From assembly GCF_014645895.1 (NCBI RefSeq), contig NZ_BMMP01000001.1:221530-285529 (forward strand): a stretch of 64,000 nt of DNA, in the 5' to 3' direction. The stretch is from Streptomyces daqingensis (lineage in GTDB: Bacteria > Actinomycetota > Actinomycetes > Streptomycetales > Streptomycetaceae). Both the position numbers and the translations under genes were made by a program. Positions 1 to 64,000 of the stretch are shown piece after piece (position 1 is the first letter of the stretch; each line of letters begins with the position of its first letter). The notes below the pieces were generated by a model. The model saw nothing but the letters and a program-made list of their open reading frames with translations, made no database searches and was not told the DNA's origin.

Positions 1-222
1 GTGCTGCTGCCCGGGCTGGAGATCGTCCTGGAACGCAACGCCGCACGCAGCGGCAACCGGCGTCTGAGCGACGAAGAGGTGGCCAACATCCACGGCCGCA
101 TGGCCGGCTGGTACGGCTCGGGCCTGCCGATCATCGACAACTCCCGTCAGGACGTCGCCACCACCGCCCGGATGCTCGACGACGTCGTCGCCCGCAGCCT
201 TGCGAGCCCGCCGCGCTGGTGA
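1..222 (+). CDS. C-terminal fragment of an unidentified protein (gene runs off the left edge)
   Basis: The reading frame is open from base 1 to a TGA at 220-222 and gives 73 residues, so the N-terminus lies outside the window and the GTG at base 1 is not evidence of a start. The fragment is soluble, with the stretches RRLSDEEVANIHGRMAGW and IIDNSRQDVATTARMLDDVV. The second is reminiscent of the end of P-loop nucleoside or shikimate kinase-like ATPases, but no ATP-binding motif is present in the visible part, so that is only a guess. It ends about 200 bp upstream of the M24-like gene and reads in the same direction. Confidence 0.6.
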   Translation: MLLPGLEIVLERNAARSGNRRLSDEEVANIHGRMAGWYGSGLPIIDNSRQDVATTARMLDDVVARSLASPPRW

Positions 223-427
223 GGCCCGCCCGGACGGGGTGACGGCCGGGGCGCCCGGCTCGGGGGCTGTCCGCGGTTCTCGTCCCGTCCCCCGGCACTC
301 CGCTTCCGTTCGGACCCACTTCGTTCCAGACGCTCGGCACCGTTCCCGGCGCGCTCGTTCCGGGTCGGTCGCCCGCACGGCCCCGCAGGAACTGCTCCCT
401 CGGCGCGGGCTCCGTACGCTCGGCTGT

Positions 428-1555
428 ATGTCCGAGGTCCACGTGGCTCGACGCGCCCTGCTCCGCGAGCGTTGCGCCGCCAACTCAGCGCAGGCCGGTC
501 ACGCCGACGCGCTGCTGGTCACGCGACCCGCCAACATCCGCTACCTCACCGGCCGCCCGCCCGAAGGGGCAGCGCTCCTGCTCGGCGCTGACGGCACGGA
601 CACCCTGCTCGGTCCGGCCGCCGCCGACCCCTCGCACCGCCATACGGGCAGCCGGCCCGCCGACGAGCTGCGTACCGTCGCCATCCAGTCGCCGGACGGC
701 GACACGGCAGTGGCCGCCGCCGACCTCGCCGCTTCGGCCGGGGCCCGCAGCCTGGCTGTCGAGGAACACCATCTGACCGTCGCCCGCTACCGGGCCGTCG
801 ATTCGGTGGCCGGGCTCCACCTGGCGCGGCTGGCCTGCCCCGTCGAGGCACAGCGGGTCGTGAAGGACCAGGAGGAGATCGCCGCTCTGCGCACCGCCGC
901 CGAGATCACCGATCAGGCGCTCGGCGAGCTGCTGGAGTCGATCCTCGTGGGACGCACGGAACGCCACCTCGCTCTCGAACTGGAACGCCGGCTCATCGAC
1001 CACGGAGCCGAGGGCTCCGCCTTTCCGACCTCCGTGGCCACCGGACGCAACTCCGGTCTGGCCCATCACCGGCCCACCGACAGACGCGTGGAGGAGGGCG
1101 ACTTCCTCTCGGTGCGGCTGGGTGCGCGGTACCACGGCTACTGCTGCCAGATCGGCCGGACTTTCGTCATCGGGACAGCCCCGGACGACTGGCAAGTCGA
1201 ACTGTACGACCTCGTCTTCGCCGCCCAGCGGGCAGGCCGTGAGGCGCTCACACCGGGTGCTGCCTGCAGTGACGTCGACCGCGCCACCCGGCAGGTACTG
1301 GACGGAGCGGGGCACGCGGAAGCGCTGGGTTCCGCGACGGGGCACGGGGTGGGTCTGGAAATCGGTGAGGACCCTCGGCTGTCACCTGGGGCCATGGGTA
1401 AACTCGACGCTTGTGTGCCGGTCACCATCGAGCCCGGGGTCCATCTACCGGGCCAGGGCGGTGTCCGGATCGACGACACGCTCGTCGTCCGCCCAGCGGC
1501 GGACGGCGGACCCGAGCTACTCACCATCACGACCAAAGAGCTGCTCGCCCTCTAG
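428..1555 (+). CDS. M24 (aminopeptidase P / Xaa-Pro dipeptidase) family protein with a degenerate metal site
   Basis: The 375-residue protein has the two-domain layout of prolidase-like M24 proteins: a creatinase N-domain (about residues 1-140) and a pita-bread domain after it. ATG at 428 is chosen because [16 protein letters not shown] begins the family-like part; an upstream frame exists but is low-complexity. The usual five metal ligands are D, D, H, E, E. Here the first Asp position reads Arg ([11 protein letters not shown]) and the second reads Gln (CQIGRT). The catalytic second His is Gly ([12 protein letters not shown]) and the last Glu is Asp (RIDDT). Only GHGVG and TIEPG look normal. 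It sits directly before efp, the usual actinobacterial position of pepQ. I infer a weak or non-peptidase role that may be shared by the genus. Confidence 0.85.
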
Positions 1556-1626
1556 CCCCTGACGGGCGGGAGTGCCGCGGCAGCCCTCTGGTTTCCGCAG
1601 CAGCAGTCTCAGGAGATTCCGCAACC

Positions 1627-2193
1627 GTGGCATCCACGAACGACCTCAAGAACGGCATGGTGCTCAAGCTCGACGGCGGCCAGCTCTGGTCCGTCGTCGA
1701 GTTCCAGCACGTCAAGCCCGGCAAGGGGCCCGCCTTTGTCCGTACGAAACTGAAGAACGTCATGTCCGGCAAGATCGTCGACAAGACGTTCAACGCGGGC
1801 ACCAAGGTCGAGACGGCGACCGTGGACCGACGCGGAATGCAGTTCTCGTACAAGGACGGCGAGTACTTCGTCTTCATGGACATGGAGACCTACGACCAGA
1901 TCCACATCACCCCGGAGATCGTCGGCGACACCGCCAACTACCTCCTGGAGGGGTTCGAGGCCACGGTCGCCATGTACCAGGGCGAAGCGCTCTTCGTCGA
2001 GCTGCCCGCGGCGGTCGAGCTGACCATCGAGCACACCGAGCCGGGAGTCCAGGGCGACCGCTCCACCGGCGGCTCCAAGCCCGCGCGTCTGGAGACGGGC
2101 TACGAGGTCGGTGTGCCCCTGTTCATCACCACGGGTGAAAAGATCAAGGTCGACACCCGCTCCGGCGAGTACCTCGGCCGGGTGAACAGCTAA
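1627..2193 (+). CDS. efp: Translation elongation factor P
   Basis: EF-P relieves ribosome stalling at consecutive prolines by binding between the P and E sites. The 188-residue product has the three beta-barrel domain length of the family. The loop reaching the peptidyl-transferase centre reads [15 protein letters not shown]. The palindromic PGKGP loop is the actinobacterial form reported to work with an unmodified Lys. The GTG at 1627 is preceded by AGGAG at 1612-1616, while the longer frame upstream has no family similarity. The C-terminus ends GEYLGRVNS, as in full-length EF-P. nusB starts two bases after the stop, so the two are co-translated. Confidence 0.97.
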
Positions 2194-2195
2194 CC

Positions 2196-2621
2196 GTGGC
2201 TGCCCGTAACAAGGCCCGTAAGCGTGCCTTCCAGATCATCTTCGAGGCGGACCAGCGCGGGGTCGCCGCGACGGACGTCCTCGCCGACTGGATCCGGCAC
2301 GCCCGGACCGACGACCGGCAACCGCCCGTCGGCGAGTACACGATGGACCTCATCGAGGGGTACGCGCAGAACGCCCCACGCATCGACGAGCTCATCTCGA
2401 CCTACTCGGTGGGCTGGACGCTGGACCGGATGCCGGTGGCAGACCGGTGCATCCTGCGTCTGGCTGCCTACGAGCTGATCTGGTCCGAAGAGGTGCCCGA
2501 GGCCGTCGTCATCGACGAAGCCCTGGCCATCGCCAGGGAGTTCTCGACGGACGACTCGCCTCCGTTCATCAACGGCCTGCTCGGCCGCCTGCAGGACCTC
2601 AAGCCGACGCTGAAGCGCTGA
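2196..2621 (+). CDS. nusB: Transcription antitermination factor NusB
   Basis: NusB binds boxA RNA with NusE/S10 and promotes antitermination in rRNA operons. The 141-residue all-helical product has the family landmarks: N-terminal ARNKARKRAFQIIFEADQRG, central YTMDLIEGYAQNAPRIDELI, and C-terminal VVIDEALAIAREFS followed by INGLLGRL. GTG at 2196 follows the efp stop by two bases, which implies translational coupling. A strong hairpin follows at 2681-2733. Length is normal for the family. Confidence 0.96.
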   Translation: MAARNKARKRAFQIIFEADQRGVAATDVLADWIRHARTDDRQPPVGEYTMDLIEGYAQNAPRIDELISTYSVGWTLDRMPVADRCILRLAAYELIWSEEVPEAVVIDEALAIAREFSTDDSPPFINGLLGRLQDLKPTLKR

Positions 2622-2680
2622 CCGAGTCGACGGCCTCCGCACGGACACCACCGGAGCGGAGGCCCGTGAGGACACAGAAA

Positions 2681-2733
2681 GCCGCCGCCCGTGACCGGCC
2701 CCTTCCGGGGCCGTCACAGGCGGCGGCACGTTT
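2681..2733. terminator. Bidirectional hairpin between nusB and bldD
   Basis: A long GC-rich inverted repeat with left arm GCCGCCGCCCGTGACCGGCC (from 2681) and right arm ending GTCACAGGCGGCGGC (to 2727) closes over a CTTC-containing turn, followed by ACGTTTCTT. It lies between the convergent nusB (+) and bldD (-) genes, so it can end both transcripts. Confidence 0.8.
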
Positions 2734-2786
2734 CTTCGGCCCCCGAGGGCCGGATCACACTCGCACGTCGGGCGGAGGAAGAGAGC

Positions 2787-3287
2787 TCACGCGTCCTCGT
2801 GGGCCACGGCGCGGCGCGCGTCGGCGTCGAGCACGCCCCAGCTGATGAGCTGCTCGGTCAGCACCGAGGGGGACTGGTCGTAGATGACGGCGAGCGTGCG
2901 CAGGTCGTCCTGGCGGATGGAGAGGACCTTGCCGTTGTAGTCGCCGCGCTGCGACTGGATCGTGGCCGCGTACCGCTGGAGCGGGCCGGCCTTCTCGGCC
3001 GGGACGTGAGCGAGCCGCTCCAGGTCCAGCACGAGCTTCGGCGGGGGCTCCGCGGCGCCACCCGGAGTGGTCCCCGGAAGCAGTTCCTGGACGGGCACAC
3101 CGTAGAAGTCGGCCAGCTCGGCGAGGCGCTGAACTGTGACGGCGCGGTCTCCGCGCTCGTACGAACCGACCACGACCGCCTTCCAGCGGCCCTGGGACTT
3201 CTCCTCGACACCGTGTAGGGAGAGGCCCTGCTGGGTGCGGATGGCCCGGAGCTTCGCTCCGAGCTGCTTGGCGTATTCGCTGGACAT
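2787..3287 (-). CDS. bldD: BldD, cyclic-di-GMP-dependent master regulator of development
   Basis: BldD represses sporulation and antibiotic regulators during vegetative growth and dimerises around a c-di-GMP tetramer. The 166-residue product has an N-terminal XRE-type HTH (about residues 1-70, AKQLGAKLRAIRTQQGLSL...SYERGDRAVTVQRLAELADFY). Its C-terminal domain carries the full signature R114-G115-D116, eight residues, R125-Q126-D127-D128, which is the known c-di-GMP-binding motif at the usual numbering. It is divergent from pyrR. A perfect BldD box lies 27-39 bp upstream of the start, which predicts autorepression. Length and composition are normal. Confidence 0.98.
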   Translation of the reverse strand: MSSEYAKQLGAKLRAIRTQQGLSLHGVEEKSQGRWKAVVVGSYERGDRAVTVQRLAELADFYGVPVQELLPGTTPGGAAEPPPKLVLDLERLAHVPAEKAGPLQRYAATIQSQRGDYNGKVLSIRQDDLRTLAVIYDQSPSVLTEQLISWGVLDADARRAVAHEDA

Positions 3288-3313
3288 ATCGCTCCCCGCG
3301 TACGAGAAAGTGG

Positions 3314-3326
3314 TAACTCACTGTGA
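3314..3326. promoter_or_regulatory. BldD box (probable autoregulatory operator of bldD)
   Basis: TAACTCACTGTGA matches the published BldD consensus tnAC-n5-GTnA at all fixed positions. It overlaps a larger dyad (CTCACTGTGAG, flanked by GTAAC/GTTAC-like arms) just upstream of the bldD start codon. Match and position are seen directly; autorepression is inferred from what is known of BldD. Confidence 0.8.
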
Positions 3327-3469
3327 GGTTACGCAGCGTAATGTCCGCCGTCAAGCCGAACGCCGAGTAGCTTTGCCGAGGTGAGCGGAACGCGGCCTTC
3401 CAGGAAGCGGCGGGGCGGGGTCCGAGACTCGTACGGCCCCCTGCTACCGTTTGGGTGACAGCTCAGACG

Positions 3470-4154
<685 letters not shown>

Positions 4155-4334
4155 GGCGGTCCGGCACGGTTCCGGGGTGCCCGTCCGCGCCGCCCGCCGC
4201 TTCGGCCTGCCCCGCCCCGACGTCCCGGCCCGCTCGCCGGCCCACCTCCGGCGAGCCCGTGCGCGGCCGCACAACGCCCACACCGCCCGCACGCCTGACC
4301 TGCGCCCACGGGCGACCATCCATGGAAGGCAACG

Positions 4335-5341
<1,007 letters not shown>

Positions 5342-5345
<4 letters not shown>

Positions 5346-6655
5346 CGATGACAGGCAACACCGGCAACAACGGCAGGACGCTCCTCCGCGGCGCACGCGT
5401 GCTGGGCGGCGAGCCCCTGGACGTACTGATCGACGGCGAGAGGATCGCCGAGGTGGGCAGCGGCCTCGACGCGGCCGGCGCCGAGGTGGTGGAGGCGGAG
5501 GGACGGGTCCTGCTGCCCGGCCTCGTCGATCTGCACACGCATCTGCGCGAGCCCGGCCGCGAGGACTCCGAGACCGTGCTGACGGGCACCAGGGCCGCCG
5601 CGAAGGGCGGCTTCACCGCGGTGCACGCGATGGCCAACACCTTCCCCGTCGCCGACACGGCCGGCGTCGTCGAGCAGGTGTGGCGGCTGGGCCGCGAGTC
5701 CGGCTACTGCGACGTGCAGCCCGTCGGGGCGGTCACCGTCGGCCTGGAGGGCAAGCAGCTCGCCGAGCTCGGCGCCATGCACGACTCCGCCGCTGACGTG
5801 CGCGTCTTCTCCGACGACGGCAAGTGCGTCGACGACGCCGTGATCATGCGCAGGGCGCTGGAGTACGTGAAGGCCTTCGACGGCGTCGTCGCGCAGCACG
5901 CCCAGGAGCCGCGCCTGACCGAGGGCGCGCAGATGAACGAGGGCGTCGTCTCGGCCGAACTCGGCCTGGGCGGCTGGCCGGCCGTCGCCGAGGAGTCCAT
6001 CATCGCGCGGGACGTGCTGCTGGCCGCGCACGTCGGATCGCGGGTGCACATCTGCCACCTGTCCACGGCGGGCTCCGTCGAGCTGGTGCGCTGGGCGAAG
6101 TCCAAGGGCTGGCAGGTGACGGCCGAGGTCACCCCGCACCACCTGCTGCTGACGGACGAGCTCGTCCGCTCCTACGACCCGGTCTACAAGGTGAATCCCC
6201 CGCTGCGGACCGAGGCGGACGTCCGAGCCCTGCGCGAGGCGCTCGCGGACGGGACCATCGACTGCGTGGCCACCGATCACGCCCCTCACCCGCACGAGGA
6301 CAAGGACTGCGAGTGGGGCGCGGCGGCCATGGGGATGGTGGGCCTGGAGACCGCGCTGTCGGTCGTGCAGCACACCATGGTGGAGACGGGCCTGCTGGAC
6401 TGGGCAGGAGTGGCCGAGCGCATGTCCGGCCGCCCCGCCGCGATCGGCCGGCTCGAGGGCCAGGGCCGCCCCGTCGCCGCTGGTGAACCCGCGAACCTGG
6501 TGCTCCTGGACCCGGACTACCGTGGAAGCGTGGATTCCGCATGCTTCGCCTCCCGCAGCCGCAACACCCCCTACCAGGGCCGTGACCTGCCGGGACGCGT
6601 CACTCACACCTGGCTGCGGGGACGCGCGACAGTCGTGGACGGGAAGCTGGCGTGA
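5342..6655 (+). CDS. pyrC: Dihydroorotase (type I)
   Basis: It cyclises N-carbamoylaspartate to dihydroorotate. The 437-residue length and the zinc motif [10 protein letters not shown] place it in the class I dihydroorotases. [13 protein letters not shown] and the metal-binding [10 protein letters not shown] near residues 310-320 are present. GTG at 5342 overlaps the pyrB stop (GTGA) and has GAGGAG five bases upstream; ATG at 5348 is a possible alternative start. The 3' end overlaps the next gene by four bases. Confidence 0.97.
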
Positions 6656-7323
6656 ACGTACGACCCGGACCTGCGCTCCTGACCGCGCTGCCGGCCGCCG
6701 AACCCCGGTCGCAGGAGGTCACCGACTGGGCCGCCCGCATCGGCTGGGTCGTCGGGCTGCTCCTGTTCGTCGCCCTCCTGTACTGGCTCATGCGTCAGGG
6801 CTGGAAGTGGCGGGGGACGCTCCAGGGCGACCTGCCCGAACCGGCCGCGCCGCCAGCCGACGGGACGTCCGGCGGGACGCTGCTCGCCGCGGCCGGCCGC
6901 TACCACGGCTCCACCAGCGCGGGGCAGTGGCTCGACCGGATCGTCGCCCACGGCCTGGGCACCCGCAGCCGCGCGGCTCTGACCCTCACGGCGGCGGGGC
7001 TCACGGTCGAACGGCCGGGGGCGAGGGACTTCTTCGTGCCCGTGGAGAAGTTCCGCGGTGCGCGCCTCGAGAAGGGCATCGCGGGCAAGGTGCTCACCGA
7101 GGGAGGCCTGCTGGCCGTCACCTGGGAACTCGGGGACCGGCTCCTCGACTCGGGGTTCCGCCTCGACCACCCGTCCGAGCAGGCCGCCTGGGTGGAGCAG
7201 ATCACCGGCCTCGCGGCGGACGGATCCGCCACCCCGGGAGCGGAACCCGGGACGGCCCCCGCCGGTGACAGTGCGGTCACCGGCCCGTACCACCACGCAG
7301 TAACCCCGGAGAGGGACACATGA
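6652..7323 (+). CDS. Single-pass membrane protein with PH-like domain, embedded in the pyr operon
   Basis: The 223-residue product has one clear transmembrane segment (about residues 27-46, [18 protein letters not shown]) followed by a basic stop and a cytoplasmic domain. In that domain, [33 protein letters not shown] followed by a C-terminal [14 protein letters not shown] helix resembles bacterial PH-like folds. It contains no recognisable catalytic motif. Both ends overlap neighbours (GTGA with pyrC, ATGA with carA), so expression is tied to pyrimidine synthesis. The same position is occupied by a similar gene in other streptomycetes as far as I recall. Its role is unknown; a membrane anchor for the pathway is speculation. 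Confidence 0.85.
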
Positions 7324-8550
7324 TGACGACCGTCACCGGCCCAGCCGCACCTGCTCCCGCAGTGCTCGTCCTCGAGGACGGCCGCAGCTTCCGCGGGCGC
7401 GCCTACGGCGCCGTGGGGGAGACCGTCGGCGAGGCCGTCTTCAACACCGGCATGACGGGGTACCAGGAGACGCTCACCGACCCCTCGTACCACCGGCAGG
7501 TGGTCGTCATGACGGCGCCGCACATCGGCAACACCGGCGTCAACGACGAGGACCCGGAGTCCGCCCGCATCTGGGTGGCCGGATACGTCGTACGCGACCC
7601 CGCCCGCACCCCCTCCAACTGGCGCTCCGTACGCACCCTCGACGAGGAGCTGACCGCGCAGGGCGTCGTGGGCATCAGCGGGGTCGACACCCGCGCGCTC
7701 ACCCGCCACCTGCGGGAGCGCGGCGCGATGCGCGCCGGGATCTTCTCCGGCGAGGCCGCCGCCGCGAGCGAGGGCGAGCTGCTGGAGCGGGTGCGGTCCG
7801 CTCCCGCGATGGCGGGCGCCGACCTGTGCGGCGAAGTCGCCACCAAGGAGGCGTACGTCGTACCGGCCCAGGGCGCCAAGCGCTTCACGGTCGCCGCCGT
7901 CGACCTCGGCATCAAGGGCATGACGCCGTACCGCATGGCGGAGCGCGGCATCGAGGTCCACGTACTGCCCGCCGACGCGAGCGTCGAGGACGTCTACGCG
8001 GTGCGGCCCGACGGCGTCTTCTTCTCCAACGGTCCAGGCGACCCCGCCGCGGCGGAGCACCCCGTCGCGCTGATGCGCGCCGTGCTGGACCGGGGCACGC
8101 CCCTGTTCGGCATCTGCTTCGGCAACCAGATACTGGGCCGTGCACTGGGCTTCGGGACCTTCAAGCTCAAGTACGGCCACCGCGGCGTCAACCAGCCCGT
8201 ACAGGAACGCACCCCCTCCGGGGAGTGGACGGGCGGCAAGGTCGAAGTGACCGCGCACAACCACGGTTTCGCCGTCGACGCCCCGCTGGACGGACCGAGC
8301 CCCACCCCGTACGGCCCGGCCGAGGTGACCCACGTCTGCCTCAACGACAACGTCGTGGAGGGGCTGCGGCTGCTGGAGCGGCCGGCGTTCAGCGTCCAGT
8401 ACCACCCAGAGGCGGCGGCCGGACCGCACGACGCCTCCTACCTCTTCGACCGCTTCGTCGCGCTCATGGGCGGCGAGGGCCCCGGCGCCGGCGCCGGCCA
8501 CCGGAGCGGCGGAACCCCTCACAGCACCACCCAGCACATGGAGGGCCAGA

Positions 8551-8558
<8 letters not shown>
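7320..8558 (+). CDS. carA: Carbamoyl phosphate synthase small (glutaminase) subunit
   Basis: CarA hydrolyses glutamine and passes ammonia to CarB. The N-terminal domain begins [35 protein letters not shown]. The class I amidotransferase domain has the nucleophile loop [13 protein letters not shown] and the His/Glu pair in [12 protein letters not shown]. The 412 residues exceed the usual ~380 because of a hydrophilic C-terminal tail ([13 protein letters not shown]...). Two ATGs (7320, 7323) follow the preceding stop; 7320 overlaps it as ATGA. It overlaps carB by eight bases. Confidence 0.97.
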
Positions 8559-11865
<3,307 letters not shown>

Positions 11866-11872
11866 CGCCCGG

Positions 11873-11922
11873 CGGGGCGGGGAGTAGCGGCCCGCTCAGC
11901 GCGACCGCTCCTCCCCGCCCCG
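11873..11922 (+). other. 18-bp stem hairpin between carB and pyrD
   Basis: The left arm CGGGGCGGGGAGTAGCGG (11873-11890) pairs with CCGCTCCTCCCCGCCCCG (11905-11922) with a single mismatch over a 14-nt loop. No T-run follows. It could attenuate or protect the message inside an operon that continues into pyrD. Confidence 0.65.
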
Positions 11923-11977
11923 CGGCCCCGCCGCACCCACCGCCCCCGACACCGCCCGTACTCATGCGAAGGCCGCC

Positions 11978-13116
<1,139 letters not shown>

Positions 13117-13120
<4 letters not shown>

Positions 13121-13977
13121 ACCAGCAGGCTCCGCACCAGGAACCCTTCGGCGCGCGGCTGCGCCGCGCCATGGACACGCGCGGTCCCCTGTGCGTCGGC
13201 ATCGACCCGCATCCCGGGCTCCTCGCCGACTGGGGCCTGACCGACGACGTCGCGGGTCTGGAGCGCTTCACCTCCGGCGTCGTCGAGGCGCTGGCCGGCC
13301 AAGTCGCCGTGCTCAAGCCGCAGTCGGCGTTCTACGAACGGTTCGGCTCCCGCGGCGTCGCCGTGCTGGAGCGCGCCGTCGCCGAAGCGCGCGCCGCCGG
13401 TGCGCTGGTGCTGACGGACGCCAAGCGGGGCGACATCGGCTCCACCATGTCCGCCTACGCGGACGCCTACCTCGACCCCGCGTCGCCGCTCTTCTCCGAC
13501 GCGCTGACGGTGAGCCCGTACCTGGGGTTCGGTTCCCTGCGCCCGGCGGCCGAGCGTGCCCGCGCGAGCGGCTGCGGCCTGTTCGTCCTCGCGCTCACCT
13601 CCAACCCGGAGGGCGCCGAAGTACAGCACGCGGTACGGGAGAACGGCCGGAGCGTGGCCGCGACCGTCCTCGCGCACCTCGCGCAGGAGAACGCCGGCGC
13701 GGAGCCCCTCGGTTCGATGGGCGCGGTGGTCGGTGCGACTCTCGGCGGCACGCTCCACGCCGCGGGCGTGGACCTGGCCGTCAACGGGCCGCTGCTCGCA
13801 CCGGGGATCGGAGCGCAGGGAGCCACGGCGGCCGACCTCCCGCGCGTCTTCGGGGCCGCGAAGGGGAACGTCCTGCCCAGTATCAGCAGGGGCGTGCTCC
13901 GTCACGGGCCGTCGCCGAAGGCGCTGCGCGAGGCGGCCCTCGCGGAGGCGGAGGCCCTCGCGGAGGCACTGGCCTGA
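13117..13977 (+). CDS. pyrF: Orotidine 5'-phosphate decarboxylase, type 2
   Basis: It decarboxylates OMP to UMP, completing the pathway. ATG at 13117 overlaps the pyrD stop (ATGA). The 286-residue product contains LCVGIDPHPGLL, VAVLKPQSAFYERFG and the catalytic Lys/Asp block TDAKRGDIGSTMSAYADAYL, which define the longer type 2 family of actinobacteria. The phosphate-binding LAPGIGAQGA is also intact. It is the last gene of the pyr operon, followed by a 341-bp intergenic stretch. Confidence 0.96.
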
Positions 13978-14179
13978 CGGGCGCGAGGTCCCGGACCGGA
14001 CGTATGAGGGCGGTACGTCCCTTCCTGTACTGCTCCGTACCTGCTTCGTACCTGCGGTGATGCGCGGCCGGAACCCCGACAGCCGTGAATTGAGGCGGAG
14101 TTGAGCCGAGAACTGGGGGTATTTGTCCATTAATGTACCGATCGACTTGAGTCTGACCAGGACTTTTCCGCAGTTCTCG

Positions 14180-14208
14180 CTGACTCAGGCGCCACAGGCC
14201 GCTAGTCT
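14180..14208 (+). promoter_or_regulatory. Probable vegetative promoter of mihF in the 341-bp pyrF-mihF gap
   Basis: CTGACT at 14180-14185 and TAGTCT at 14203-14208 are separated by 17 bp, a reasonable principal-sigma promoter, with the mihF start 110 bp downstream. The rest of the 13978-14318 gap holds no gene. It has a locally less GC-rich stretch (GTATTTGTCCATTAATG near 14119) that may hold further regulatory sites. Confidence 0.5.
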
Positions 14209-14318
14209 CCGTCGGGAGCAGCGCGAACAGGCGCGTTGCTCGTTGCCCCGTGCTGGCGGGGCTATGAGAAAGCTCCTCACGAATCCATTCCGACAGTTCT
14301 AACTGAGGTGACGTAGGC

Positions 14319-14642
14319 GTGGCTCTTCCGCCCCTTACCCCTGAACAGCGCGCAGCCGCGCTCGAAAAGGCCGCCGCGGCTCGCCGGGAGCGCGCCGAGG
14401 TCAAGAACCGGCTGAAGCACTCCGGCGCGACCCTGCACGACGTGATCAAGCAGGGCCAGGAGAACGACGTCATCGGCAAGATGAAGGTCAGTGCTCTCCT
14501 GGAAAGCCTCCCGGGCGTCGGCAAGGTCCGCGCCAAGCAGATCATGGAGCGTCTCGGGATCTCCGAGAGCCGCCGAGTGCGCGGCCTGGGCTCCAACCAG
14601 ATCGCCGCTCTGGAGCGGGAGTTCGGCGGAGCCTCCGCCTGA
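14319..14642 (+). CDS. mihF: Integration host factor of actinomycetes (sIHF/mIHF), nucleoid-associated protein
   Basis: This small basic DNA-binding protein bends or compacts DNA and influences sporulation and secondary metabolism in Streptomyces. The 107-residue product has the basic helical N-terminus (LTPEQRAAALEKAAAARRERAEVKNRLKHSG) and the helix-two-turn-helix/lid segment LLESLPGVGKVRAKQIMERLGISESRRVRGLG that contacts DNA. GTG at 14319 has GAGGTG about ten bases upstream. It has its own promoter and a hairpin after it. Confidence 0.97.
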   Translation: MALPPLTPEQRAAALEKAAAARRERAEVKNRLKHSGATLHDVIKQGQENDVIGKMKVSALLESLPGVGKVRAKQIMERLGISESRRVRGLGSNQIAALEREFGGASA

Positions 14643-14655
14643 TCGCCCCGTGACG

Positions 14656-14687
14656 AGGACGCCGCGGGCCACGGCCTGCGGCGTCCT
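14656..14687 (+). terminator. Hairpin after mihF
   Basis: AGGACGCCGC (14656-14665) pairs perfectly with GCGGCGTCCT (14678-14687) over a 12-nt loop. There is no U-tract. It lies between mihF and gmk and may be a partial terminator. Confidence 0.65.
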
Positions 14688-14725
14688 GGTGGCAAGGCAC
14701 TGCTCCGAACCGGGATAATCACTGC

Positions 14726-15322
14726 ATGAGTTCTGCAGTTCCCCGGGGGGACACCCCGGAACCTCCCGCCGGCAAGCCTCGGCTGACCGTGCTCTCCGGC
14801 CCTTCAGGGGTCGGGAAGAGCACGGTCGTCGCACATCTGCGCAAGGCCCATCCGGATGTCTGGCTGTCCGTGTCCGCGACGACGCGCAGGCCGCGCCCCG
14901 GTGAGAAGCACGGCGTGCAGTACTTCTTCGTCAGCGACGACGAGTTCGACAAACTCGTCGCGAACGGGGAACTGCTGGAGTGGGCCGAATTCGCGGGAAA
15001 CCGGTACGGCACCCCCCGCGCCGCCGTTCTCGAGCATCTGGAACGGGGCGAACCCGTCCTTCTCGAGATCGACCTCCAGGGCGCCAGGCTCGTACGGAAG
15101 GCCATGCCCTCCGCCCGGCTCGTATTCCTCGCCCCGCCCAGCTGGGAGGAGCTCGTCCGCCGCCTGACCGGCAGGGGGACGGAGCCCCCCGAGGTCATCG
15201 AGCGGCGGCTGGCGGCGGCCCGTACGGAGCTGGCGGCCGAAGAGGAATTCGACACCACCCTCGTCAATACCTCGGTCGAGGACGTCAGCGCCGAGCTGCT
15301 AGCCTTGATGCGGATCGCTTGA
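14726..15322 (+). CDS. gmk: Guanylate kinase
   Basis: It phosphorylates GMP to GDP with ATP. The 198-residue product has the P-loop [12 protein letters not shown] (about residues 24-35) and the GMP-binding block [39 protein letters not shown] and [13 protein letters not shown] are also family blocks. Length is normal. It is followed 48 bp later by rpoZ, the usual bacterial pairing. Confidence 0.97.
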
Positions 15323-15370
15323 TTCTCGATCTCTTTCTGAACTTCACCACACCCCTCCGGAAGGCAGAGC

Positions 15371-15646
15371 GTGTCCTCTTCCATCTCCACGCCCGAGGGC
15401 ATCATCAATCCGCCCATTGATGAGCTGCTCGAAGCCACCGACTCGAAGTACAGCCTCGTGATCTACGCCGCCAAGCGTGCGCGCCAGATCAACGCGTACT
15501 ACTCGCAGCTCGGTGAGGGTCTCCTCGAGTACGTGGGCCCCCTCGTGGACACCCACGTCCACGAGAAGCCGCTCTCGATCGCGCTCCGCGAGATCAACGC
15601 CGGCCTGCTGACCTCCGAGGCCGTCGACGTCCCGGTGACGCAGTAG
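15371..15646 (+). CDS. rpoZ: RNA polymerase omega subunit
   Basis: Omega helps fold and hold the beta-prime subunit. The 91-residue product has the family core [33 protein letters not shown] followed by [18 protein letters not shown] at 15371 gives the usual actinobacterial N-terminus [12 protein letters not shown] perfect 15-bp terminator stem follows. Confidence 0.97.
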
Positions 15647-15665
15647 GCACCGGCAGGAACCACCT

Positions 15666-15700
15666 CCACGGGCCCGGCAGCCGCGCTGCCGGGCCCGTGG
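15666..15700 (+). terminator. Terminator after rpoZ
   Basis: CCACGGGCCCGGCAG (15666-15680) and CTGCCGGGCCCGTGG (15686-15700) form a perfect 15-bp stem with a 5-nt loop, followed by TGTGTCAT. Confidence 0.85.
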
Positions 15701-15778
15701 TGTGTCATGTGTAGGTGGTAGGCAGCCCGCCTGACGCCCGTCAGGCACCGTCGGGCACCGCATGGGGAGAGGTCGGCG

Positions 15779-17017
15779 ATGGAGCAGCGCCAGCACGGCA
15801 GTCCGCAGGAGAGCAGGCCGCGGGTCGTACTCGGAGTCAGCGGCGGCATCGCCGCCTACAAGGCGTGCGAGCTGCTGCGGCGGCTGACGGAGAGCGGGCA
15901 CGATACGCAGGTCGTGCCGACGGCCTCCGCGCTGCGCTTCGTCGGGGAGGCCACGTTCTCGGCGCTCTCGGGCCGTCCCGTGAGCACCGACGTGTGGGAG
16001 TCGGTGCACGAGGTGCCCCACGTGCGCATCGGGCAGAGCGCCGACCTGGTCGTGGTCGCGCCCGCGACGGCCGACATCCTCGCGAAGGCCGCCCACGGCC
16101 TCGCCGACGACCTGCTGACGAACACCCTGCTCACCGCGCGGTGTCCGGTCGTCTTCGCCCCCGCCATGCATACCGAGATGTGGGAGCACCCGGCCACGCA
16201 GGAGAACGTCGCCACGCTGCGCCGCCGGGGCTGCCTCGTCATCGAGCCCGCGGTGGGACGGCTGACGGGAGCGGACACGGGCAAGGGGCGCTTCCCGGAG
16301 CCGGAGGCGGTCTTCGAGTTCTGCCGCGGGGTGCTCGCGCGCGGTACGGCCGCGGAGCGGACGGACCTCACGGGCCGGCACGTGGTCGTCAGCGCGGGCG
16401 GCACGCGCGAACCCCTCGATCCGGTGCGTTTCCTGGGCAACCGCTCGTCGGGGAAGCAGGGCTTCGCCCTGGCTCGTACCGCCGCCGCGCGCGGCGCCCG
16501 CGTCACCCTGGTCGCGGCGAACAGCGAGCTTCCCGGCCCGGCCGGCGTCGACGTGGTCCGGGTGGGGACGGCCGCACAGCTCCGTGAGGCGGTGCTGGAG
16601 GCGGCCGCCGACGCGGACGCCGTCGTGATGGCGGCAGCGGTCGCGGACTTCCGTCCGGCGGCCTACGCCGAAGGCAAGATCAAGAAGCGGAAGGACGCGG
16701 AGCCCGAGCCCCTGGAGCTGGTGCGCAATCCGGACATCCTCGCCGAGCTGTCCACCGACAGGGCCCGCGCCGGCCAGATCGTCGTCGGCTTCGCGGCCGA
16801 GACCGACGACGTCCTCGCCAACGGCCGGGCCAAGCTGGCCCGCAAGCGCTGCGACCTGCTCGTCGTCAACGAGGTGGGGGAGGGCAAGACGTTCGGGGCG
16901 GAGGAGAACGAGGCCGTCGTCCTGGGTGCGGACGGAAGTGAGACGGCGGTTCCGTACGGACCGAAGGACGTCCTCTCCGACAAGGTCTGGGACCTGGTGG
17001 CCCTGCGCTTCCCCTGA
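15779..17017 (+). CDS. coaBC: Bifunctional phosphopantothenoylcysteine decarboxylase / phosphopantothenate-cysteine ligase
   Basis: It carries out two consecutive steps of coenzyme A synthesis. The N-terminal flavoprotein domain (about residues 15-185) has LGVSGGIAAYKACELLRRL, PHVRIGQSADLVVVAPATADILAKAAHG and FAPAMHTEMWEHPA. The C-terminal synthetase has SAGGTREPLDPVRFLGNRSSGKQG, AAAVADFRP and KIKKRKD. In the decarboxylase, the flexible clamp that reads ACGD in E. coli reads TGAD (GRLTGADTGKGR), so the clamp cysteine is absent. I believe this is shared by actinobacterial homologues. The 412-residue length is normal. Confidence 0.95.
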   Translation: MEQRQHGSPQESRPRVVLGVSGGIAAYKACELLRRLTESGHDTQVVPTASALRFVGEATFSALSGRPVSTDVWESVHEVPHVRIGQSADLVVVAPATADILAKAAHGLADDLLTNTLLTARCPVVFAPAMHTEMWEHPATQENVATLRRRGCLVIEPAVGRLTGADTGKGRFPEPEAVFEFCRGVLARGTAAERTDLTGRHVVVSAGGTREPLDPVRFLGNRSSGKQGFALARTAAARGARVTLVAANSELPGPAGVDVVRVGTAAQLREAVLEAAADADAVVMAAAVADFRPAAYAEGKIKKRKDAEPEPLELVRNPDILAELSTDRARAGQIVVGFAAETDDVLANGRAKLARKRCDLLVVNEVGEGKTFGAEENEAVVLGADGSETAVPYGPKDVLSDKVWDLVALRFP

Positions 17018-17301
17018 CCGTTTCGCCCTTTTCGCCCGTCCGTCGCAAGCGAGCGGAATCAGTCCGTCCGCGGGATCCGTTATGTCTGTGATGGCGTGAT
17101 ATGACGCACACTCCGCAGGCCCGTCAAGAGCGCACCGCATCTCCTGGTGGATGAGCTTGCGCAGGTCATGGCCTGTATCGAAGTTCGGGACTACGTGATT
17201 GGATACGGCTCCAGATGGATAAACTGGCGGCGGACCGTGCTTGGGCCCCCGACCGGTCCGCCCATTGATAGCCAGCAGCCGCTGCAACCCCAGGGAGCGA
17301 T

Positions 17302-18510
17302 GTGTCCCGCCGTCTGTTCACCTCGGAATCCGTGACCGAGGGTCACCCTGACAAGATTGCTGACCAGATCAGCGACACCATCCTCGACGCGCTGCTCAAG
17401 GAAGACCCGCACTCGCGGGTCGCCGTCGAGACTCTGATCACCACCGGGCTCGTGCACGTCGCCGGTGAAGTGACCACCAAGGCCTACGCACCCATCTCGT
17501 CGCTCGTGCGCAACAAGATCCTCGAGATCGGCTACGACTCGTCGAAGAAGGGCTTCGACGGCGCCTCCTGCGGCGTCTCGGAGTCGATCGGCGCGCAGTC
17601 CCCCGACATCGCGCAGGGCGTCGACACCGCGTACGAGAACCGCGTCGAGGGCGACGACGACGAGCTGGACAAGCAGGGCGCCGGCGACCAGGGCCTGATG
17701 TTCGGCTACGCCTGCGACGAGACCGCCGAGTACATGCCGCTTCCCGTCCAGCTGGCTCACCGCCTCTCGGAGCGCCTCTCCGACGTGCGGAAGAACGGCA
17801 CCATCCCCTACCTGCGCCCGGACGGCAAGACGCAGGTGACGATCGAGTACGACGGCGACAAGGCCGTCCGCCTCGACACCGTCGTGGTCTCCTCGCAGCA
17901 CGCCGCGGACATCGACCTGGACTCGCTGCTCGCCCCCGACATCCGCGAGTACGTCGTCGAACCGGAGCTCAAGCGCCTCGTCGAGGACGGCGTCAAGCTG
18001 GACACCGCCGGCTACCGGCTTCTGGTCAACCCCACCGGCCGCTTCGAGATCGGCGGCCCGATGGGCGACGCGGGCCTGACCGGCCGGAAGATCATCGTCG
18101 ACACCTACGGCGGCATGGCCCGCCACGGCGGCGGCGCTTTCTCCGGCAAGGACCCGTCCAAGGTCGACCGCTCGGCGGCGTACGCGATGCGCTGGGTCGC
18201 CAAGAACGTCGTCGCGGCAGAGCTGGCCACGCGCTGCGAGGTCCAGGTCGCCTACGCGATCGGCAAGGCCGAGCCCGTCGGTGTCTTCGTGGAGACCTTC
18301 GGCACCGCCACCGTCGACGTCGAGAAGATCGAGCAGGCGATCAGCGAGGTCTTCGACCTCCGCCCCGCCGCGATCATCCGCGACCTCGACCTGCTCCGCC
18401 CGATCTACGCCCAGACCGCGGCCTACGGCCACTTCGGCCGTGAACTCCCCGACTTCACCTGGGAGCGCACGGACCGCGTCGACGCGCTGCGCAAGGCCGC
18501 GGGGCTGTAA
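17302..18510 (+). CDS. metK: S-adenosylmethionine synthetase
   Basis: It makes SAM from methionine and ATP. The 402-residue product begins [23 protein letters not shown] and contains the hexapeptide loop region [16 protein letters not shown]. Also present are [26 protein letters not shown] and the glycine-rich [20 protein letters not shown], all family hallmarks. GTG at 17302 has GGGAG upstream. I looked for a riboswitch-like fold in the 284 bp upstream and could not identify one. Confidence 0.98.
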
Positions 18511-18689
18511 CTACCGCTTGTCGGCGGGCGTTTGAGGCGTCCACGGCCCGCAGGGCCCGGTCGTTCCGCGTCACGCGGGGCGGCCGGGCCCTGCGCGTGC
18601 CAGGGTGCTTGCCGTAAGCCGTGTGGGGAGTGTCCTCCGGGCCGGTGGGGCCCCGCTGGTGTCCGCGCCGTCTGCTAAGACTGAAAGCT

Positions 18690-20828
18690 GTGAGCAGCGA
18701 TGACGAGCAGCGGGGGACCTCCGGGGAGGCGCCGGAGCAGCTTGCGCTGCTGCGCGAGACCGTGCGGAAGAGCAAGCCGCCGAAGGCGAAGCCGAGGACG
18801 TGGCGCGGGGCGGCGCTCGCCGGGGAACTGCCGGTAGCCCGCGTCCTGGTGGACAAAGGGCTGGTCCACCTGGACAGGTACTTCGACTACGCGGTTCCCG
18901 CCGCCATGGACGCCGAGGCCCAGCCGGGGGCCCGGGTGCGGGTGCGCTTCGGCGCGGGGGAGCGCGAGGGCCGGCGCGAGGGCGGCGGGCTGATCAACGG
19001 GTTCATCGTCGAACGCGTCGCGCAGAGCGACTATCCGGGTGCTCTGGCCCCGATCGCGCAGGTGCTCTCCCCGGAGCCTGTGCTCTCTCCGGAGTTGCTG
19101 CGGCTGTGCCGGGCGGTGGCCGACCGGTACGCGGGGTCGCTCGCCGACGTGGTGCAGCTTGCCGTGCCGCCGCGGATGGCGAGGGCCGAGAAGCGGGCCT
19201 CGCCCGAGGCCCAGCCGCCGCCGTCAGCACCTCAGCCCGGCGGCTGGGAGCGGTACGTCGACGGGCCCGCCTACCTGGAGAGGCTCGCCGAGGGCGGCAG
19301 CCCCCGCGCCGTATGGACGGCGCTGCCCGGCCCGGAGTGGCCGCAGGAGCTGGCCCGGGCCCTCGCCGCCGCGCTCGCCTCCGGACGCGGCGCCCTCGCG
19401 GTGCTGCCGGACGGCCGTGCGGCGGGACGGGTCGACGCCGCGCTAGCGGAGCTGATCGGTGACGGGCGGCACGTCCTGCTGACCGCCGAGTCCGGCCCCG
19501 AGCAGCGCTACGCCCGCTGGCTGGCGGTGAGCCGCGGCGCCGTGCGGGCGGTGGTGGGGACGCGCGCGGCGATGTTCGCTCCGGTGCGCGATCTCGGCCT
19601 GGCGGCCCTGTGGGACGACGGGGACGCGGCGCACAGCGACGACCACGCGCCGCAGCCGCACGCCCGGGAGGTGCTGCTGCAGCGCGCCGTCACCGAGCAG
19701 GCGGGTTTCCTGGCGGGCGGCCACGGGTGCACCGTCGAGGCGGCGCAGCTGGTGGAGACCGGCTGGGCGCGGCCGCTGACGGCGTCCCGCGAGACCGTGC
19801 GGGAGACGGCCCCCCTGATCCGTACGGTCGGCGACCTCGACGAGGCCCGCGATGCGGCGGCCCGCACCGCCCGGCTGCCGACGCTCGCATGGAACACGGC
19901 CCGGGACGCTTTGAGCCGGGGGCCCGTCCTGGTGCAGGTGCCACGGCGCGGTTACGTCCCGCGGCTCGCGTGCGCGCAGTGCCGGGCGCCCGCGCGCTGT
20001 GCCCGGTGCTCCGGCCCGCTGGAGGCCACCGACGACCGGGGGAGCCTCCGGTGCGGCTGGTGTGCGCTCGAGGTTCCGGACTGGCACTGCCCCGACTGCG
20101 GCGGGACGCGGCTGCGCGGGCAGGTCTTCGGCGCCCGGCGGACCGCGGAGGAGCTGGGACGCGCCTTTCCGTCCGTCCCGGTGCGCACCTCGGGCCGCGA
20201 TCATGTCCTTGAGAGCGTGCCGGACGCGCCCGCGCTCATCGTCTCGACTCCCGGCGCCGAGCCTCCCGCGGACGGCCCCGGCTATGCGGCCGCGCTGCTG
20301 CTCGACGGCTGGGCGCTGCTGGGCCGGCCTGATCTGCGTGCCGGTGAGGAGGCGCTGCGCCGCTGGCTGTCCGCTTCCGCGCTGGTACGGCCCCAGGGGG
20401 AGGACGGCACGGTCCTCGTCGTTGCCGAGCCGACTCTGCGCCCTGTGCAGGCGCTCGTGCGCTGGGACCCGTCCGGGTTCGCGCTGCGGGAGCTGTCGGA
20501 GCGGGCGGAGCTGGGGTTTCCGCCGGTCTCGCGGATGGCCGCCGTCAGCGGGCGGGCGGAGGCGGTCGCCGAGCTGCTGGGTCAGGCCGGGCTGCCGGCG
20601 GACGCGGAGGTGCTGGGCCCTGTGGGGCTTCCCGTCGTCGAACCCGGACGGCCCCGGCGTCCCGGCGATCCGCCTGTGGGGGAGCGGTGGGTGAGGGCGC
20701 TGGTGCGGGTGCCGCCGGGGTCGGGTGCGGCGATGGCGGCGGCGCTGAAGACGGCGCACGCTGCCCGCCTTGCGCGGCGCGAGGGGACCCCCGTTCAGAT
20801 CCGCGTCGATCCGCCCGACATCGGCTGA
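18690..20828 (+). CDS. priA: PriA-like primosomal protein N' lacking ATPase motifs
   Basis: PriA restarts stalled forks by loading the replisome at D-loops. The 712-residue product keeps the N-terminal 3'-DNA-binding domain (VARVLVDKGLVHLDRYFDYAVP). It also keeps the zinc module with eight cysteines in LACAQCRAPARCARCSG and CGWCALEVPDWHCPDCGG. The helicase region has lost Walker A: no GxxxxGKT, and the stretch reads ALAVLPDGRAAGR. Where DEEH should be it reads WDDGD. This helicase-dead form is typical of actinobacteria. GTG at 18690 is chosen because upstream in-frame sequence is not PriA-like. Confidence 0.93.
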   Translation: MSSDDEQRGTSGEAPEQLALLRETVRKSKPPKAKPRTWRGAALAGELPVARVLVDKGLVHLDRYFDYAVPAAMDAEAQPGARVRVRFGAGEREGRREGGGLINGFIVERVAQSDYPGALAPIAQVLSPEPVLSPELLRLCRAVADRYAGSLADVVQLAVPPRMARAEKRASPEAQPPPSAPQPGGWERYVDGPAYLERLAEGGSPRAVWTALPGPEWPQELARALAAALASGRGALAVLPDGRAAGRVDAALAELIGDGRHVLLTAESGPEQRYARWLAVSRGAVRAVVGTRAAMFAPVRDLGLAALWDDGDAAHSDDHAPQPHAREVLLQRAVTEQAGFLAGGHGCTVEAAQLVETGWARPLTASRETVRETAPLIRTVGDLDEARDAAARTARLPTLAWNTARDALSRGPVLVQVPRRGYVPRLACAQCRAPARCARCSGPLEATDDRGSLRCGWCALEVPDWHCPDCGGTRLRGQVFGARRTAEELGRAFPSVPVRTSGRDHVLESVPDAPALIVSTPGAEPPADGPGYAAALLLDGWALLGRPDLRAGEEALRRWLSASALVRPQGEDGTVLVVAEPTLRPVQALVRWDPSGFALRELSERAELGFPPVSRMAAVSGRAEAVAELLGQAGLPADAEVLGPVGLPVVEPGRPRRPGDPPVGERWVRALVRVPPGSGAAMAAALKTAHAARLARREGTPVQIRVDPPDIG

Positions 20829-20852
20829 CGAGTGCGGTCCCACCGCTGCTGC

Positions 20853-21016
20853 CGACTGCCCCGCGCGGAGCGGCAGTCGACGGGGTATGCCGGTCAAGTG
20901 CGTGGTGAGCGGGGGCCGGACGGGACTCCGTTCGTGCCGGCGGTGTGATGAGCCGGCAATCCGTACGGGCTGCGGACGTCGCACCGCCCGGTGCGTGCGG
21001 CGCGCACCGGGCGGTG
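20853..21016. terminator. Two hairpins between convergent priA and the HTH gene
   Basis: CGACTGCC (20853-20860) pairs with GGCAGTCG (20872-20879). A stronger perfect 14-bp stem follows, CACCGCCCGGTGCG (20982-20995) with CGCACCGGGCGGTG (21003-21016), with a 7-nt loop. They probably end the two converging transcripts. Confidence 0.75.
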
Positions 21017-21036
21017 GGGCAACGGCCGAGGAGGAG

Positions 21037-21696
<660 letters not shown>

Positions 21697-21899
21697 TCAA
21701 TCTGGTTTGACCAACGCGATAGGGGCGTTCGGGTCACGCCCGGAGGCGTGCCGACGGTCGGCGCGGGTGTGCGCGCCTCTACGTACGCCCCCTCGGGTGG
21801 CGCAACGGAACACCAAGTGCGGCCCGTAGACTGGCGCGTCGTCCATGACCGCGGGTTCCGCGGTGCCGCCGCCGTTCCGTGAGAGGTGGACCCCAACCG

Positions 21900-22844
21900 A
21901 TGAAGCTCGTCTTCGCCGGCACCCCCGAGGTCGCCGTGCCCGCGCTCGACGCCCTGATCGCCTCGGAGCGGCACGAGGTGGCGGCCGTGGTGACGCGCCC
22001 CGACGCCCGTGCCGGACGGGGACGGCGGCTGGTGCCGAGCCCCGTGGCGCAGCGCGCCGAGGAGGAGGGCATCGAGGTACTCAAGCCCGCACGCCCCCGC
22101 GACGAGGACTTCCTCGCCCGCCTCCGCGAGATCGGGCCCGACTGCGCTCCCGTCGTCGCCTACGGCGCGCTGCTGCCCCGGGTCGCCCTGGACGTGCCGG
22201 CGCGCGGTTGGGTCAATCTGCACTTCTCCCTGCTGCCCGCCTGGCGCGGTGCGGCACCCGTCCAGCACGCCCTGCTGGCGGGGGACGAGATGACGGGCGC
22301 GTCCACGTTCCTCATCGAGGAGGGCCTGGACTCCGGGCCGGTCTACGGCGTGATCACGGAGAAGGTGCAGCCCACCGACACCAGCGGCGACCTGCTGACC
22401 CGGCTCGCGTTCGCGGGCGCCGGACTGCTCGCCGCCACGATGGACGGCATCGAGGACGGCACCCTCCGCGCCGTGCCGCAGCCCGAGGAGGGCGTCTCGC
22501 TCGCTCCGAAGATCGGCGTCGAGGACGCGCGGATCGACTGGGAGGCCCCGGCCCTGCGCGTCGACCGGCTCGTGCGGGCGTGCACCCCCGCTCCCGGTGC
22601 CTGGACGGTCTTCCGCGGCGAGCGGCTGAAGGTGCGGTCCCTGACGCCCGAGACCGGGCAGCCGTCCGGGGGCGGCGGCCTCGGCCCGGGGGAGCTGGCC
22701 GCCGGGAAGAACTCCGTTCTGGTGGGCACCGGTTCGCATCCGGTGGAGCTGCAGTGGGTGCAGCCGCAGGGCAAGAAGCCGATGCCCGCGGCCGACTGGG
22801 CGCGCGGCGTGCGAGTGGCCGAGAGCGAGCGGCTGGGCGTGTAG
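21900..22844 (+). CDS. fmt: Methionyl-tRNA formyltransferase
   Basis: It formylates initiator Met-tRNA using 10-formyl-THF. The 314-residue product starts [19 protein letters not shown]. It carries the catalytic Asn-His-Asp set in [19 protein letters not shown] and [10 protein letters not shown], plus the tRNA-contacting loop [20 protein letters not shown] at 21900 has GAGAGGTGG upstream. The C-terminal OB-like domain is present and ends [10 protein letters not shown]. rsmB follows 168 bp later, as in many actinobacteria. Confidence 0.96.
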
Positions 22845-23012
22845 GGGGGAGGCGGCGGTCCGGTCCTGCCCCTGGCCTTCCGGCCCCTCGTCTGCCCGTT
22901 CCTGCCACCGGTCCCGGCCCTGCTCGTGTGCCGCCGCCCGTGACGCGGCGTCCGGCCACCGGCGTAGGCTGAACGGGCACCTCGTCATCGCAGATCCGGA
23001 GCACCTTTCCCC

Positions 23013-24470
23013 GTGAGCAACAGGCCGCGCCGCCCGTCGAAGCCCTACCGCCGTCCCCGCAAGGACCCGGTCCGCATCCTCGCCTTCGAGGCGCTGCGCG
23101 CCGTCGACGAGCGCGACGCGTACGCGAACCTCGTGCTGCCTCCGCTTCTGCGGAAGGCCCGCGACAAGGGCGACTTCGACTCCCGGGACGCGGCCCTGGC
23201 CACCGAGCTGGTCTACGGAACGCTGCGCTGGCAGGGCACCTACGACGCGATTGTCGCCGAGTGCGTGGACCGTCCGCTGCGCGAGGTCGACCCGCCCGTG
23301 CTCGACGTGCTCTCTCTCGGCGTGCACCAGCTGCTGAACACCCGCATCCCCACCCATGCGGGAGTGAGCGCCACCGTCGAACTGGCCCGTGTCGTACTGG
23401 GGGACGGGCGTGCGAAGTTCGTCAACGCGGTGCTCCGCAAGGTCGCCGCGGACGACCTGGAGGGCTGGCTGGAGAGGGTGACGCCTTCGTACGACGAGGA
23501 CCCGGAGGAGCACCTGGGAATCCGTCACGCGCATCCGCGCTGGGTGGTCTCCGCGCTCTGGGACTCCCTCGGCGGCGGCAGCAACGGCATGGAGGACCTG
23601 CTGGCCGCGGACAACGACAGGCCGGAGGTGACCCTGGTGGCCCGTCCGGGCCGTGCCACCACGGAGGAGCTGCTCACCGGCGATGCCGTCCCCGGCCGCT
23701 GGTCGCCCTACGCGGTGCGGCTCGCGGAGGGCGGCGAACCCGGTGCGATCGACGCCGTGCGCGAGGGGCGGGCCGGCGTGCAGGACGAGGGGAGCCAGCT
23801 CGTCGCGCTGGCGCTCGCCGGCGCACCGCTGGAGCCTCCCGCCGAGGACGGCGCGAGCGCGTCCGGCGAGGAGCGGGACGGGAGCGGCCGGGGCGAGCGG
23901 TGGCTGGACGGCTGCGCCGGGCCCGGGGGCAAGGCCGCGCTGCTCGGGGCCCTCGCCGCGCAGCGCGGCGCCGTGCTCCTCGCCGCGGAGAAGCAGCAGC
24001 ACCGTGCGGGCCTCGTGGCCCGCTCCCTGGACGGCAACCCGGGCCCGTACGCGGTGGTCACCGCGGACGCGACGCGTCCCGCGTGGCGGCCGGGCTCCTT
24101 CGACCGCGTCCTGGTCGACGTGCCCTGCACGGGGCTGGGTGCGCTGCGCCGGCGCCCCGAGGCGCGCTGGCGCCGCAGCCCCGAGGACGTGACCGGCTTC
24201 GCGCCTCTCCAGCGCGACCTGCTGCGGCAGGCCCTGAACTCGGTGCGCGTGGGCGGGGTCGTCTGCTACGCCACCTGCTCACCGCACCTCGCGGAGACCC
24301 GGGCCGTCGTCGGGGACCTGGTCAAGGAGACGGGCGCCGAACAGATCGACGTCAGGCCGCTGCTGCCCGAGATGCCCCACCTGGGCGACGGACCGGACGT
24401 GCAGCTGTGGCCCCATCTCCACGGGACCGACGCGATGTACATGGCGCTGCTGCGCCGTACCCCTTCCTGA
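23013..24470 (+). CDS. rsmB: 16S rRNA (cytosine-967-C5)-methyltransferase
   Basis: It methylates C967 of 16S rRNA using SAM. The 485-residue product has an N-terminal NusB-like RNA-binding domain (DPVRILAFEALRAVDERDAYANLVLPPLLRKA). The C-terminal catalytic domain has DGCAGPGGKAALL (SAM site), VDVPCTGLGALRRRPEARW (PC cysteine) and CYATCSPHLAET (TC nucleophile cysteine). An acidic, low-complexity insert near residues 275-300 is unusual. It is the last core gene before the catabolic island. Confidence 0.95.
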   Translation: MSNRPRRPSKPYRRPRKDPVRILAFEALRAVDERDAYANLVLPPLLRKARDKGDFDSRDAALATELVYGTLRWQGTYDAIVAECVDRPLREVDPPVLDVLSLGVHQLLNTRIPTHAGVSATVELARVVLGDGRAKFVNAVLRKVAADDLEGWLERVTPSYDEDPEEHLGIRHAHPRWVVSALWDSLGGGSNGMEDLLAADNDRPEVTLVARPGRATTEELLTGDAVPGRWSPYAVRLAEGGEPGAIDAVREGRAGVQDEGSQLVALALAGAPLEPPAEDGASASGEERDGSGRGERWLDGCAGPGGKAALLGALAAQRGAVLLAAEKQQHRAGLVARSLDGNPGPYAVVTADATRPAWRPGSFDRVLVDVPCTGLGALRRRPEARWRRSPEDVTGFAPLQRDLLRQALNSVRVGGVVCYATCSPHLAETRAVVGDLVKETGAEQIDVRPLLPEMPHLGDGPDVQLWPHLHGTDAMYMALLRRTPS

Positions 24471-24528
24471 GCGGGACGAGGGCCTGGACGAGGGTCTGCA
24501 CAAGCGCTTCCCGGGACCGCGTCCCGTG

Positions 24529-25338
24529 TCAGTTCCCCTGCCAGTCGGGGGTGCGCTTGTCGAGGAACGCGGTCACGCCCTCGCGGAAGTCGCGGCTCCC
24601 GTAGCAGAGTTCGTACAGGTCGTCGGCGGGGCCGGGGGCCGAGGCGGCCAGCACCCGCCGGTCGGCCTCCTTCAGCGCGGCGAGCGTGAGGGGCGCTCCG
24701 CGGGCGATGCCGGCGCACGTCGCGGCGATGCGCTCGTCGAACTCCTCACGTTCCACGACCTCCTGGACGAAGCCGGCCGTCAGCGCCTCCTGCGCGCCGA
24801 TCAGTTCGGCGGTGAGCAGCGCCCGCAGCGTGCGGGCCCTGCCGAGCGAGGCGTAGAGACGCGCGACGACGGCCGGTGCGAGGCAGTTGCCGAGCGTGCG
24901 GGCGATGGGTGCGCCGAACACCGCGTCCGGCGTGCACAGTACGAGGTCGCAGCAGGCGGACAGGGCGATGCCGGCGCCCACCGCCGGTCCTTCGACGGCG
25001 CCGACGACCGGCATGCGCACCGAGGCGAGACGTTCCACGGCCCGCCCCACGCGCTTCTCGTAGGCGACGCCGTCGGCGCCCGACGTGAACCCCCGGAACT
25101 CGCGGATGTCGGTGCCCGCTGCGAAGGCGCGGCCGCCGGCGCCGCGCAGCACGGTCACCTGGACCTCCGGGTCGGCGTCGATCTCCTCGCAGGCGAGTTC
25201 GAGCTGGTCGTACATGCCCATCGTCAGGGCGTTCCGCTGACGCGGGTTGGAGAGCGTCAGATGCGCCGCGGAGGAACCTGTGCCGGGTACCTCCTGCTTC
25301 GTCCAGCGGGCGGACGGCGGATGGACGTCGGTGGTCAT
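24529..25338 (-). CDS. Crotonase-fold (enoyl-CoA hydratase/isomerase) family protein
   Basis: The 269-residue product has the crotonase landmarks: RQRNALTMGMYDQLELACEEI, the oxyanion segment GRAFAAGTDIREF and MPVVGAVEGPAVGAGIALSACCDLV. The two Glu residues of true hydratases are not there: the usual GGGxELA reads GAGIALS and the usual PExxLG reads PIARTLG. I therefore expect an isomerase, lyase, thioesterase or other acyl-CoA reaction rather than plain hydration. Its start overlaps the end of the CoA-transferase gene (ATGA), so it is the last gene of the leftward operon. Confidence 0.85.
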   Translation of the reverse strand: MTTDVHPPSARWTKQEVPGTGSSAAHLTLSNPRQRNALTMGMYDQLELACEEIDADPEVQVTVLRGAGGRAFAAGTDIREFRGFTSGADGVAYEKRVGRAVERLASVRMPVVGAVEGPAVGAGIALSACCDLVLCTPDAVFGAPIARTLGNCLAPAVVARLYASLGRARTLRALLTAELIGAQEALTAGFVQEVVEREEFDERIAATCAGIARGAPLTLAALKEADRRVLAASAPGPADDLYELCYGSRDFREGVTAFLDKRTPDWQGN

Positions 25339-26498
25339 GCGTCCCCCAGCAGTTCCTCGTTGTGCTCTCCGAGCAGCGGCGGATGGCGGCGCACGCGGGC
25401 CGGGGTGCGGCCCAGTTTGACCGGGAAGCCGAGGACCTGCGCCCTGCCCTCGACGGGGTGCTCGTACTCCTCGACCATGCCGCGTGCCTCGGCGTGCGGG
25501 TCGCCTCCGAGGATCTGCCCGTAGTCGAGGATCGGGCCGGCGGGGATGCCCGCGTCCAGGAGCAGCCGTACGCACTGCTCCGTGGTCTCCGTCGCCAGCC
25601 GCCCCTCCAGCAGGGCGATCAGCTCGGCCCGGTGCTCCATCCGGTCGGTGTTGGAGGCGAAGCGCTCGTCGCCGGCGAGGTGCTCCAGGCCGAGGGCGTC
25701 GCACAGGCGGTGCCACAGTCGCTGGTTGTTGGCGGCGATGGTGACGTGGCCGTCGGCGGTGCGCACCGCCTGGTACGGGGCCGCCATGCGGTGGGCCGAG
25801 CCGAGCGGCCGGGGCGTGCGCCCGGAGGCGAAGTACTCCGTCGACTCCCACACCGACATCGCCAGCACCGCCTCGTACAGGGACGTCTCCAGGTACTGGC
25901 CCTCGCCGGTGCGCAGCCGGTGGTGGTACGCGCCGAGGATGCCGATCGCGCAGAGCATCCCCGCTCCCAGATCGCCCACGGGCAGACCGCACTTGACGGG
26001 GTCGCCGCCGGGCTCGCCGGTGACGCTGAGGGAGCCGGCCATGGCCTGCGCGATCAGGTCGTAGCCGGGCCGGTCCGCGTACGGGCCGTACTGGCCGAAC
26101 CCGGAGATCGAGGCGTAGACGACGTCCGGCCGGATCCGCCGTGCCGCTTCGTAGCCGACGCCGAGGCGGTCGGCGACACCGGGGCGGAAGTTCTCCACGA
26201 CGACGTCGGCATCGGAGACGAGCCTGCGGAAGCCCTCCTGCCCGTCGTCCGAGCGCAGATCGAGGGTGACGCTGCGCTTGTTGCGGTTCAGCGCGTGGAA
26301 GGCGGGGCTGTCGCGCCCGGGGAGGGGGGTGTCCCAGGAGCGCCGGATCTGGTCGCCGGTGCCGGCGGGCTCGACCTTCACCACGTCCGCGCCGAGGTCG
26401 GCGAGGAGCATCGTGCAGTAGGGGCCCGCCATGACCTGGGTGAAGTCCACGACGCGTACGCCTTCGAGCGCCCCGGGCGGGAGGGGGGTGGGGGTCAC
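25335..26498 (-). CDS. Class III (CaiB/BaiF, formyl-CoA-transferase type) CoA-transferase
   Basis: Family III enzymes move CoA between carboxylic acids through an aspartyl-CoA thioester. The 387-residue product begins PPGALEGVRVVDFTQVMAGPYCTMLLADLGADVVKVE, then has NRNKRSVTLDLRSDDG and VVENFRPGVADRLGVGY. The catalytic Asp is probably in GLPVGDLGAGM. The substrate cannot be read from sequence; oxalate, succinate or a hydroxyacid are options given the neighbours. GTG at 26498 overlaps the stop of the dehydrogenase gene by four bases, and it overlaps the crotonase start. Confidence 0.9.
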   Translation of the reverse strand: MTPTPLPPGALEGVRVVDFTQVMAGPYCTMLLADLGADVVKVEPAGTGDQIRRSWDTPLPGRDSPAFHALNRNKRSVTLDLRSDDGQEGFRRLVSDADVVVENFRPGVADRLGVGYEAARRIRPDVVYASISGFGQYGPYADRPGYDLIAQAMAGSLSVTGEPGGDPVKCGLPVGDLGAGMLCAIGILGAYHHRLRTGEGQYLETSLYEAVLAMSVWESTEYFASGRTPRPLGSAHRMAAPYQAVRTADGHVTIAANNQRLWHRLCDALGLEHLAGDERFASNTDRMEHRAELIALLEGRLATETTEQCVRLLLDAGIPAGPILDYGQILGGDPHAEARGMVEEYEHPVEGRAQVLGFPVKLGRTPARVRRHPPLLGEHNEELLGDA

Positions 26499-29400
26499 GT
26501 GCGGGCTGCTCCCTCGTCGTCGGCTCCGGCTTCCGTGGCGGGACCGGTCAGCAGCGCCTCCCGCACGAGTTCCACGGGATGCCAGGCGCTGCGCTCGGTG
26601 CCGTGGAAGATCTGCTGGCGGCAGGAGACCCCGGTGGCGGCGAGGACGGTCGCGCCGGACTCCGCGGCGATGGCGGGGAAGAGGCGGTCGCCGCCGACCG
26701 TCATCGACAGCTCGTAGTGCTCGGACTCGAAGCCGAACGAACCGGCCATGCCGCAGCAGCCCGCGTCCAGTTCGACGACCTCCGCGCCCGGTATCCGCTT
26801 CAGCAGCTCCACGGTGGCGGCCGTCCCGACCTCCGCCTTCTGATGGCAGTGGCCGTGGTACAGGATTCTGCGGCCCGCGGGCCAGCTCGCCCCGTCCAGG
26901 CGCAGCCTGCCGTCGTCGACCGCCTCGGCGAGCATCTCCTCGACCTGCCGCACCCGTCCGGCCACGTCCTGGACGGCGGGGTCGTCCGGGAGCAGGGCGC
27001 GGTGTTCGTCCCGCAGCGTCATCAGGCACGACGGCTCGCAGCCCACGACGGGGGAGCCCGGCTCCCCCGACTCGGCCAGCAGCGACGCCAGGTGCCGTGC
27101 CTCGTCCTTGGCCTGCTCGACGAGCCCCTTGGAGAAGGCGGCACGTCCGCAGCAGCCGCGAGTCTCCAACTTCACGTTCCAGCCCGCGAGTTCGAGAAGC
27201 TCGATGGCCGCACGGCCGATGCCCGGCTCGGTGTATGTGGTGAAGGAGTCGGCGAGGTAGGTGAGGGTGCCGGGTCCGGACGGGTCCGCACCGGCGGCCG
27301 CTGTGGTCGCGTCCCCGGGCGGGACGTGCCGTTCGCGGAACCAGCGCACAAGGTTCCTGCGCGTGAAGCGCGGCAGCGGACGGGCCGGTGTGATGCCCAG
27401 CAGGCGGTCCATCAGCAGGCGCACGGGACGGATGCGCCCCGGGAGGTTGGACAGGGGGGCGGTGGCGGAACCGAGCCTGTTGAGACGGCGGATGGAGCCG
27501 AAGACCTTCGACCTTCGGGGTATGCCGTGCTGCTCGTGCCGGTGGGAGAGCGCCTCCGCCTTCAACGTCGCCATGTCGACACCGAGGGGGCACTCGCTCT
27601 TGCACGCCTTGCACATCAGGCACAGGTCGAGGACCTCGTGCAGCCGCTCGTCGCCCAGCGCCGTGTGCGGATCGGGCTCGGAGAGCGCCTTGACGAGGGC
27701 GTTGGCGCGTCCGCGTGTGGAGTCCTCCTCCTTCAGGGTGGCCATGTAGGAGGGGCACATGGTGCCGCTCTCGCTCTTGCGGCACAGCCCGATGTTCATG
27801 CAGCGGTCGGCGGCGCCGCGCATCCCGCCGACGACCTCGAACTCCAGCTGGGTGCGCAGCGGTCCGGCGGGCGGCAGCGCGGGGTCGCGGAGGTTGTCGG
27901 TCATGGCGGGGGCGTCCACGATCTTGCCGGGGTTGAGACGTCCTTGGGGATCGAAGAGGCCCTTGACCTGGCGCATCGCCTCGTACAGCTCGTCGCCGAA
28001 GATCTCGCGGTTGAACTCGCTGCGGGCCAGCCCGTCGCCGTGCTCGCTGGAGTTGACGCCGCCGTACTCCCGCACCAGGTCCTTGACCTCCTCGGCGACC
28101 GCCCGCATCGTGGCGACCTGCCCCGGGTCGGCGGCGTCGACGAACGGACGGATGTGCAGGCATCCGACCGAGCAGTGCCCGTAGAAGCCCGCGGAGAGCC
28201 CGTGCCGGTCGAGCACCTCCTTGAACCGCCCCGTGTACTCGGCGAGATGGACCGGGTCGACGGCGGTGTCCTCGACGAAGGCCAGCGGGCGGCGCGTCCC
28301 CTCACCCGCGGCCATCAGCAGTCCGAGGCTGGACTTGCGGACCTTCAACAGCGAGCTCTGCTGCGCGGGGGTGACGGCCTTGAGGGTGTGGTAGCCGTGG
28401 CCGTGGCGCGACCAGAGGGACGTGAGCCTGTCCAGCGCGCCGGTCAGCGCCGCCTCGTCGTCGCCGGTGAAGGAGACGAAGAGCAGCGCCTCGGGGTCGC
28501 CTTCGAGGATGCCGCTGAGCGAGGCGTACTCGATCTTGCCGCGGGCCAGGTCGAGGATCTGCCTGTCCATGAGCTCCACGGCGGCCGGGTCGCAGGCCAG
28601 GGCGTCCTCGGTGGCCGCGATGGCGCCGGCGACGGACGTGAAGTGCCCTACGGCGATGACGGTACGGGCGGGTTTGGGCACCAGGTCGACGAGCGCGCGC
28701 GTGGCCAGCACGAGGGTGCCCTCCGAGCCGACGACGAACTTGGCCAGGTCGAACTGCCGCTCTCCGGGGCCTGCTTGACCGGGGACGGGCAGCCGGTCGA
28801 GACGGTAACCGCAGGCGCGGCGCCAGAACTGCGGGAAGCCGGAGGCGATGGCGTCCGCGTTCTCCGCAGCGATCCGGGGGAGTTCGCGGTAGAGCCGCCC
28901 CTCCAGCGTCAGCTGCCCGGCGCGCCGCCTGCGTTCGTCCTCGTCCACGGGTGCCAGGTGTGCTTCGCGGCCGTCCGCGAGCACGACGTCGAGTTCCCGT
29001 ACGTGGTCGATGGTCATGCCGTAGCGGATCGAGCCGCTGCCCGCGGAGTTGTTGCCGATCATCCCGCCGACGGTGGCCCGGTTGCTGGTGGAGGTGTCGG
29101 GCCCGAACATCAGGCCGTGCGGCGCGGCCGCCCGGTTGAGCTGGTCCTGCACGACACCCGCCTCCACGAGCGCTGTCCGGCCCTCGGGGTCCAGCTCGAC
29201 GATGCGGTTCATGTGGCGGGAGAGGTCCAGGACGAGTCCGGGCCCGACGGTCTGCCCGGCGAGGCTCGTCCCCGCGCCCCGCGGGACGACCGGAACGCCG
29301 TACTGGCCGGCGATCTCCACCGCTGCCCGTACGTCCCCGGAGTGCCTGGGGAAGAGGACCCCCAGCGGCTTGATCGCGTACATGCTCGCGTCGCGGGAGA

Positions 29401-29521
29401 ACAGGTGGCGCGTGTAGTCGTCGAACTGCACCTCGCCGTCGCACTCCCGGCGGAGCCTGGAGGCCACCTCACGTGCCGGTACGGCCTCCGTCGCCGGGGC
29501 GTCGCCGCTCATCGCTGTCAT
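26495..29521 (-). CDS. FAD and [4Fe-4S] two-domain D-2-hydroxyacid dehydrogenase (YdiJ / GlcD-GlcF fusion type)
   Basis: The 1008-residue product joins an FAD-binding type 4 oxidase domain (VPVVPRGAGTSLAGQTVGPGLVLDL, GMIGNNSAGSGSIRYGMT) to an iron-sulfur domain. The iron-sulfur part has two ferredoxin motifs, CMNIGLCRKSESGTMCPSYM and LCLMCKACKSECPLGVDM, and two cysteine-rich CCG boxes, GCCGRAAFSKG and GCCGMAGSFGFE. Such fusions oxidise D-lactate, glycolate or D-2-hydroxyglutarate and pass electrons to the respiratory chain. Next to a glyoxylate-type aminotransferase, glycolate or another 2-hydroxyacid is plausible. It overlaps the CoA-transferase gene. Confidence 0.92.
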   Translation of the reverse strand: MTAMSGDAPATEAVPAREVASRLRRECDGEVQFDDYTRHLFSRDASMYAIKPLGVLFPRHSGDVRAAVEIAGQYGVPVVPRGAGTSLAGQTVGPGLVLDLSRHMNRIVELDPEGRTALVEAGVVQDQLNRAAAPHGLMFGPDTSTSNRATVGGMIGNNSAGSGSIRYGMTIDHVRELDVVLADGREAHLAPVDEDERRRRAGQLTLEGRLYRELPRIAAENADAIASGFPQFWRRACGYRLDRLPVPGQAGPGERQFDLAKFVVGSEGTLVLATRALVDLVPKPARTVIAVGHFTSVAGAIAATEDALACDPAAVELMDRQILDLARGKIEYASLSGILEGDPEALLFVSFTGDDEAALTGALDRLTSLWSRHGHGYHTLKAVTPAQQSSLLKVRKSSLGLLMAAGEGTRRPLAFVEDTAVDPVHLAEYTGRFKEVLDRHGLSAGFYGHCSVGCLHIRPFVDAADPGQVATMRAVAEEVKDLVREYGGVNSSEHGDGLARSEFNREIFGDELYEAMRQVKGLFDPQGRLNPGKIVDAPAMTDNLRDPALPPAGPLRTQLEFEVVGGMRGAADRCMNIGLCRKSESGTMCPSYMATLKEEDSTRGRANALVKALSEPDPHTALGDERLHEVLDLCLMCKACKSECPLGVDMATLKAEALSHRHEQHGIPRRSKVFGSIRRLNRLGSATAPLSNLPGRIRPVRLLMDRLLGITPARPLPRFTRRNLVRWFRERHVPPGDATTAAAGADPSGPGTLTYLADSFTTYTEPGIGRAAIELLELAGWNVKLETRGCCGRAAFSKGLVEQAKDEARHLASLLAESGEPGSPVVGCEPSCLMTLRDEHRALLPDDPAVQDVAGRVRQVEEMLAEAVDDGRLRLDGASWPAGRRILYHGHCHQKAEVGTAATVELLKRIPGAEVVELDAGCCGMAGSFGFESEHYELSMTVGGDRLFPAIAAESGATVLAATGVSCRQQIFHGTERSAWHPVELVREALLTGPATEAGADDEGAART

Positions 29522-29600
29522 GTGCCGGTGACTCCATGGGGTCGGGGGAGGGTCGGGTCGGGGCGTAGGCGGGGGTGGGGCGCAGTCGGGTGCGGGGCGT

Positions 29601-30773
29601 TCACCCGGAGCGCAGCACGTCCAGGGCCGCGCTCAGTCCGTCCTGCTCGACGGGCACGCCCGCGAGCTCCAGCCCCATCTGCACCCCGGCGAGAGTGCCG
29701 GCGAGCGTGAGGTCGTTGAAGTGGCCGAGGTGGCCGATGCGGAAGACCTTGCCGGCGAGCTTGCCGAGGCCGGCGCCCAGCGACATGTCGAACCGCTCCA
29801 GCACCGTGCCCCGGAACTTGTCGGCGTCGTGGCCCTCGGGCATCAGTACCGCGGTGACCACGCCGGACGCCTCGCGTTCGTCCGCGCAGAAGACCTCGAG
29901 TCCCCAGCCGCGCACGGCCGCCCTGGTGGCGGCGCCGTGACGGGCGTGCCGGGCGTAGACCTCCGGCAGGCCCTCGGCGTCCAGCATGCGCAGGGCCTCC
30001 TCCAGCCCGTAGAGCAGGTTGGTGGCGGGGGTGTAGGAGAAGGATCCGCGACGGTTCGCTTCGAGGACCGGCCCCCAGTCCCAGTACGACTTGGGCAGCC
30101 GGGCGTCCTCGGCCGCCCGGAGTGCCTTGCCGCTGACGGCGTTGAAGCTCAGTCCGGGCGGCAGCATCAGCCCCTTCTGCGAGGCGGAGACGGTGACGTC
30201 GACGCCCCACTCGTCGTGCCGGTAGTCGAGGGAGCCGAGCGAGGAGACGGTGTCGACGAGCAGCAGCGCCGGGTGGCCGGCGGCGTCCATGGCCCGGCGG
30301 ATGTCGGCGACGCGGCTGGTGACGCCCGTCGAGGTCTCGTTGTGCACGACGCACACGGCCTTGACGGCGTGGCCGGTGTCCGCGGAGAGGCGCTCGGCCA
30401 GCGCGTCGGGGTCAGCGCCGTGCCGCCAGTCGCCCGGCACGTGGTCGGTGTCGACGTCCAGGCCGAGGGACCGGGCGAGGTCCCGCCAGAGCGTGGCGAA
30501 GTGGCCCGTGTCGAAGGACAGCACGCGGTCGCCCGGGCTGAGCGTGTTGACGAGGGCGGCCTCCCAGGCGCCCGTTCCGGAAGCCGGGTAGATCACGACG
30601 GGTCCCGTGGTCCCGAACACCGGTTTGACGGCTTCGAGGAGACGGAGCGTCAGCGCGGAGAACTCCGGACCGCGGTGGTCGATGGTCGGCGCGGACATGG
30701 CCCGCAGGACCTGGTCCGGAACGTTGCTGGGGCCTGGGATCTGCAGGAAGTGACGACCGGTGCGGGGTGTCAT
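29601..30773 (-). CDS. Class V aminotransferase, serine-glyoxylate / alanine-glyoxylate type
   Basis: This PLP enzyme probably transaminates glyoxylate (to glycine) with serine or alanine. The 390-residue product begins RHFLQIPGPSNVPDQVLRAM, typical of the SGAT/AGAT branch. It has the loop YPASGTGAWEAAL, the cofactor Asp in LLLVDTVSSLG, and the Schiff-base Lys in SASQKGLMLPPG. RIGHLGHFNDLTLAGTL near the C-terminus is the carboxylate-binding block. It is the first gene of the leftward operon; the dehydrogenase gene starts 79 bp on. A 17-bp palindrome lies 24 bp upstream of its start. Confidence 0.92.
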   Translation of the reverse strand: MTPRTGRHFLQIPGPSNVPDQVLRAMSAPTIDHRGPEFSALTLRLLEAVKPVFGTTGPVVIYPASGTGAWEAALVNTLSPGDRVLSFDTGHFATLWRDLARSLGLDVDTDHVPGDWRHGADPDALAERLSADTGHAVKAVCVVHNETSTGVTSRVADIRRAMDAAGHPALLLVDTVSSLGSLDYRHDEWGVDVTVSASQKGLMLPPGLSFNAVSGKALRAAEDARLPKSYWDWGPVLEANRRGSFSYTPATNLLYGLEEALRMLDAEGLPEVYARHARHGAATRAAVRGWGLEVFCADEREASGVVTAVLMPEGHDADKFRGTVLERFDMSLGAGLGKLAGKVFRIGHLGHFNDLTLAGTLAGVQMGLELAGVPVEQDGLSAALDVLRSG

Positions 30774-30796
30774 GGGCCCGACTCCTCGAAGGGGTT

Positions 30797-30813
30797 GTGC
30801 CGTCTAGCGGCAC
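30797..30813. promoter_or_regulatory. 17-bp palindrome, likely IclR operator 1
   Basis: GTGCCGTCTAGCGGCAC is a perfect 6-5-6 inverted repeat in the divergent space between the aminotransferase and iclR-like genes. A near-copy of its right half, CGTCTCGCGGCAC (30821-30833), repeats CGTCTAGCGGCAC (30801-30813) exactly 20 bp further on, about two helical turns. A related palindrome lies before the carrier gene. Confidence 0.65.
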
Positions 30814-30871
30814 GCTGTATCGTCTCGCGGCACAGCGGAGCATAGGGTTCCCCTTCGGAACGAGTCAATGG

Positions 30872-31636
30872 ATGCAGAACGTCGTCAACGCCCTGAGGGC
30901 CCTGGAGGAAGTCGCCGTCCGGCAGCCGGTCGGCGTCGCGGACCTGGCCAGGGCCCTGGAGCTGCCCAAGAGTTCGGTGCAGCGCACCCTCGTGACCCTG
31001 CACGGCGCCGGGTGGATCCGGCCTGCCGGCGGCACCCCCACGCGGTGGCTCGTGACCACCAAGGCCCTGCACGTGGGACGTCACGCCACGGGTGAACTGG
31101 GGCTGCGTGACGTGGCGTTGCCGGTGATGGAGGAGCTGCGCCGCAGCACGGACGAGACGATCCACCTGGCCGTCCGTGAGGGCGGCAACGTGGTGCTGGT
31201 CGAGCGGCTCGAGACGAGCCAGCCCGTGCGCATCATCCTGCCGCTGGGTCAGAACCTTTCCATGCACGCCTCCGCCAACGGCAAGGCGGTGCTCGCCGCG
31301 GACCCGCCCGAGGCCGCCGAGCGCTACATCGCCGAAGGGCTGCGGTCGTTCACCGGGACGACGATCACCGATCCGCAGAAGCTGCGCGAGGAGCTGGAGG
31401 AGACCCGGGCGAGGGGCTACGCGACCAACAGCGGCGAGTGGCGCGCCGACGTCTCCGCGGTCGCCTGCGCCGTGGTGGGGGAGAGCGGCCTGCCCTTCGC
31501 GAGCATCAGCGTCAACGTGCCGACTTCCCGGATGACGCCCGGAGTCCTGCCCGAATTCGGCGCTCTGGTGAACGCGGCGGCGAAGCGTGTGAGTGCCGCA
31601 TTGGGACGCGCGCACGAGGGAGGCGGTGCCCGCTGA
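30872..31636 (+). CDS. IclR family transcriptional regulator
   Basis: The 254-residue product has a winged HTH (NVVNALRALEEVAVRQPVGVADLARALELPKSSVQRTLVTLHGAGWI, about residues 2-50). An IclR effector domain follows, with DETIHLAVREGGNVVLVERLET, SMHASANGKAVLAA and GYATNSGEWRADVSAVACAV. ATG at 30872 is chosen for the family-like N-terminus; another ATG at 30868 is out of frame. The gene is divergent from the aminotransferase operon and upstream of the carrier gene, so it likely controls both in response to a small carboxylate such as glyoxylate. Confidence 0.92.
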   Translation: MQNVVNALRALEEVAVRQPVGVADLARALELPKSSVQRTLVTLHGAGWIRPAGGTPTRWLVTTKALHVGRHATGELGLRDVALPVMEELRRSTDETIHLAVREGGNVVLVERLETSQPVRIILPLGQNLSMHASANGKAVLAADPPEAAERYIAEGLRSFTGTTITDPQKLREELEETRARGYATNSGEWRADVSAVACAVVGESGLPFASISVNVPTSRMTPGVLPEFGALVNAAAKRVSAALGRAHEGGGAR

Positions 31637-31655
31637 GGGATCCTGCCGAGAAGTC

Positions 31656-31720
31656 TTGACTCGCCTCCACCCCCCTCCCATACTCGCCCAAGGCGAAAAC
31701 CGGATTCCGTATCGCGGAAT
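31656..31720 (+). promoter_or_regulatory. Promoter and 17-bp palindrome (likely IclR operator 2) before the carrier gene
   Basis: TTGACT (31656-31661) and CATACT (31679-31684) are spaced 17 bp. Twenty bases downstream lies ATTCCGTATCGCGGAAT (31704-31720), again a perfect 6-5-6 palindrome sharing CCG-N5-CGG with the site at 30797. This position would suit repression. A 148-nt leader without a recognisable gene follows to the GTG at 31868. Confidence 0.55.
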
Positions 31721-31867
31721 TGCCTTGCCATGCACTCCTGGCCCCGACTGGGCCCGCACAGGGCGGAGTTGACGAGTCGTACGGAGCTTCCGAGTGCTTC
31801 TGGTCTCCATTCAGGAAGGTGCCGGCACGCCTGTGAAGTGACCGTTCGACCGAAGGCGAGGAGCCTC

Positions 31868-33325
31868 GTGTCAGATCAAGTCATATCCATCATCGGATTG
31901 GTGCTGGTATTCGCCGTCGCCACATTCTCCTCGGTCCATATGGGCGCCCTCGCGATCGTCGCCGCATTCGTCGTCGGCACCGCATTCGTCGGCGAATCCG
32001 CGGACGATATATTCGGGGGTTTTCCGGGCGACCTGTTCGTGGTGCTCGTCGGGGTGACATTCCTCTTCGCCATCGCCAAGAACAACGGCACGGTCGACTG
32101 GCTGGTGCACAGGGCGACAGGAGCGGTCGGCGGCAGAATTGCCCTCATCCCCTGGGTGATGTTCCTGGTCACGGCGGTACTGACGGCAACGGGAGCGGTC
32201 GTTCCGGCGGCGGTCGGAATCATCGCGCCCATCGGCATGGGATTCTGCGTGCGCTACCGGATCAACCCGGTGCTCATGGGCCTGCTCATCATCAACGGAG
32301 CCAGTGCGGGCGGCTTCTCGCCGATCAGCATCTTCGGGAGCATCACGAACGGCGTGGTCTCCAGGAACGACCTCGCGGGGAATCCGACGCTGCTCTTCGT
32401 CAGTTCCTTCGTCTTCAACGTCGTCCTCAGCATCGGGGTGTTCTTCCTCTTCGGCGGTCGCGGCCTCATCGGACGGCGCGCGGAGGACGGGGCGGAGACA
32501 GGCAGCGAGAAAGCCGGCAAGGACGGCGGCGGGGAAGGGGAAGGCGGCACGCTCGTCTCGGCGGGCGTCTCCGGCGCCGACACGCCTGGCGGCGGCGGGA
32601 GTTCGCCGGAGAGCACCGGAGGCACCGGAATCTCCGCGGGCGCCGGTACCGGTACGGCGACCCGGACGGCCGCCCCCGCACCGGCCGGCACGGCGGCGAC
32701 GGAGGAGATCCCCCCGGAGGACCTGCGCCTGGACGGGCCGCGCGTCCTGACCCTCCTGGGCCTGGTGGCCCTCGTCGTCGGATCGCTCTTCTTCGAGCTG
32801 GACGTCGGCCTGATGGCCCTGACGGTGAGCGTCGTGCTGACCCTGGTCTCACCGGCGTCCGCGAAGGGCGCCGTGGACCGCTGCGCCTGGTCCACGGTGC
32901 TGCTGGTCTGCGGGATCGTGACCTTCGTCAGCATGATGGAGCGCATCGGGACCATCGACTACCTCGGGGACAGCGTCGCCTCCATCAACGCCCCGCTGCT
33001 CGCGGCGCTCCTGATCTGCCTCATCGGCGCCGTGGTCTCGGCGTTCGCCTCCACGACGGGCATCCTCGGCGCCCTCATCCCGCTTGCCGTTCCGTTCCTG
33101 CAGGGCGGTCACGTGGGCGCCGTCGGCATGATCATCGCCCTGGCGATCTCCTCGTCGGTGGTCGACTCCTCGCCCTTCTCCACCAGCGGCGCCCTGGTGA
33201 CCGCCAACGCGCCGGAGGCGGACCGCGAACGGGTCTTCAAGCGGCTGATGGCCTGGGGTCTGAGCATGTGCGCCGTGGCACCGGCCGCGACGTGGGTTCT
33301 GTTCGTGGTGCCCGGCTGGCTGTGA
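31868..33325 (+). CDS. Dicarboxylate carrier, MatC / SLC13-like permease
   Basis: The 485-residue polytopic protein begins [37 protein letters not shown]. It has the ion-transporter blocks [29 protein letters not shown] and [22 protein letters not shown], with a symmetry-related [17 protein letters not shown] near the C-terminus. The two halves are joined by a ~75-residue Gly/Ala/Thr-rich hydrophilic loop (about residues 205-280). GTG at 31868 has AGGAG five bases upstream. The substrate is probably a C3-C5 dicarboxylate; context suggests it feeds the neighbouring hydroxyacid pathway. Confidence 0.88.
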
Positions 33326-33447
33326 CGGGCCGCCCGCGGCCCGCGGTGTCCGCGGCGGGCGTGCCCGGAGGGACGCCCGCCGCAGGCGGACGACGCCGAA
33401 CCCACGCCCGCCGGACAGCGCGAACTACGTACCGGGATACTGGAGCC

Positions 33448-34140
33448 ATGGTTCAGATCAACCCCAGCATCCTCTCCGCCGACTTCGCCCGACTCGCCGA
33501 CGAGGCCGAGGCGGTGCGAGGTGCCGACTGGCTCCATGTCGACGTCATGGACAGCCACTTCGTACCCAATCTCACCCTGGGGACCCCCGTCGTGGAGGCG
33601 CTGAGCAAGGCGACCAGCACGCCCCTGGACTGCCATCTGATGATCGACGAGCCGGACCGCTGGGCCCCGCAGTACGTGGAGGCGGGAGCGGGTTCCGTCA
33701 CCTTCCACGCCGAGGCCGCGGCGGCGCCCGTCCGGCTCGCCCGCGAGATCAAGGCGCTGGGCGCCCGCGCCTCGATGGCGCTGAAGCCCGCGACCCCCGT
33801 CGAGCAGTACGAGGACCTCCTCCCCGAACTGGACATGCTGCTGATCATGACCGTGGAACCGGGCTTCGGCGGTCAGGCCTTCCTCGACATCATGCTTCCC
33901 AAGATCCGGCGGGCGCGGCGGCTGATGGACAAGCACGGACTGCAGATGTGGCTCCAGGTGGACGGCGGGGTCTCCGCCTCCACCATCGAGCAGTGCGCCG
34001 AGGCCGGAGCGGACGTCTTCGTCGCGGGCTCTTCCGTCTACGGGACGGACGACCCGGCAGCGGCGGTGCGGGCGCTGCGTGAGCAGGCCGAGGAGGCGGC
34101 GCGCCGGGCCGCGGACGCCCCTCCGGCGCCGTCGGCGTAG
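33448..34140 (+). CDS. rpe: Ribulose-phosphate 3-epimerase
   Basis: It interconverts ribulose 5-phosphate and xylulose 5-phosphate. The 230-residue barrel has [16 protein letters not shown], the metal/acid block [40 protein letters not shown], the second metal Asp in [12 protein letters not shown], and the phosphate loop [11 protein letters not shown] at 33448 has GGAG four bases upstream. A short Ala-rich tail exceeds the usual length. Confidence 0.97.
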
Positions 34141-34248
34141 GGATCCCGCCGGTCGGCGCGCGGCGGCCGCTCCGCGGCGCCTTCGGGGGAGCGGCGCCGT
34201 GCGAGCACACTGGAATCGGGCGCTGCCGCTCGCTCCGGTAGTGCGTGG

Positions 34249-34291
34249 TCCTTGCACGAGTGGGATCAAGGCCACGCGAGATCTGCAAGGA
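34249..34291. promoter_or_regulatory. 8-bp inverted repeat upstream of the SorC-type regulator
   Basis: TCCTTGCA (34249-34256) and TGCAAGGA (34284-34291) are perfect inverted copies with centres 35 bp apart, 67 bp before the regulator start. SorC/DeoR-type tetramers often autoregulate from such spaced half-sites. Confidence 0.45.
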
Positions 34292-34357
34292 TGAACGCCC
34301 CGCGCTGATGCGTACGTAAGGCAACGGCCCTGCGGCGAGACGGGGCAAGACAGTGAG

Positions 34358-35380
34358 GTGAGTACGGTGTCGTCGGGTCGGACCACACGTATGGGGCCCG
34401 CCGAGCTCATGCAGGCGGCAGCCATGGCACGCCGCTTCTACCTTGAGGGCAAGTCCAAGATCCAGATCGCGGACGAGTTCGGAGTGAGCCGCTTCAAGGT
34501 GGCGAGGGTGCTGGAGACGGCGCTGGAGAGGGACCTGATCCGCATCGAGATCTCCGTCCCGGCAGAGCTCGACGCCGACCGGTCCGACGCGCTCCGGGCA
34601 CGGTACGGACTGCGGCACGTCGTCGTCGTCGAGTCGCCCTCCGAGGCCGCGGACGACGGCGCCGACCCGGAGAACCTGGGCGAGGTGGCCGCCGACCTCC
34701 TCGGCGAACTCGTGACCGACGGCGACGTCCTCGGACTGGCCTGGGGGCGCTCCACCATCCACATGGCCGCCGCCCTGCGTCAGCTCCCCCCGTGCACCGT
34801 CGTGCAGCTCACCGGCGTCTACGACGCGGGCACCGCCGACCGCGGCTCGGTCGAGGCGGTCCGGCGGGCCGCTGAGGTCGCGGGCGGTGAGGCGCACCCG
34901 ATCTACGCCCCGATGCTGCTGCCCGACTCGGCCACCGCGGCCGCCCTACGGAGCCAGACGGGCATCTCCCGGGCCTTCGAGTACTTCGACAAGGTGACGG
35001 TGGCGGCCGTGTCCATCGGCTCCTGGGAGCCGGGCATCTCGACAGTCCACGACATGCTCAGCGACACCGAACGTGAGCACTACTCGTCGCTGGGCGTGGC
35101 CGCCGAGATGTCCGCCCACCTCTTCGACACCGGCGGGCGGCGCATCGGCCGCGACCTGGGGGAGCGCTGCATCACCGTCGAGGCGGAGCGGCTGCGCCGC
35201 ATCCCCGAGGTGGTCGCCATCGCCGGAGGACAGCGCAAGGCCGCGGCCATCGGCGCGGTGCTGCGTTCCGGCCTCGTCACCAGCCTGGTCACGGACACCG
35301 CCGCCGCCGACTACCTGCTGACGGAGACACAGCCCGGTCCCAGGCCCGCCCTGGAGCGCGCCGACCCGGACGGCCCCTGA
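34358..35380 (+). CDS. SorC/DeoR-type sugar-binding transcriptional regulator
   Basis: The 340-residue product has an HTH (AAAMARRFYLEGKSKIQIADEFGVSRFKVARVLETALERDLIRIEI) and a SorC sugar-phosphate-binding domain. The latter has GLRHVVVVESP, DGDVLGLAWGRSTIHMAAAL, VVQLTGVYDAG and VVAIAGGQRKAAAIGAVLRSGLVTSLVTDTAAADYLL. The start could be GTG 34358 or GTG 34367; both keep the whole HTH. Its place beside rpe suggests control by a pentose phosphate, but this is inference. Confidence 0.9.
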   Translation: MSTVSSGRTTRMGPAELMQAAAMARRFYLEGKSKIQIADEFGVSRFKVARVLETALERDLIRIEISVPAELDADRSDALRARYGLRHVVVVESPSEAADDGADPENLGEVAADLLGELVTDGDVLGLAWGRSTIHMAAALRQLPPCTVVQLTGVYDAGTADRGSVEAVRRAAEVAGGEAHPIYAPMLLPDSATAAALRSQTGISRAFEYFDKVTVAAVSIGSWEPGISTVHDMLSDTEREHYSSLGVAAEMSAHLFDTGGRRIGRDLGERCITVEAERLRRIPEVVAIAGGQRKAAAIGAVLRSGLVTSLVTDTAAADYLLTETQPGPRPALERADPDGP

Positions 35381-35613
35381 CCCGCAGCAGTTCCCGACCC
35401 GCCGCGACTCCCGGCTTCCCGGGGCTCACGGCCCGCCCGAGGTGCCCCGCCGCACCCGTCGTGCCCTCTCCGGGAACGGACAGCGGGGCAGCCGGGTGAG
35501 GCCCGCCCCGACGGGGGAGTTAGTCTCGTGACGGCCGTGAGCCGCGGCCCTCCCCCTGGGCCTCCGGCCCGGGCGGTACCCGAAGTGCACTCTCCGAGGA
35601 GGCAGAGGCAGCC

Positions 35614-36090
35614 ATGACCACGCAGCGCACGAAGCTGCCGGGAGTCGGCACGCAGTACGACATCGAGACCCGGGCCGGCCGCCACATCTCCGTCGTAGTG
35701 CATCAGGACGGACGGCGCTTCCTCGGCTTCTACGAGCCGGACGACCCCGACGCCTGCCAGGCGACCGTCCCGCTGGACGCCGACGAGGCGTCCTCGCTGG
35801 CCGAGCTGCTGGCGCCGCAGGACACGCCCCGCCTGGGCGCCAGCGAGATGGACATCGATCTGGTGACGGAGCGGATCCCGGTGACGACCCAGTCCCCGTA
35901 CCGCAGCCGCCAGCTGGGCGAGACGCGCGCCCGCACCCGGACCGGGGCGTACATCGTCGCAGTGCTCCGGCGAACCGGGCCGCACCCCTCGCCCGGTCCG
36001 GATTTCCGGCTGGAGGCGGGGGACGCCGTCGTCGCCGTCGGCACCCGCGAAGGCGTCGACGAACTGGCCCGCATCATCAGCGGAACCTGA
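35614..36090 (+). CDS. TrkA-C (RCK_C) regulatory subunit of the adjacent antiporter (KhtT-like)
   Basis: The 158-residue soluble protein ends in an RCK_C domain (about residues 75-155: TTQSPYRSRQLGETRARTRTGAYIVAVLRR, then PGPDFRLEAGDAVVAVGTREGVDELARII). The N-terminal part is a small beta-rich domain (YDIETRAGRHISVVVHQDGRRFLGFYE). Together with the downstream CPA2 antiporter it looks like the KhtT-KhtU pair, where the RCK subunit gates K+ or NH4+ efflux. ATG at 35614 has GGAGG upstream, and the antiporter starts 58 bp after its stop. Confidence 0.88.
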   Translation: MTTQRTKLPGVGTQYDIETRAGRHISVVVHQDGRRFLGFYEPDDPDACQATVPLDADEASSLAELLAPQDTPRLGASEMDIDLVTERIPVTTQSPYRSRQLGETRARTRTGAYIVAVLRRTGPHPSPGPDFRLEAGDAVVAVGTREGVDELARIISGT

Positions 36091-36148
36091 CGGGGCACCG
36101 GCGGGGCGTCGCGGCCGGCGCTGAGACAGAGAGGGACAGGTCGGGCTC

Positions 36149-37390
36149 ATGCACGACAGCACCGTTCTGCTGATCGAACTGGGCGCCGTGATCCTCGGCC
36201 TGGGCCTCGTCGGACGCTTCGCCGGCCGCATCGGCATGTCGCCGATCCCGCTCTACCTCCTGGGCGGCCTCGCCTTCGGGCACGGCGGCCTCTTCCCGCT
36301 CAGCGCGACCGAGGGGTTCATCGAGGTCGGTGCGGAGATCGGGGTGCTGCTGCTCCTGCTGCTGCTCGGACTGGAGTACACCGCCGCGGAACTGGTCACG
36401 AGCCTGCGGACGCAGTACCCGTCGGGCATCGTCGACTTCGCGCTCAACGCCACGCCGGGCGCCCTCGCGGGGCTCCTCCTCGGATGGGGCCCGGCGGGGG
36501 TGCTGGCGCTGGCGGGCGTCACCTGGATCTCCTCCTCGGGCGTCATCGCGAAGGTCCTCACCGACCTGGGGAGACTCGGCAATCGCGAGACGCCGGTCGT
36601 GCTGGGCGTCCTCGTCATGGAGGACCTCTCCATGGCGGTGTACCTGCCGCTGCTGACCGCGCTGCTCGCGGGAGTCGGCCTGGCGGGCGGCAGTGTCACC
36701 CTGCTCATCGCGCTCGGGACGGTCGGGACCGTCCTGTATCTCGCGCTGCGGCACGGGCGGCTCATCAGCCGCGCCGTCAGCTCCAAGACGCCCGAGATGC
36801 TCCTGCTCGTGGTCCTCGGCCTCACGCTGCTGGTGGCCGGTGTGGCGCAGAAGCTCCAAGTCTCCGCCGCCGTCGGTGCGTTCCTCGTGGGCATCGCGCT
36901 GTCGGGGGAGACGGCGGAGAACGCGCGCGCCCTGCTGACTCCGCTGCGAGACCTGTTCGCCGCGGTCTTCTTCGTCTTCTTCGGGCTCTCGACGCGACCG
37001 GGCGAGATCCCGCCCGTGCTCCTCCCGGCGCTGCTGCTCGCCGCCGTCACCGTCGTCACCAAGATCCTCACCGGCTGGTACGCGGCCAGGCGGGCCGGAG
37101 TGAGCAGGCGGGGGCGGCTGCGCGCGGGCGGTGCCCTGGTGGCGCGCGGCGAGTTCTCCGTCGTCATCGCCGGACTCGCCGTCAGCGCCGAGCCGCGGAT
37201 CGGCCCGCTCGCCACGGCGTACGTCCTGCTGATGGTCATCATCGGCCCGTTGGCCGCCCGCTGGACGGAGCCCGCCGTGAGCGGGCTGCGCCGCCGCCTC
37301 GGGCGCGAGCAGGCCCGTACGGGGGACCGGGCAGCACCGCCCGCGCCCAGCCCGGAGACGCCAACAGGGACGGAGTCCCTCAAGAGCTGA
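36149..37390 (+). CDS. CPA2 family cation/proton antiporter (KhtU/KefB-like membrane subunit)
   Basis: The 413-residue protein is polytopic over about residues 5-375. CPA2 blocks are visible: LYLLGGLAFGHGGLF, AEIGVLLLLLLLGLEYTAAEL, ISSSGVIAKVLTDLGRLGNRETPVVLGVLVMEDLSMAVYLPLL (with the transport Asp in ED) and GAFLVGIALSGETAENARALLTPLRDLFAAVFFVFFGL. It lacks a C-terminal RCK domain; that function is supplied by the upstream TrkA-C gene. The C-terminus is a short Pro/Thr tail. A hairpin follows and the next gene is convergent. Confidence 0.92.
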   Translation: MHDSTVLLIELGAVILGLGLVGRFAGRIGMSPIPLYLLGGLAFGHGGLFPLSATEGFIEVGAEIGVLLLLLLLGLEYTAAELVTSLRTQYPSGIVDFALNATPGALAGLLLGWGPAGVLALAGVTWISSSGVIAKVLTDLGRLGNRETPVVLGVLVMEDLSMAVYLPLLTALLAGVGLAGGSVTLLIALGTVGTVLYLALRHGRLISRAVSSKTPEMLLLVVLGLTLLVAGVAQKLQVSAAVGAFLVGIALSGETAENARALLTPLRDLFAAVFFVFFGLSTRPGEIPPVLLPALLLAAVTVVTKILTGWYAARRAGVSRRGRLRAGGALVARGEFSVVIAGLAVSAEPRIGPLATAYVLLMVIIGPLAARWTEPAVSGLRRRLGREQARTGDRAAPPAPSPETPTGTESLKS

Positions 37391-37401
37391 GGCCCGCACG
37401 C

Positions 37402-37431
37402 CTCCGCCAGGGCGGTGACGCCCTCGCGGAG
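37402..37431. terminator. Hairpin between antiporter and convergent secreted-protease-like gene
   Basis: CTCCGCCAGGGCG (37402-37414) pairs with CGCCCTCGCGGAG (37419-37431) apart from one C-C mismatch, over a GTGA tetraloop. Confidence 0.65.
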
Positions 37432-37452
37432 ACGCGGAGCCGGCGGCGCGGG

Positions 37453-38247
37453 TCAGAGCAGGCTCAGCCCGTAGGCGGAGAGCACTTCCGTGAGGGGCTG
37501 GTAGTACGTGGCCCCCGCGGAGGAGCCGACGACGAGCCCGAGCCCGGTGTTCCCCGAGAAGGCGGGTGTGCCGCCCTCGCGCGGTTCGGTCTGGATGTTC
37601 GAGCTGAAGAGGCCGTACACGACACCCTCGGGATAGCTGATCGTGATGTTCAGGGCCGTCACGATCCCGCAGTGCATGCCCGTGACCTGCCCCGATTGGC
37701 ACACGGTCGATCCCACGGCCGGGGAACCGCTGCCCGTGATGTCGACGGGGCCGCCGGCGGTGTCGATCTCACCGGGGGTGGCGACGTCGGGGTTCGTGTA
37801 GCGGATCAGGCCGTAGTCGTTGCCCGGGAAGGAGGAGCCGGCGGTCGTGCCGGCGGGGATCGTCAGGGCGGCGTCGGCGTACCAGGTCGCGGCGCCGCCC
37901 AGGCAGTGGCCGGCGGCGATGCCGTAGTCGTCCGAGCCGTCGGTGGCGTTGAAGCCGATGGTGCAGACAAGGCCGCCGGGGGCGTACACGGGGTCGCCGC
38001 CGCGGATCACCGACTGCCGTGCGTCGGCGGGGCGTTGGGAGCCCGGTCGATCGGAGTCCGCGCGTGCGGAGGCGTCCGGGCCGGCGGCGGAGCCGGTGCG
38101 GGCCGGTGCGGGGGAGGAGGGTTCGGCCGCGCCCGCGGCGGGCGCGGAGACGAGCAGTAAGACGGCCAGTGCGGCGCAGGCGGCGGCCGCGCGCCCGTAC
38201 GACGCGGCGCGCGGGACGGGAGCGGATGCGGATCTTCGGAATTCCAA
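37453..38247 (-). CDS. Secreted streptogrisin-like S1 protein lacking the catalytic serine (pseudoprotease)
   Basis: A TTG start at 38247 with GAAGGA upstream gives 264 residues with a clean signal peptide (FRRSASAPVPR basic region, then AAAACAALAVLLLVSAPAAGA). The S1 domain keeps the His (YGIAAGHCLGG) and Asp (GNDYGLIRYTN), and ends TYYQPLTEVLSAYGLSLL like streptogrisins. At the nucleophile, where relatives read EPGDSGGSLF, this reads EPREGGTPAF. The Ser codon position (37573-37575 on the minus strand) is GGC, Gly, and the preceding Asp is Glu. It should be proteolytically inactive unless rescued, and may act as a binding protein or inhibitor decoy. A longer GTG/ATG start is possible. Confidence 0.85.
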   Translation of the reverse strand: MEFRRSASAPVPRAASYGRAAAACAALAVLLLVSAPAAGAAEPSSPAPARTGSAAGPDASARADSDRPGSQRPADARQSVIRGGDPVYAPGGLVCTIGFNATDGSDDYGIAAGHCLGGAATWYADAALTIPAGTTAGSSFPGNDYGLIRYTNPDVATPGEIDTAGGPVDITGSGSPAVGSTVCQSGQVTGMHCGIVTALNITISYPEGVVYGLFSSNIQTEPREGGTPAFSGNTGLGLVVGSSAGATYYQPLTEVLSAYGLSLL

Positions 38248-38441
38248 GGTCGGTCCTTCGGCAAGTGACGGACGGCCCCGGGGAATTGTCCGCAGCGGGA
38301 CGGCGGGACCGTTTTGACCCGCACATTGTGTGATGACGCGGATACGTCGCACCAGACGTCCGAATTCTGGCTGTTGTCATGTACTGCGGAGAAAAGCACC
38401 ACACCGGGCAGCTTGTTGTTTGCACGCACGTGACAGAAGTC

Positions 38442-38470
38442 TCGACCAGCAATCCTCTGCTCCATAGAAT
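38442..38470 (+). promoter_or_regulatory. Probable promoter in the 497-bp gap before the SARP gene
   Basis: TCGACC (38442-38447) and TAGAAT (38465-38470) are spaced 17 bp, pointing at the SARP gene with a ~270-nt leader. The gap 38248-38744 is less GC-rich than its surroundings. It otherwise holds no convincing gene; short frames at its 3' end are out of frame with the SARP start. Confidence 0.5.
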
Positions 38471-38744
38471 GCGTTCGGGACTTCCCACATGTCGGAATCG
38501 CGGGTGATGCCCGATTTCGCGTGCCCGAACGGCAGGCAGTCCGGACCGATCTGCTTTCCGCGGTGGGAGAGCCCCGGGGAGATTTCCACGGCATCGTGAC
38601 GACAGGCGCGCTGTGCTGCCTGCTGACGGAGGCGGCGCATGAAAGCGGACGGGAAGAACCACTCGGCCAGGAGCGGTGATTCCGGCTTGGAGTCGGCAAC
38701 GGCCATGTACGGCCTGGGCAGAACGGAAAACAGGGGGCAGGCCG

Positions 38745-40739
38745 ATGCGTTTTCAGCTGCTGGGGCCGTTGAGCATCGCAGACGGACACAACGTCGTCGT
38801 CCTCCAGCCCTCCAAGCCCACCAGCCTGCTCGCCGCGCTGCTCGCCCACCCCAACACGGTCGTCGCCACCGGCTATCTGCTCCGGGCCCTCTGGGACGAT
38901 GAACCGCCGGCCACGGCAAGGGCCGCCCTGCAGACCTGCGTTCTGCGGCTGCGCAAGATCTTCTCCAAGTACGGCATCGCCGACAGCGCCATCGAGGCCG
39001 TCCCGGGCGGGTACCGCATGCCCGCCGACGCCGCGACGCTCGACCTGGTCCGCTTCCGCGAACTGGTGCGGGAATCCCGGGAGTCGGAGGACGGCGAGAC
39101 CGAGCTGTACAAGCTCAAGGAGGCGCTGTCCCTGTGGCAGGGGCCGCTGCTGGCGAACGTCTCCTCGCAGATGCTCCACCGCGACGAGGTGCCCCGCCTC
39201 ACCGAGGAGCGGCTGCGCGCCCTGGAGCGTGCCTGCGACATCGAGCTGGCGATGGGACGCTGCCGCCAGGTCCTGGTGGAGCTGTGGGAGGCGGCACGTA
39301 CGCATCCCGGCCACGAGCGCTTCTCCGAACAGCTCATCGAGGCGCTGTACCGGACGGGCCGTCAGGGCGAGGCCTTCGCCGAGTACCGCAGGGTCAAGAC
39401 GCGGCTGAAGGAGGAGCTCGGCGTCGACCCCGGGCCGTCGCTGCAGCGCCTGGAGCTGTCGATCCTCCGCGGCGAGGACCTGGGCCGTACGGTCACGGAC
39501 CGCAGGCCGGCGCTGCCCGCCGGCGGCACCGCCACGGGCGGGGAGACGTCTTCCGGGGAGGCCTTCTCCGGGGAGGGTGCGACCGGCGCCCCCGGCAGCC
39601 GTGCGGCCGTGCTCGCGGACACGGGCCCGGCGGCGACCGCGAGCCGCCGCGTACCGGCCGCCCGTACCGCCACGTCCCCCACGACGGCGGCCCCCGCTCC
39701 GCCCGCACCCGTACGCGCCGTACGGCCCGCTCCCGTCTCGTGCTTCACCGGCCGCGCCGCCGACAGCGAGGCCATCGGGCAGTGGCTGACCGCGAAGGGG
39801 GACGCCGCCCCGGCTCTCGTGGTCGTCTCGGGCGCTCCCGGAGTGGGCAAGAGCGCCCTCGCGGCGCACACGGCGCACCGGATCAGGAGTGCGTTCCCCG
39901 GCGGCTGCCTCGTCCTGCCCCTCGTGGGTCCCGACGGAACGGGCGTCACCACGGAGGAGGCGCTGACGGCGCTTCAGACGCAGCGGCAGGAGACGGAGGC
40001 CGGGCAGGGCCCCTCCGGGGAGGGCCGGGGACGTTCGCTGCTGGTGCTCGACGACGCGCTCAGCGCCGACCAGGTGCGTCCGCTGCTGCCCGCCTCGGAG
40101 GGCAGCGCCGTCCTCGTGACCAGCAGGCGCGGGCTGGCGGGGCTGGTCGCCACCCACGGCGGGCTCGTGCACCGGCTGGGCACGCTCCGCCCCGAGGAGT
40201 CGCGGCAGTTGCTGATCAGCACCCTCGGTGAGGAGCGCGTCGCGGCGGAGCCCGAGGCAGCGGACCGGCTGGCCTCGCTGTGCGGCCACTTCCCCCTCGC
40301 CCTGCGTATCGCCGCAGCCCGCCTGCTGACACGGCCGGGTCTGCGCATCGCGGACTGCGCCGAGTGGATCGCCGCGGACGTGCCGGGCCGGCTGGCTCTC
40401 ACCGACGACCCCCGCATGTCCGTGCCGAACGTCCTCGACGGTGCCCTCCGCCGTCTGGAGCCGCGGCTCGCCGAGGCGTTCCTGCGCGTCGCCGCCGGGC
40501 GGAACGAGGCGGGCCGCGAGCACGGGCACGGCGGTACCGAAGGCCTCTCCGGTCTCCGGCCGGTCGCCGCGCGACCGCCCGAGGCCACCGAGGAGATGCT
40601 CGAACAGCTCGCGGACGCGGGCCTGTTGGAGGACGGTCCGCCCGGCCCGTACCGCATGCACGAGCTGCTGCGCCGCTACGCGCGTCGATCAGCCGGCGAA
40701 CCCGACGACGGGGATCTGCCGGAAGGTCATCCGGGCTGA
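38745..40739 (+). CDS. SARP-family pathway regulator with NB-ARC ATPase domain (AfsR-like)
   Basis: SARPs activate antibiotic clusters by binding direct heptamer repeats that overlap the -35 region. The 664-residue product has an OmpR-type winged helix (MRFQLLGPLSIADGHNVVVLQPSKPTSLLAALLAH...YLLRALWDDEPPATARAALQTCVLRLRKIF, residues 1-85) and a bacterial transcriptional activator domain to about residue 245. An Ala/Thr/Pro-rich linker leads to an NB-ARC P-loop, VVSGAPGVGKSALAAHTAHRI (about residues 360-380), with LLVLDDALSADQVRPLL and VLVTSRRGLAGL. It stops after the winged-helix region and has no TPR domain. It stands 75 bp before the RiPP biosynthetic run and is its likely activator. Confidence 0.92.
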   Translation: MRFQLLGPLSIADGHNVVVLQPSKPTSLLAALLAHPNTVVATGYLLRALWDDEPPATARAALQTCVLRLRKIFSKYGIADSAIEAVPGGYRMPADAATLDLVRFRELVRESRESEDGETELYKLKEALSLWQGPLLANVSSQMLHRDEVPRLTEERLRALERACDIELAMGRCRQVLVELWEAARTHPGHERFSEQLIEALYRTGRQGEAFAEYRRVKTRLKEELGVDPGPSLQRLELSILRGEDLGRTVTDRRPALPAGGTATGGETSSGEAFSGEGATGAPGSRAAVLADTGPAATASRRVPAARTATSPTTAAPAPPAPVRAVRPAPVSCFTGRAADSEAIGQWLTAKGDAAPALVVVSGAPGVGKSALAAHTAHRIRSAFPGGCLVLPLVGPDGTGVTTEEALTALQTQRQETEAGQGPSGEGRGRSLLVLDDALSADQVRPLLPASEGSAVLVTSRRGLAGLVATHGGLVHRLGTLRPEESRQLLISTLGEERVAAEPEAADRLASLCGHFPLALRIAAARLLTRPGLRIADCAEWIAADVPGRLALTDDPRMSVPNVLDGALRRLEPRLAEAFLRVAAGRNEAGREHGHGGTEGLSGLRPVAARPPEATEEMLEQLADAGLLEDGPPGPYRMHELLRRYARRSAGEPDDGDLPEGHPG

Positions 40740-40814
40740 CGCCCTTCCGCCACCGCACCGCACCGACCGCGCAGCCGCCTCGACCGCGCCCGACCACGCA
40801 GGGGTGTCACACAC

Positions 40815-43151
40815 ATGGCAACAGCCGCCTACGAAGCCGTAGCCGCGACCCGTCCGCGCATCCGCCGCGACGTGCTCTACACAGAGACGCCGGAAGGGGT
40901 CCTCTTCCACAACGCCGACGGCGGGTTCCAGCTCACCGCCAAGTCCGCCTACAGGTTCGCCACTCTGATCGTCCCCCACCTCGACGGGTCGCACTCGGTG
41001 AGCGAGATCAGCGAGGGCTTCGGGGACAGACAGCGCGCCATGCTCGGCGAACTCGTCAGAACGCTCTACGCCCGCGGCTTCGCCCGCGACGTGCCCGAGC
41101 CGGACGGCGCCCCCGGGGACGAAGGATTCCCCTCGCCCGAGGCTGCCCGCCGCTTCGCGCCGCAGATCGCGTACGTCGACCACTACGCCGACGACGCCGA
41201 GCGGCGCTTCGAGCGCTACCGCAGCGCCCGCGTGGCCGTCCTGGGAGAGGACGAGGTCGCCCGCTGGTGCGTGCTGAGCCTGATACGCAACGGCAGTTCG
41301 GCCGTCGGCGTACTGCCGGGCCTGGACCGTGCCGGGATCGACGAGGAGGCCGCCGAGGCGGCCGCCGACGGCTGCCCGGTCCGGCTGACCACGCTGCCCG
41401 GCGGCGATGCGGAAGGCCCGGCGGCCGGGGACGGCTGGGCCGGCCTGGACTCCTACGACGTCGTCCTCGTCACCGGCGGACCGCTCGCCGCGCAGCGGCT
41501 CTTCCCCCTGCTCAAGGCGGGCATCCCCAAGGGGTCCGCCGTCATCGCCGCCTGGTCCTACGGGGAGCAGGCCGTCGTGGGGCCGCTGATGGCGCAGGGG
41601 CGCAGCGGCTGCTTCTCGTGCGCCGTGCTCCGGCTCGGGGCGGGGGACGGCGCCGCCGCCGCGGCCGACGTGTGGAGCGCCCTGGCGATGCCGGGCGCCG
41701 TCCCGGCGGGCGGGAGCCCGGGCGGGCCGCTCGCGGCGATGACCGGCAACATGCTCGGCTACGAGGTCTTCCGGTTCACCACGGGGGCGCTGCGGGCGGA
41801 GACCGACGGCCAGTTGATCGTCCAGGACACCGCTTCGCTCGACGTCACCTCGGAGCCCCTGCTGCCGCACCCCCGCTGCACCATGTGCTCCCCGGCCGCC
41901 GCCTCGCCTTCTGCCTCAGTCTCGGCCTCCGCCTCCGCCTCCGTCGCCGCCGCGGCGCACCCGGCGGGCGGGGCCGTCACCTTCGACCTGGACGAGGCCG
42001 GCTCCGGGGGCGTGCCCATGCCGACCGTGGAGACCGCGCGGGACGCCGACGGCCTCGTCGAGGAGCTGAACCGGCGGTCCGTCCTGGTACGCGAGCACGC
42101 CGGGGTCTTCAAGCGGTTCGGCGACGAGGCGCTCACGCAGCTCCCGCTCAAGGTCGGGATCGTCGAACTCGGCGTGGGGCACGGCCGGTCGAGGACGGTC
42201 GCGGCGTTCGACACCCACCACGTCGCCGGCGCGCGCATGCGGGCACTGAACGCGGCCGCCGCCGTCTACGCGGAGCACGTCGTACCCTCCGGGCCTCTCG
42301 TCCCGGGCAGCCGGCTGGAGGCCGCGAGGGAGTCCATGAGCGTCGTGGCTCCCGGGCAGCTGACCATCGCCGCCGGCACGGGGGCGAAAGCGCCCGACGT
42401 CGCGGCGTGGACGGTGGCGACGTCGCTCGTCGGCAAGGAGCAGGTCCTCGTCCCCGAGGCCGCGGTCCGCACGTTCACACCGGCCAACTCAGCCCGGCTC
42501 TTCGAGGCCACGAGCGCGGGTACCGGTGCCGGCGCGTCACCGGCCGAGGCAGCGGCCCGCGGCCTGCTCTCCGCGCTGGGCCACGACGCCCTGATGCGGA
42601 CGGTGCGGGGCGCGCCCGCGCGGCGCGTCGAGCCGGCAACGGCCGCCGCGGACGGCACCCCCGCCGCCGACGGAACGGCCGCCGCGGACGCCGAACTCAC
42701 CTTCCTCGCCCGGTCGCTGGACCAGCTGGGCCTCGACTGGGAGCTGCTGGACCTCCGCGAGGAGAGCCGCAGCGGGGTGCACGTGCTCCTCGCCCGCGCC
42801 GGACAGGAATGGGCGGTGGGCAGCGAGACCGGCCGGACGGCCGCAGCCTCGGCGGCCCTCCGGGACCTGCTCGGACGGATACAGCTGAGCCGCGAGGAAC
42901 ACGCCGCGCCGGCCGACGCGGGCGACCCGCTGCTGCGGGACCTCGCCCCGGGCACGCTGCCGGTCGAGGAGGCCGCCGGGACGTTCGTGCCCGGAGCCGA
43001 CGGGCCCGCCGTGTGGAGCGACGTGTTGGAGCGGCTGCGCGCGGCCGGCAGGGACGCCCTCGTGGTGCCGACCGGCTCGGCCGACCTGCAGAGCGCCGGC
43101 ATCAGCACCGTCCGCGTGCTGCTCACCCGGGGCGCGGACCATGCCGGCTAG
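40815..43151 (+). CDS. RiPP E1-like partner protein with N-terminal RRE and degenerate YcaO-like C-terminus
   Basis: In azoline-forming systems this protein binds the leader peptide and presents it to YcaO. The N-terminal ~95 residues (RPRIRRDVLYTETPEGVLFHNADGGFQLTAKSAYRFATLIVPHLDG...) look like a RiPP recognition element. An E1-like domain follows (YRSARVAVLGEDEVARWCVLSLIRNG...YDVVLVTGGPL), with a Zn tetrad C266/C269 (GCFSC) and C355/C358 (CTMC). The C-terminal half, not usual for a plain E1, has a YcaO-like frame: TSAGTGAGASPAEAAARGLLSALGHDAL aligns with the YcaO helix SNGCASGGSLEEAVYFGLMEVLERDAF. Two Glu/Arg positions are lost (SALGHD for EVLERD), so it should not bind ATP normally. Its end overlaps the next gene by 11 bp. 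Confidence 0.88.
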   Translation: MATAAYEAVAATRPRIRRDVLYTETPEGVLFHNADGGFQLTAKSAYRFATLIVPHLDGSHSVSEISEGFGDRQRAMLGELVRTLYARGFARDVPEPDGAPGDEGFPSPEAARRFAPQIAYVDHYADDAERRFERYRSARVAVLGEDEVARWCVLSLIRNGSSAVGVLPGLDRAGIDEEAAEAAADGCPVRLTTLPGGDAEGPAAGDGWAGLDSYDVVLVTGGPLAAQRLFPLLKAGIPKGSAVIAAWSYGEQAVVGPLMAQGRSGCFSCAVLRLGAGDGAAAAADVWSALAMPGAVPAGGSPGGPLAAMTGNMLGYEVFRFTTGALRAETDGQLIVQDTASLDVTSEPLLPHPRCTMCSPAAASPSASVSASASASVAAAAHPAGGAVTFDLDEAGSGGVPMPTVETARDADGLVEELNRRSVLVREHAGVFKRFGDEALTQLPLKVGIVELGVGHGRSRTVAAFDTHHVAGARMRALNAAAAVYAEHVVPSGPLVPGSRLEAARESMSVVAPGQLTIAAGTGAKAPDVAAWTVATSLVGKEQVLVPEAAVRTFTPANSARLFEATSAGTGAGASPAEAAARGLLSALGHDALMRTVRGAPARRVEPATAAADGTPAADGTAAADAELTFLARSLDQLGLDWELLDLREESRSGVHVLLARAGQEWAVGSETGRTAAASAALRDLLGRIQLSREEHAAPADAGDPLLRDLAPGTLPVEEAAGTFVPGADGPAVWSDVLERLRAAGRDALVVPTGSADLQSAGISTVRVLLTRGADHAG

Positions 43152-45126
43152 CGCGGCCGAGACCGCCCGGACCGGAGCGCAGCAGGCCGGGTCGCCGGGA
43201 GAGCCCGTCGCCCTGCTGGAGCGGAGCCTGTCCCGGCTGGACGGGGCCGGGGTGTCCCTCGCCGTCCTCGGACGCCGGGACGAGTTCGCCGCCGGGGAGG
43301 AGGGCCCGCGGCCCCGGGACCCCGCCGCGGTGCCCGTCCACGTCTACGGGCAACACGTCCTCGTCGGCCCTGTCCCCGCCGAGGGGGAGGGCGGCCGTGC
43401 CGCGCCGGGGTGCCGCCGCTGCCTCGCCCGCCGGTGGCAGTCCGTCCGGTCGGTGTCCCTGCGCGATGCGCTGGAGACCGGCGGGGCGACCCACGCGGCG
43501 GGGGAGTGGCCGTACGCCCTCCCGTTCGCGGCGGACGCCGTCGCCGCGCTCGTCGCGGCCGTACGGGACCGTGCGGCGCGCCGCGGGAGCGGCGACGCGG
43601 GTGACGACCCGTTCCCCGAGGTGCACCTGCTGGACCTGCGGGCTCTGACCGTCCGCCACTACCCCCTCGTCCCGGACCCGCAGTGCCCGGAGTGCGGGGT
43701 GCCGGCCGACGACAGCGAGGACGCGGCACGCATGCCGCTCAAGCCCGCGCCCGAGCACAAGGCCGGTTCGTTCAGGGTGCGTTCGCTGGATGACTACGCC
43801 ATCGACGTGGCGGCCTTCGCCAACCCGGTGTGCGGGGCGCTGGGGCCGTCCGTCGTGCACGACGTCTCCTCGACGTCGACGTCCGCGACCATCGGCTGCT
43901 TCTCGATGCGCTCCGGCGACTACCTCCGCGAGACGTTCTGGGGCGGCCACGCCGACTCGTTCCAGGCGAGCGCCCGCATCGGGGTGCTGGAGGGACTGGA
44001 GCGCTACGCGGGCATGCGGGCCCGCGCCAAGACCACCCGTGTCAGGGGCGCACTGCGGGAGTTCGGCGACCTCGCCGTGGACCCCCGCGTCGTCGGCCTG
44101 TACTCCGAGGAGTTCTACAGCGCCAACCCCCGGGTGGTGCCCTTCACCCCGGACCGCGAGATCCCCTGGGTGTGGGGCTACTCCCTGCGAGACGGCGTCC
44201 CGCGCCTCGTGCCGGAGGTGCTGACGTACTACCACGCGCCGGGCCTGGAGAACCGGTTCGTGCAGGAGAGCTCCAACGGCTGCGCGTCGGGCGGGTCGTT
44301 GGAGGAGGCCGTCTACTTCGGCCTGATGGAGGTCCTGGAGCGCGACGCGTTCCTGCTCGCCTGGTACGGGATGCAGCCGCTGCCGGAGATCGACCCCTCG
44401 ACCAGCGAGCGCCGCTCGACCCGGCACATGGTCGACCGGCTCGCGATGTACGGATACCGCGCCCGCTTCTTCGACACCCGCGTCACCTTCCCGGTGCCCG
44501 TGATCACCGGTGTCGCCGAGCGGTTCGACGGCGGTCCGGGCCGCATGTGCTTCGGGGCGGGGGCCGGACTCGACCCCGAGGCGGCGCTCGACGGCGCGCT
44601 GTGCGAGATCGCGACCGACGCCGTCAACCTGCCGGGCCGCACGGAGAAGGACGAGCAGCGGCTGCGCGCCATGGCGGAGGACTTCGGCCGCGTCACCGCC
44701 CTCCACGACCACCCCCTGCTGTACGGCATCCCGGAGATGGGCCGGTACGCCGACTTCCTGCTGCGCTCCCGCCCCGCGGGTTCGGCCGGGTGCCGGGTCG
44801 CGGACCTGCGCTGGGACGAAGCCGGCCGAGGGCGGAACGACGGCGGGCCGGCGGACATCCGCGAGGAACTGCGGCGCTGCGTGGGGTCGGTGACCGACGC
44901 GGGCTTCGACGTGGTCGCCGTCGACCAGACGCTGCCGGAGCAGCGCACGCTCGGCCTGCATACCGTCAGCGTCCTCGTCCCCGGCCTGCTGCCCATCGAC
45001 TTCGGCTGGTCGAGGCAGCGGGCGCGCACCATGCCGAGGATGCGCACCGCGCTGCGGGAAGCCGGGCTCCGCGAGGACGACGTGGGCCCGGCGGACCTCA
45101 ATCCGGCGCCGCATCCCTTCCCCTGA
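43141..45126 (+). CDS. YcaO-domain azoline-forming cyclodehydratase 1
   Basis: YcaO enzymes use ATP to cyclise Cys/Ser/Thr onto the preceding carbonyl. The 661-residue product has an N-terminal module with a Zn tetrad C91/C94 (CRRC) and C182/C185 (CPEC), resembling the E1-like protein. An intact YcaO domain follows with IGVLEGLERYAG, the ATP/Mg helix SNGCASGGSLEEA...MEVLERDAFLLAW (about residues 378-408) and CFGAGAGLDPEAALDGALCEI. LVPGLLPIDFGW precedes the C-terminal PHPFP, which fits the PxPxP ending of azoline-forming YcaOs. ATG 43141 lies inside the end of the previous gene. A 58-bp gap separates it from the SagB gene. Confidence 0.93.
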   Translation: MPASAAETARTGAQQAGSPGEPVALLERSLSRLDGAGVSLAVLGRRDEFAAGEEGPRPRDPAAVPVHVYGQHVLVGPVPAEGEGGRAAPGCRRCLARRWQSVRSVSLRDALETGGATHAAGEWPYALPFAADAVAALVAAVRDRAARRGSGDAGDDPFPEVHLLDLRALTVRHYPLVPDPQCPECGVPADDSEDAARMPLKPAPEHKAGSFRVRSLDDYAIDVAAFANPVCGALGPSVVHDVSSTSTSATIGCFSMRSGDYLRETFWGGHADSFQASARIGVLEGLERYAGMRARAKTTRVRGALREFGDLAVDPRVVGLYSEEFYSANPRVVPFTPDREIPWVWGYSLRDGVPRLVPEVLTYYHAPGLENRFVQESSNGCASGGSLEEAVYFGLMEVLERDAFLLAWYGMQPLPEIDPSTSERRSTRHMVDRLAMYGYRARFFDTRVTFPVPVITGVAERFDGGPGRMCFGAGAGLDPEAALDGALCEIATDAVNLPGRTEKDEQRLRAMAEDFGRVTALHDHPLLYGIPEMGRYADFLLRSRPAGSAGCRVADLRWDEAGRGRNDGGPADIREELRRCVGSVTDAGFDVVAVDQTLPEQRTLGLHTVSVLVPGLLPIDFGWSRQRARTMPRMRTALREAGLREDDVGPADLNPAPHPFP

Positions 45127-45184
45127 CAGCCCGTCCGCCGCCTCGCCGATCAGACCGACCGCCCAGCAGAGAGGAGTGTCTCCC

Positions 45185-46828
45185 GTGGGATACGCCCGTG
45201 ACTACGCGGACGCCATCAAGCACCGGGCCAGAGTGCCGATGGAACCCGCAGACTTCGTCCCCGACTGGGCCGACCGCCCGAGGAAGGGCAAGTACTACCC
45301 GGGAACCGAGTCCTTTCCGCTGCCCGCATCGGACTACCCGTCCGGGGCCACCGCCGAGGCGGGCTGCCTTCCCGGCCGCCAGCCGCTGCCCGAGAGCTCC
45401 TTCACGCTGCCGCTGCTGTCGGGGATGCTGCGGGACTCCTACGGGCTGGTCGGACGGCGGCTGGGAGTACAGGCCAACAGCGACCTGGCCGCGCTGCCGC
45501 ACTACACTCAGACCAACTGGTCGCGCGGGACGGCCTCCGGGGGAGGGCTGTACCCCGTCAGCGTCTACTGGGCCTGCGGTCCCAGCGGTCCGCTGGCACC
45601 GGGCGTCTACCACTACGCCAACCAACTGCACGCCATGCAGCGCCTGCTGGCCGGAGACGTGACGGGCCACGTGCGGGAGGCCGCCGGCTGCGGCGGAGCC
45701 GGCCCGGAGACCGACCAGTTCCTGATCCTGGGCGTCAAGTACTGGCAGAACTCCTTCAAGTACAACAGCTTCTCCTTCCACGTCGTCAGCATGGACATCG
45801 GCACCGTCCTGCAGAGCTGGCGCATGTGGGCGCGGGCCCGCGGCCTGCGGATCGAACCGGCGATGTGGTTCGACGAGCCCCGCCTGAACAGGCTGCTGGG
45901 CACGGCGGAGGAGGACGAGGGCGTCTTCGCCGTCGTGCCGCTGACGTGGGACTCCGGCGTGCCGCGCGAGCCCGCGGGGGACGGCGCCGGAGTCTCCGGG
46001 CGTCCCGCCGCCGACGGTGCCCGCGCCGGTGCGGGAGAGCTGCCGTCCGTGCGCCACAAGGACGTCGAACTCTCCCGCAGAGTCCTCTCCTTCGACATCC
46101 TGGAGCGGGTACGCGAGGCGACCGCCGCGGACCCCGGGGCCCGTCCCGCCCCCGGCGCCCTCGCCGGCGCCGAAGCGGTGCCGCTGCCGGGCACGGGCGA
46201 CCCGCTGCCGCTGCCCCCTCCGCGGACGGAACCCATGACCGTGCGGGAGGCCCTGCGCGGCCGCCGCAGCAGCTTCGGCCGCTTCGACGCCGGCCGTCCC
46301 GTCAGCGCCGAACAGCTGGGCACCGCCCTGGCGGCCTCCGCCGGGGTCACGCTGGAGACGGACGCCGAACCGCCCGGCGGCGCGCGCCTGGTCAAGCTGT
46401 ACGCCTTCCTCAACCACGTCGAGGGCTTCGAACCGGGCGCCTACGAGTACGACGCGGACGCCCACGCGCTGCGCCCCGTCGTACCGGGCCCGCACGGCGA
46501 GTTCCTCCAGCGCAACTACTTCCTCGCCAACTACAACCTCGAACAGAGCGGCGCGGTGCTCGTCCCCACGGTCCGCACGGAGGCGGTGCTCGACGCCGTC
46601 GGCGACCGCGGATACCGCCTGTACGGAGCCACCACCGGGGCCGTCTCGCAGGCCTTCTACACCGTCTGCACGGCGCTCGGCCTCGGCTGCGGTGTGGCGC
46701 TGGGCTTCGACAACGTCTCCTACGTCGAGCAGCTGGGCCTGGAGCGCACCGGGGAGACCCCGCTGCTGATCATGCTGCTCGGCCACGAGCGGTCCCGGCC
46801 CGCCGACTTCCGCCACGAGATCGCCTGA
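45185..46828 (+). CDS. SagB-type FMN-dependent azoline dehydrogenase, two nitroreductase-like halves
   Basis: SagB enzymes oxidise thiazolines/oxazolines to thiazoles/oxazoles. The 547-residue product is about twice a single domain. The N-terminal half (about residues 60-260) has NWSRGTASGGGLYPVSVYWACGPSG and GVYHYANQLHAMQRLL. The C-terminal half (about 345-547) has MTVREALRGRRSSFGRFDAGRPVSAEQLGTAL, KLYAFLNHVEGFEPGAYEYD and VSQAFYTVCTALGLGCGVALGF. The RRSSFGRF block is a typical FMN phosphate site. GTG 45185 is preferred over GTG 45176 because GAGGAG (45171-45176) then has correct spacing. A Gly/Pro-rich linker joins the halves. Confidence 0.9.
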   Translation: MGYARDYADAIKHRARVPMEPADFVPDWADRPRKGKYYPGTESFPLPASDYPSGATAEAGCLPGRQPLPESSFTLPLLSGMLRDSYGLVGRRLGVQANSDLAALPHYTQTNWSRGTASGGGLYPVSVYWACGPSGPLAPGVYHYANQLHAMQRLLAGDVTGHVREAAGCGGAGPETDQFLILGVKYWQNSFKYNSFSFHVVSMDIGTVLQSWRMWARARGLRIEPAMWFDEPRLNRLLGTAEEDEGVFAVVPLTWDSGVPREPAGDGAGVSGRPAADGARAGAGELPSVRHKDVELSRRVLSFDILERVREATAADPGARPAPGALAGAEAVPLPGTGDPLPLPPPRTEPMTVREALRGRRSSFGRFDAGRPVSAEQLGTALAASAGVTLETDAEPPGGARLVKLYAFLNHVEGFEPGAYEYDADAHALRPVVPGPHGEFLQRNYFLANYNLEQSGAVLVPTVRTEAVLDAVGDRGYRLYGATTGAVSQAFYTVCTALGLGCGVALGFDNVSYVEQLGLERTGETPLLIMLLGHERSRPADFRHEIA

Positions 46829-46848
46829 CGCCGATGAGGGAGAACGCC

Positions 46849-49629
46849 ATGACCTCCGTGATGACGGCCTGGGAACCCGGCCGGCGCTTCATGCTCCGGG
46901 TCGCGGGGCTGCCGGCCGAATCCGTCCACGCGCTGCGCTGCCCCGGCAGCGTCGGCTGGGCCGAGCGGGTGCTGGCCGAGGAGGACCGGCTGCGCGAACG
47001 GGCGGCCGAGCTGTCCGACGTCCTGTACGGGCTCGTCACCACCACGGACACCGCCGTGCGCGGAGAGGGGGACCAGCGGCGCCGGCGGCTGCTCTCCCTG
47101 CGCCGCGAGATATTCAACAACCGCCTGCCCGCCGACCCGGACGCCGCAGCCCGGTTCATCGCCGAGCTCGACGGGGACGCCGGCCGGCAGGTCGGCGAAT
47201 GGCTCGACGGGCGCCGCCGGTTCGAACAGCTGCGAGCCGAAGGGGAGGACCTGCTCCTCTCGGACGTCGACCGCAGCCGCACCGCCCTGCGCGAGCTGGT
47301 GGGCGAGGAGCGCCTCAGGCGGGGTCTGCTGCTCGCCTCGCCGACACTGGCCGGCCAGCTGGAGGGCTACCTGCGCAAACCCGTCACCGGCGCACGCCCC
47401 GACAAGCGGACGCGCAAGGTCGAACGCTCCCTGCTGTCCTACCTGTACCGGACGGCCTGCAAGACCAGCCCCTTCAGCACGTTCACCGGAGTGGCCACGG
47501 GGATCTTCAGCGGCGGCTCCCCGGCCGGCGCGGAGCGCGAGGACGGCGACGCGGCCGTGCGGCTGCCCGAGGTCTGGGAGAGCCGCGCCCGGCTCAACGT
47601 GCTCGTCCTCGGACGCCTGGCCGAACTCGTCCTCGCCGACCCCGCCCGCCGCGCCGACCTGCCCGTCCGCCTCGCCTCCGGCTGGGGCCGGGACGAGGAC
47701 CGCGTCCGCTACGTACGCCGCTGGGTCACTGCGGGCGACGACGACGCGACCGTCACCTTCGACGCCGTGAAGGACCGGCTCTTCTTCCTGCGCCGCAGCG
47801 GCATCCTCGACCGGCTGCTCGCCCTCTTCGAAGGCCGCGCCGAACTGCGCTACCGGGAGCTCGCGGAGTGGCTCAGCAACGAGCACGACGCACCGCCCGA
47901 GCAGTGCGAGACGTACCTCGGGGCGCTGCTGCAGCTCGGCATGATCCGCGTGCCGTGCCTGGAGACGGACGTGCACAGCCCGGACCCGCTCCGCTCCTTC
48001 CAGGAGGCACTGCGGACGCTGGGCCGCCCCTGGGCGGAGCGGATCGCGGACGGACTCGACGCCACCGCGGACGCCGTCGCCGCCTTCCCCGAGGCCGACG
48101 CCTCCCGGCGGCCCGGGATCCTCCGCGAACTGCGCGAGGGACTGCACGCGCTGCAGAGGCAACTCGGCGCCCAGGAGCCGAGCCTGCCGCAGACCGTCCT
48201 CTACGAGGACACAGCCGCAGGAGAGGACCTGGAGTGCCGGTGGCCGGCGTGGGAGGGGCAGGTGGCCGAGGACCTGCAGGCGCTGGAGGGCGCCCTGCCG
48301 GCCTTCGACCTGACGCTTCCCCAGCGGATCACCTTCAAGGGCTTCTTCCTCGCCCGGTACGGCCGCGGCGGACGGTGCGAGGACCTGCTCGGCCTCGTGC
48401 ACGACTTCCACGAGGACTTCTTCGACCAGTACCTGTCCTTCACCGCCAAACGCCGCGCCTTCGACGACCGCGGCGAGTACGTGCCGGAGGAGAACTGGCT
48501 GGGCCTGCCCGGCATCAAGGCCGTCGACTCCGCACGGCGCGTGTTCGTCGACCGGATGCGCAAGCTGTGGGCAGAGGCCGGCAGCGCGTCCGAACTCGTG
48601 CTGCAGCGTGCGCACCTGGAGGAGACCGCTGCCGAACTGGCCCCGGTCGCAGCAGACTTCGCACCGCAGAGCCACCATCTGCAGATCGCCGCCGCCGAGG
48701 GGGCCGACCCGCTGGCCGTGGTCAACCGCTCCTACGGCGGGCTGGCGTTCCCCTTCAGCCGGTTCACGCACCTCTACGACGCGCCCCGCGGCCGCTCCGC
48801 CCCCGCCGACTCCGCGCCCGGCCTGTCGGAGGCTCTGCGGGAGACCGCCGCGCGGGTCACCCCGCCCGGTGCGGTGCTGGCCGAGGTGACCGGCGGTCCC
48901 GTCGCCAGCAACCTCAACCTCCACGGCAGGCTCACGGACTACGAGATCGTGTGCCCGGGCGAGACCTCGACCGTCCCGGAGGAGGCCCGCCTCCACCTCG
49001 ACGACCTCTACGTCGAGCACGACGAGGACGCCGACCGGCTGCTGCTGCGCTCCCGCCGCCTGGACCGCGAAGTCGTCCCCGTGTACCTGGGGTACCTGGT
49101 GCCCCTGGCGCTGCCCGAGATCTCGCGCACCCTGCTGCTGCTCTCCCCGTCCTCCATGTCCCGCACGGACGTGTGGGGCGGCGTACCGGAGGGCGAACCC
49201 CACGAGGGCGTCACGACGCGCCCCCGGGTGCGCTACGGGAGTCTCGTGCTGAGCCGGCGCAGCTGGACCACGACCGCCGGGCGCCTCCCCGTACGCCAGC
49301 AGCCCGGCGTCTCCGACGCGGAGTGGTTCCTGGGCTGGCAGCGCTGGCGCCGCCTGCACTCCCTGCCCGCCCGGGTGTTCGCGACCGTCAGCGGCTCGGC
49401 GGACGGCCGGGGAGGCGCCGGAGCCAAGCCGAGCTGCGTCGACTTCGACAGCCCGCTCTCCCTGACCGCCTTCGAGGCGCTGGTCAGGGAGGGGAACGAC
49501 CGGATCGTCCTGCGGGAGATGCTCCCCACCGAGGACGGCCTGCACGTGCGTTCCGCCCGGGGCGGGCACGTCGCCGAACTCGCCGTCGAGACCTTCACCC
49601 TGAGAAGACCCGCGAAGGAAGTGCCCTGA
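46849..49629 (+). CDS. LanB-type peptide dehydratase, glutamylation (N-terminal) domain protein
   Basis: These proteins transfer glutamate from Glu-tRNA to Ser/Thr side chains of the precursor. The 926-residue product starts WEPGRRFMLRVAGLPAESV. It contains the diagnostic YRTACKTSPFSTFTGVATGIF (about residues 199-219) and, near the C-terminus, YLGYLVPLALPEISRTLLLLSPSSMSRTDVW. The elimination domain is not fused; it is the next gene, as in thiopeptide and goadsporin clusters. ATG 46849 has GAGGGAG six bases upstream; ATG 46834 is a weaker alternative. The stop overlaps the next start by one base. Confidence 0.94.
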   Translation: MTSVMTAWEPGRRFMLRVAGLPAESVHALRCPGSVGWAERVLAEEDRLRERAAELSDVLYGLVTTTDTAVRGEGDQRRRRLLSLRREIFNNRLPADPDAAARFIAELDGDAGRQVGEWLDGRRRFEQLRAEGEDLLLSDVDRSRTALRELVGEERLRRGLLLASPTLAGQLEGYLRKPVTGARPDKRTRKVERSLLSYLYRTACKTSPFSTFTGVATGIFSGGSPAGAEREDGDAAVRLPEVWESRARLNVLVLGRLAELVLADPARRADLPVRLASGWGRDEDRVRYVRRWVTAGDDDATVTFDAVKDRLFFLRRSGILDRLLALFEGRAELRYRELAEWLSNEHDAPPEQCETYLGALLQLGMIRVPCLETDVHSPDPLRSFQEALRTLGRPWAERIADGLDATADAVAAFPEADASRRPGILRELREGLHALQRQLGAQEPSLPQTVLYEDTAAGEDLECRWPAWEGQVAEDLQALEGALPAFDLTLPQRITFKGFFLARYGRGGRCEDLLGLVHDFHEDFFDQYLSFTAKRRAFDDRGEYVPEENWLGLPGIKAVDSARRVFVDRMRKLWAEAGSASELVLQRAHLEETAAELAPVAADFAPQSHHLQIAAAEGADPLAVVNRSYGGLAFPFSRFTHLYDAPRGRSAPADSAPGLSEALRETAARVTPPGAVLAEVTGGPVASNLNLHGRLTDYEIVCPGETSTVPEEARLHLDDLYVEHDEDADRLLLRSRRLDREVVPVYLGYLVPLALPEISRTLLLLSPSSMSRTDVWGGVPEGEPHEGVTTRPRVRYGSLVLSRRSWTTTAGRLPVRQQPGVSDAEWFLGWQRWRRLHSLPARVFATVSGSADGRGGAGAKPSCVDFDSPLSLTAFEALVREGNDRIVLREMLPTEDGLHVRSARGGHVAELAVETFTLRRPAKEVP

Positions 49630-50801
49630 TGCCGCAGCCCCAGCCCGCCACGCACGAAGCGGCCGTCCCCGCGACCGGCGGCGCCCCCGCGGCCGACCAG
49701 GGCGCAACGGCCCCGGGCGAATGGCAGCCCCTCCACATCTTCTACGCCGCCAACCCGCAGCCCCTGCTGGTCAACTGCGTACGCCCGCTGATCGCGTCGC
49801 TGCAGGAGGACGGCCTGCTCGCCGGGCACTTCTTCCTCAACTACTGGCTGGAGGGGCCGCACGTGCGCCTCCGGCTGAGGCCCGCGAGCGAGGAGGCCAC
49901 GGCCGAGGTGCGCCGCCGTGCCGAGGAGGCGGTCGACGCCTTCCTGAAGTCGCGCCCGGCGCTGTACGAGGTCGACACCGGCTTCCTCAACGAGTTCTAC
50001 AACGCGCTGTTCGAGATCGAGTTCCCGCAGGGCGACCGCGGCGATTTCATGGGCGAGGACGGCCGCATGAACCTGCGGCCCAACAACTCCCGCTCCTGGG
50101 AGCCCTATTCGCCGGAGTACGCCAAGTACGGCGGTCCCGCCGGTGTCGAGCTCGCCGAGTGGCACTTCGCGCACTCAAGCGACCTGGTGATCAACGCCTT
50201 CGGCACCATGAACCTGCATCTGCGCACGGTCCTGCTGGGCACCTCGGCGCAGCTGATGATGGTGATGCTCAGCTGCTTCCTCCCCGACGCCCGCAAGCAG
50301 GCCGACTACCTCGACCAGTACTACGAGTTCTGGCACCGGGCGTTCCCCGGCACGGGGTTCATCGGCTCCAAGGAGTACGACCGCAACTACGCCGAGACCG
50401 CCCCCGGCCTCCGCCGCCGCTACCGGGAGATCCGCGGAGCGGTCGCGGCGATGCGGGACGCCCGCCAGGGGGCGGCGGACGACGCGTCAGGCGCACCGGT
50501 ACGGCTTCCCGCCTTCCTGCAGGGCTGGTCGCAGCACTGCCTCGAACTGCGCAGCCGCGTGGTGTCGCTGGCGGAGAGCGGACGGCTGGTCTTCGCCGCT
50601 CCCGAGGACGACACCGCCCGGCCCACGACCGATCTGGCCCACGTCCTGCCGACGCTCCTCTCGCCGTACATGCATATGACCAACAACCGCCTGCACGTGA
50701 CGATCAGGGACGAGGCGTACCTCGCCAACGTCCTCGGCCGGGTCCTGCGCGAGGACCTCGACGCGGAGGCGGAACCCTCAGGCCCGGCGGTGTCGCCGTG
50801 A
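49629..50801 (+). CDS. SpaB_C / thiopeptide-type glutamate-elimination protein
   Basis: Elimination of glutamate from glutamylated Ser/Thr leaves dehydroalanine/dehydrobutyrine. The 390-residue product has EWQPLHIFYAANPQPLLVNCV, FFLNYWLEGPHVRLRLRP (Arg-rich active-site strand), EPYSPEYAKYGGPAGVELAEWHFAHSSD and the C-terminal YMHMTNNRLHVTIRDEAYL. That last block corresponds to the HMxxNR region of LanB elimination domains. Thiopeptide pyridine synthases share this fold, so a cyclase role cannot be fully excluded, but the retained blocks favour elimination. Coupled to LanB upstream and, via GTGA, to the M50 gene. Confidence 0.88.
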   Translation: MPQPQPATHEAAVPATGGAPAADQGATAPGEWQPLHIFYAANPQPLLVNCVRPLIASLQEDGLLAGHFFLNYWLEGPHVRLRLRPASEEATAEVRRRAEEAVDAFLKSRPALYEVDTGFLNEFYNALFEIEFPQGDRGDFMGEDGRMNLRPNNSRSWEPYSPEYAKYGGPAGVELAEWHFAHSSDLVINAFGTMNLHLRTVLLGTSAQLMMVMLSCFLPDARKQADYLDQYYEFWHRAFPGTGFIGSKEYDRNYAETAPGLRRRYREIRGAVAAMRDARQGAADDASGAPVRLPAFLQGWSQHCLELRSRVVSLAESGRLVFAAPEDDTARPTTDLAHVLPTLLSPYMHMTNNRLHVTIRDEAYLANVLGRVLREDLDAEAEPSGPAVSP

Positions 50802-51952
50802 CCGTCGACTCCTCCGGAACCGCCGGGTCGTCGGCGCTTCTCGCGCAGCGGCCCGCGCTCAGGCGGGACGTGCTCGTCAGCCCGCCGCTGCTGCGCGCCG
50901 CGGCCACCGTCCACCTGGTCAAGAACCCGTACACGGGGCGGTCGTTCGAGGTCGGCGAGAAGGAGCACTTCCTGATCTCCCGCCTGGACGGCGCCCGCAC
51001 CCTCCAGCAGGTCGGGGCGGAGTACGCGCAGCACTTCGGGAAGCGGCTGGGCGAGGCCAACTGGCGGCAGCTGCTGGGACTTCTCGGAAGCCGCGGTCTC
51101 CTCGCCGGCGCTCCGGAGCCCGGCCCGGCCGCCCGGCAGCCGTCCCCCGCCCCGGCGGAGACGGGCGGCATGGTCTCCGGGGGCGTGCTGCGCGGACGGG
51201 TGCGCATGGTGGCCGACGCGGAGGCGGCCACCGCCGTGCTGCACCGCGGTCTGCGTCCGCTGCTGCGGCCCGCCGTGCTTCTTCCGCTGCTCGCCCTCAC
51301 CGTGGCCATGGAGGTTCTTCTCGCGCTGCGGGTGGGGGAGTTGGGTCGCGACACCTGGTGGCTCGTGCAGCGTCCCGTGGCCCTGCTGGCGGTGTGCGTG
51401 ACCATCTGGTTCAGCATCGCCCTGCACGAGCTCGCCCACGGCGTGGCGGCCCGTCACCACGGCGCCGCCGTCAAGGAGATCGGCCTGCGCTGGCGCCTCC
51501 CGGTGGCGATCATGTACTGCACCGTCGGGGACTACGTGTTCCTGCGGCGCCGACGGCAGCAGCTCGCCATCGCCGGCGCGGGAGCCTTCGTCAACCTGGT
51601 CGTCCTGCTGCCGGCCGCCGCATGGTGGCTCGCGCTGCCGCCGGACGACTCCACCCGGAAGGTTCTTTCCGGACTGCTGCTGCTCGGCAGCTTCCAGGCG
51701 CTGGTGAATCTCGTTCCGCTGCCGCCTCTGGACGGCTACGCCATGCTCAGCCATGCTCTGCGGATCTCCGGCTACGCCCCGGAGAGCGGCCGGTACCTCA
51801 GGCTGCGGATGCGTGACCGAGCTGCCGCTGCCGCCTACCCGCGCCGGGCCCGCACTCTCTACGCCGCTTACGCGGCCGGTTCCGCCGTCCTCGTCTGCTG
51901 CGCGCTGGCAGGGGCGGCAGCCGCCGTGTACGCGCTTCTGACCACGTACTAG
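50798..51952 (+). CDS. M50 site-2-type membrane zinc protease with N-terminal PqqD/RRE-like domain
   Basis: The 384-residue product has an N-terminal PqqD-like segment (about residues 20-105: LRRDVLVSPPLLRAAATVHLVKNPYTGRSFEVGEKEHFLISRLDG...LLGSRGLLAG). About six membrane segments follow. The zinc site HELAHG (H210-E211) lies in TM sequence FSIALHELAHGVAARHHGA, with the second Asp motif NLVPLPPLDGY. Position within the cluster suggests a leader protease or maturation/immunity protease. The RRE-like domain would let it recognise the leader. GTG start overlaps the previous stop. Confidence 0.85.
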   Translation: MTVDSSGTAGSSALLAQRPALRRDVLVSPPLLRAAATVHLVKNPYTGRSFEVGEKEHFLISRLDGARTLQQVGAEYAQHFGKRLGEANWRQLLGLLGSRGLLAGAPEPGPAARQPSPAPAETGGMVSGGVLRGRVRMVADAEAATAVLHRGLRPLLRPAVLLPLLALTVAMEVLLALRVGELGRDTWWLVQRPVALLAVCVTIWFSIALHELAHGVAARHHGAAVKEIGLRWRLPVAIMYCTVGDYVFLRRRRQQLAIAGAGAFVNLVVLLPAAAWWLALPPDDSTRKVLSGLLLLGSFQALVNLVPLPPLDGYAMLSHALRISGYAPESGRYLRLRMRDRAAAAAYPRRARTLYAAYAAGSAVLVCCALAGAAAAVYALLTTY

Positions 51953-52061
51953 CCGAACGACCGCCTCCGACCCCCCACCGCCTCCTACACCCCCCCACAG
52001 ACCCCGATACACCGACCAGCCGCCCGACCAGCCGCCGACGACCACCTGAGAGCACCGACCC

Positions 52062-52100
52062 ATGAGCACTGCCAGCACCGAGGGGCACGAACACACATGA
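52062..52100 (+). CDS. Possible 12-codon leader ORF coupled to the ABC ATPase
   Basis: ATG at 52062 encodes MSTASTEGHEHT and its TGA overlaps the ATPase ATG (ATGA). Such a mini-ORF could couple translation across the 144-bp gap after the M50 gene, but the ribosome site is weak and it may be chance. Confidence 0.2.
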   Translation: MSTASTEGHEHT

Positions 52101-53080
52101 CCGACGCAACGGCCGTGCCGGCCGAACGGCACGAAGCAACAGAGCAGACCACGATCGTCATCGAGGAGATCCGCAAACGCTACGGCGACCGCGACGCCGT
52201 GGCAGGGGTCTCCCTGCAGGTGCGACGGGGCGAGTTCTTCGGCCTGCTCGGACCCAACGGGGCGGGCAAGACCACCCTGGTGGAGATCATGGAGGGGCTG
52301 CGGGAGGCGGACTCCGGGAAGGTCACCGTCCTCGGGCAGCAGCCCTGGCCCCGGAACGTCGCGCTGCTGCCGCGCATGGGCGTGCAGACCCAGTCGTCGG
52401 CTTTCTTCGTGCGGCAGACCGCCCGCGAGCATCTGACCACCGTCGCCGCCCTGTTCGGAGCGGGCCACGACGCCGCGGACAGCGCCCTGGCGGACGTCGG
52501 GCTGACCGGACAGCGCGATGTGATGGTGGAGAACCTCTCCGGCGGCCAGCGCCAGCGCCTCGCCATCGCCTCGGCCCTCGTGCACGGACCGGAACTGATC
52601 TTCCTCGACGAACCGACGGCCGCCCTCGACCCGCAGGCCCGCCGGGACCTGTGGGAAGTGCTGCGGGGCCTCAAGCGCCAGGGGCGCACGATCGTCTACA
52701 CCACCCACCACCTCGACGAGGCCGAAGCGCTCTGCGACCGCGTGGCCATCCTCGTCGACGGGCGCATCGCCGCGCTGGACTCGCCCCACAACCTCGTCTC
52801 CTCGGCCGGTGTCCCCACCCGTCTGATGATCCCCGAGGGCCGGCTGAGCCCCGAGGACGCGCTGGCCATCGAGGGAGTCGACAGCGCGGAGCTGCAGGGC
52901 GGTTCGCTCGTCCTGGAGACCCGGGTGTCGGGGCAGGTCCTCACGGCGGTCGACAAGCTCGCGGGCCTCAACGACGTACAGACGCGCACCGCGACCCTCG
53001 AGGACGTCTACCTCGAACTCACCGGCTCCCTCGCGGGCACGGGCCAGGACGGCGACAACGACACGGAGCAGCAGGCATGA
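52097..53080 (+). CDS. ABC transporter ATP-binding protein (exporter/immunity)
   Basis: The 327-residue product has Walker A GPNGAGKTTL, Q-loop MGVQTQSSAFF, signature LSGGQRQRL, Walker B LIFLDEPTAALDPQ and the H-loop TTHHLDE. The C-terminal ~80 residues are the DrrA-type extension found in drug and lantibiotic exporters. It pairs with the ABC-2 permease overlapping its end (ATGA). In this context it likely exports the modified peptide or gives self-resistance. Confidence 0.95.
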   Translation: MTDATAVPAERHEATEQTTIVIEEIRKRYGDRDAVAGVSLQVRRGEFFGLLGPNGAGKTTLVEIMEGLREADSGKVTVLGQQPWPRNVALLPRMGVQTQSSAFFVRQTAREHLTTVAALFGAGHDAADSALADVGLTGQRDVMVENLSGGQRQRLAIASALVHGPELIFLDEPTAALDPQARRDLWEVLRGLKRQGRTIVYTTHHLDEAEALCDRVAILVDGRIAALDSPHNLVSSAGVPTRLMIPEGRLSPEDALAIEGVDSAELQGGSLVLETRVSGQVLTAVDKLAGLNDVQTRTATLEDVYLELTGSLAGTGQDGDNDTEQQA

Positions 53081-53832
53081 GCGCGTACGCAGCACTTACG
53101 GGAGCCGGATTCCGGGCCCAGGTGAGGGACAAGGCCACTCTCTTCTTCACCTTCGCCTTCCCGCTCATCTTCCTCGTCGTCTTCGGGCTGATCTTCAGCG
53201 GTCAGGACGTGAAGGCGTCCGGGCGGCCCTACATCTCCTACATCGCCCCCGGCGTGATGTCGTGGGGCGTGGCCAACGCAGCCGTCTTCAGCGTGGCGTT
53301 CACCCTCATGCAGTGGCGACGCGACGACCTTCTGCGGCTCATCAGGATGACGCCGACGAGGCTCCCGGCCGTCCTCGGGTCCCGCTACGTCCTGGCGCTG
53401 GGCGTCGGGGTGGTGCAGGCGGTGCTCTTCGTCGGCATCGCGCTGCTGCCGCCCTTCGGGCTGGAACTCAAGAGCAGCTGGCCGCTGGCGCTTCCCGTGC
53501 TGGTCTTCGGGATCACCGCGTTCCTGACCATCGGCGTGGTGATCGGCTCCCTGGCGGACACTCCGGAGGCCGTCGCCGCCATCGCCAACTGCCTGATGGT
53601 GCCCATGGCGTTCCTCTCGGGCTCCTTCATGCCGATGGACATGCTGCCCGACTGGCTGCAGACCGGCTCCCGGATTCTGCCGCTGCGCTACCTCAACGAC
53701 GCGGTGTCCGCTGCCCTTTCGGGACGGGGCGACATGGGCGACATCGTGCTCGGATGCGGCGGGCTGGTCGTCTTCACCGTCATCTTCGGCGCCGTCTCAC
53801 TGAAGACCTTCCGCTGGAGCAACCGGGCATGA
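53077..53832 (+). CDS. ABC-2 type permease
   Basis: The 251-residue membrane protein has about six membrane segments (TLFFTFAFPLIFLVVFGLIF, VMSWGVANAAVFSVAFTLM, YVLALGVGVVQAVLFVGIALL, LALPVLVFGITAFLTIGVVIGSL, AIANCLMVPMAFLSGSFMPM and a last LVVFTVIFGAVSL). It has the ABC-2 block SGSFMPMDMLPDWLQTGSRILPLRYLNDAV. It is translationally coupled on both sides, to the ATPase and to YcaO 2. Confidence 0.94.
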   Translation: MSAYAALTGAGFRAQVRDKATLFFTFAFPLIFLVVFGLIFSGQDVKASGRPYISYIAPGVMSWGVANAAVFSVAFTLMQWRRDDLLRLIRMTPTRLPAVLGSRYVLALGVGVVQAVLFVGIALLPPFGLELKSSWPLALPVLVFGITAFLTIGVVIGSLADTPEAVAAIANCLMVPMAFLSGSFMPMDMLPDWLQTGSRILPLRYLNDAVSAALSGRGDMGDIVLGCGGLVVFTVIFGAVSLKTFRWSNRA

Positions 53833-55835
53833 CCGCGACGGCCGCCCTCGGCGGCACCACAGCGGACGCACCGGCGGTCGGCGTCCCCGGCCCCCTGCGG
53901 GCCGCTCGAGACCGGCTCCAGCGCGCCCTGGAGCAGCGCCGCGACGGCACGCCGGCGCCCCTCGTGGTGCCGCTGGGGGCGGCCGACGCCCTCGGCGGCG
54001 GCCCCACCGCGGGCACGGGCCGCGGCGGGGCGCCCGCCGACCCCTTCGCGGAGCAGCGCTCCGCCGCCACCGTCCACCTCACCGCGCAGGCCGTCCTGGT
54101 GGGGCCCTGGGGCGGCGACGGCACCGCACCAGCCTGCGGGCGCTGCCTGGCCATGCGCTGGCAGCGGCTGCGCACCCGCACCGAACGGGACGCGCTGGAG
54201 ACGGGCGGCGCCGTGCGGGCCGCGGGGGAGTGGCCCGTGCTGCCGGCCCACGTCCTTGACGCCGTCCGCGCCCTCCACGAGGCCGCCGCCGGGGGCGAGT
54301 TGCGGCCCGGCGGGCAGCAGTCACCCGCCGACCGCGCCCTGCCGCAGGTCTCCCGGCTCGACCTGGAGACCCTGGCGGTACGCACCTTCCCGCTGCTCGC
54401 GGAACCCCTCTGCCCGCACTGCGGCCCGAGCGGAGCCGACAGCCCCGAAGCGGCCGCCCGGCTGCGTCCCGTCGCGCGGCCCAAACCGGACGCCGGCTCC
54501 TACCGGCTGCGCCCCGCGTCCTCCTATCCGATGCCGCTCCAGGCACTGGCCAACCCGGTCACGGGAGTGCTGGGCGCGGGCACGTGGATCAACGTCACCT
54601 CGCCGACGACGGCACCCGTGGCCGGCAGCGTCTTCATGCGCGGTTACGCGGGTCTGACGGACGTCACCTGGAGCGGACAGGGCAACGGCTTCGACACCAG
54701 CCGCGAACTCGCCTTCCTGGAAGGCCTGGAGCGGTACGCGGGAACCCACAGGCGGCGCCGCGGCGCCCTGCTGACCGCCGCCTACAGCGACATCCGCGAT
54801 GAGGCCCTGGACCCGGCGGAATGCGGCCTGTACGCACCGGAGACCTACCGCGACGACCCGATGGTCGCCCCGTTCGACCCGCACCGGGAGATCCCCTGGG
54901 TGTGGGGCTTCTCGCTGCGCGACGAGCGCCCCGTCCTGGTGCCGGCGCGCCTCGCCTACTACAGCGCGGGCCTGGCCGCCGACAACTTCGTCTTCGAGTG
55001 CTCCAATGGTTGCGCCATCGGCAGTTGCCTGGAGGAGGCGGTGCTCGGCGGGCTGCTCGAACTCATCGAGCGGGACGCGTTCCTGCTCGCCTGGTACGGC
55101 GGTACGCCGCTCACCGAGATCGACCTCCGCACGGCCGGCGGCGCGGTCGCCGCGATGGCGGCACGGGCGGCGATGCAGGGCTACGACGTGCACGCCTTCG
55201 ACAACCGCATCGATCTGGCCGTCCCCGTGGTGACCGCTCTCGCCGTGCGCAGGGACGGCGGTCCCGGAAGTTTCTCCTTCGGAGCCGGGGCGAGCCTCGA
55301 CCCGTGGGCCGCGCTGGAGGGCGCGCTGTCGGAAGTCCTCACCTACATCCCGCACCTGCCCCGCCAGGTGGCCGAGCGCCGGGGCGAACTGGAGGCGATG
55401 GCCGACGACTTCGGGAAAGTGCTGCATCTGAAGGACCACGCGCAGCTCTACGGCCTGCCGAGGATGACCCCGCACGTGCGCACGTACCTGGAGCCTCCCC
55501 GCAAGGAGCCGGCGGAGTCGCTGTGGGAGGGGTGGGAGCGGCGGCAGCGGCCCCGTACCGGGGACCTGGCCGACGACCTCGCGCTGTGCCGGGACGAGCT
55601 CGTACGGGCGGGCCACGACGTGATCGTCGTGGACCAGACGACGCCCGAGCAGGAACGGATCGGGCTGTGCACCGTCGCCACCCTCGTCCCCGGGCTGCTG
55701 CCCATCGACTTCGGCTGGAGGCGCCAGAGGGCCCCGCTGATGCCGAGGTTGCGCACGGCGGCACGGCGGGCGGGTCTGCGCTCGGCGGACCTCACGGACA
55801 GCGAGATCCGGATGGTCCCGCATCCCTTCCCGTAA
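53829..55835 (+). CDS. YcaO-domain azoline-forming cyclodehydratase 2
   Basis: The 668-residue product has the same plan as YcaO 1: N-terminal Zn tetrad C103/C106 (CGRC) and C195/C198 (CPHC), then an intact YcaO domain with LAFLEGLERYAG, SNGCAIGSCLEEAVLGGLLELIERDAFLLAWYG (about residues 392-424) and FGAGASLDPWAALEGALSEV. LVPGLLPIDFGW precedes a final VPHPFP, matching the PxPxP end. It is clearly paralogous to YcaO 1 but diverged, so the two may treat different residues (for example Cys versus Ser/Thr) or different stages. ATG 53829 overlaps the permease stop. A perfect terminator follows. Confidence 0.94.
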   Translation: MTATAALGGTTADAPAVGVPGPLRAARDRLQRALEQRRDGTPAPLVVPLGAADALGGGPTAGTGRGGAPADPFAEQRSAATVHLTAQAVLVGPWGGDGTAPACGRCLAMRWQRLRTRTERDALETGGAVRAAGEWPVLPAHVLDAVRALHEAAAGGELRPGGQQSPADRALPQVSRLDLETLAVRTFPLLAEPLCPHCGPSGADSPEAAARLRPVARPKPDAGSYRLRPASSYPMPLQALANPVTGVLGAGTWINVTSPTTAPVAGSVFMRGYAGLTDVTWSGQGNGFDTSRELAFLEGLERYAGTHRRRRGALLTAAYSDIRDEALDPAECGLYAPETYRDDPMVAPFDPHREIPWVWGFSLRDERPVLVPARLAYYSAGLAADNFVFECSNGCAIGSCLEEAVLGGLLELIERDAFLLAWYGGTPLTEIDLRTAGGAVAAMAARAAMQGYDVHAFDNRIDLAVPVVTALAVRRDGGPGSFSFGAGASLDPWAALEGALSEVLTYIPHLPRQVAERRGELEAMADDFGKVLHLKDHAQLYGLPRMTPHVRTYLEPPRKEPAESLWEGWERRQRPRTGDLADDLALCRDELVRAGHDVIVVDQTTPEQERIGLCTVATLVPGLLPIDFGWRRQRAPLMPRLRTAARRAGLRSADLTDSEIRMVPHPFP

Positions 55836-55948
55836 CTGCCGGGCGGGGCGACGGGAGTCGGGGCCGGCGGGGGCAGGCGTGCGGGGGCGTGAAGGCGGCT
55901 GTACGCGCCGCTGAGCGCCTCGCGCGCCCCGCGCGTCCCGTGAACGGC

Positions 55949-55981
55949 GAACGGCTCTCTCCGCGCGGGAGAGAGCCGTTC
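55949..55981. terminator. Perfect 14-bp bidirectional terminator between YcaO 2 and the precursor gene
   Basis: GAACGGCTCTCTCC (55949-55962) pairs perfectly with GGAGAGAGCCGTTC (55968-55981) over a 5-nt loop. It separates the rightward biosynthetic run from the leftward precursor gene. Confidence 0.85.
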
Positions 55982-56011
55982 AGGGGCTCGGTGTTGCTCA
56001 GTCCGAGACCG

Positions 56012-56188
56012 TCAGGCGCTGCACGAGGTGGTGCTGGTGGTCGACGAGCAGGTCGAGGTGGACGAGCAGCTCGTCGAACCGGCGAGGACGACCTCGCTCG
56101 CGTCCGAGTAGTCGGAGATCTCGAAGGTCTCCGACTCGAGTTCCAGGATCTCGTCGGCGAGCGAGGCGAGGGAGGACTTCTCAGTCAT
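56012..56188 (-). CDS. RiPP precursor peptide with Ser/Thr/Cys-only core
   Basis: The 58-residue peptide has an acidic 37-residue leader (MTEKSSLASLADEILELESE followed by TFEISDYSDASEVVLAG) and a 21-residue C-terminal part. That part contains 10 Ser, 7 Thr and 3 Cys plus a terminal Ala; its last 19 residues are SCSSTSTCSSTTSTTSCSA. The leader pattern (LADEILELE...FEISDYSD) resembles thiazolylpeptide-type precursors. Cleavage after LAG is my inference. AAGGAG precedes the ATG by five bases. An in-frame upstream extension to 56296 exists but lacks leader character. Cys would become thiazoles and Ser/Thr oxazoles or dehydroamino acids by the adjacent enzymes. Confidence 0.9.
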   Translation of the reverse strand: MTEKSSLASLADEILELESETFEISDYSDASEVVLAGSTSCSSTSTCSSTTSTTSCSA

Positions 56189-56225
56189 GGGGGCTCCTTC
56201 AGTCGGCCACAGGTACCACCGGTGG

Positions 56226-56308
56226 CGAGGTGTGCCGTCATTCCATCCGAGGCCGCTGGCAGATGGCTCGATGTTCCGCTCACACCTCGCTGACACCTGG
56301 TGTCAGCG
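56226..56308. promoter_or_regulatory. SARP-type heptamer repeats between the precursor gene and the M20 gene
   Basis: On the + strand CACACCT (56281), GACACCT (56292) and TCAGCGG (56303) recur every 11 bp with 4-bp spacers, the layout of SARP direct repeats. The same block contains a perfect palindrome, CGCTGACAC-CTG-GTGTCAGCG (56288-56308). CGAGGTGTG at 56226-56234 is the inverted copy of CACACCTCG at 56281-56289, so each divergent gene has a copy facing it. Confidence 0.6.
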
Positions 56309-56352
56309 GACTGAGAGCACCCCGGCTCCGGGAGTGCTGAAAGGATGAACGC

Positions 56353-57663
56353 GTGAGCCGAAAAGGCGCCGTCACCGGCGAGAGAGCCCCCGTCCTGCAG
56401 GGACTGCAGGACATCCTCAGGCCGCTGGTGGCCTTCTACCTCGACCTGCACAGGAACCCCGAACTCTCCGGCCGCGAGAGCCGCACCGCCTCCCGGTTCG
56501 CGGAGTGGCTGGAGCAGGAGCCGTACCGGGTGACGAGGGGCGTGGGCGGCCACGGCGTCGTCGGCGTCCTGCACAACGGCACGGGGCCCTGCGTGATGCT
56601 GCGTGCCGAACTGGACGCGCTGCCGGTGACGGAGCGGACCGGCCTGGCGTACGCCGCCGAAGGGCCCGTCATGCACGCCTGCGGCCACGACCTGCATCTG
56701 GCGGCCCTGGCGGGGGCCGCGACGCTGCTGGCCCGTTCCGCGGACAGCTGGCGCGGCACGGTGCTGATCGTGGCGCAGCCCGCCGAGGAGACCCTGGAAG
56801 GGGCGCGGGCGATGCTGGAGGACGGGCTGTACCGGCGCTTCCCGCGGCCGGACACCGTGCTCGCGCAGCACTGCGCGCCCCTGCCTGCGGGGATGGTCGC
56901 CCACGCGGACCCGGCTGGGCACGCGCCGGTCCTGGGCGGCAGCGTGACGATGGAGGCGACCGTCCGGGGGCGGGGCGGTCACGCCGGAGCCCCCCACATG
57001 GCCGTCGACCCCCTGCTGACCGCGGCGTCCGCCGTGCTCAGGCTGCAGGGCGTCGTGGCGCGCGAGACGGCGCCGGGGGAGCAGGCCGTGCTCAACGTCG
57101 GTTCGCTGCACGCCGGTTCGGGGGCCAACGTGATCCCGGACGAAGCCGTCCTGGGCGTCACTGTCCGGGCCCTCTCGGAGGCATCCCTCGACCGGCTGGC
57201 GGAGGCGGTCGAGCGGATCGTGCGTGCCGAGTGCGCGGCCTCCGGCTGCCCGGAGGAGCCACGGATCGACGTCGTCTCCCGCTCGCCCGTCACGATGACG
57301 GACCGGGCGGCGACGGAGGCGGTGCGCGAGGCCCACCGGGAGCTGTACGGGCCGGAACGCGTCTCCGGGTGGCTTCCCACCCTCGCCACCGAGGACTTCC
57401 CCCTCTACGGCGACGCGGGCTCCCCGCTCCACGGGGAGGAGGGCATAGCGACCGTCTACTGGATGCTCGGCGCCGTCGGGGCGGGACAGTACGCCCGCGC
57501 CCCCGGTGAGACCGCCGCCGAGAAGCTCGCCGCCCTGCCGGCGAACCATGCACCGGACTTCGCGCCGGACGTGCGGGCGAGCCTCCCGGCAGGGGTGACG
57601 GCCATGACCAGCGCGGCCCTGGCCCGGCTGGGGGAGCCCCCGCGCACGGTCCGGAGCCGCTGA
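56353..57663 (+). CDS. M20-family amidohydrolase/carboxypeptidase
   Basis: The 436-residue product has the metal and catalytic set of M20D amidohydrolases: VMHACGHDLHLAALAGAATLL, VAQPAEETLEGARAMLEDGLY, QHCAPLPAGMVAH, the dimerisation-domain block RGRGGHAGAPHMAVDPLLTAASAVL and GWLPTLATEDFPLYGDAG. Members hydrolyse N-acyl or amide bonds of small substrates. It is divergent from the precursor gene and shares its putative SARP site, so it may trim, deacylate or inactivate the product. GTG 56353 has AAGGA seven bases upstream; an ATG at 56345 is out of frame. Confidence 0.9.
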   Translation: MSRKGAVTGERAPVLQGLQDILRPLVAFYLDLHRNPELSGRESRTASRFAEWLEQEPYRVTRGVGGHGVVGVLHNGTGPCVMLRAELDALPVTERTGLAYAAEGPVMHACGHDLHLAALAGAATLLARSADSWRGTVLIVAQPAEETLEGARAMLEDGLYRRFPRPDTVLAQHCAPLPAGMVAHADPAGHAPVLGGSVTMEATVRGRGGHAGAPHMAVDPLLTAASAVLRLQGVVARETAPGEQAVLNVGSLHAGSGANVIPDEAVLGVTVRALSEASLDRLAEAVERIVRAECAASGCPEEPRIDVVSRSPVTMTDRAATEAVREAHRELYGPERVSGWLPTLATEDFPLYGDAGSPLHGEEGIATVYWMLGAVGAGQYARAPGETAAEKLAALPANHAPDFAPDVRASLPAGVTAMTSAALARLGEPPRTVRSR

Positions 57664-57963
57664 CACGGCCGCACACACGGGAAGCGGGGCCCGGACTCCG
57701 ACGAGGCGTCGGGGGAGGCCCGTCGAGGCGCGGGGTGCCGACTGCGGGACTCCGCGCGCAGCCTGCGCACGTAACCCCGCACGGCACACGTGGCCCGGAC
57801 AGGCGCACGCAGCTGTGCCCGCACACGAAACCCCCAGGGCCCGCCTCCTGCCGGCTCACCCCGCGGTGCGGAACGGGGCGGGACGGGCGCGGAAGGGCGG
57901 GCCCTGGAGGGGTGGTGCGCCGGGATCCGGCCGGTCAGCGACGCGGCCGGGACGGGCCGGGGC
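57664..57963. other. 300-bp intergenic stretch without a recognised gene
   Basis: The stretch lies between the M20 gene and the convergent lipoprotein gene. It is uniformly GC-rich. I see no credible start with a ribosome site and no clear terminator. Confidence 0.5.
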
Positions 57964-58866
57964 TCAGCGAGCCGCGCCGGCCCTCTTGCCCTTGTCGGTG
58001 ACGGCGTGCCAGTCGCCGTCCTTGCCCTGGCCGTTGATGTCACCCGGCTCCTTGTCGCCGGTGAACCAGTACAGCGGCCAGCAGTCGATGGTGAGCTGCT
58101 GGACTCCGTCGGGGCGCTTGTACGTGGTCAGCAGCTTCGGGTCGACACCGGAGATCTTGTTCTTGTCCACCGGCTTGGCGGGCTTCCAGCTCTTGAGGCA
58201 CTCGCCCTTGCAGTTGGACTTCATCGGCCACGCCGAGTCCTTGTCGAACCGGTAGAGCGTGCGGCCCTCGCCGTCGGCCAGGATCTCGCCCAGCTCGGCG
58301 TTCTTGACGGTCTTGAGCTGGTCGGCGTTCGCGCCGCTCGCCTTGTTGCCGTCGGGGGCGAGAGCGTTCCACGTCTCGCCGACGCCGTGGCCCTTCACGT
58401 CACCCGGCTTGGTGTCCTTCGCGTAGCGGTACACCGGCCAGCCGCCGAGCGTCAGCTGCAGGGAGCCGTCGGTGCGCTTGACCTTGCCGATCTGGCTCTT
58501 CTCGATGCCCTTCGTCGCCTCGGCGTCCTCGGCGGGCACGGCGGGCCAGGCCTTCGCGCAGTCACCGTCACAGTTGGACTGGGAGGGGGAGGCGGTGTCG
58601 TCGTCGAACCGGTACAGCGTCCAGCCCTTGGAGTCGGTGACGATGTCACCGAGCTTCGCACTGGCCTTGACCTTCAGCGTCTTGGCCGGCGCGTCCTTCT
58701 TGCCGGAGGCGCCGTCCTCGCCGCCGCCGTAGCCGTCGCCCACGGCCTGGTCGGCCGGCTTGATCTTCTGAGGAGGAGCGCCGCCACTGTCGGAGCCACA
58801 CCCTGTCGCGAGCAGAGCTACGGCGACCGCGGTCCCCACCAGAGCCACGTGACGCTGCTTCTTCAT
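57964..58866 (-). CDS. Lipoprotein with Lipoprotein_15-type secreted repeats
   Basis: The 300-residue product has a lipobox signal peptide (MKKQRHVALVGTAVAVALLATGC, lipidated Cys at residue 23). Two repeat units follow, each with a Cys pair: LGDIVTDSKGWTLYRFDDD...SNCDGDCAKAWPA and LGEILADGEGRTLYRFDKD...SNCKGECLKSWKP. Each is followed by a WPVYRYAKDTKPGDVKGHG or WPLYWFTGDKEPGDINGQG half-repeat. These are family features of the secreted repeat of unknown function. AAGGAG precedes the ATG at 58866. It lies downstream of, and in the same direction as, the NuoF-like and ferric-reductase-like genes, so an outward electron-transfer role is conceivable but unproven. Confidence 0.9.
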   Translation of the reverse strand: MKKQRHVALVGTAVAVALLATGCGSDSGGAPPQKIKPADQAVGDGYGGGEDGASGKKDAPAKTLKVKASAKLGDIVTDSKGWTLYRFDDDTASPSQSNCDGDCAKAWPAVPAEDAEATKGIEKSQIGKVKRTDGSLQLTLGGWPVYRYAKDTKPGDVKGHGVGETWNALAPDGNKASGANADQLKTVKNAELGEILADGEGRTLYRFDKDSAWPMKSNCKGECLKSWKPAKPVDKNKISGVDPKLLTTYKRPDGVQQLTIDCWPLYWFTGDKEPGDINGQGKDGDWHAVTDKGKRAGAAR

Positions 58867-59055
58867 GACCGCTCCTTCAGCACTCGACTGTGACTGGCAT
58901 GTGAGTGTGGTGCAGGAGCGATGCAGGCGGCGAAAAGTTGTCATGTCGCGCCAAAGCAGAAGGTTTGCGGGAGCCATCCCGCCGGGACCAGCGAAAGTGC
59001 CTCGTACGGCGGCCAGTTCGGCAGAGTGCAAACGCCGCCGCACGCGGCTGGGACC

Positions 59056-60627
59056 CTACTTCTCCACGATGCGGAGGGCGAGCGCCGGGCAGCGCCGCAC
59101 GGCCCGCTGGGCCTGCTTGTTCATGTAGTCGGGGATGGCGGCGGACGCCCCGGTCGGGTAGCCGTCGACATCGAGTTCGATCATGTCGGGGACGACTCCC
59201 GCGCACAGCCCGTGCCCCTGGCACAGCGTCCAGTCGACGACGAGCCGCCGGGACTTCTGCGGAGCGCCGGCCGCCGTGCGTCCGCGGTCCGCGCGGATGC
59301 CCCGGATGCCGCGGGCCTGGGAGACCTGTCCCTCGTCGGGGACGGAGAGCGAGCTGAGCACCGGCCTTCCGCATCCCTGCCCGAGAGCGTGGAGTTCGAA
59401 CTCCTCGGGGAACGCGTCGAGCGTCGACTCGACGAGGCGCGACGTGCCGTCCGGGTGACTGCACGCGCCGCGCCTTTTCACGGCTTTGGCGCGCGCCCAG
59501 ATGGCGTCGAGTGCTTCCTGGCCGCCGCCGTCGGCCGCCCAGGCGATCGTGTCCGCCAGCGCGGGCAGCCCCAGCACGCACGGCCCGCACTGCCCGGCGG
59601 ACTCCTTCGCCATCCAGCGGGCGACCAGCTCCAACTCGCCCGCGGGGCACGTCCCTTCGGGCAGCGGAAGGATCGCTCCGGCGCCGAGGGTCGAGCCGTA
59701 GGAGTCCAGCGACTCCCGGGAGATGCGCGCCGACCAGGCGAGGTCGCGCTGCAGCCACCGCCCGTGGTACCCGCCGACGAGCACGCCCTGGCCCGGGTCC
59801 ATGCCGCACAGGCCCAGGATGTACGACAGCGGCGCGCCGAACGGTGCCTCCACCACCCGCTCACCGGCCACGGTCAGCAGCACCGTGCCGGGCTCGGTCG
59901 GCAGGCCCACGTTGCGGAAGTCGAGCGCACCGAGGCGGGCGGCGATCGCGAGCTGCGCGTACGTCTCGGTGTTCGACAGCATCGTCGGCAGGCCCGCGAC
60001 ACCGCTCTCGCTGGCGCGTACGCCCGTCCCGGACGGCGCCACCGGCAACTGGTTGAGACCGTTGACGAGAGAGGAGGACTCACCGGTGACGAACGCCTCC
60101 GGCATCCGTGCCACACGGACGCGCGGCGCGCCCGGCCCGCGTTCGGCCACGGCGTCCCGTACGGAGCGCTCCACGTCGGGCCGCGTGACGCAGATGCTCA
60201 CCTCCTCCGCCTTCAGTGCGCGTGCCACCAGCAGCGCACCGTCGATGACGAGGTGCGGCGTGTACAGCAGCAGCGCCGTGTCCTTGAGGCAACTCGGCTC
60301 GCCCTCGCTGCCGTTCACCACGACCACCGTGCGTGCGTCCTGCCGCCGGCGGGCGCTGTCGATCACGGACTGGAGCTTGCGGGCGAAGGGGAAACCCGCG
60401 CCGCCGCGGCCGCGCAGGTCGATGTTCTCGGCGAGGTCGACGACTTCCTGGAGCCGCAGTTCGGGCATCTGGCCGTGCACCGTCAGATGCCCCACGCGGT
60501 CGAGACGCCTGTGCCACGCCCCGCCGGTGCCCAGGCCCGCCAGCAGCCGCGGCGGCCCGAAGGAGGCGAGGGACGGAACCGCGTCGGCGCTGGAAGCGGA
60601 CACGGGACTCGGCACGACAGAGGTCAC
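59056..60627 (-). CDS. NuoF-like FMN/Fe-S protein fused to a C-terminal ferredoxin
   Basis: The 523-residue product has the NuoF FMN/NADH blocks LRGRGGAGFPFARK (residues 71-84) and NGSEGEPSCLKDT (105-117), then an SLBB-like region (VGLPTEPGTVLLTVAGERVVEAPFGAPLSYILGLCG). In the NuoF cluster motif it reads ESAGQCGPC, so the first of four Cys is Ala; the fourth is in GACSHPDG. The last 64 residues are a separate ferredoxin with CQGHGLC (C469, C475) and CPALAL (C513), the CxxHxxC...CP type. Such a fusion could move electrons from NAD(P)H to the membrane partner. GTG 60627 has AAGGAG and overlaps the upstream gene by four bases. Confidence 0.9.
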   Translation of the reverse strand: MTSVVPSPVSASSADAVPSLASFGPPRLLAGLGTGGAWHRRLDRVGHLTVHGQMPELRLQEVVDLAENIDLRGRGGAGFPFARKLQSVIDSARRRQDARTVVVVNGSEGEPSCLKDTALLLYTPHLVIDGALLVARALKAEEVSICVTRPDVERSVRDAVAERGPGAPRVRVARMPEAFVTGESSSLVNGLNQLPVAPSGTGVRASESGVAGLPTMLSNTETYAQLAIAARLGALDFRNVGLPTEPGTVLLTVAGERVVEAPFGAPLSYILGLCGMDPGQGVLVGGYHGRWLQRDLAWSARISRESLDSYGSTLGAGAILPLPEGTCPAGELELVARWMAKESAGQCGPCVLGLPALADTIAWAADGGGQEALDAIWARAKAVKRRGACSHPDGTSRLVESTLDAFPEEFELHALGQGCGRPVLSSLSVPDEGQVSQARGIRGIRADRGRTAAGAPQKSRRLVVDWTLCQGHGLCAGVVPDMIELDVDGYPTGASAAIPDYMNKQAQRAVRRCPALALRIVEK

Positions 60628-61406
60628 CGTTTCTCCTTCTTGCTCGATCCCGGACGCTTGGTACGGCCTTGAGCGAGTCGCATCATCAGCACAACTGTGA
60701 CTGCCGTCAAGCACAGGCCGTACCCGAGGTCCACGTAGTCGGCGACGGGACGGCCCGCGCGCAGACCGTGGATCAGTGCGGCCCCCCAGGCCAGATAAGC
60801 GCTCATGTGCAGGGCCCGCCACAGCCGCGACTGGCCCTTGCGGGCGAAGGCGCCGCGCACCGCACCCGTCATGGTGACCGCGACGAAGAGGTAGCCCGCG
60901 ACCGATCCCAGTCCGACGAGTACCGGCTGCGCCCCGTCGGTGAACGGTATCGCCGCCGACTGCACGCTCGTCGAGCCGAGTGAGATCTTCGACCAGACGT
61001 GTAGACCGAGGAAACCGAGACCGCCGACAGCCGTACCGCGGTGGATCGCCTGCGCGATCAGACGGTGATTGGGGTCCAGCACGAACTGGTCCGCCGCGGC
61101 GAGGCCCCACAGGACCGTGAAGGTCAGCAGCAGCAGGGACACGACTCCGGAGCCGAAATCGATGAAGGCCCACACCCGTGCCATCGACTGATTGCTGATC
61201 GCGAATACGAGAGCGAGTGTGGCGACCATCACGAAGGCCGTTATGCGAGGAACATAACGGGCTCCGCTGCTCTTTCGTGATATGTCTGCTTCGAGTCGTC
61301 GCTCGGGTGCGAAGCCCTGGGGAGGGCGGGCCTCGCCTCTGCGGGGCGCTACGGGCGGCGGGGACCGGCGCTCCGTAGGCGGTACACGAACTTTTTCTCG
61401 GGGCAT
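60624..61406 (-). CDS. Ferric-reductase-like / cytochrome b-type transmembrane protein
   Basis: The 260-residue product has a ~55-residue basic/proline-rich N-terminus and then six likely membrane segments from ITAFVMVATLALVFAISN onward. Candidate haem-ligand histidines lie in AIHRGTAVGGLGFLGLHVWSK and RALHMSAYLAWGAALIHGLRAG, the paired-His pattern of ferric reductase-like domains. It ends in a basic tail (GRTKRPGSSKKEKR). ATG 61406 has GGAAGA upstream. It is first in a leftward unit with the NuoF-ferredoxin gene (GTGA overlap), suggesting an NAD(P)H-to-membrane electron path. Confidence 0.85.
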   Translation of the reverse strand: MPREKVRVPPTERRSPPPVAPRRGEARPPQGFAPERRLEADISRKSSGARYVPRITAFVMVATLALVFAISNQSMARVWAFIDFGSGVVSLLLLTFTVLWGLAAADQFVLDPNHRLIAQAIHRGTAVGGLGFLGLHVWSKISLGSTSVQSAAIPFTDGAQPVLVGLGSVAGYLFVAVTMTGAVRGAFARKGQSRLWRALHMSAYLAWGAALIHGLRAGRPVADYVDLGYGLCLTAVTVVLMMRLAQGRTKRPGSSKKEKR

Positions 61407-61784
61407 CGGATCTTCCGATCGCACAGTCGCCTGGTCCGACCTGACCCTCGGTCCCGCATCTGCCGTGGGTCGCAAAGCAGTTGAACGGGAAATCACCAGT
61501 GACGTTCTGGTGTCTTGCTCTCTACTTTGCGCGACCAAAATGCGGTGGTCGGGATGCAGCAGCATCTCGAAACTCCCCAACCCCTTCACAGGATTTATCG
61601 CTCTGTGACAAATTCTGGCAGTGGGATCGCCGCCGCACCTCGCTGTGTCGATGATGCCCACTCAGGGGAAGCAGGGGGACCCTCAACTCCGCGACCGGGG
61701 CGGGATACCGGTTTCGGAGGCAACCTCCGCGGGCCTGCCAGTCCCGTGCTCGGGCAGGCCCAACCCGGCAGGAACGAGGTAAAG
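61407..61784. other. 378-bp divergent intergenic region with structured leader
   Basis: It separates the ferric-reductase-like gene (-) from the PucR-type gene (+) and is less GC-rich in its middle (near 61530-61620). Two small hairpins lie just before the PucR gene: CGGAGG-CAA-CCTCCG (61715-61729) and GGGCCTGCC/GGCAGGCCC (61731-61739 with 61753-61761). No gene is seen in it. Confidence 0.5.
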
Positions 61785-62897
61785 ATGAGCGACGTTCTAA
61801 ACCGCATCCGATCTCGCCCTCGTGGCGAGTGGACGCGTGTTCAGAGGAAGGAGCTGCCCGCCATCGCTGACCAGGTGGTGGATGCTCTGCAGCGCAGCAT
61901 ACCGGCAATGTCCGCTTTTCTGCGTGAAATTGACCGCGAAGATGCACAGTGGGCCGTCGAGCAGGCATTGCTCGCGGCTCTCGGGCAGCATGCCCAGGAA
62001 AACGAAGATTCCGCCAATACGGGAAATACGGACACGGGAACCAATGCGCAGGGCGAGAACGTCACAGCTGCGGTTCCCATCGACCGTGCCCGCCGGCAGC
62101 TGTTCACCGCCCTCATGGGAGAGGAGGAGTACCCGGAAGCCCGCCTGACCGAACTGGCCCGATCCGCCAGGTGGCCGCTGCCCGAGACCGTCCGAGCAAT
62201 CGCACTCGCATCCCCGAGCGAGGTGCCCCAGCTCGCGGCTGCTCTCGGCAACGCCCTGGTCAGTCCGGTCGAGAGCGAACTCTGCCTGCTGATACCCGAT
62301 CCTGAGGACGACCGCGAAGCACTGGAGAACGTGCTGCGCGGTCGCACTGCTGCGATCGGCCACACCGTCCCCCTCAATGACGCGGGGTCCTCGGTGCGCT
62401 GGGCGAGGCGGCTGCTGGAACTGACACCGGCGGGCAACCCCCCGGCCGCCGGCATCGGTGCCAACAGCCAGGACGCGAAAATCCTGTTCGTCGACGACCA
62501 TCTGTCCATGCTCATGCTGCTGCAGGACGAATCGCTTGCATGTGCGCTCTCTTCCCGCTGGCTCGGCCCGCTGGCGGAACTCACGCCGAGGCAGAGCGAG
62601 CGGCTTGAGGTCACGCTGCTGGCGTGGCTGGAGAGCGGGGGAGCACCGGAAGCAGCGAAGACGCTGCAGGTGCACCCCCAGACGGTGCGGTACAGGCTCC
62701 GCCAGATCGAGAAGCTCTTCGGTTCGGCGCTGCGTGATCCCCGCACGCGCTTCGAGTTGGAGATGACCCTGCGCGGCCGGCGGCTGCTGGGGCAGATCCG
62801 GCGGCAGCGCACCCGGGCCGGTCGCAGGGCTCGTGCCGTCACCCCGGGCGTCCGCCCGCTGGGCGTCGCGCGCGAGGCAAGGGTGAACGGTCTCTGA
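61785..62897 (+). CDS. PucR/CdaR-type helix-turn-helix transcriptional regulator
   Basis: The 370-residue product ends in the PucR C-terminal HTH (LTPRQSERLEVTLLAWLESGGAPEAAKTLQVHPQTVRYRLRQIEKLFG, about residues 264-312, then FELEMTLRGRRLL). The N-terminal part (RGEWTRVQRKELPAIADQVVDALQRSIPAM) and a GGDEF-like middle region match actinobacterial members with no clear ligand site. A very basic tail follows the HTH. ATG 61785 has GGAACGAGG upstream. It is divergent from the redox genes and may control them. Confidence 0.88.
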   Translation: MSDVLNRIRSRPRGEWTRVQRKELPAIADQVVDALQRSIPAMSAFLREIDREDAQWAVEQALLAALGQHAQENEDSANTGNTDTGTNAQGENVTAAVPIDRARRQLFTALMGEEEYPEARLTELARSARWPLPETVRAIALASPSEVPQLAAALGNALVSPVESELCLLIPDPEDDREALENVLRGRTAAIGHTVPLNDAGSSVRWARRLLELTPAGNPPAAGIGANSQDAKILFVDDHLSMLMLLQDESLACALSSRWLGPLAELTPRQSERLEVTLLAWLESGGAPEAAKTLQVHPQTVRYRLRQIEKLFGSALRDPRTRFELEMTLRGRRLLGQIRRQRTRAGRRARAVTPGVRPLGVAREARVNGL

Positions 62898-62972
62898 CTT
62901 CCCCCCTCGTCCGATGCCCCCTCGCATCGGAACAGACCCGTCCCCCCACGTGACGACCTGAAGAACCGAAGC

Positions 62973-63015
62973 CCACGGAGGCCCGGACACAGAATCTGTG
63001 TCCGGGCCTCCGTGG
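62973..63015 (+). terminator. Perfect 19-bp terminator stem after the PucR gene
   Basis: CCACGGAGGCCCGGACACA (62973-62991) pairs perfectly with its complement at 62997-63015 over GAATC. Confidence 0.88.
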
Positions 63016-63182
63016 TCGTGCGCCCGGTTCCGCCCCGGGGCCTGGCGGCCCCTGAACTGCGCCTCTGCCCCGACTCCGTGCTCCCGTACGCCGCGTGCTC
63101 ACGCCGCGTGGCGCTCACACGGGCAGCCGGCCGGGGCACCGTCCGGCAGTCGTACCGTCGTACCGTCCTGGTCCGGAAAGGC

Positions 63183-63223
63183 GTCAGCCGCGGGACCGAT
63201 TGCTCGGTGGCCCCGCGGCTGAC
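63183..63223. terminator. 12-bp stem hairpin downstream of the DUF1996 gene
   Basis: GTCAGCCGCGGG (63183-63194) pairs with CCCGCGGCTGAC (63212-63223), with an inner ACCGA/TCGGT stem. It lies 27 bp past the stop of the leftward gene and likely ends its transcript. Confidence 0.75.
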
Positions 63224-63249
63224 TGGTGGTGCAGCCGGTCGCTAGTGCG

Positions 63250-64000
63250 TCAGCACTCGCGGCCTTCGTTGATGCAGCTGACCGCCTCGTCCATCAGGTC
63301 CTCGGGCATGACGTTGATGAAGTCGCTGTGGTCAGTGATCGGCTTGTGCAGCTGCTCCGGGAAACTGTCGACCGCGAACGGGGTGTCCGCGTTCAACAGG
63401 TTCTCGGCGGGGATGTCGTACTTGATCTTCTGCTGCAGCTGCGGGATGGCCTGGAAGCCGTCCGGGCAGGAGCCGTCCTCCTCGGAGAACGCCATGTGGT
63501 CGCGGTGGTTGCCGCTGTCGGTGTTCTGTCCGTCCCAGCAGTTCTGGAAGTTGAAGGTACGGATCATCTGGGCGCCGTCAGGGCAGATCGGGTACTTGTC
63601 CGTCAGCTGACGGTCCTCGAAGCCCTCGCAGCTCCACGACGCGTTGGCGTTGGCGTCGCCGTTGGTGAAGGACTTGGCGTCACCGGTGATGATGCGCAGG
63701 AACTTCGGCATCGCGACGACGTCATCGTTCGTGCCCTTGATGAACTTCAGCGTGGCGCTGGCCGGCTGCAGGATCGAGCCGACGTTGAGGTCGTTCGCCC
63801 CACCGTCACCAGGCTGGGCCTCGGCACCTTCACCGCCGCCGACCTGGTCCTCTTCACCTTCGCCCTGTCCGGCGTCCTGGCCCTGGTCCTGTCCGGCGTC
63901 CTGGCCTTGGTCCTGGCCTTGGTCCTGTCCGGCGTCCTGTCCCTGGTCCTGGCCTTGGTCCTGGCCCTGGTCCTGTCCGGCGTCCTGGCCTTGGTCCTGG
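63250..64000 (-). CDS. DUF1996-domain secreted protein, 3' part (gene continues past the right edge)
   Basis: The frame is open without a stop from the window edge to TGA at 63250-63252, giving about 249 residues. The C-terminal part is a DUF1996 domain: [46 protein letters not shown] and [15 protein letters not shown], with several Cys likely in disulphides. In front of it is an acidic, Gly-rich linker and a Gln/Gly/Asp/Ala tandem repeat reaching the edge. An internal ATG at 63711 is not the start, since the repeat and [15 protein letters not shown] read straight through. Relatives are secreted; the substrate is unknown. Confidence 0.9.
63865..64000 (-). repeat. 12-bp tandem repeat encoding (D-[Q/A]-G-Q)n
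   Basis: About eleven consecutive 12-bp units (variants of GTCCTGGCCTTG and GTCCTGTCCGGC on the + strand) encode Asp-Gln-Gly-Gln or Asp-Ala-Gly-Gln on the minus strand. They continue to the window edge. They form an extended linker upstream of the DUF1996 domain and are a likely site of copy-number variation. Confidence 0.9.

Follow-up and report, generated by a model that had tools for sequence, protein, structure and literature searches.

A conserved Streptomyces RiPP cluster with a near-invariant Ser/Thr/Cys core, probably encoding a linear azole and dehydro-residue peptide

In the window, i.e. the whole stretch of 64,000 nucleotides of Streptomyces daqingensis DNA analysed here, positions 38745-57663 form one RiPP cluster. 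Its enzymes probably turn the core of a 58-residue precursor into a linear peptide of azoles and dehydro-residues, and a membrane protease is predicted to cut off the leader during export. Judged from the sequences, the family is apparently a widespread and uncharacterised variant of the LanB-dependent linear azole peptides. Three points are new in this analysis: the cluster is a conserved unit, its core is near-frozen, and its M50 protease bears an RRE-like domain. All the genes that the earlier note had named (SARP regulator, E1-like or F protein, two YcaO proteins, SagB, split LanB, M50 protease, exporter, precursor and M20 protein) were found:

38745..40739, plus strand: SARP-family regulator (winged helix, BTAD, NB-ARC); Pfam BTAD 132.4, NB-ARC 40.3 and Trans_reg_C 35.3 bits
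40815..43151, plus strand: F protein with N-terminal RRE, E1/ThiF-like domain and C-terminal degenerate YcaO; TIGR03693 58.9 bits (below cut-off), TIGR03882 49.6 bits
43141..45126, plus strand: YcaO1, truncated C domain fused to an intact YcaO, C-terminus PHPFP; PF02624 266.7, TIGR03604 292.7 bits
45176..46828, plus strand: SagB-type FMN azoline dehydrogenase of two domains; TIGR03605 130 bits, in two stretches
46834..49629, plus strand: LanB glutamylation protein (LanB-N; TbtB/GodF type); PF04738 154.1 bits
49629..50801, plus strand: LanB glutamate-elimination protein (LanB-C; TbtC/GodG type), as inferred below; PF14028 136.1, TIGR03891 91.8 bits (above cut-off)
50798..51952, plus strand: site-2-type M50 metalloprotease with N-terminal RRE-like domain; M50 38.9 bits
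52097..53080, plus strand: ABC exporter ATPase, DrrA type; PF00005 102.7 bits, TIGR01188 214.7 bits (below cut-off)
53077..53832, plus strand: ABC exporter permease, DrrB type; TIGR01247 61.7 bits (below cut-off)
53829..55835, plus strand: YcaO2, truncated C domain fused to an intact YcaO, C-terminus PHPFP; PF02624 277.6, TIGR03604 333.7 bits
55949..55981, no strand: perfect inverted repeat of 13 bp in the gap between YcaO2 and the precursor, whose genes converge here
56012..56188, minus strand: precursor peptide, 58 aa; TIGR03892 49.5 bits, cut-off 25
56015..56077, minus strand: core region, 21 aa, read as Ser/Thr/Cys only plus a final Ala
56353..57663, plus strand: M20-family amidohydrolase/peptidase; TIGR01891 234.7 bits (above cut-off)

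The start of the SARP gene was set at the ATG at 38745. Stop-start overlaps had been described as joining most of the genes; according to the coordinates they occur at five of the nine junctions between the ten plus-strand genes from SARP to YcaO2, but not at the other four. The inverted repeat at 55949..55981 has a fold z of -3.54, equalled in stability by none of 200 shuffles, and is a possible two-way terminator. A sigma-70 and terminator scan of the locus listed nothing; the repeat was missed because it has no T run.

The cluster is a conserved unit, while its flanks are not common to its relatives. Eighty of 107 related loci were kept, and the gene order is shared by 50 of the 55 long ones. 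The SARP gene is present in all 55, the precursor in 53, and the M20 gene could be placed in 52. In contrast, each of seven flanking proteins has a match in 0 or 1 of the 80 loci. Within the genus, 47 of 295 sampled genomes (about one in six) carry the precursor; a phylum-wide search found it in 5 of 396, all from the window's own genus, both counts including the window's own genome and the second also a few partial matches. The named loci nonetheless include Micromonospora and Sphaerimonospora.

The precursor proposed in the earlier note is real: its TIGR03892 score is nearly twice the cut-off, and 96 homologues were found in addition to its presence in the long related loci. NCBI catalogues this type as “thiazolylpeptide-type bacteriocin”. 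Of 63 named loci, 34 have exactly this core; when all loci are taken, window included, 49 of 81 precursors do. Over the 63 loci its mean pairwise amino-acid identity is 0.937, against 0.882 for the leader part and 0.553-0.686 for seven enzymes in the same comparison. Thus, of the stretches compared (core, leader part and seven enzymes), the core is the most conserved in amino acids. At the DNA level the order is reversed, the core (0.820) being below the leader (0.875), and six invariant Ser positions of the core use both TCN and AGY codons. The core is therefore near-invariant while its DNA drifts. We set pN/pS aside as a gauge of selection on the core because of this Ser codon switching, and compared amino-acid with DNA identity instead. 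The column counts exclude 11 of 97 precursors as not of the main form, and the set counted was clustered at 90% identity, which overweights rare variants relative to nature; for one precursor type, 12 precursors were read from three of the seven genomes carrying it. The three Cys of the core are consistent with the proposal of up to three thiazoles.

The E1-like protein proved to bear, in addition to what had been described, a C-terminal YcaO remnant. Its RRE matches PbtF (PDB 8t19, E 0.0026). The Glu/Arg motif residues are lost from its YcaO part in 61 of 61 copies; the same loss occurs in 0 of 21 aligned copies of YcaO1 and 0 of 21 of YcaO2, in all of which the ATP-motif residues are kept. 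These two YcaO proteins are 45% identical and both have a TIGR03882 domain ahead of the YcaO domain. We dropped the idea that the remnant is a novelty: the thiopeptide F protein of locus L147 has one (29.6 bits), and no Pfam match for it was found in the second thiopeptide F protein examined (L145). The missing motifs could also be taken as a sign that the locus has decayed, or that its enzymes act on another precursor. But this seems extremely improbable, because the loss is family-wide with a similar remnant in a thiopeptide F protein, the reading frames of the cluster are open, and a genome search in which all 4 of 4 candidates were scored gave one match to this kind of precursor. Since, moreover, the three YcaO places found in the genome all lie inside the cluster (8 of 8 candidates scored), the claim that the cluster acts on its own precursor is supported.

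The LanB pair bears on whether the product could be a thiopeptide, as half of the original proposal had it. The LanB-N protein matches PDB 6ec7, a lantibiotic dehydratase domain protein that we take to be TbtB, with an E of 9e-37. The LanB-C protein reaches 86.7 bits on the pyridine-synthase model, whose cut-off is 325, and, with 5 of 9 candidates of the genome scored, is the one match to the pyridine-synthase/LanB-C model; no pyridine synthase was found by this profile search. In each of the thiopeptide loci compared (10 of 10), its closer relative is the adjacent LanB-C gene, assigned to elimination from thiopeptide gene order, and not the pyridine synthase. Like elimination enzymes it has a His and a second Arg at sites that in pyridine synthases are occupied by Tyr and, for the most part, by Asn or Val, with the exception of the synthase of L123, which retains LRLR (comparison of 9 elimination rows, that of L122 being left out, 10 pyridine-synthase rows and 12 of 80 family members). 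A plasmid search with this protein gave 18 records, every one below 60% identity. From its residues and nearest relatives we infer that the single LanB-C protein is of the elimination type.

A macrocyclic thiopeptide would need this protein to perform the [4+2] step, or both steps. In favour of it are the TIGR03892 and TIGR03891 matches of precursor and LanB-C protein, F and YcaO proteins of thiopeptide type, and the predicted LanB-C model (pLDDT 79.7), for which TbtD ranks first in a PDB fold search. Despite this fold match we dropped the thiopeptide reading, given the score below cut-off, the elimination-type residues and the nearest relatives; Cys at core position 1 in 7 of 71 distinct genes also speaks against it. 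That half of the proposal is left unsupported, and a thiopeptide product seems to us very unlikely.

For the linear azole and dehydro-residue peptide, the following route can be proposed from the families of the proteins. The RRE of the F protein would hold the leader and hand the peptide to the two F-dependent YcaO cyclodehydratases, and SagB would oxidise the azolines to azoles. LanB-N would then glutamylate Ser/Thr beside azoles with Glu-tRNA, and LanB-C would remove the glutamate to give Dha/Dhb. Next to the DrrAB-type exporter, the M50 protease, with its RRE-like domain and site-2 protease fold, would cleave off the leader within the membrane; the M20 amidohydrolase is a possible trimming enzyme for the remainder.

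A split LanB and three core Cys could also lead to a lanthipeptide with azoles, Dha/Dhb and Cys closing lanthionine rings. YcaO proteins, however, commonly consume Cys, and two intact ones are present here, with no LanC-type cyclase among the scanned cluster proteins. We regard such rings as highly improbable. In the linear product, azoles might lie at core positions 1, 4, 7, 10, 13, 16 and 19, with Dha/Dhb candidates at 3, 6, 9, 12, 15 and 18, ahead of each azole but the first. This register is a guess from the Cys spacing and the goadsporin rule, by which, in the accessible text of the source, azoles form in X1-(S/T/C)-X2 units and Dha needs adjacent azoles (PMC5303826).

The cluster is also present, its core unchanged, in Streptomyces pacificus CWH03 (L074), the producer of the spongiicolazolicins. 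The spongiicolazolicins are described as having 29 and 28 residues (available part of PMC8838263), and AAEVVLAG plus the core makes 29 residues, AEVVLAG plus the core 28. The cluster could thus make the spongiicolazolicins, as linear azole peptides released from this precursor by cuts that differ by one residue. We had taken this identity as near-proven and withdrew it once another LAP cluster, L100, came to light in CWH03, in which Pfam finds YcaO, a nitroreductase-type (SagB-like) protein, M50 and LanB-C. Four precursor tails of L100 fit 28 and 29 residues too. Moreover, the spongiicolazolicins have been likened to nostatin, the third residue of each tripeptide being a natural one; this suits L100 better (PMC11583998, as far as the source is accessible). 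Similarity to LanB-N in L100 comes from tblastn only: Pfam finds no LanB-N in its frames, and the LanB-N family search of CWH03, which matches this cluster and C16, is silent there, which argues against L100. L100 is nevertheless at least as good a candidate and may be the real source; an origin of the spongiicolazolicins in the cluster studied here is conceivable but doubtful. The spongiicolazolicins, according to accessible passages of reviews and citing papers, share with the probable product here the linear azole peptide type with some dehydro-residues.

In RiPP clusters the core is usually the part that varies faster, and the enzymes vary less. Here this is reversed: the core is the best conserved of the stretches compared and its precursor is frequent in the genus, yet no characterised product of this core was found in the open-access literature. 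A more speculative reading, less likely than not, is a RiPP frozen by selection, with an all-Ser/Thr/Cys core made by two paralogous azole machines. Its constancy might hint at a molecule held in common whose single partner does not change, e.g. a signal or morphogen conserved among filamentous actinomycetes, rather than an arms-race weapon, because the core is near-identical in diverse actinomycetes with different codons and chromosomal surroundings. The core also lends itself, unusually for a natural sequence, to asking how YcaO and LanB divide sites between them when all side chains could serve as substrates, and why both YcaO paralogues have been retained.

Compared with known systems, the thiopeptides (thiomuracin, GE2270 and berninamycin kinds) share with this cluster the RRE-bearing F protein, fused YcaO, SagB, split LanB and TIGR03892-type precursor, and a degenerate YcaO tail on the F protein in one of two examined. 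The cluster differs by the lack of a detected [4+2] pyridine synthase, the trait of thiopeptides and other pyritides, by its two paralogous fused YcaO proteins and by a core of Ser/Thr/Cys before the final Ala.

The coryneazolisins, in the part of PMC4603692 that is accessible, likewise have two YcaO (D) proteins, lanthipeptide-like dehydratases, no [4+2] enzyme and very similar precursors within the group. They were described from Corynebacterium; one of their D proteins is discrete and the other C-fused, and the core contains an Ile, whereas here both YcaO proteins are fused and the core has no Ile. The dehydrazoles (carnazolamide, available text of PMC10676384) combine azoles with Dha ahead of azoles, as is predicted here, but through a DUF4135 LanM-type dehydratase and an NHLP leader; here the dehydratase is LanB (PF04738 plus PF14028) and the leader of the 58-aa TIGR03892 precursor is short.

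Goadsporin (god cluster of Streptomyces sp. TP-A0584), in the accessible portions of PMC5303826, has GodD alone in place of two YcaO proteins and a separate F protein, and a peptidase-domain ABC transporter, GodB, in place of the RRE-M50 protease. The present cluster has in addition SARP and M20 genes and a core in which the final Ala is the only residue besides Ser/Thr/Cys. No GodH-like N-acetyltransferase was found among the scanned cluster proteins; GodH is a feature of goadsporin itself and not of the wider kind. Common to both are a YcaO-type cyclodehydratase, an FMN dehydrogenase, a split LanB and, as a prediction for the cluster here, Dha dependent on adjacent azoles without a pyridine. 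The goadsporin-like half of the proposal, a linear azole/dehydro peptide, thus fits: the cluster has the set of the LanB-dependent linear azole peptides, i.e. YcaO, SagB and split LanB without a pyridine synthase.

The cluster consists of ten + strand genes, a precursor gene on the opposite strand and a hydrolase gene:

38745-55835, + strand: SARP to YcaO2, ten genes recognized by family matches
56188-56012, minus strand, beyond YcaO2: precursor, a 58-residue reading frame
after the precursor, + strand: M20 hydrolase

Judged by their coordinates, the ten + strand genes overlap at five of their nine junctions. The best start for SARP is 38745. That of LanB-C, the glutamate-elimination protein, is the ATG at 49629, which has one base in common with the stop of the glutamylation gene LanB-N; the resulting protein, 390 residues long, matches a database entry of that length at 100% identity. 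Upstream, window 1411-24470 carries the chromosomal housekeeping genes EF-P, CarB, PriA and RsmB (with a NusB domain), and so looks like part of the core chromosome more than like a mobile element.

The precursor ends in a 21-residue core, STSCSSTSTCSSTTSTTSCSA, and scores over the cut-off of both TIGR03892 and NF033400. Among 5.8 billion proteins searched, 96 relatives turned up; many of the named ones bear the label "thiazolylpeptide-type bacteriocin". NCBI already names these precursors. The earlier note had proposed that the enzymes act on the cluster's own precursor. Genome-wide there is one precursor match of the TIGR03892 type and there are three YcaO places, all inside the cluster; the proposal is supported, and the case of another precursor elsewhere is not.

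YcaO1 and YcaO2 each carry a truncated C domain (TIGR03882) followed by an intact YcaO domain, and both end in PHPFP. They share 45% identity with one another and about 33-39% with a thiopeptide YcaO; eight YcaO-motif residues are invariant in 21/21 copies of either protein. The F protein has an RRE that resembles PbtF, and in its C-terminal YcaO-like part the motif Glu and Arg are replaced in all 61 copies. We infer that this one F protein serves the two cyclodehydratases. Of two thiopeptide F proteins examined, that of locus L147 has a similar YcaO remnant while that of L145 has no Pfam match. A thiopeptide-like locus, L148 (genome G1032), has matches to the ABC pair (37% and 24%) and to the M20 hydrolase (41% identity).

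The LanB-N protein was scanned against one genome per species, giving 107 relatives, of which 80 were kept; 55 of these are long loci (at least 22.6 kb each). The order SARP-F-YcaO1-SagB-LanBN-LanBC-M50-ABC-ABC-YcaO2-M20 is identical in 50/55 long loci and the precursor is present in 53/55; of the 56 precursors counted, 50 lie between YcaO2 and M20 and read in the opposite direction. Seven flanking proteins are each matched in 0 or 1 of the 80 loci, so the borders of the cluster are set and its surroundings differ between species. Downstream, minus-strand Lipoprotein_15 and Nuo51-type genes (57964-60627) have counterparts in only one of the 80, L005. Five loci (L016, L018, L032, L071 and L077) have the precursor on the + strand ahead of SARP and a different core, CTSTSSTSTSSSTCSTTSCSA; gene place and core therefore changed together. 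L027 and L042 each contain two precursor genes with slightly different cores.

The notable property of the family is the conservation of its core. With the leader motif alone as query, precursors were found in 63/80 loci, every one with the same kind of core; the sample was therefore not picked by core. With one precursor taken from each of the 63 loci, pairwise amino-acid identity averages 0.937 in the core and 0.882 in the 19 residues preceding it, against 0.553 to 0.686 in seven enzymes. At the DNA level the trend is reversed, the core (0.820) falling below the leader part (0.875), and both TCN and AGY codons are used at six invariant Ser positions. The core is identical to that of the window in 34/63 loci. 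Among 81 precursors (all loci then in the set, window included, some genomes possibly counted twice) it occurs in 49, encoded by 39 different DNA sequences. The sister LAP type represented by L100, the second LAP cluster of Streptomyces pacificus CWH03, offers a contrast: over their last 25 residues, 12 of its precursors, taken from three genomes, average 0.35 identity when compared ungapped. The contrast is a crude one, drawn from a few sequences that include paralogues of one cluster. This sister type was found in 6/246 genomes.

The precursor was found in 47/295 genomes sampled from the genus (most likely Streptomyces, judging by the nearest named relatives), in 70/391 of the order (4 of 10 genera) and in 5/396 phylum-wide, all five of the window's genus. 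Named relatives outside the genus include Micromonospora and Sphaerimonospora. In the order search three matches (G367:C1:56505-56647, G325:C430:693-818 and G088:C1:6169955-6170059) are partial or split in two adjacent stretches, and are possibly decayed copies.

For goadsporin, PMC5303826 describes azole formation in X1-(S/T/C)-X2 units, and Dha residues that require adjacent azoles. Since the three Cys of the window's core (positions 4, 10 and 19) are spaced by multiples of three, azoles would form at 1, 4, 7, 10, 13, 16 and 19, and dehydration would occur at 3, 6, 9, 12, 15 and 18. Among 71 distinct precursor genes no Cys occupies these latter positions; off the azole register, Cys is found at position 2 in five, 14 in six and 20 in three. 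In a wider protein set Cys falls on predicted dehydration positions, at 3 in 7/86 and at 9 in 1/86. The triplet register is a guess. Distant precursors P0094, P0099 and P0103 form a subfamily with the core STSCSCSSTSSTCSSTTSTTSCCA, in which a Cys breaks the register.

Spongiicolazolicin is produced by Streptomyces sp. CWH03, according to PMC8838263, and the record of S. pacificus CWH03 contains the same cluster as the window, with an identical core. We did not equate the family with spongiicolazolicin. Of four YcaO places in CWH03, three are in the window-type cluster and one is in L100. By Pfam, L100 (about 9006-19670) encodes a YcaO, a nitroreductase-family (SagB-like) protein, an M50 protein with PqqD and LanB-C; it also has four precursors in tandem, whose triplet cores are goadsporin-like. 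Its LanB-N similarity appeared by tblastn only; the LanB-N family search in CWH03 matched the window-type cluster and C16, with no match at L100. Products of 28 and 29 residues could come from either cluster; the tripeptide blocks with natural residues described in PMC11583998 favour L100, which is a strong candidate for the true source.

An open-access literature search found no description of the core or the family. The individual parts are of known kinds. They are combined here as two fused YcaO paralogues, an F protein, a split LanB without pyridine synthase, an RRE-M50 protein, an M20 hydrolase and a core entirely of Ser, Thr and Cys, the final Ala apart. Goadsporin, the dehydrazoles and the coryneazolisins each differ from this combination in features tested here.
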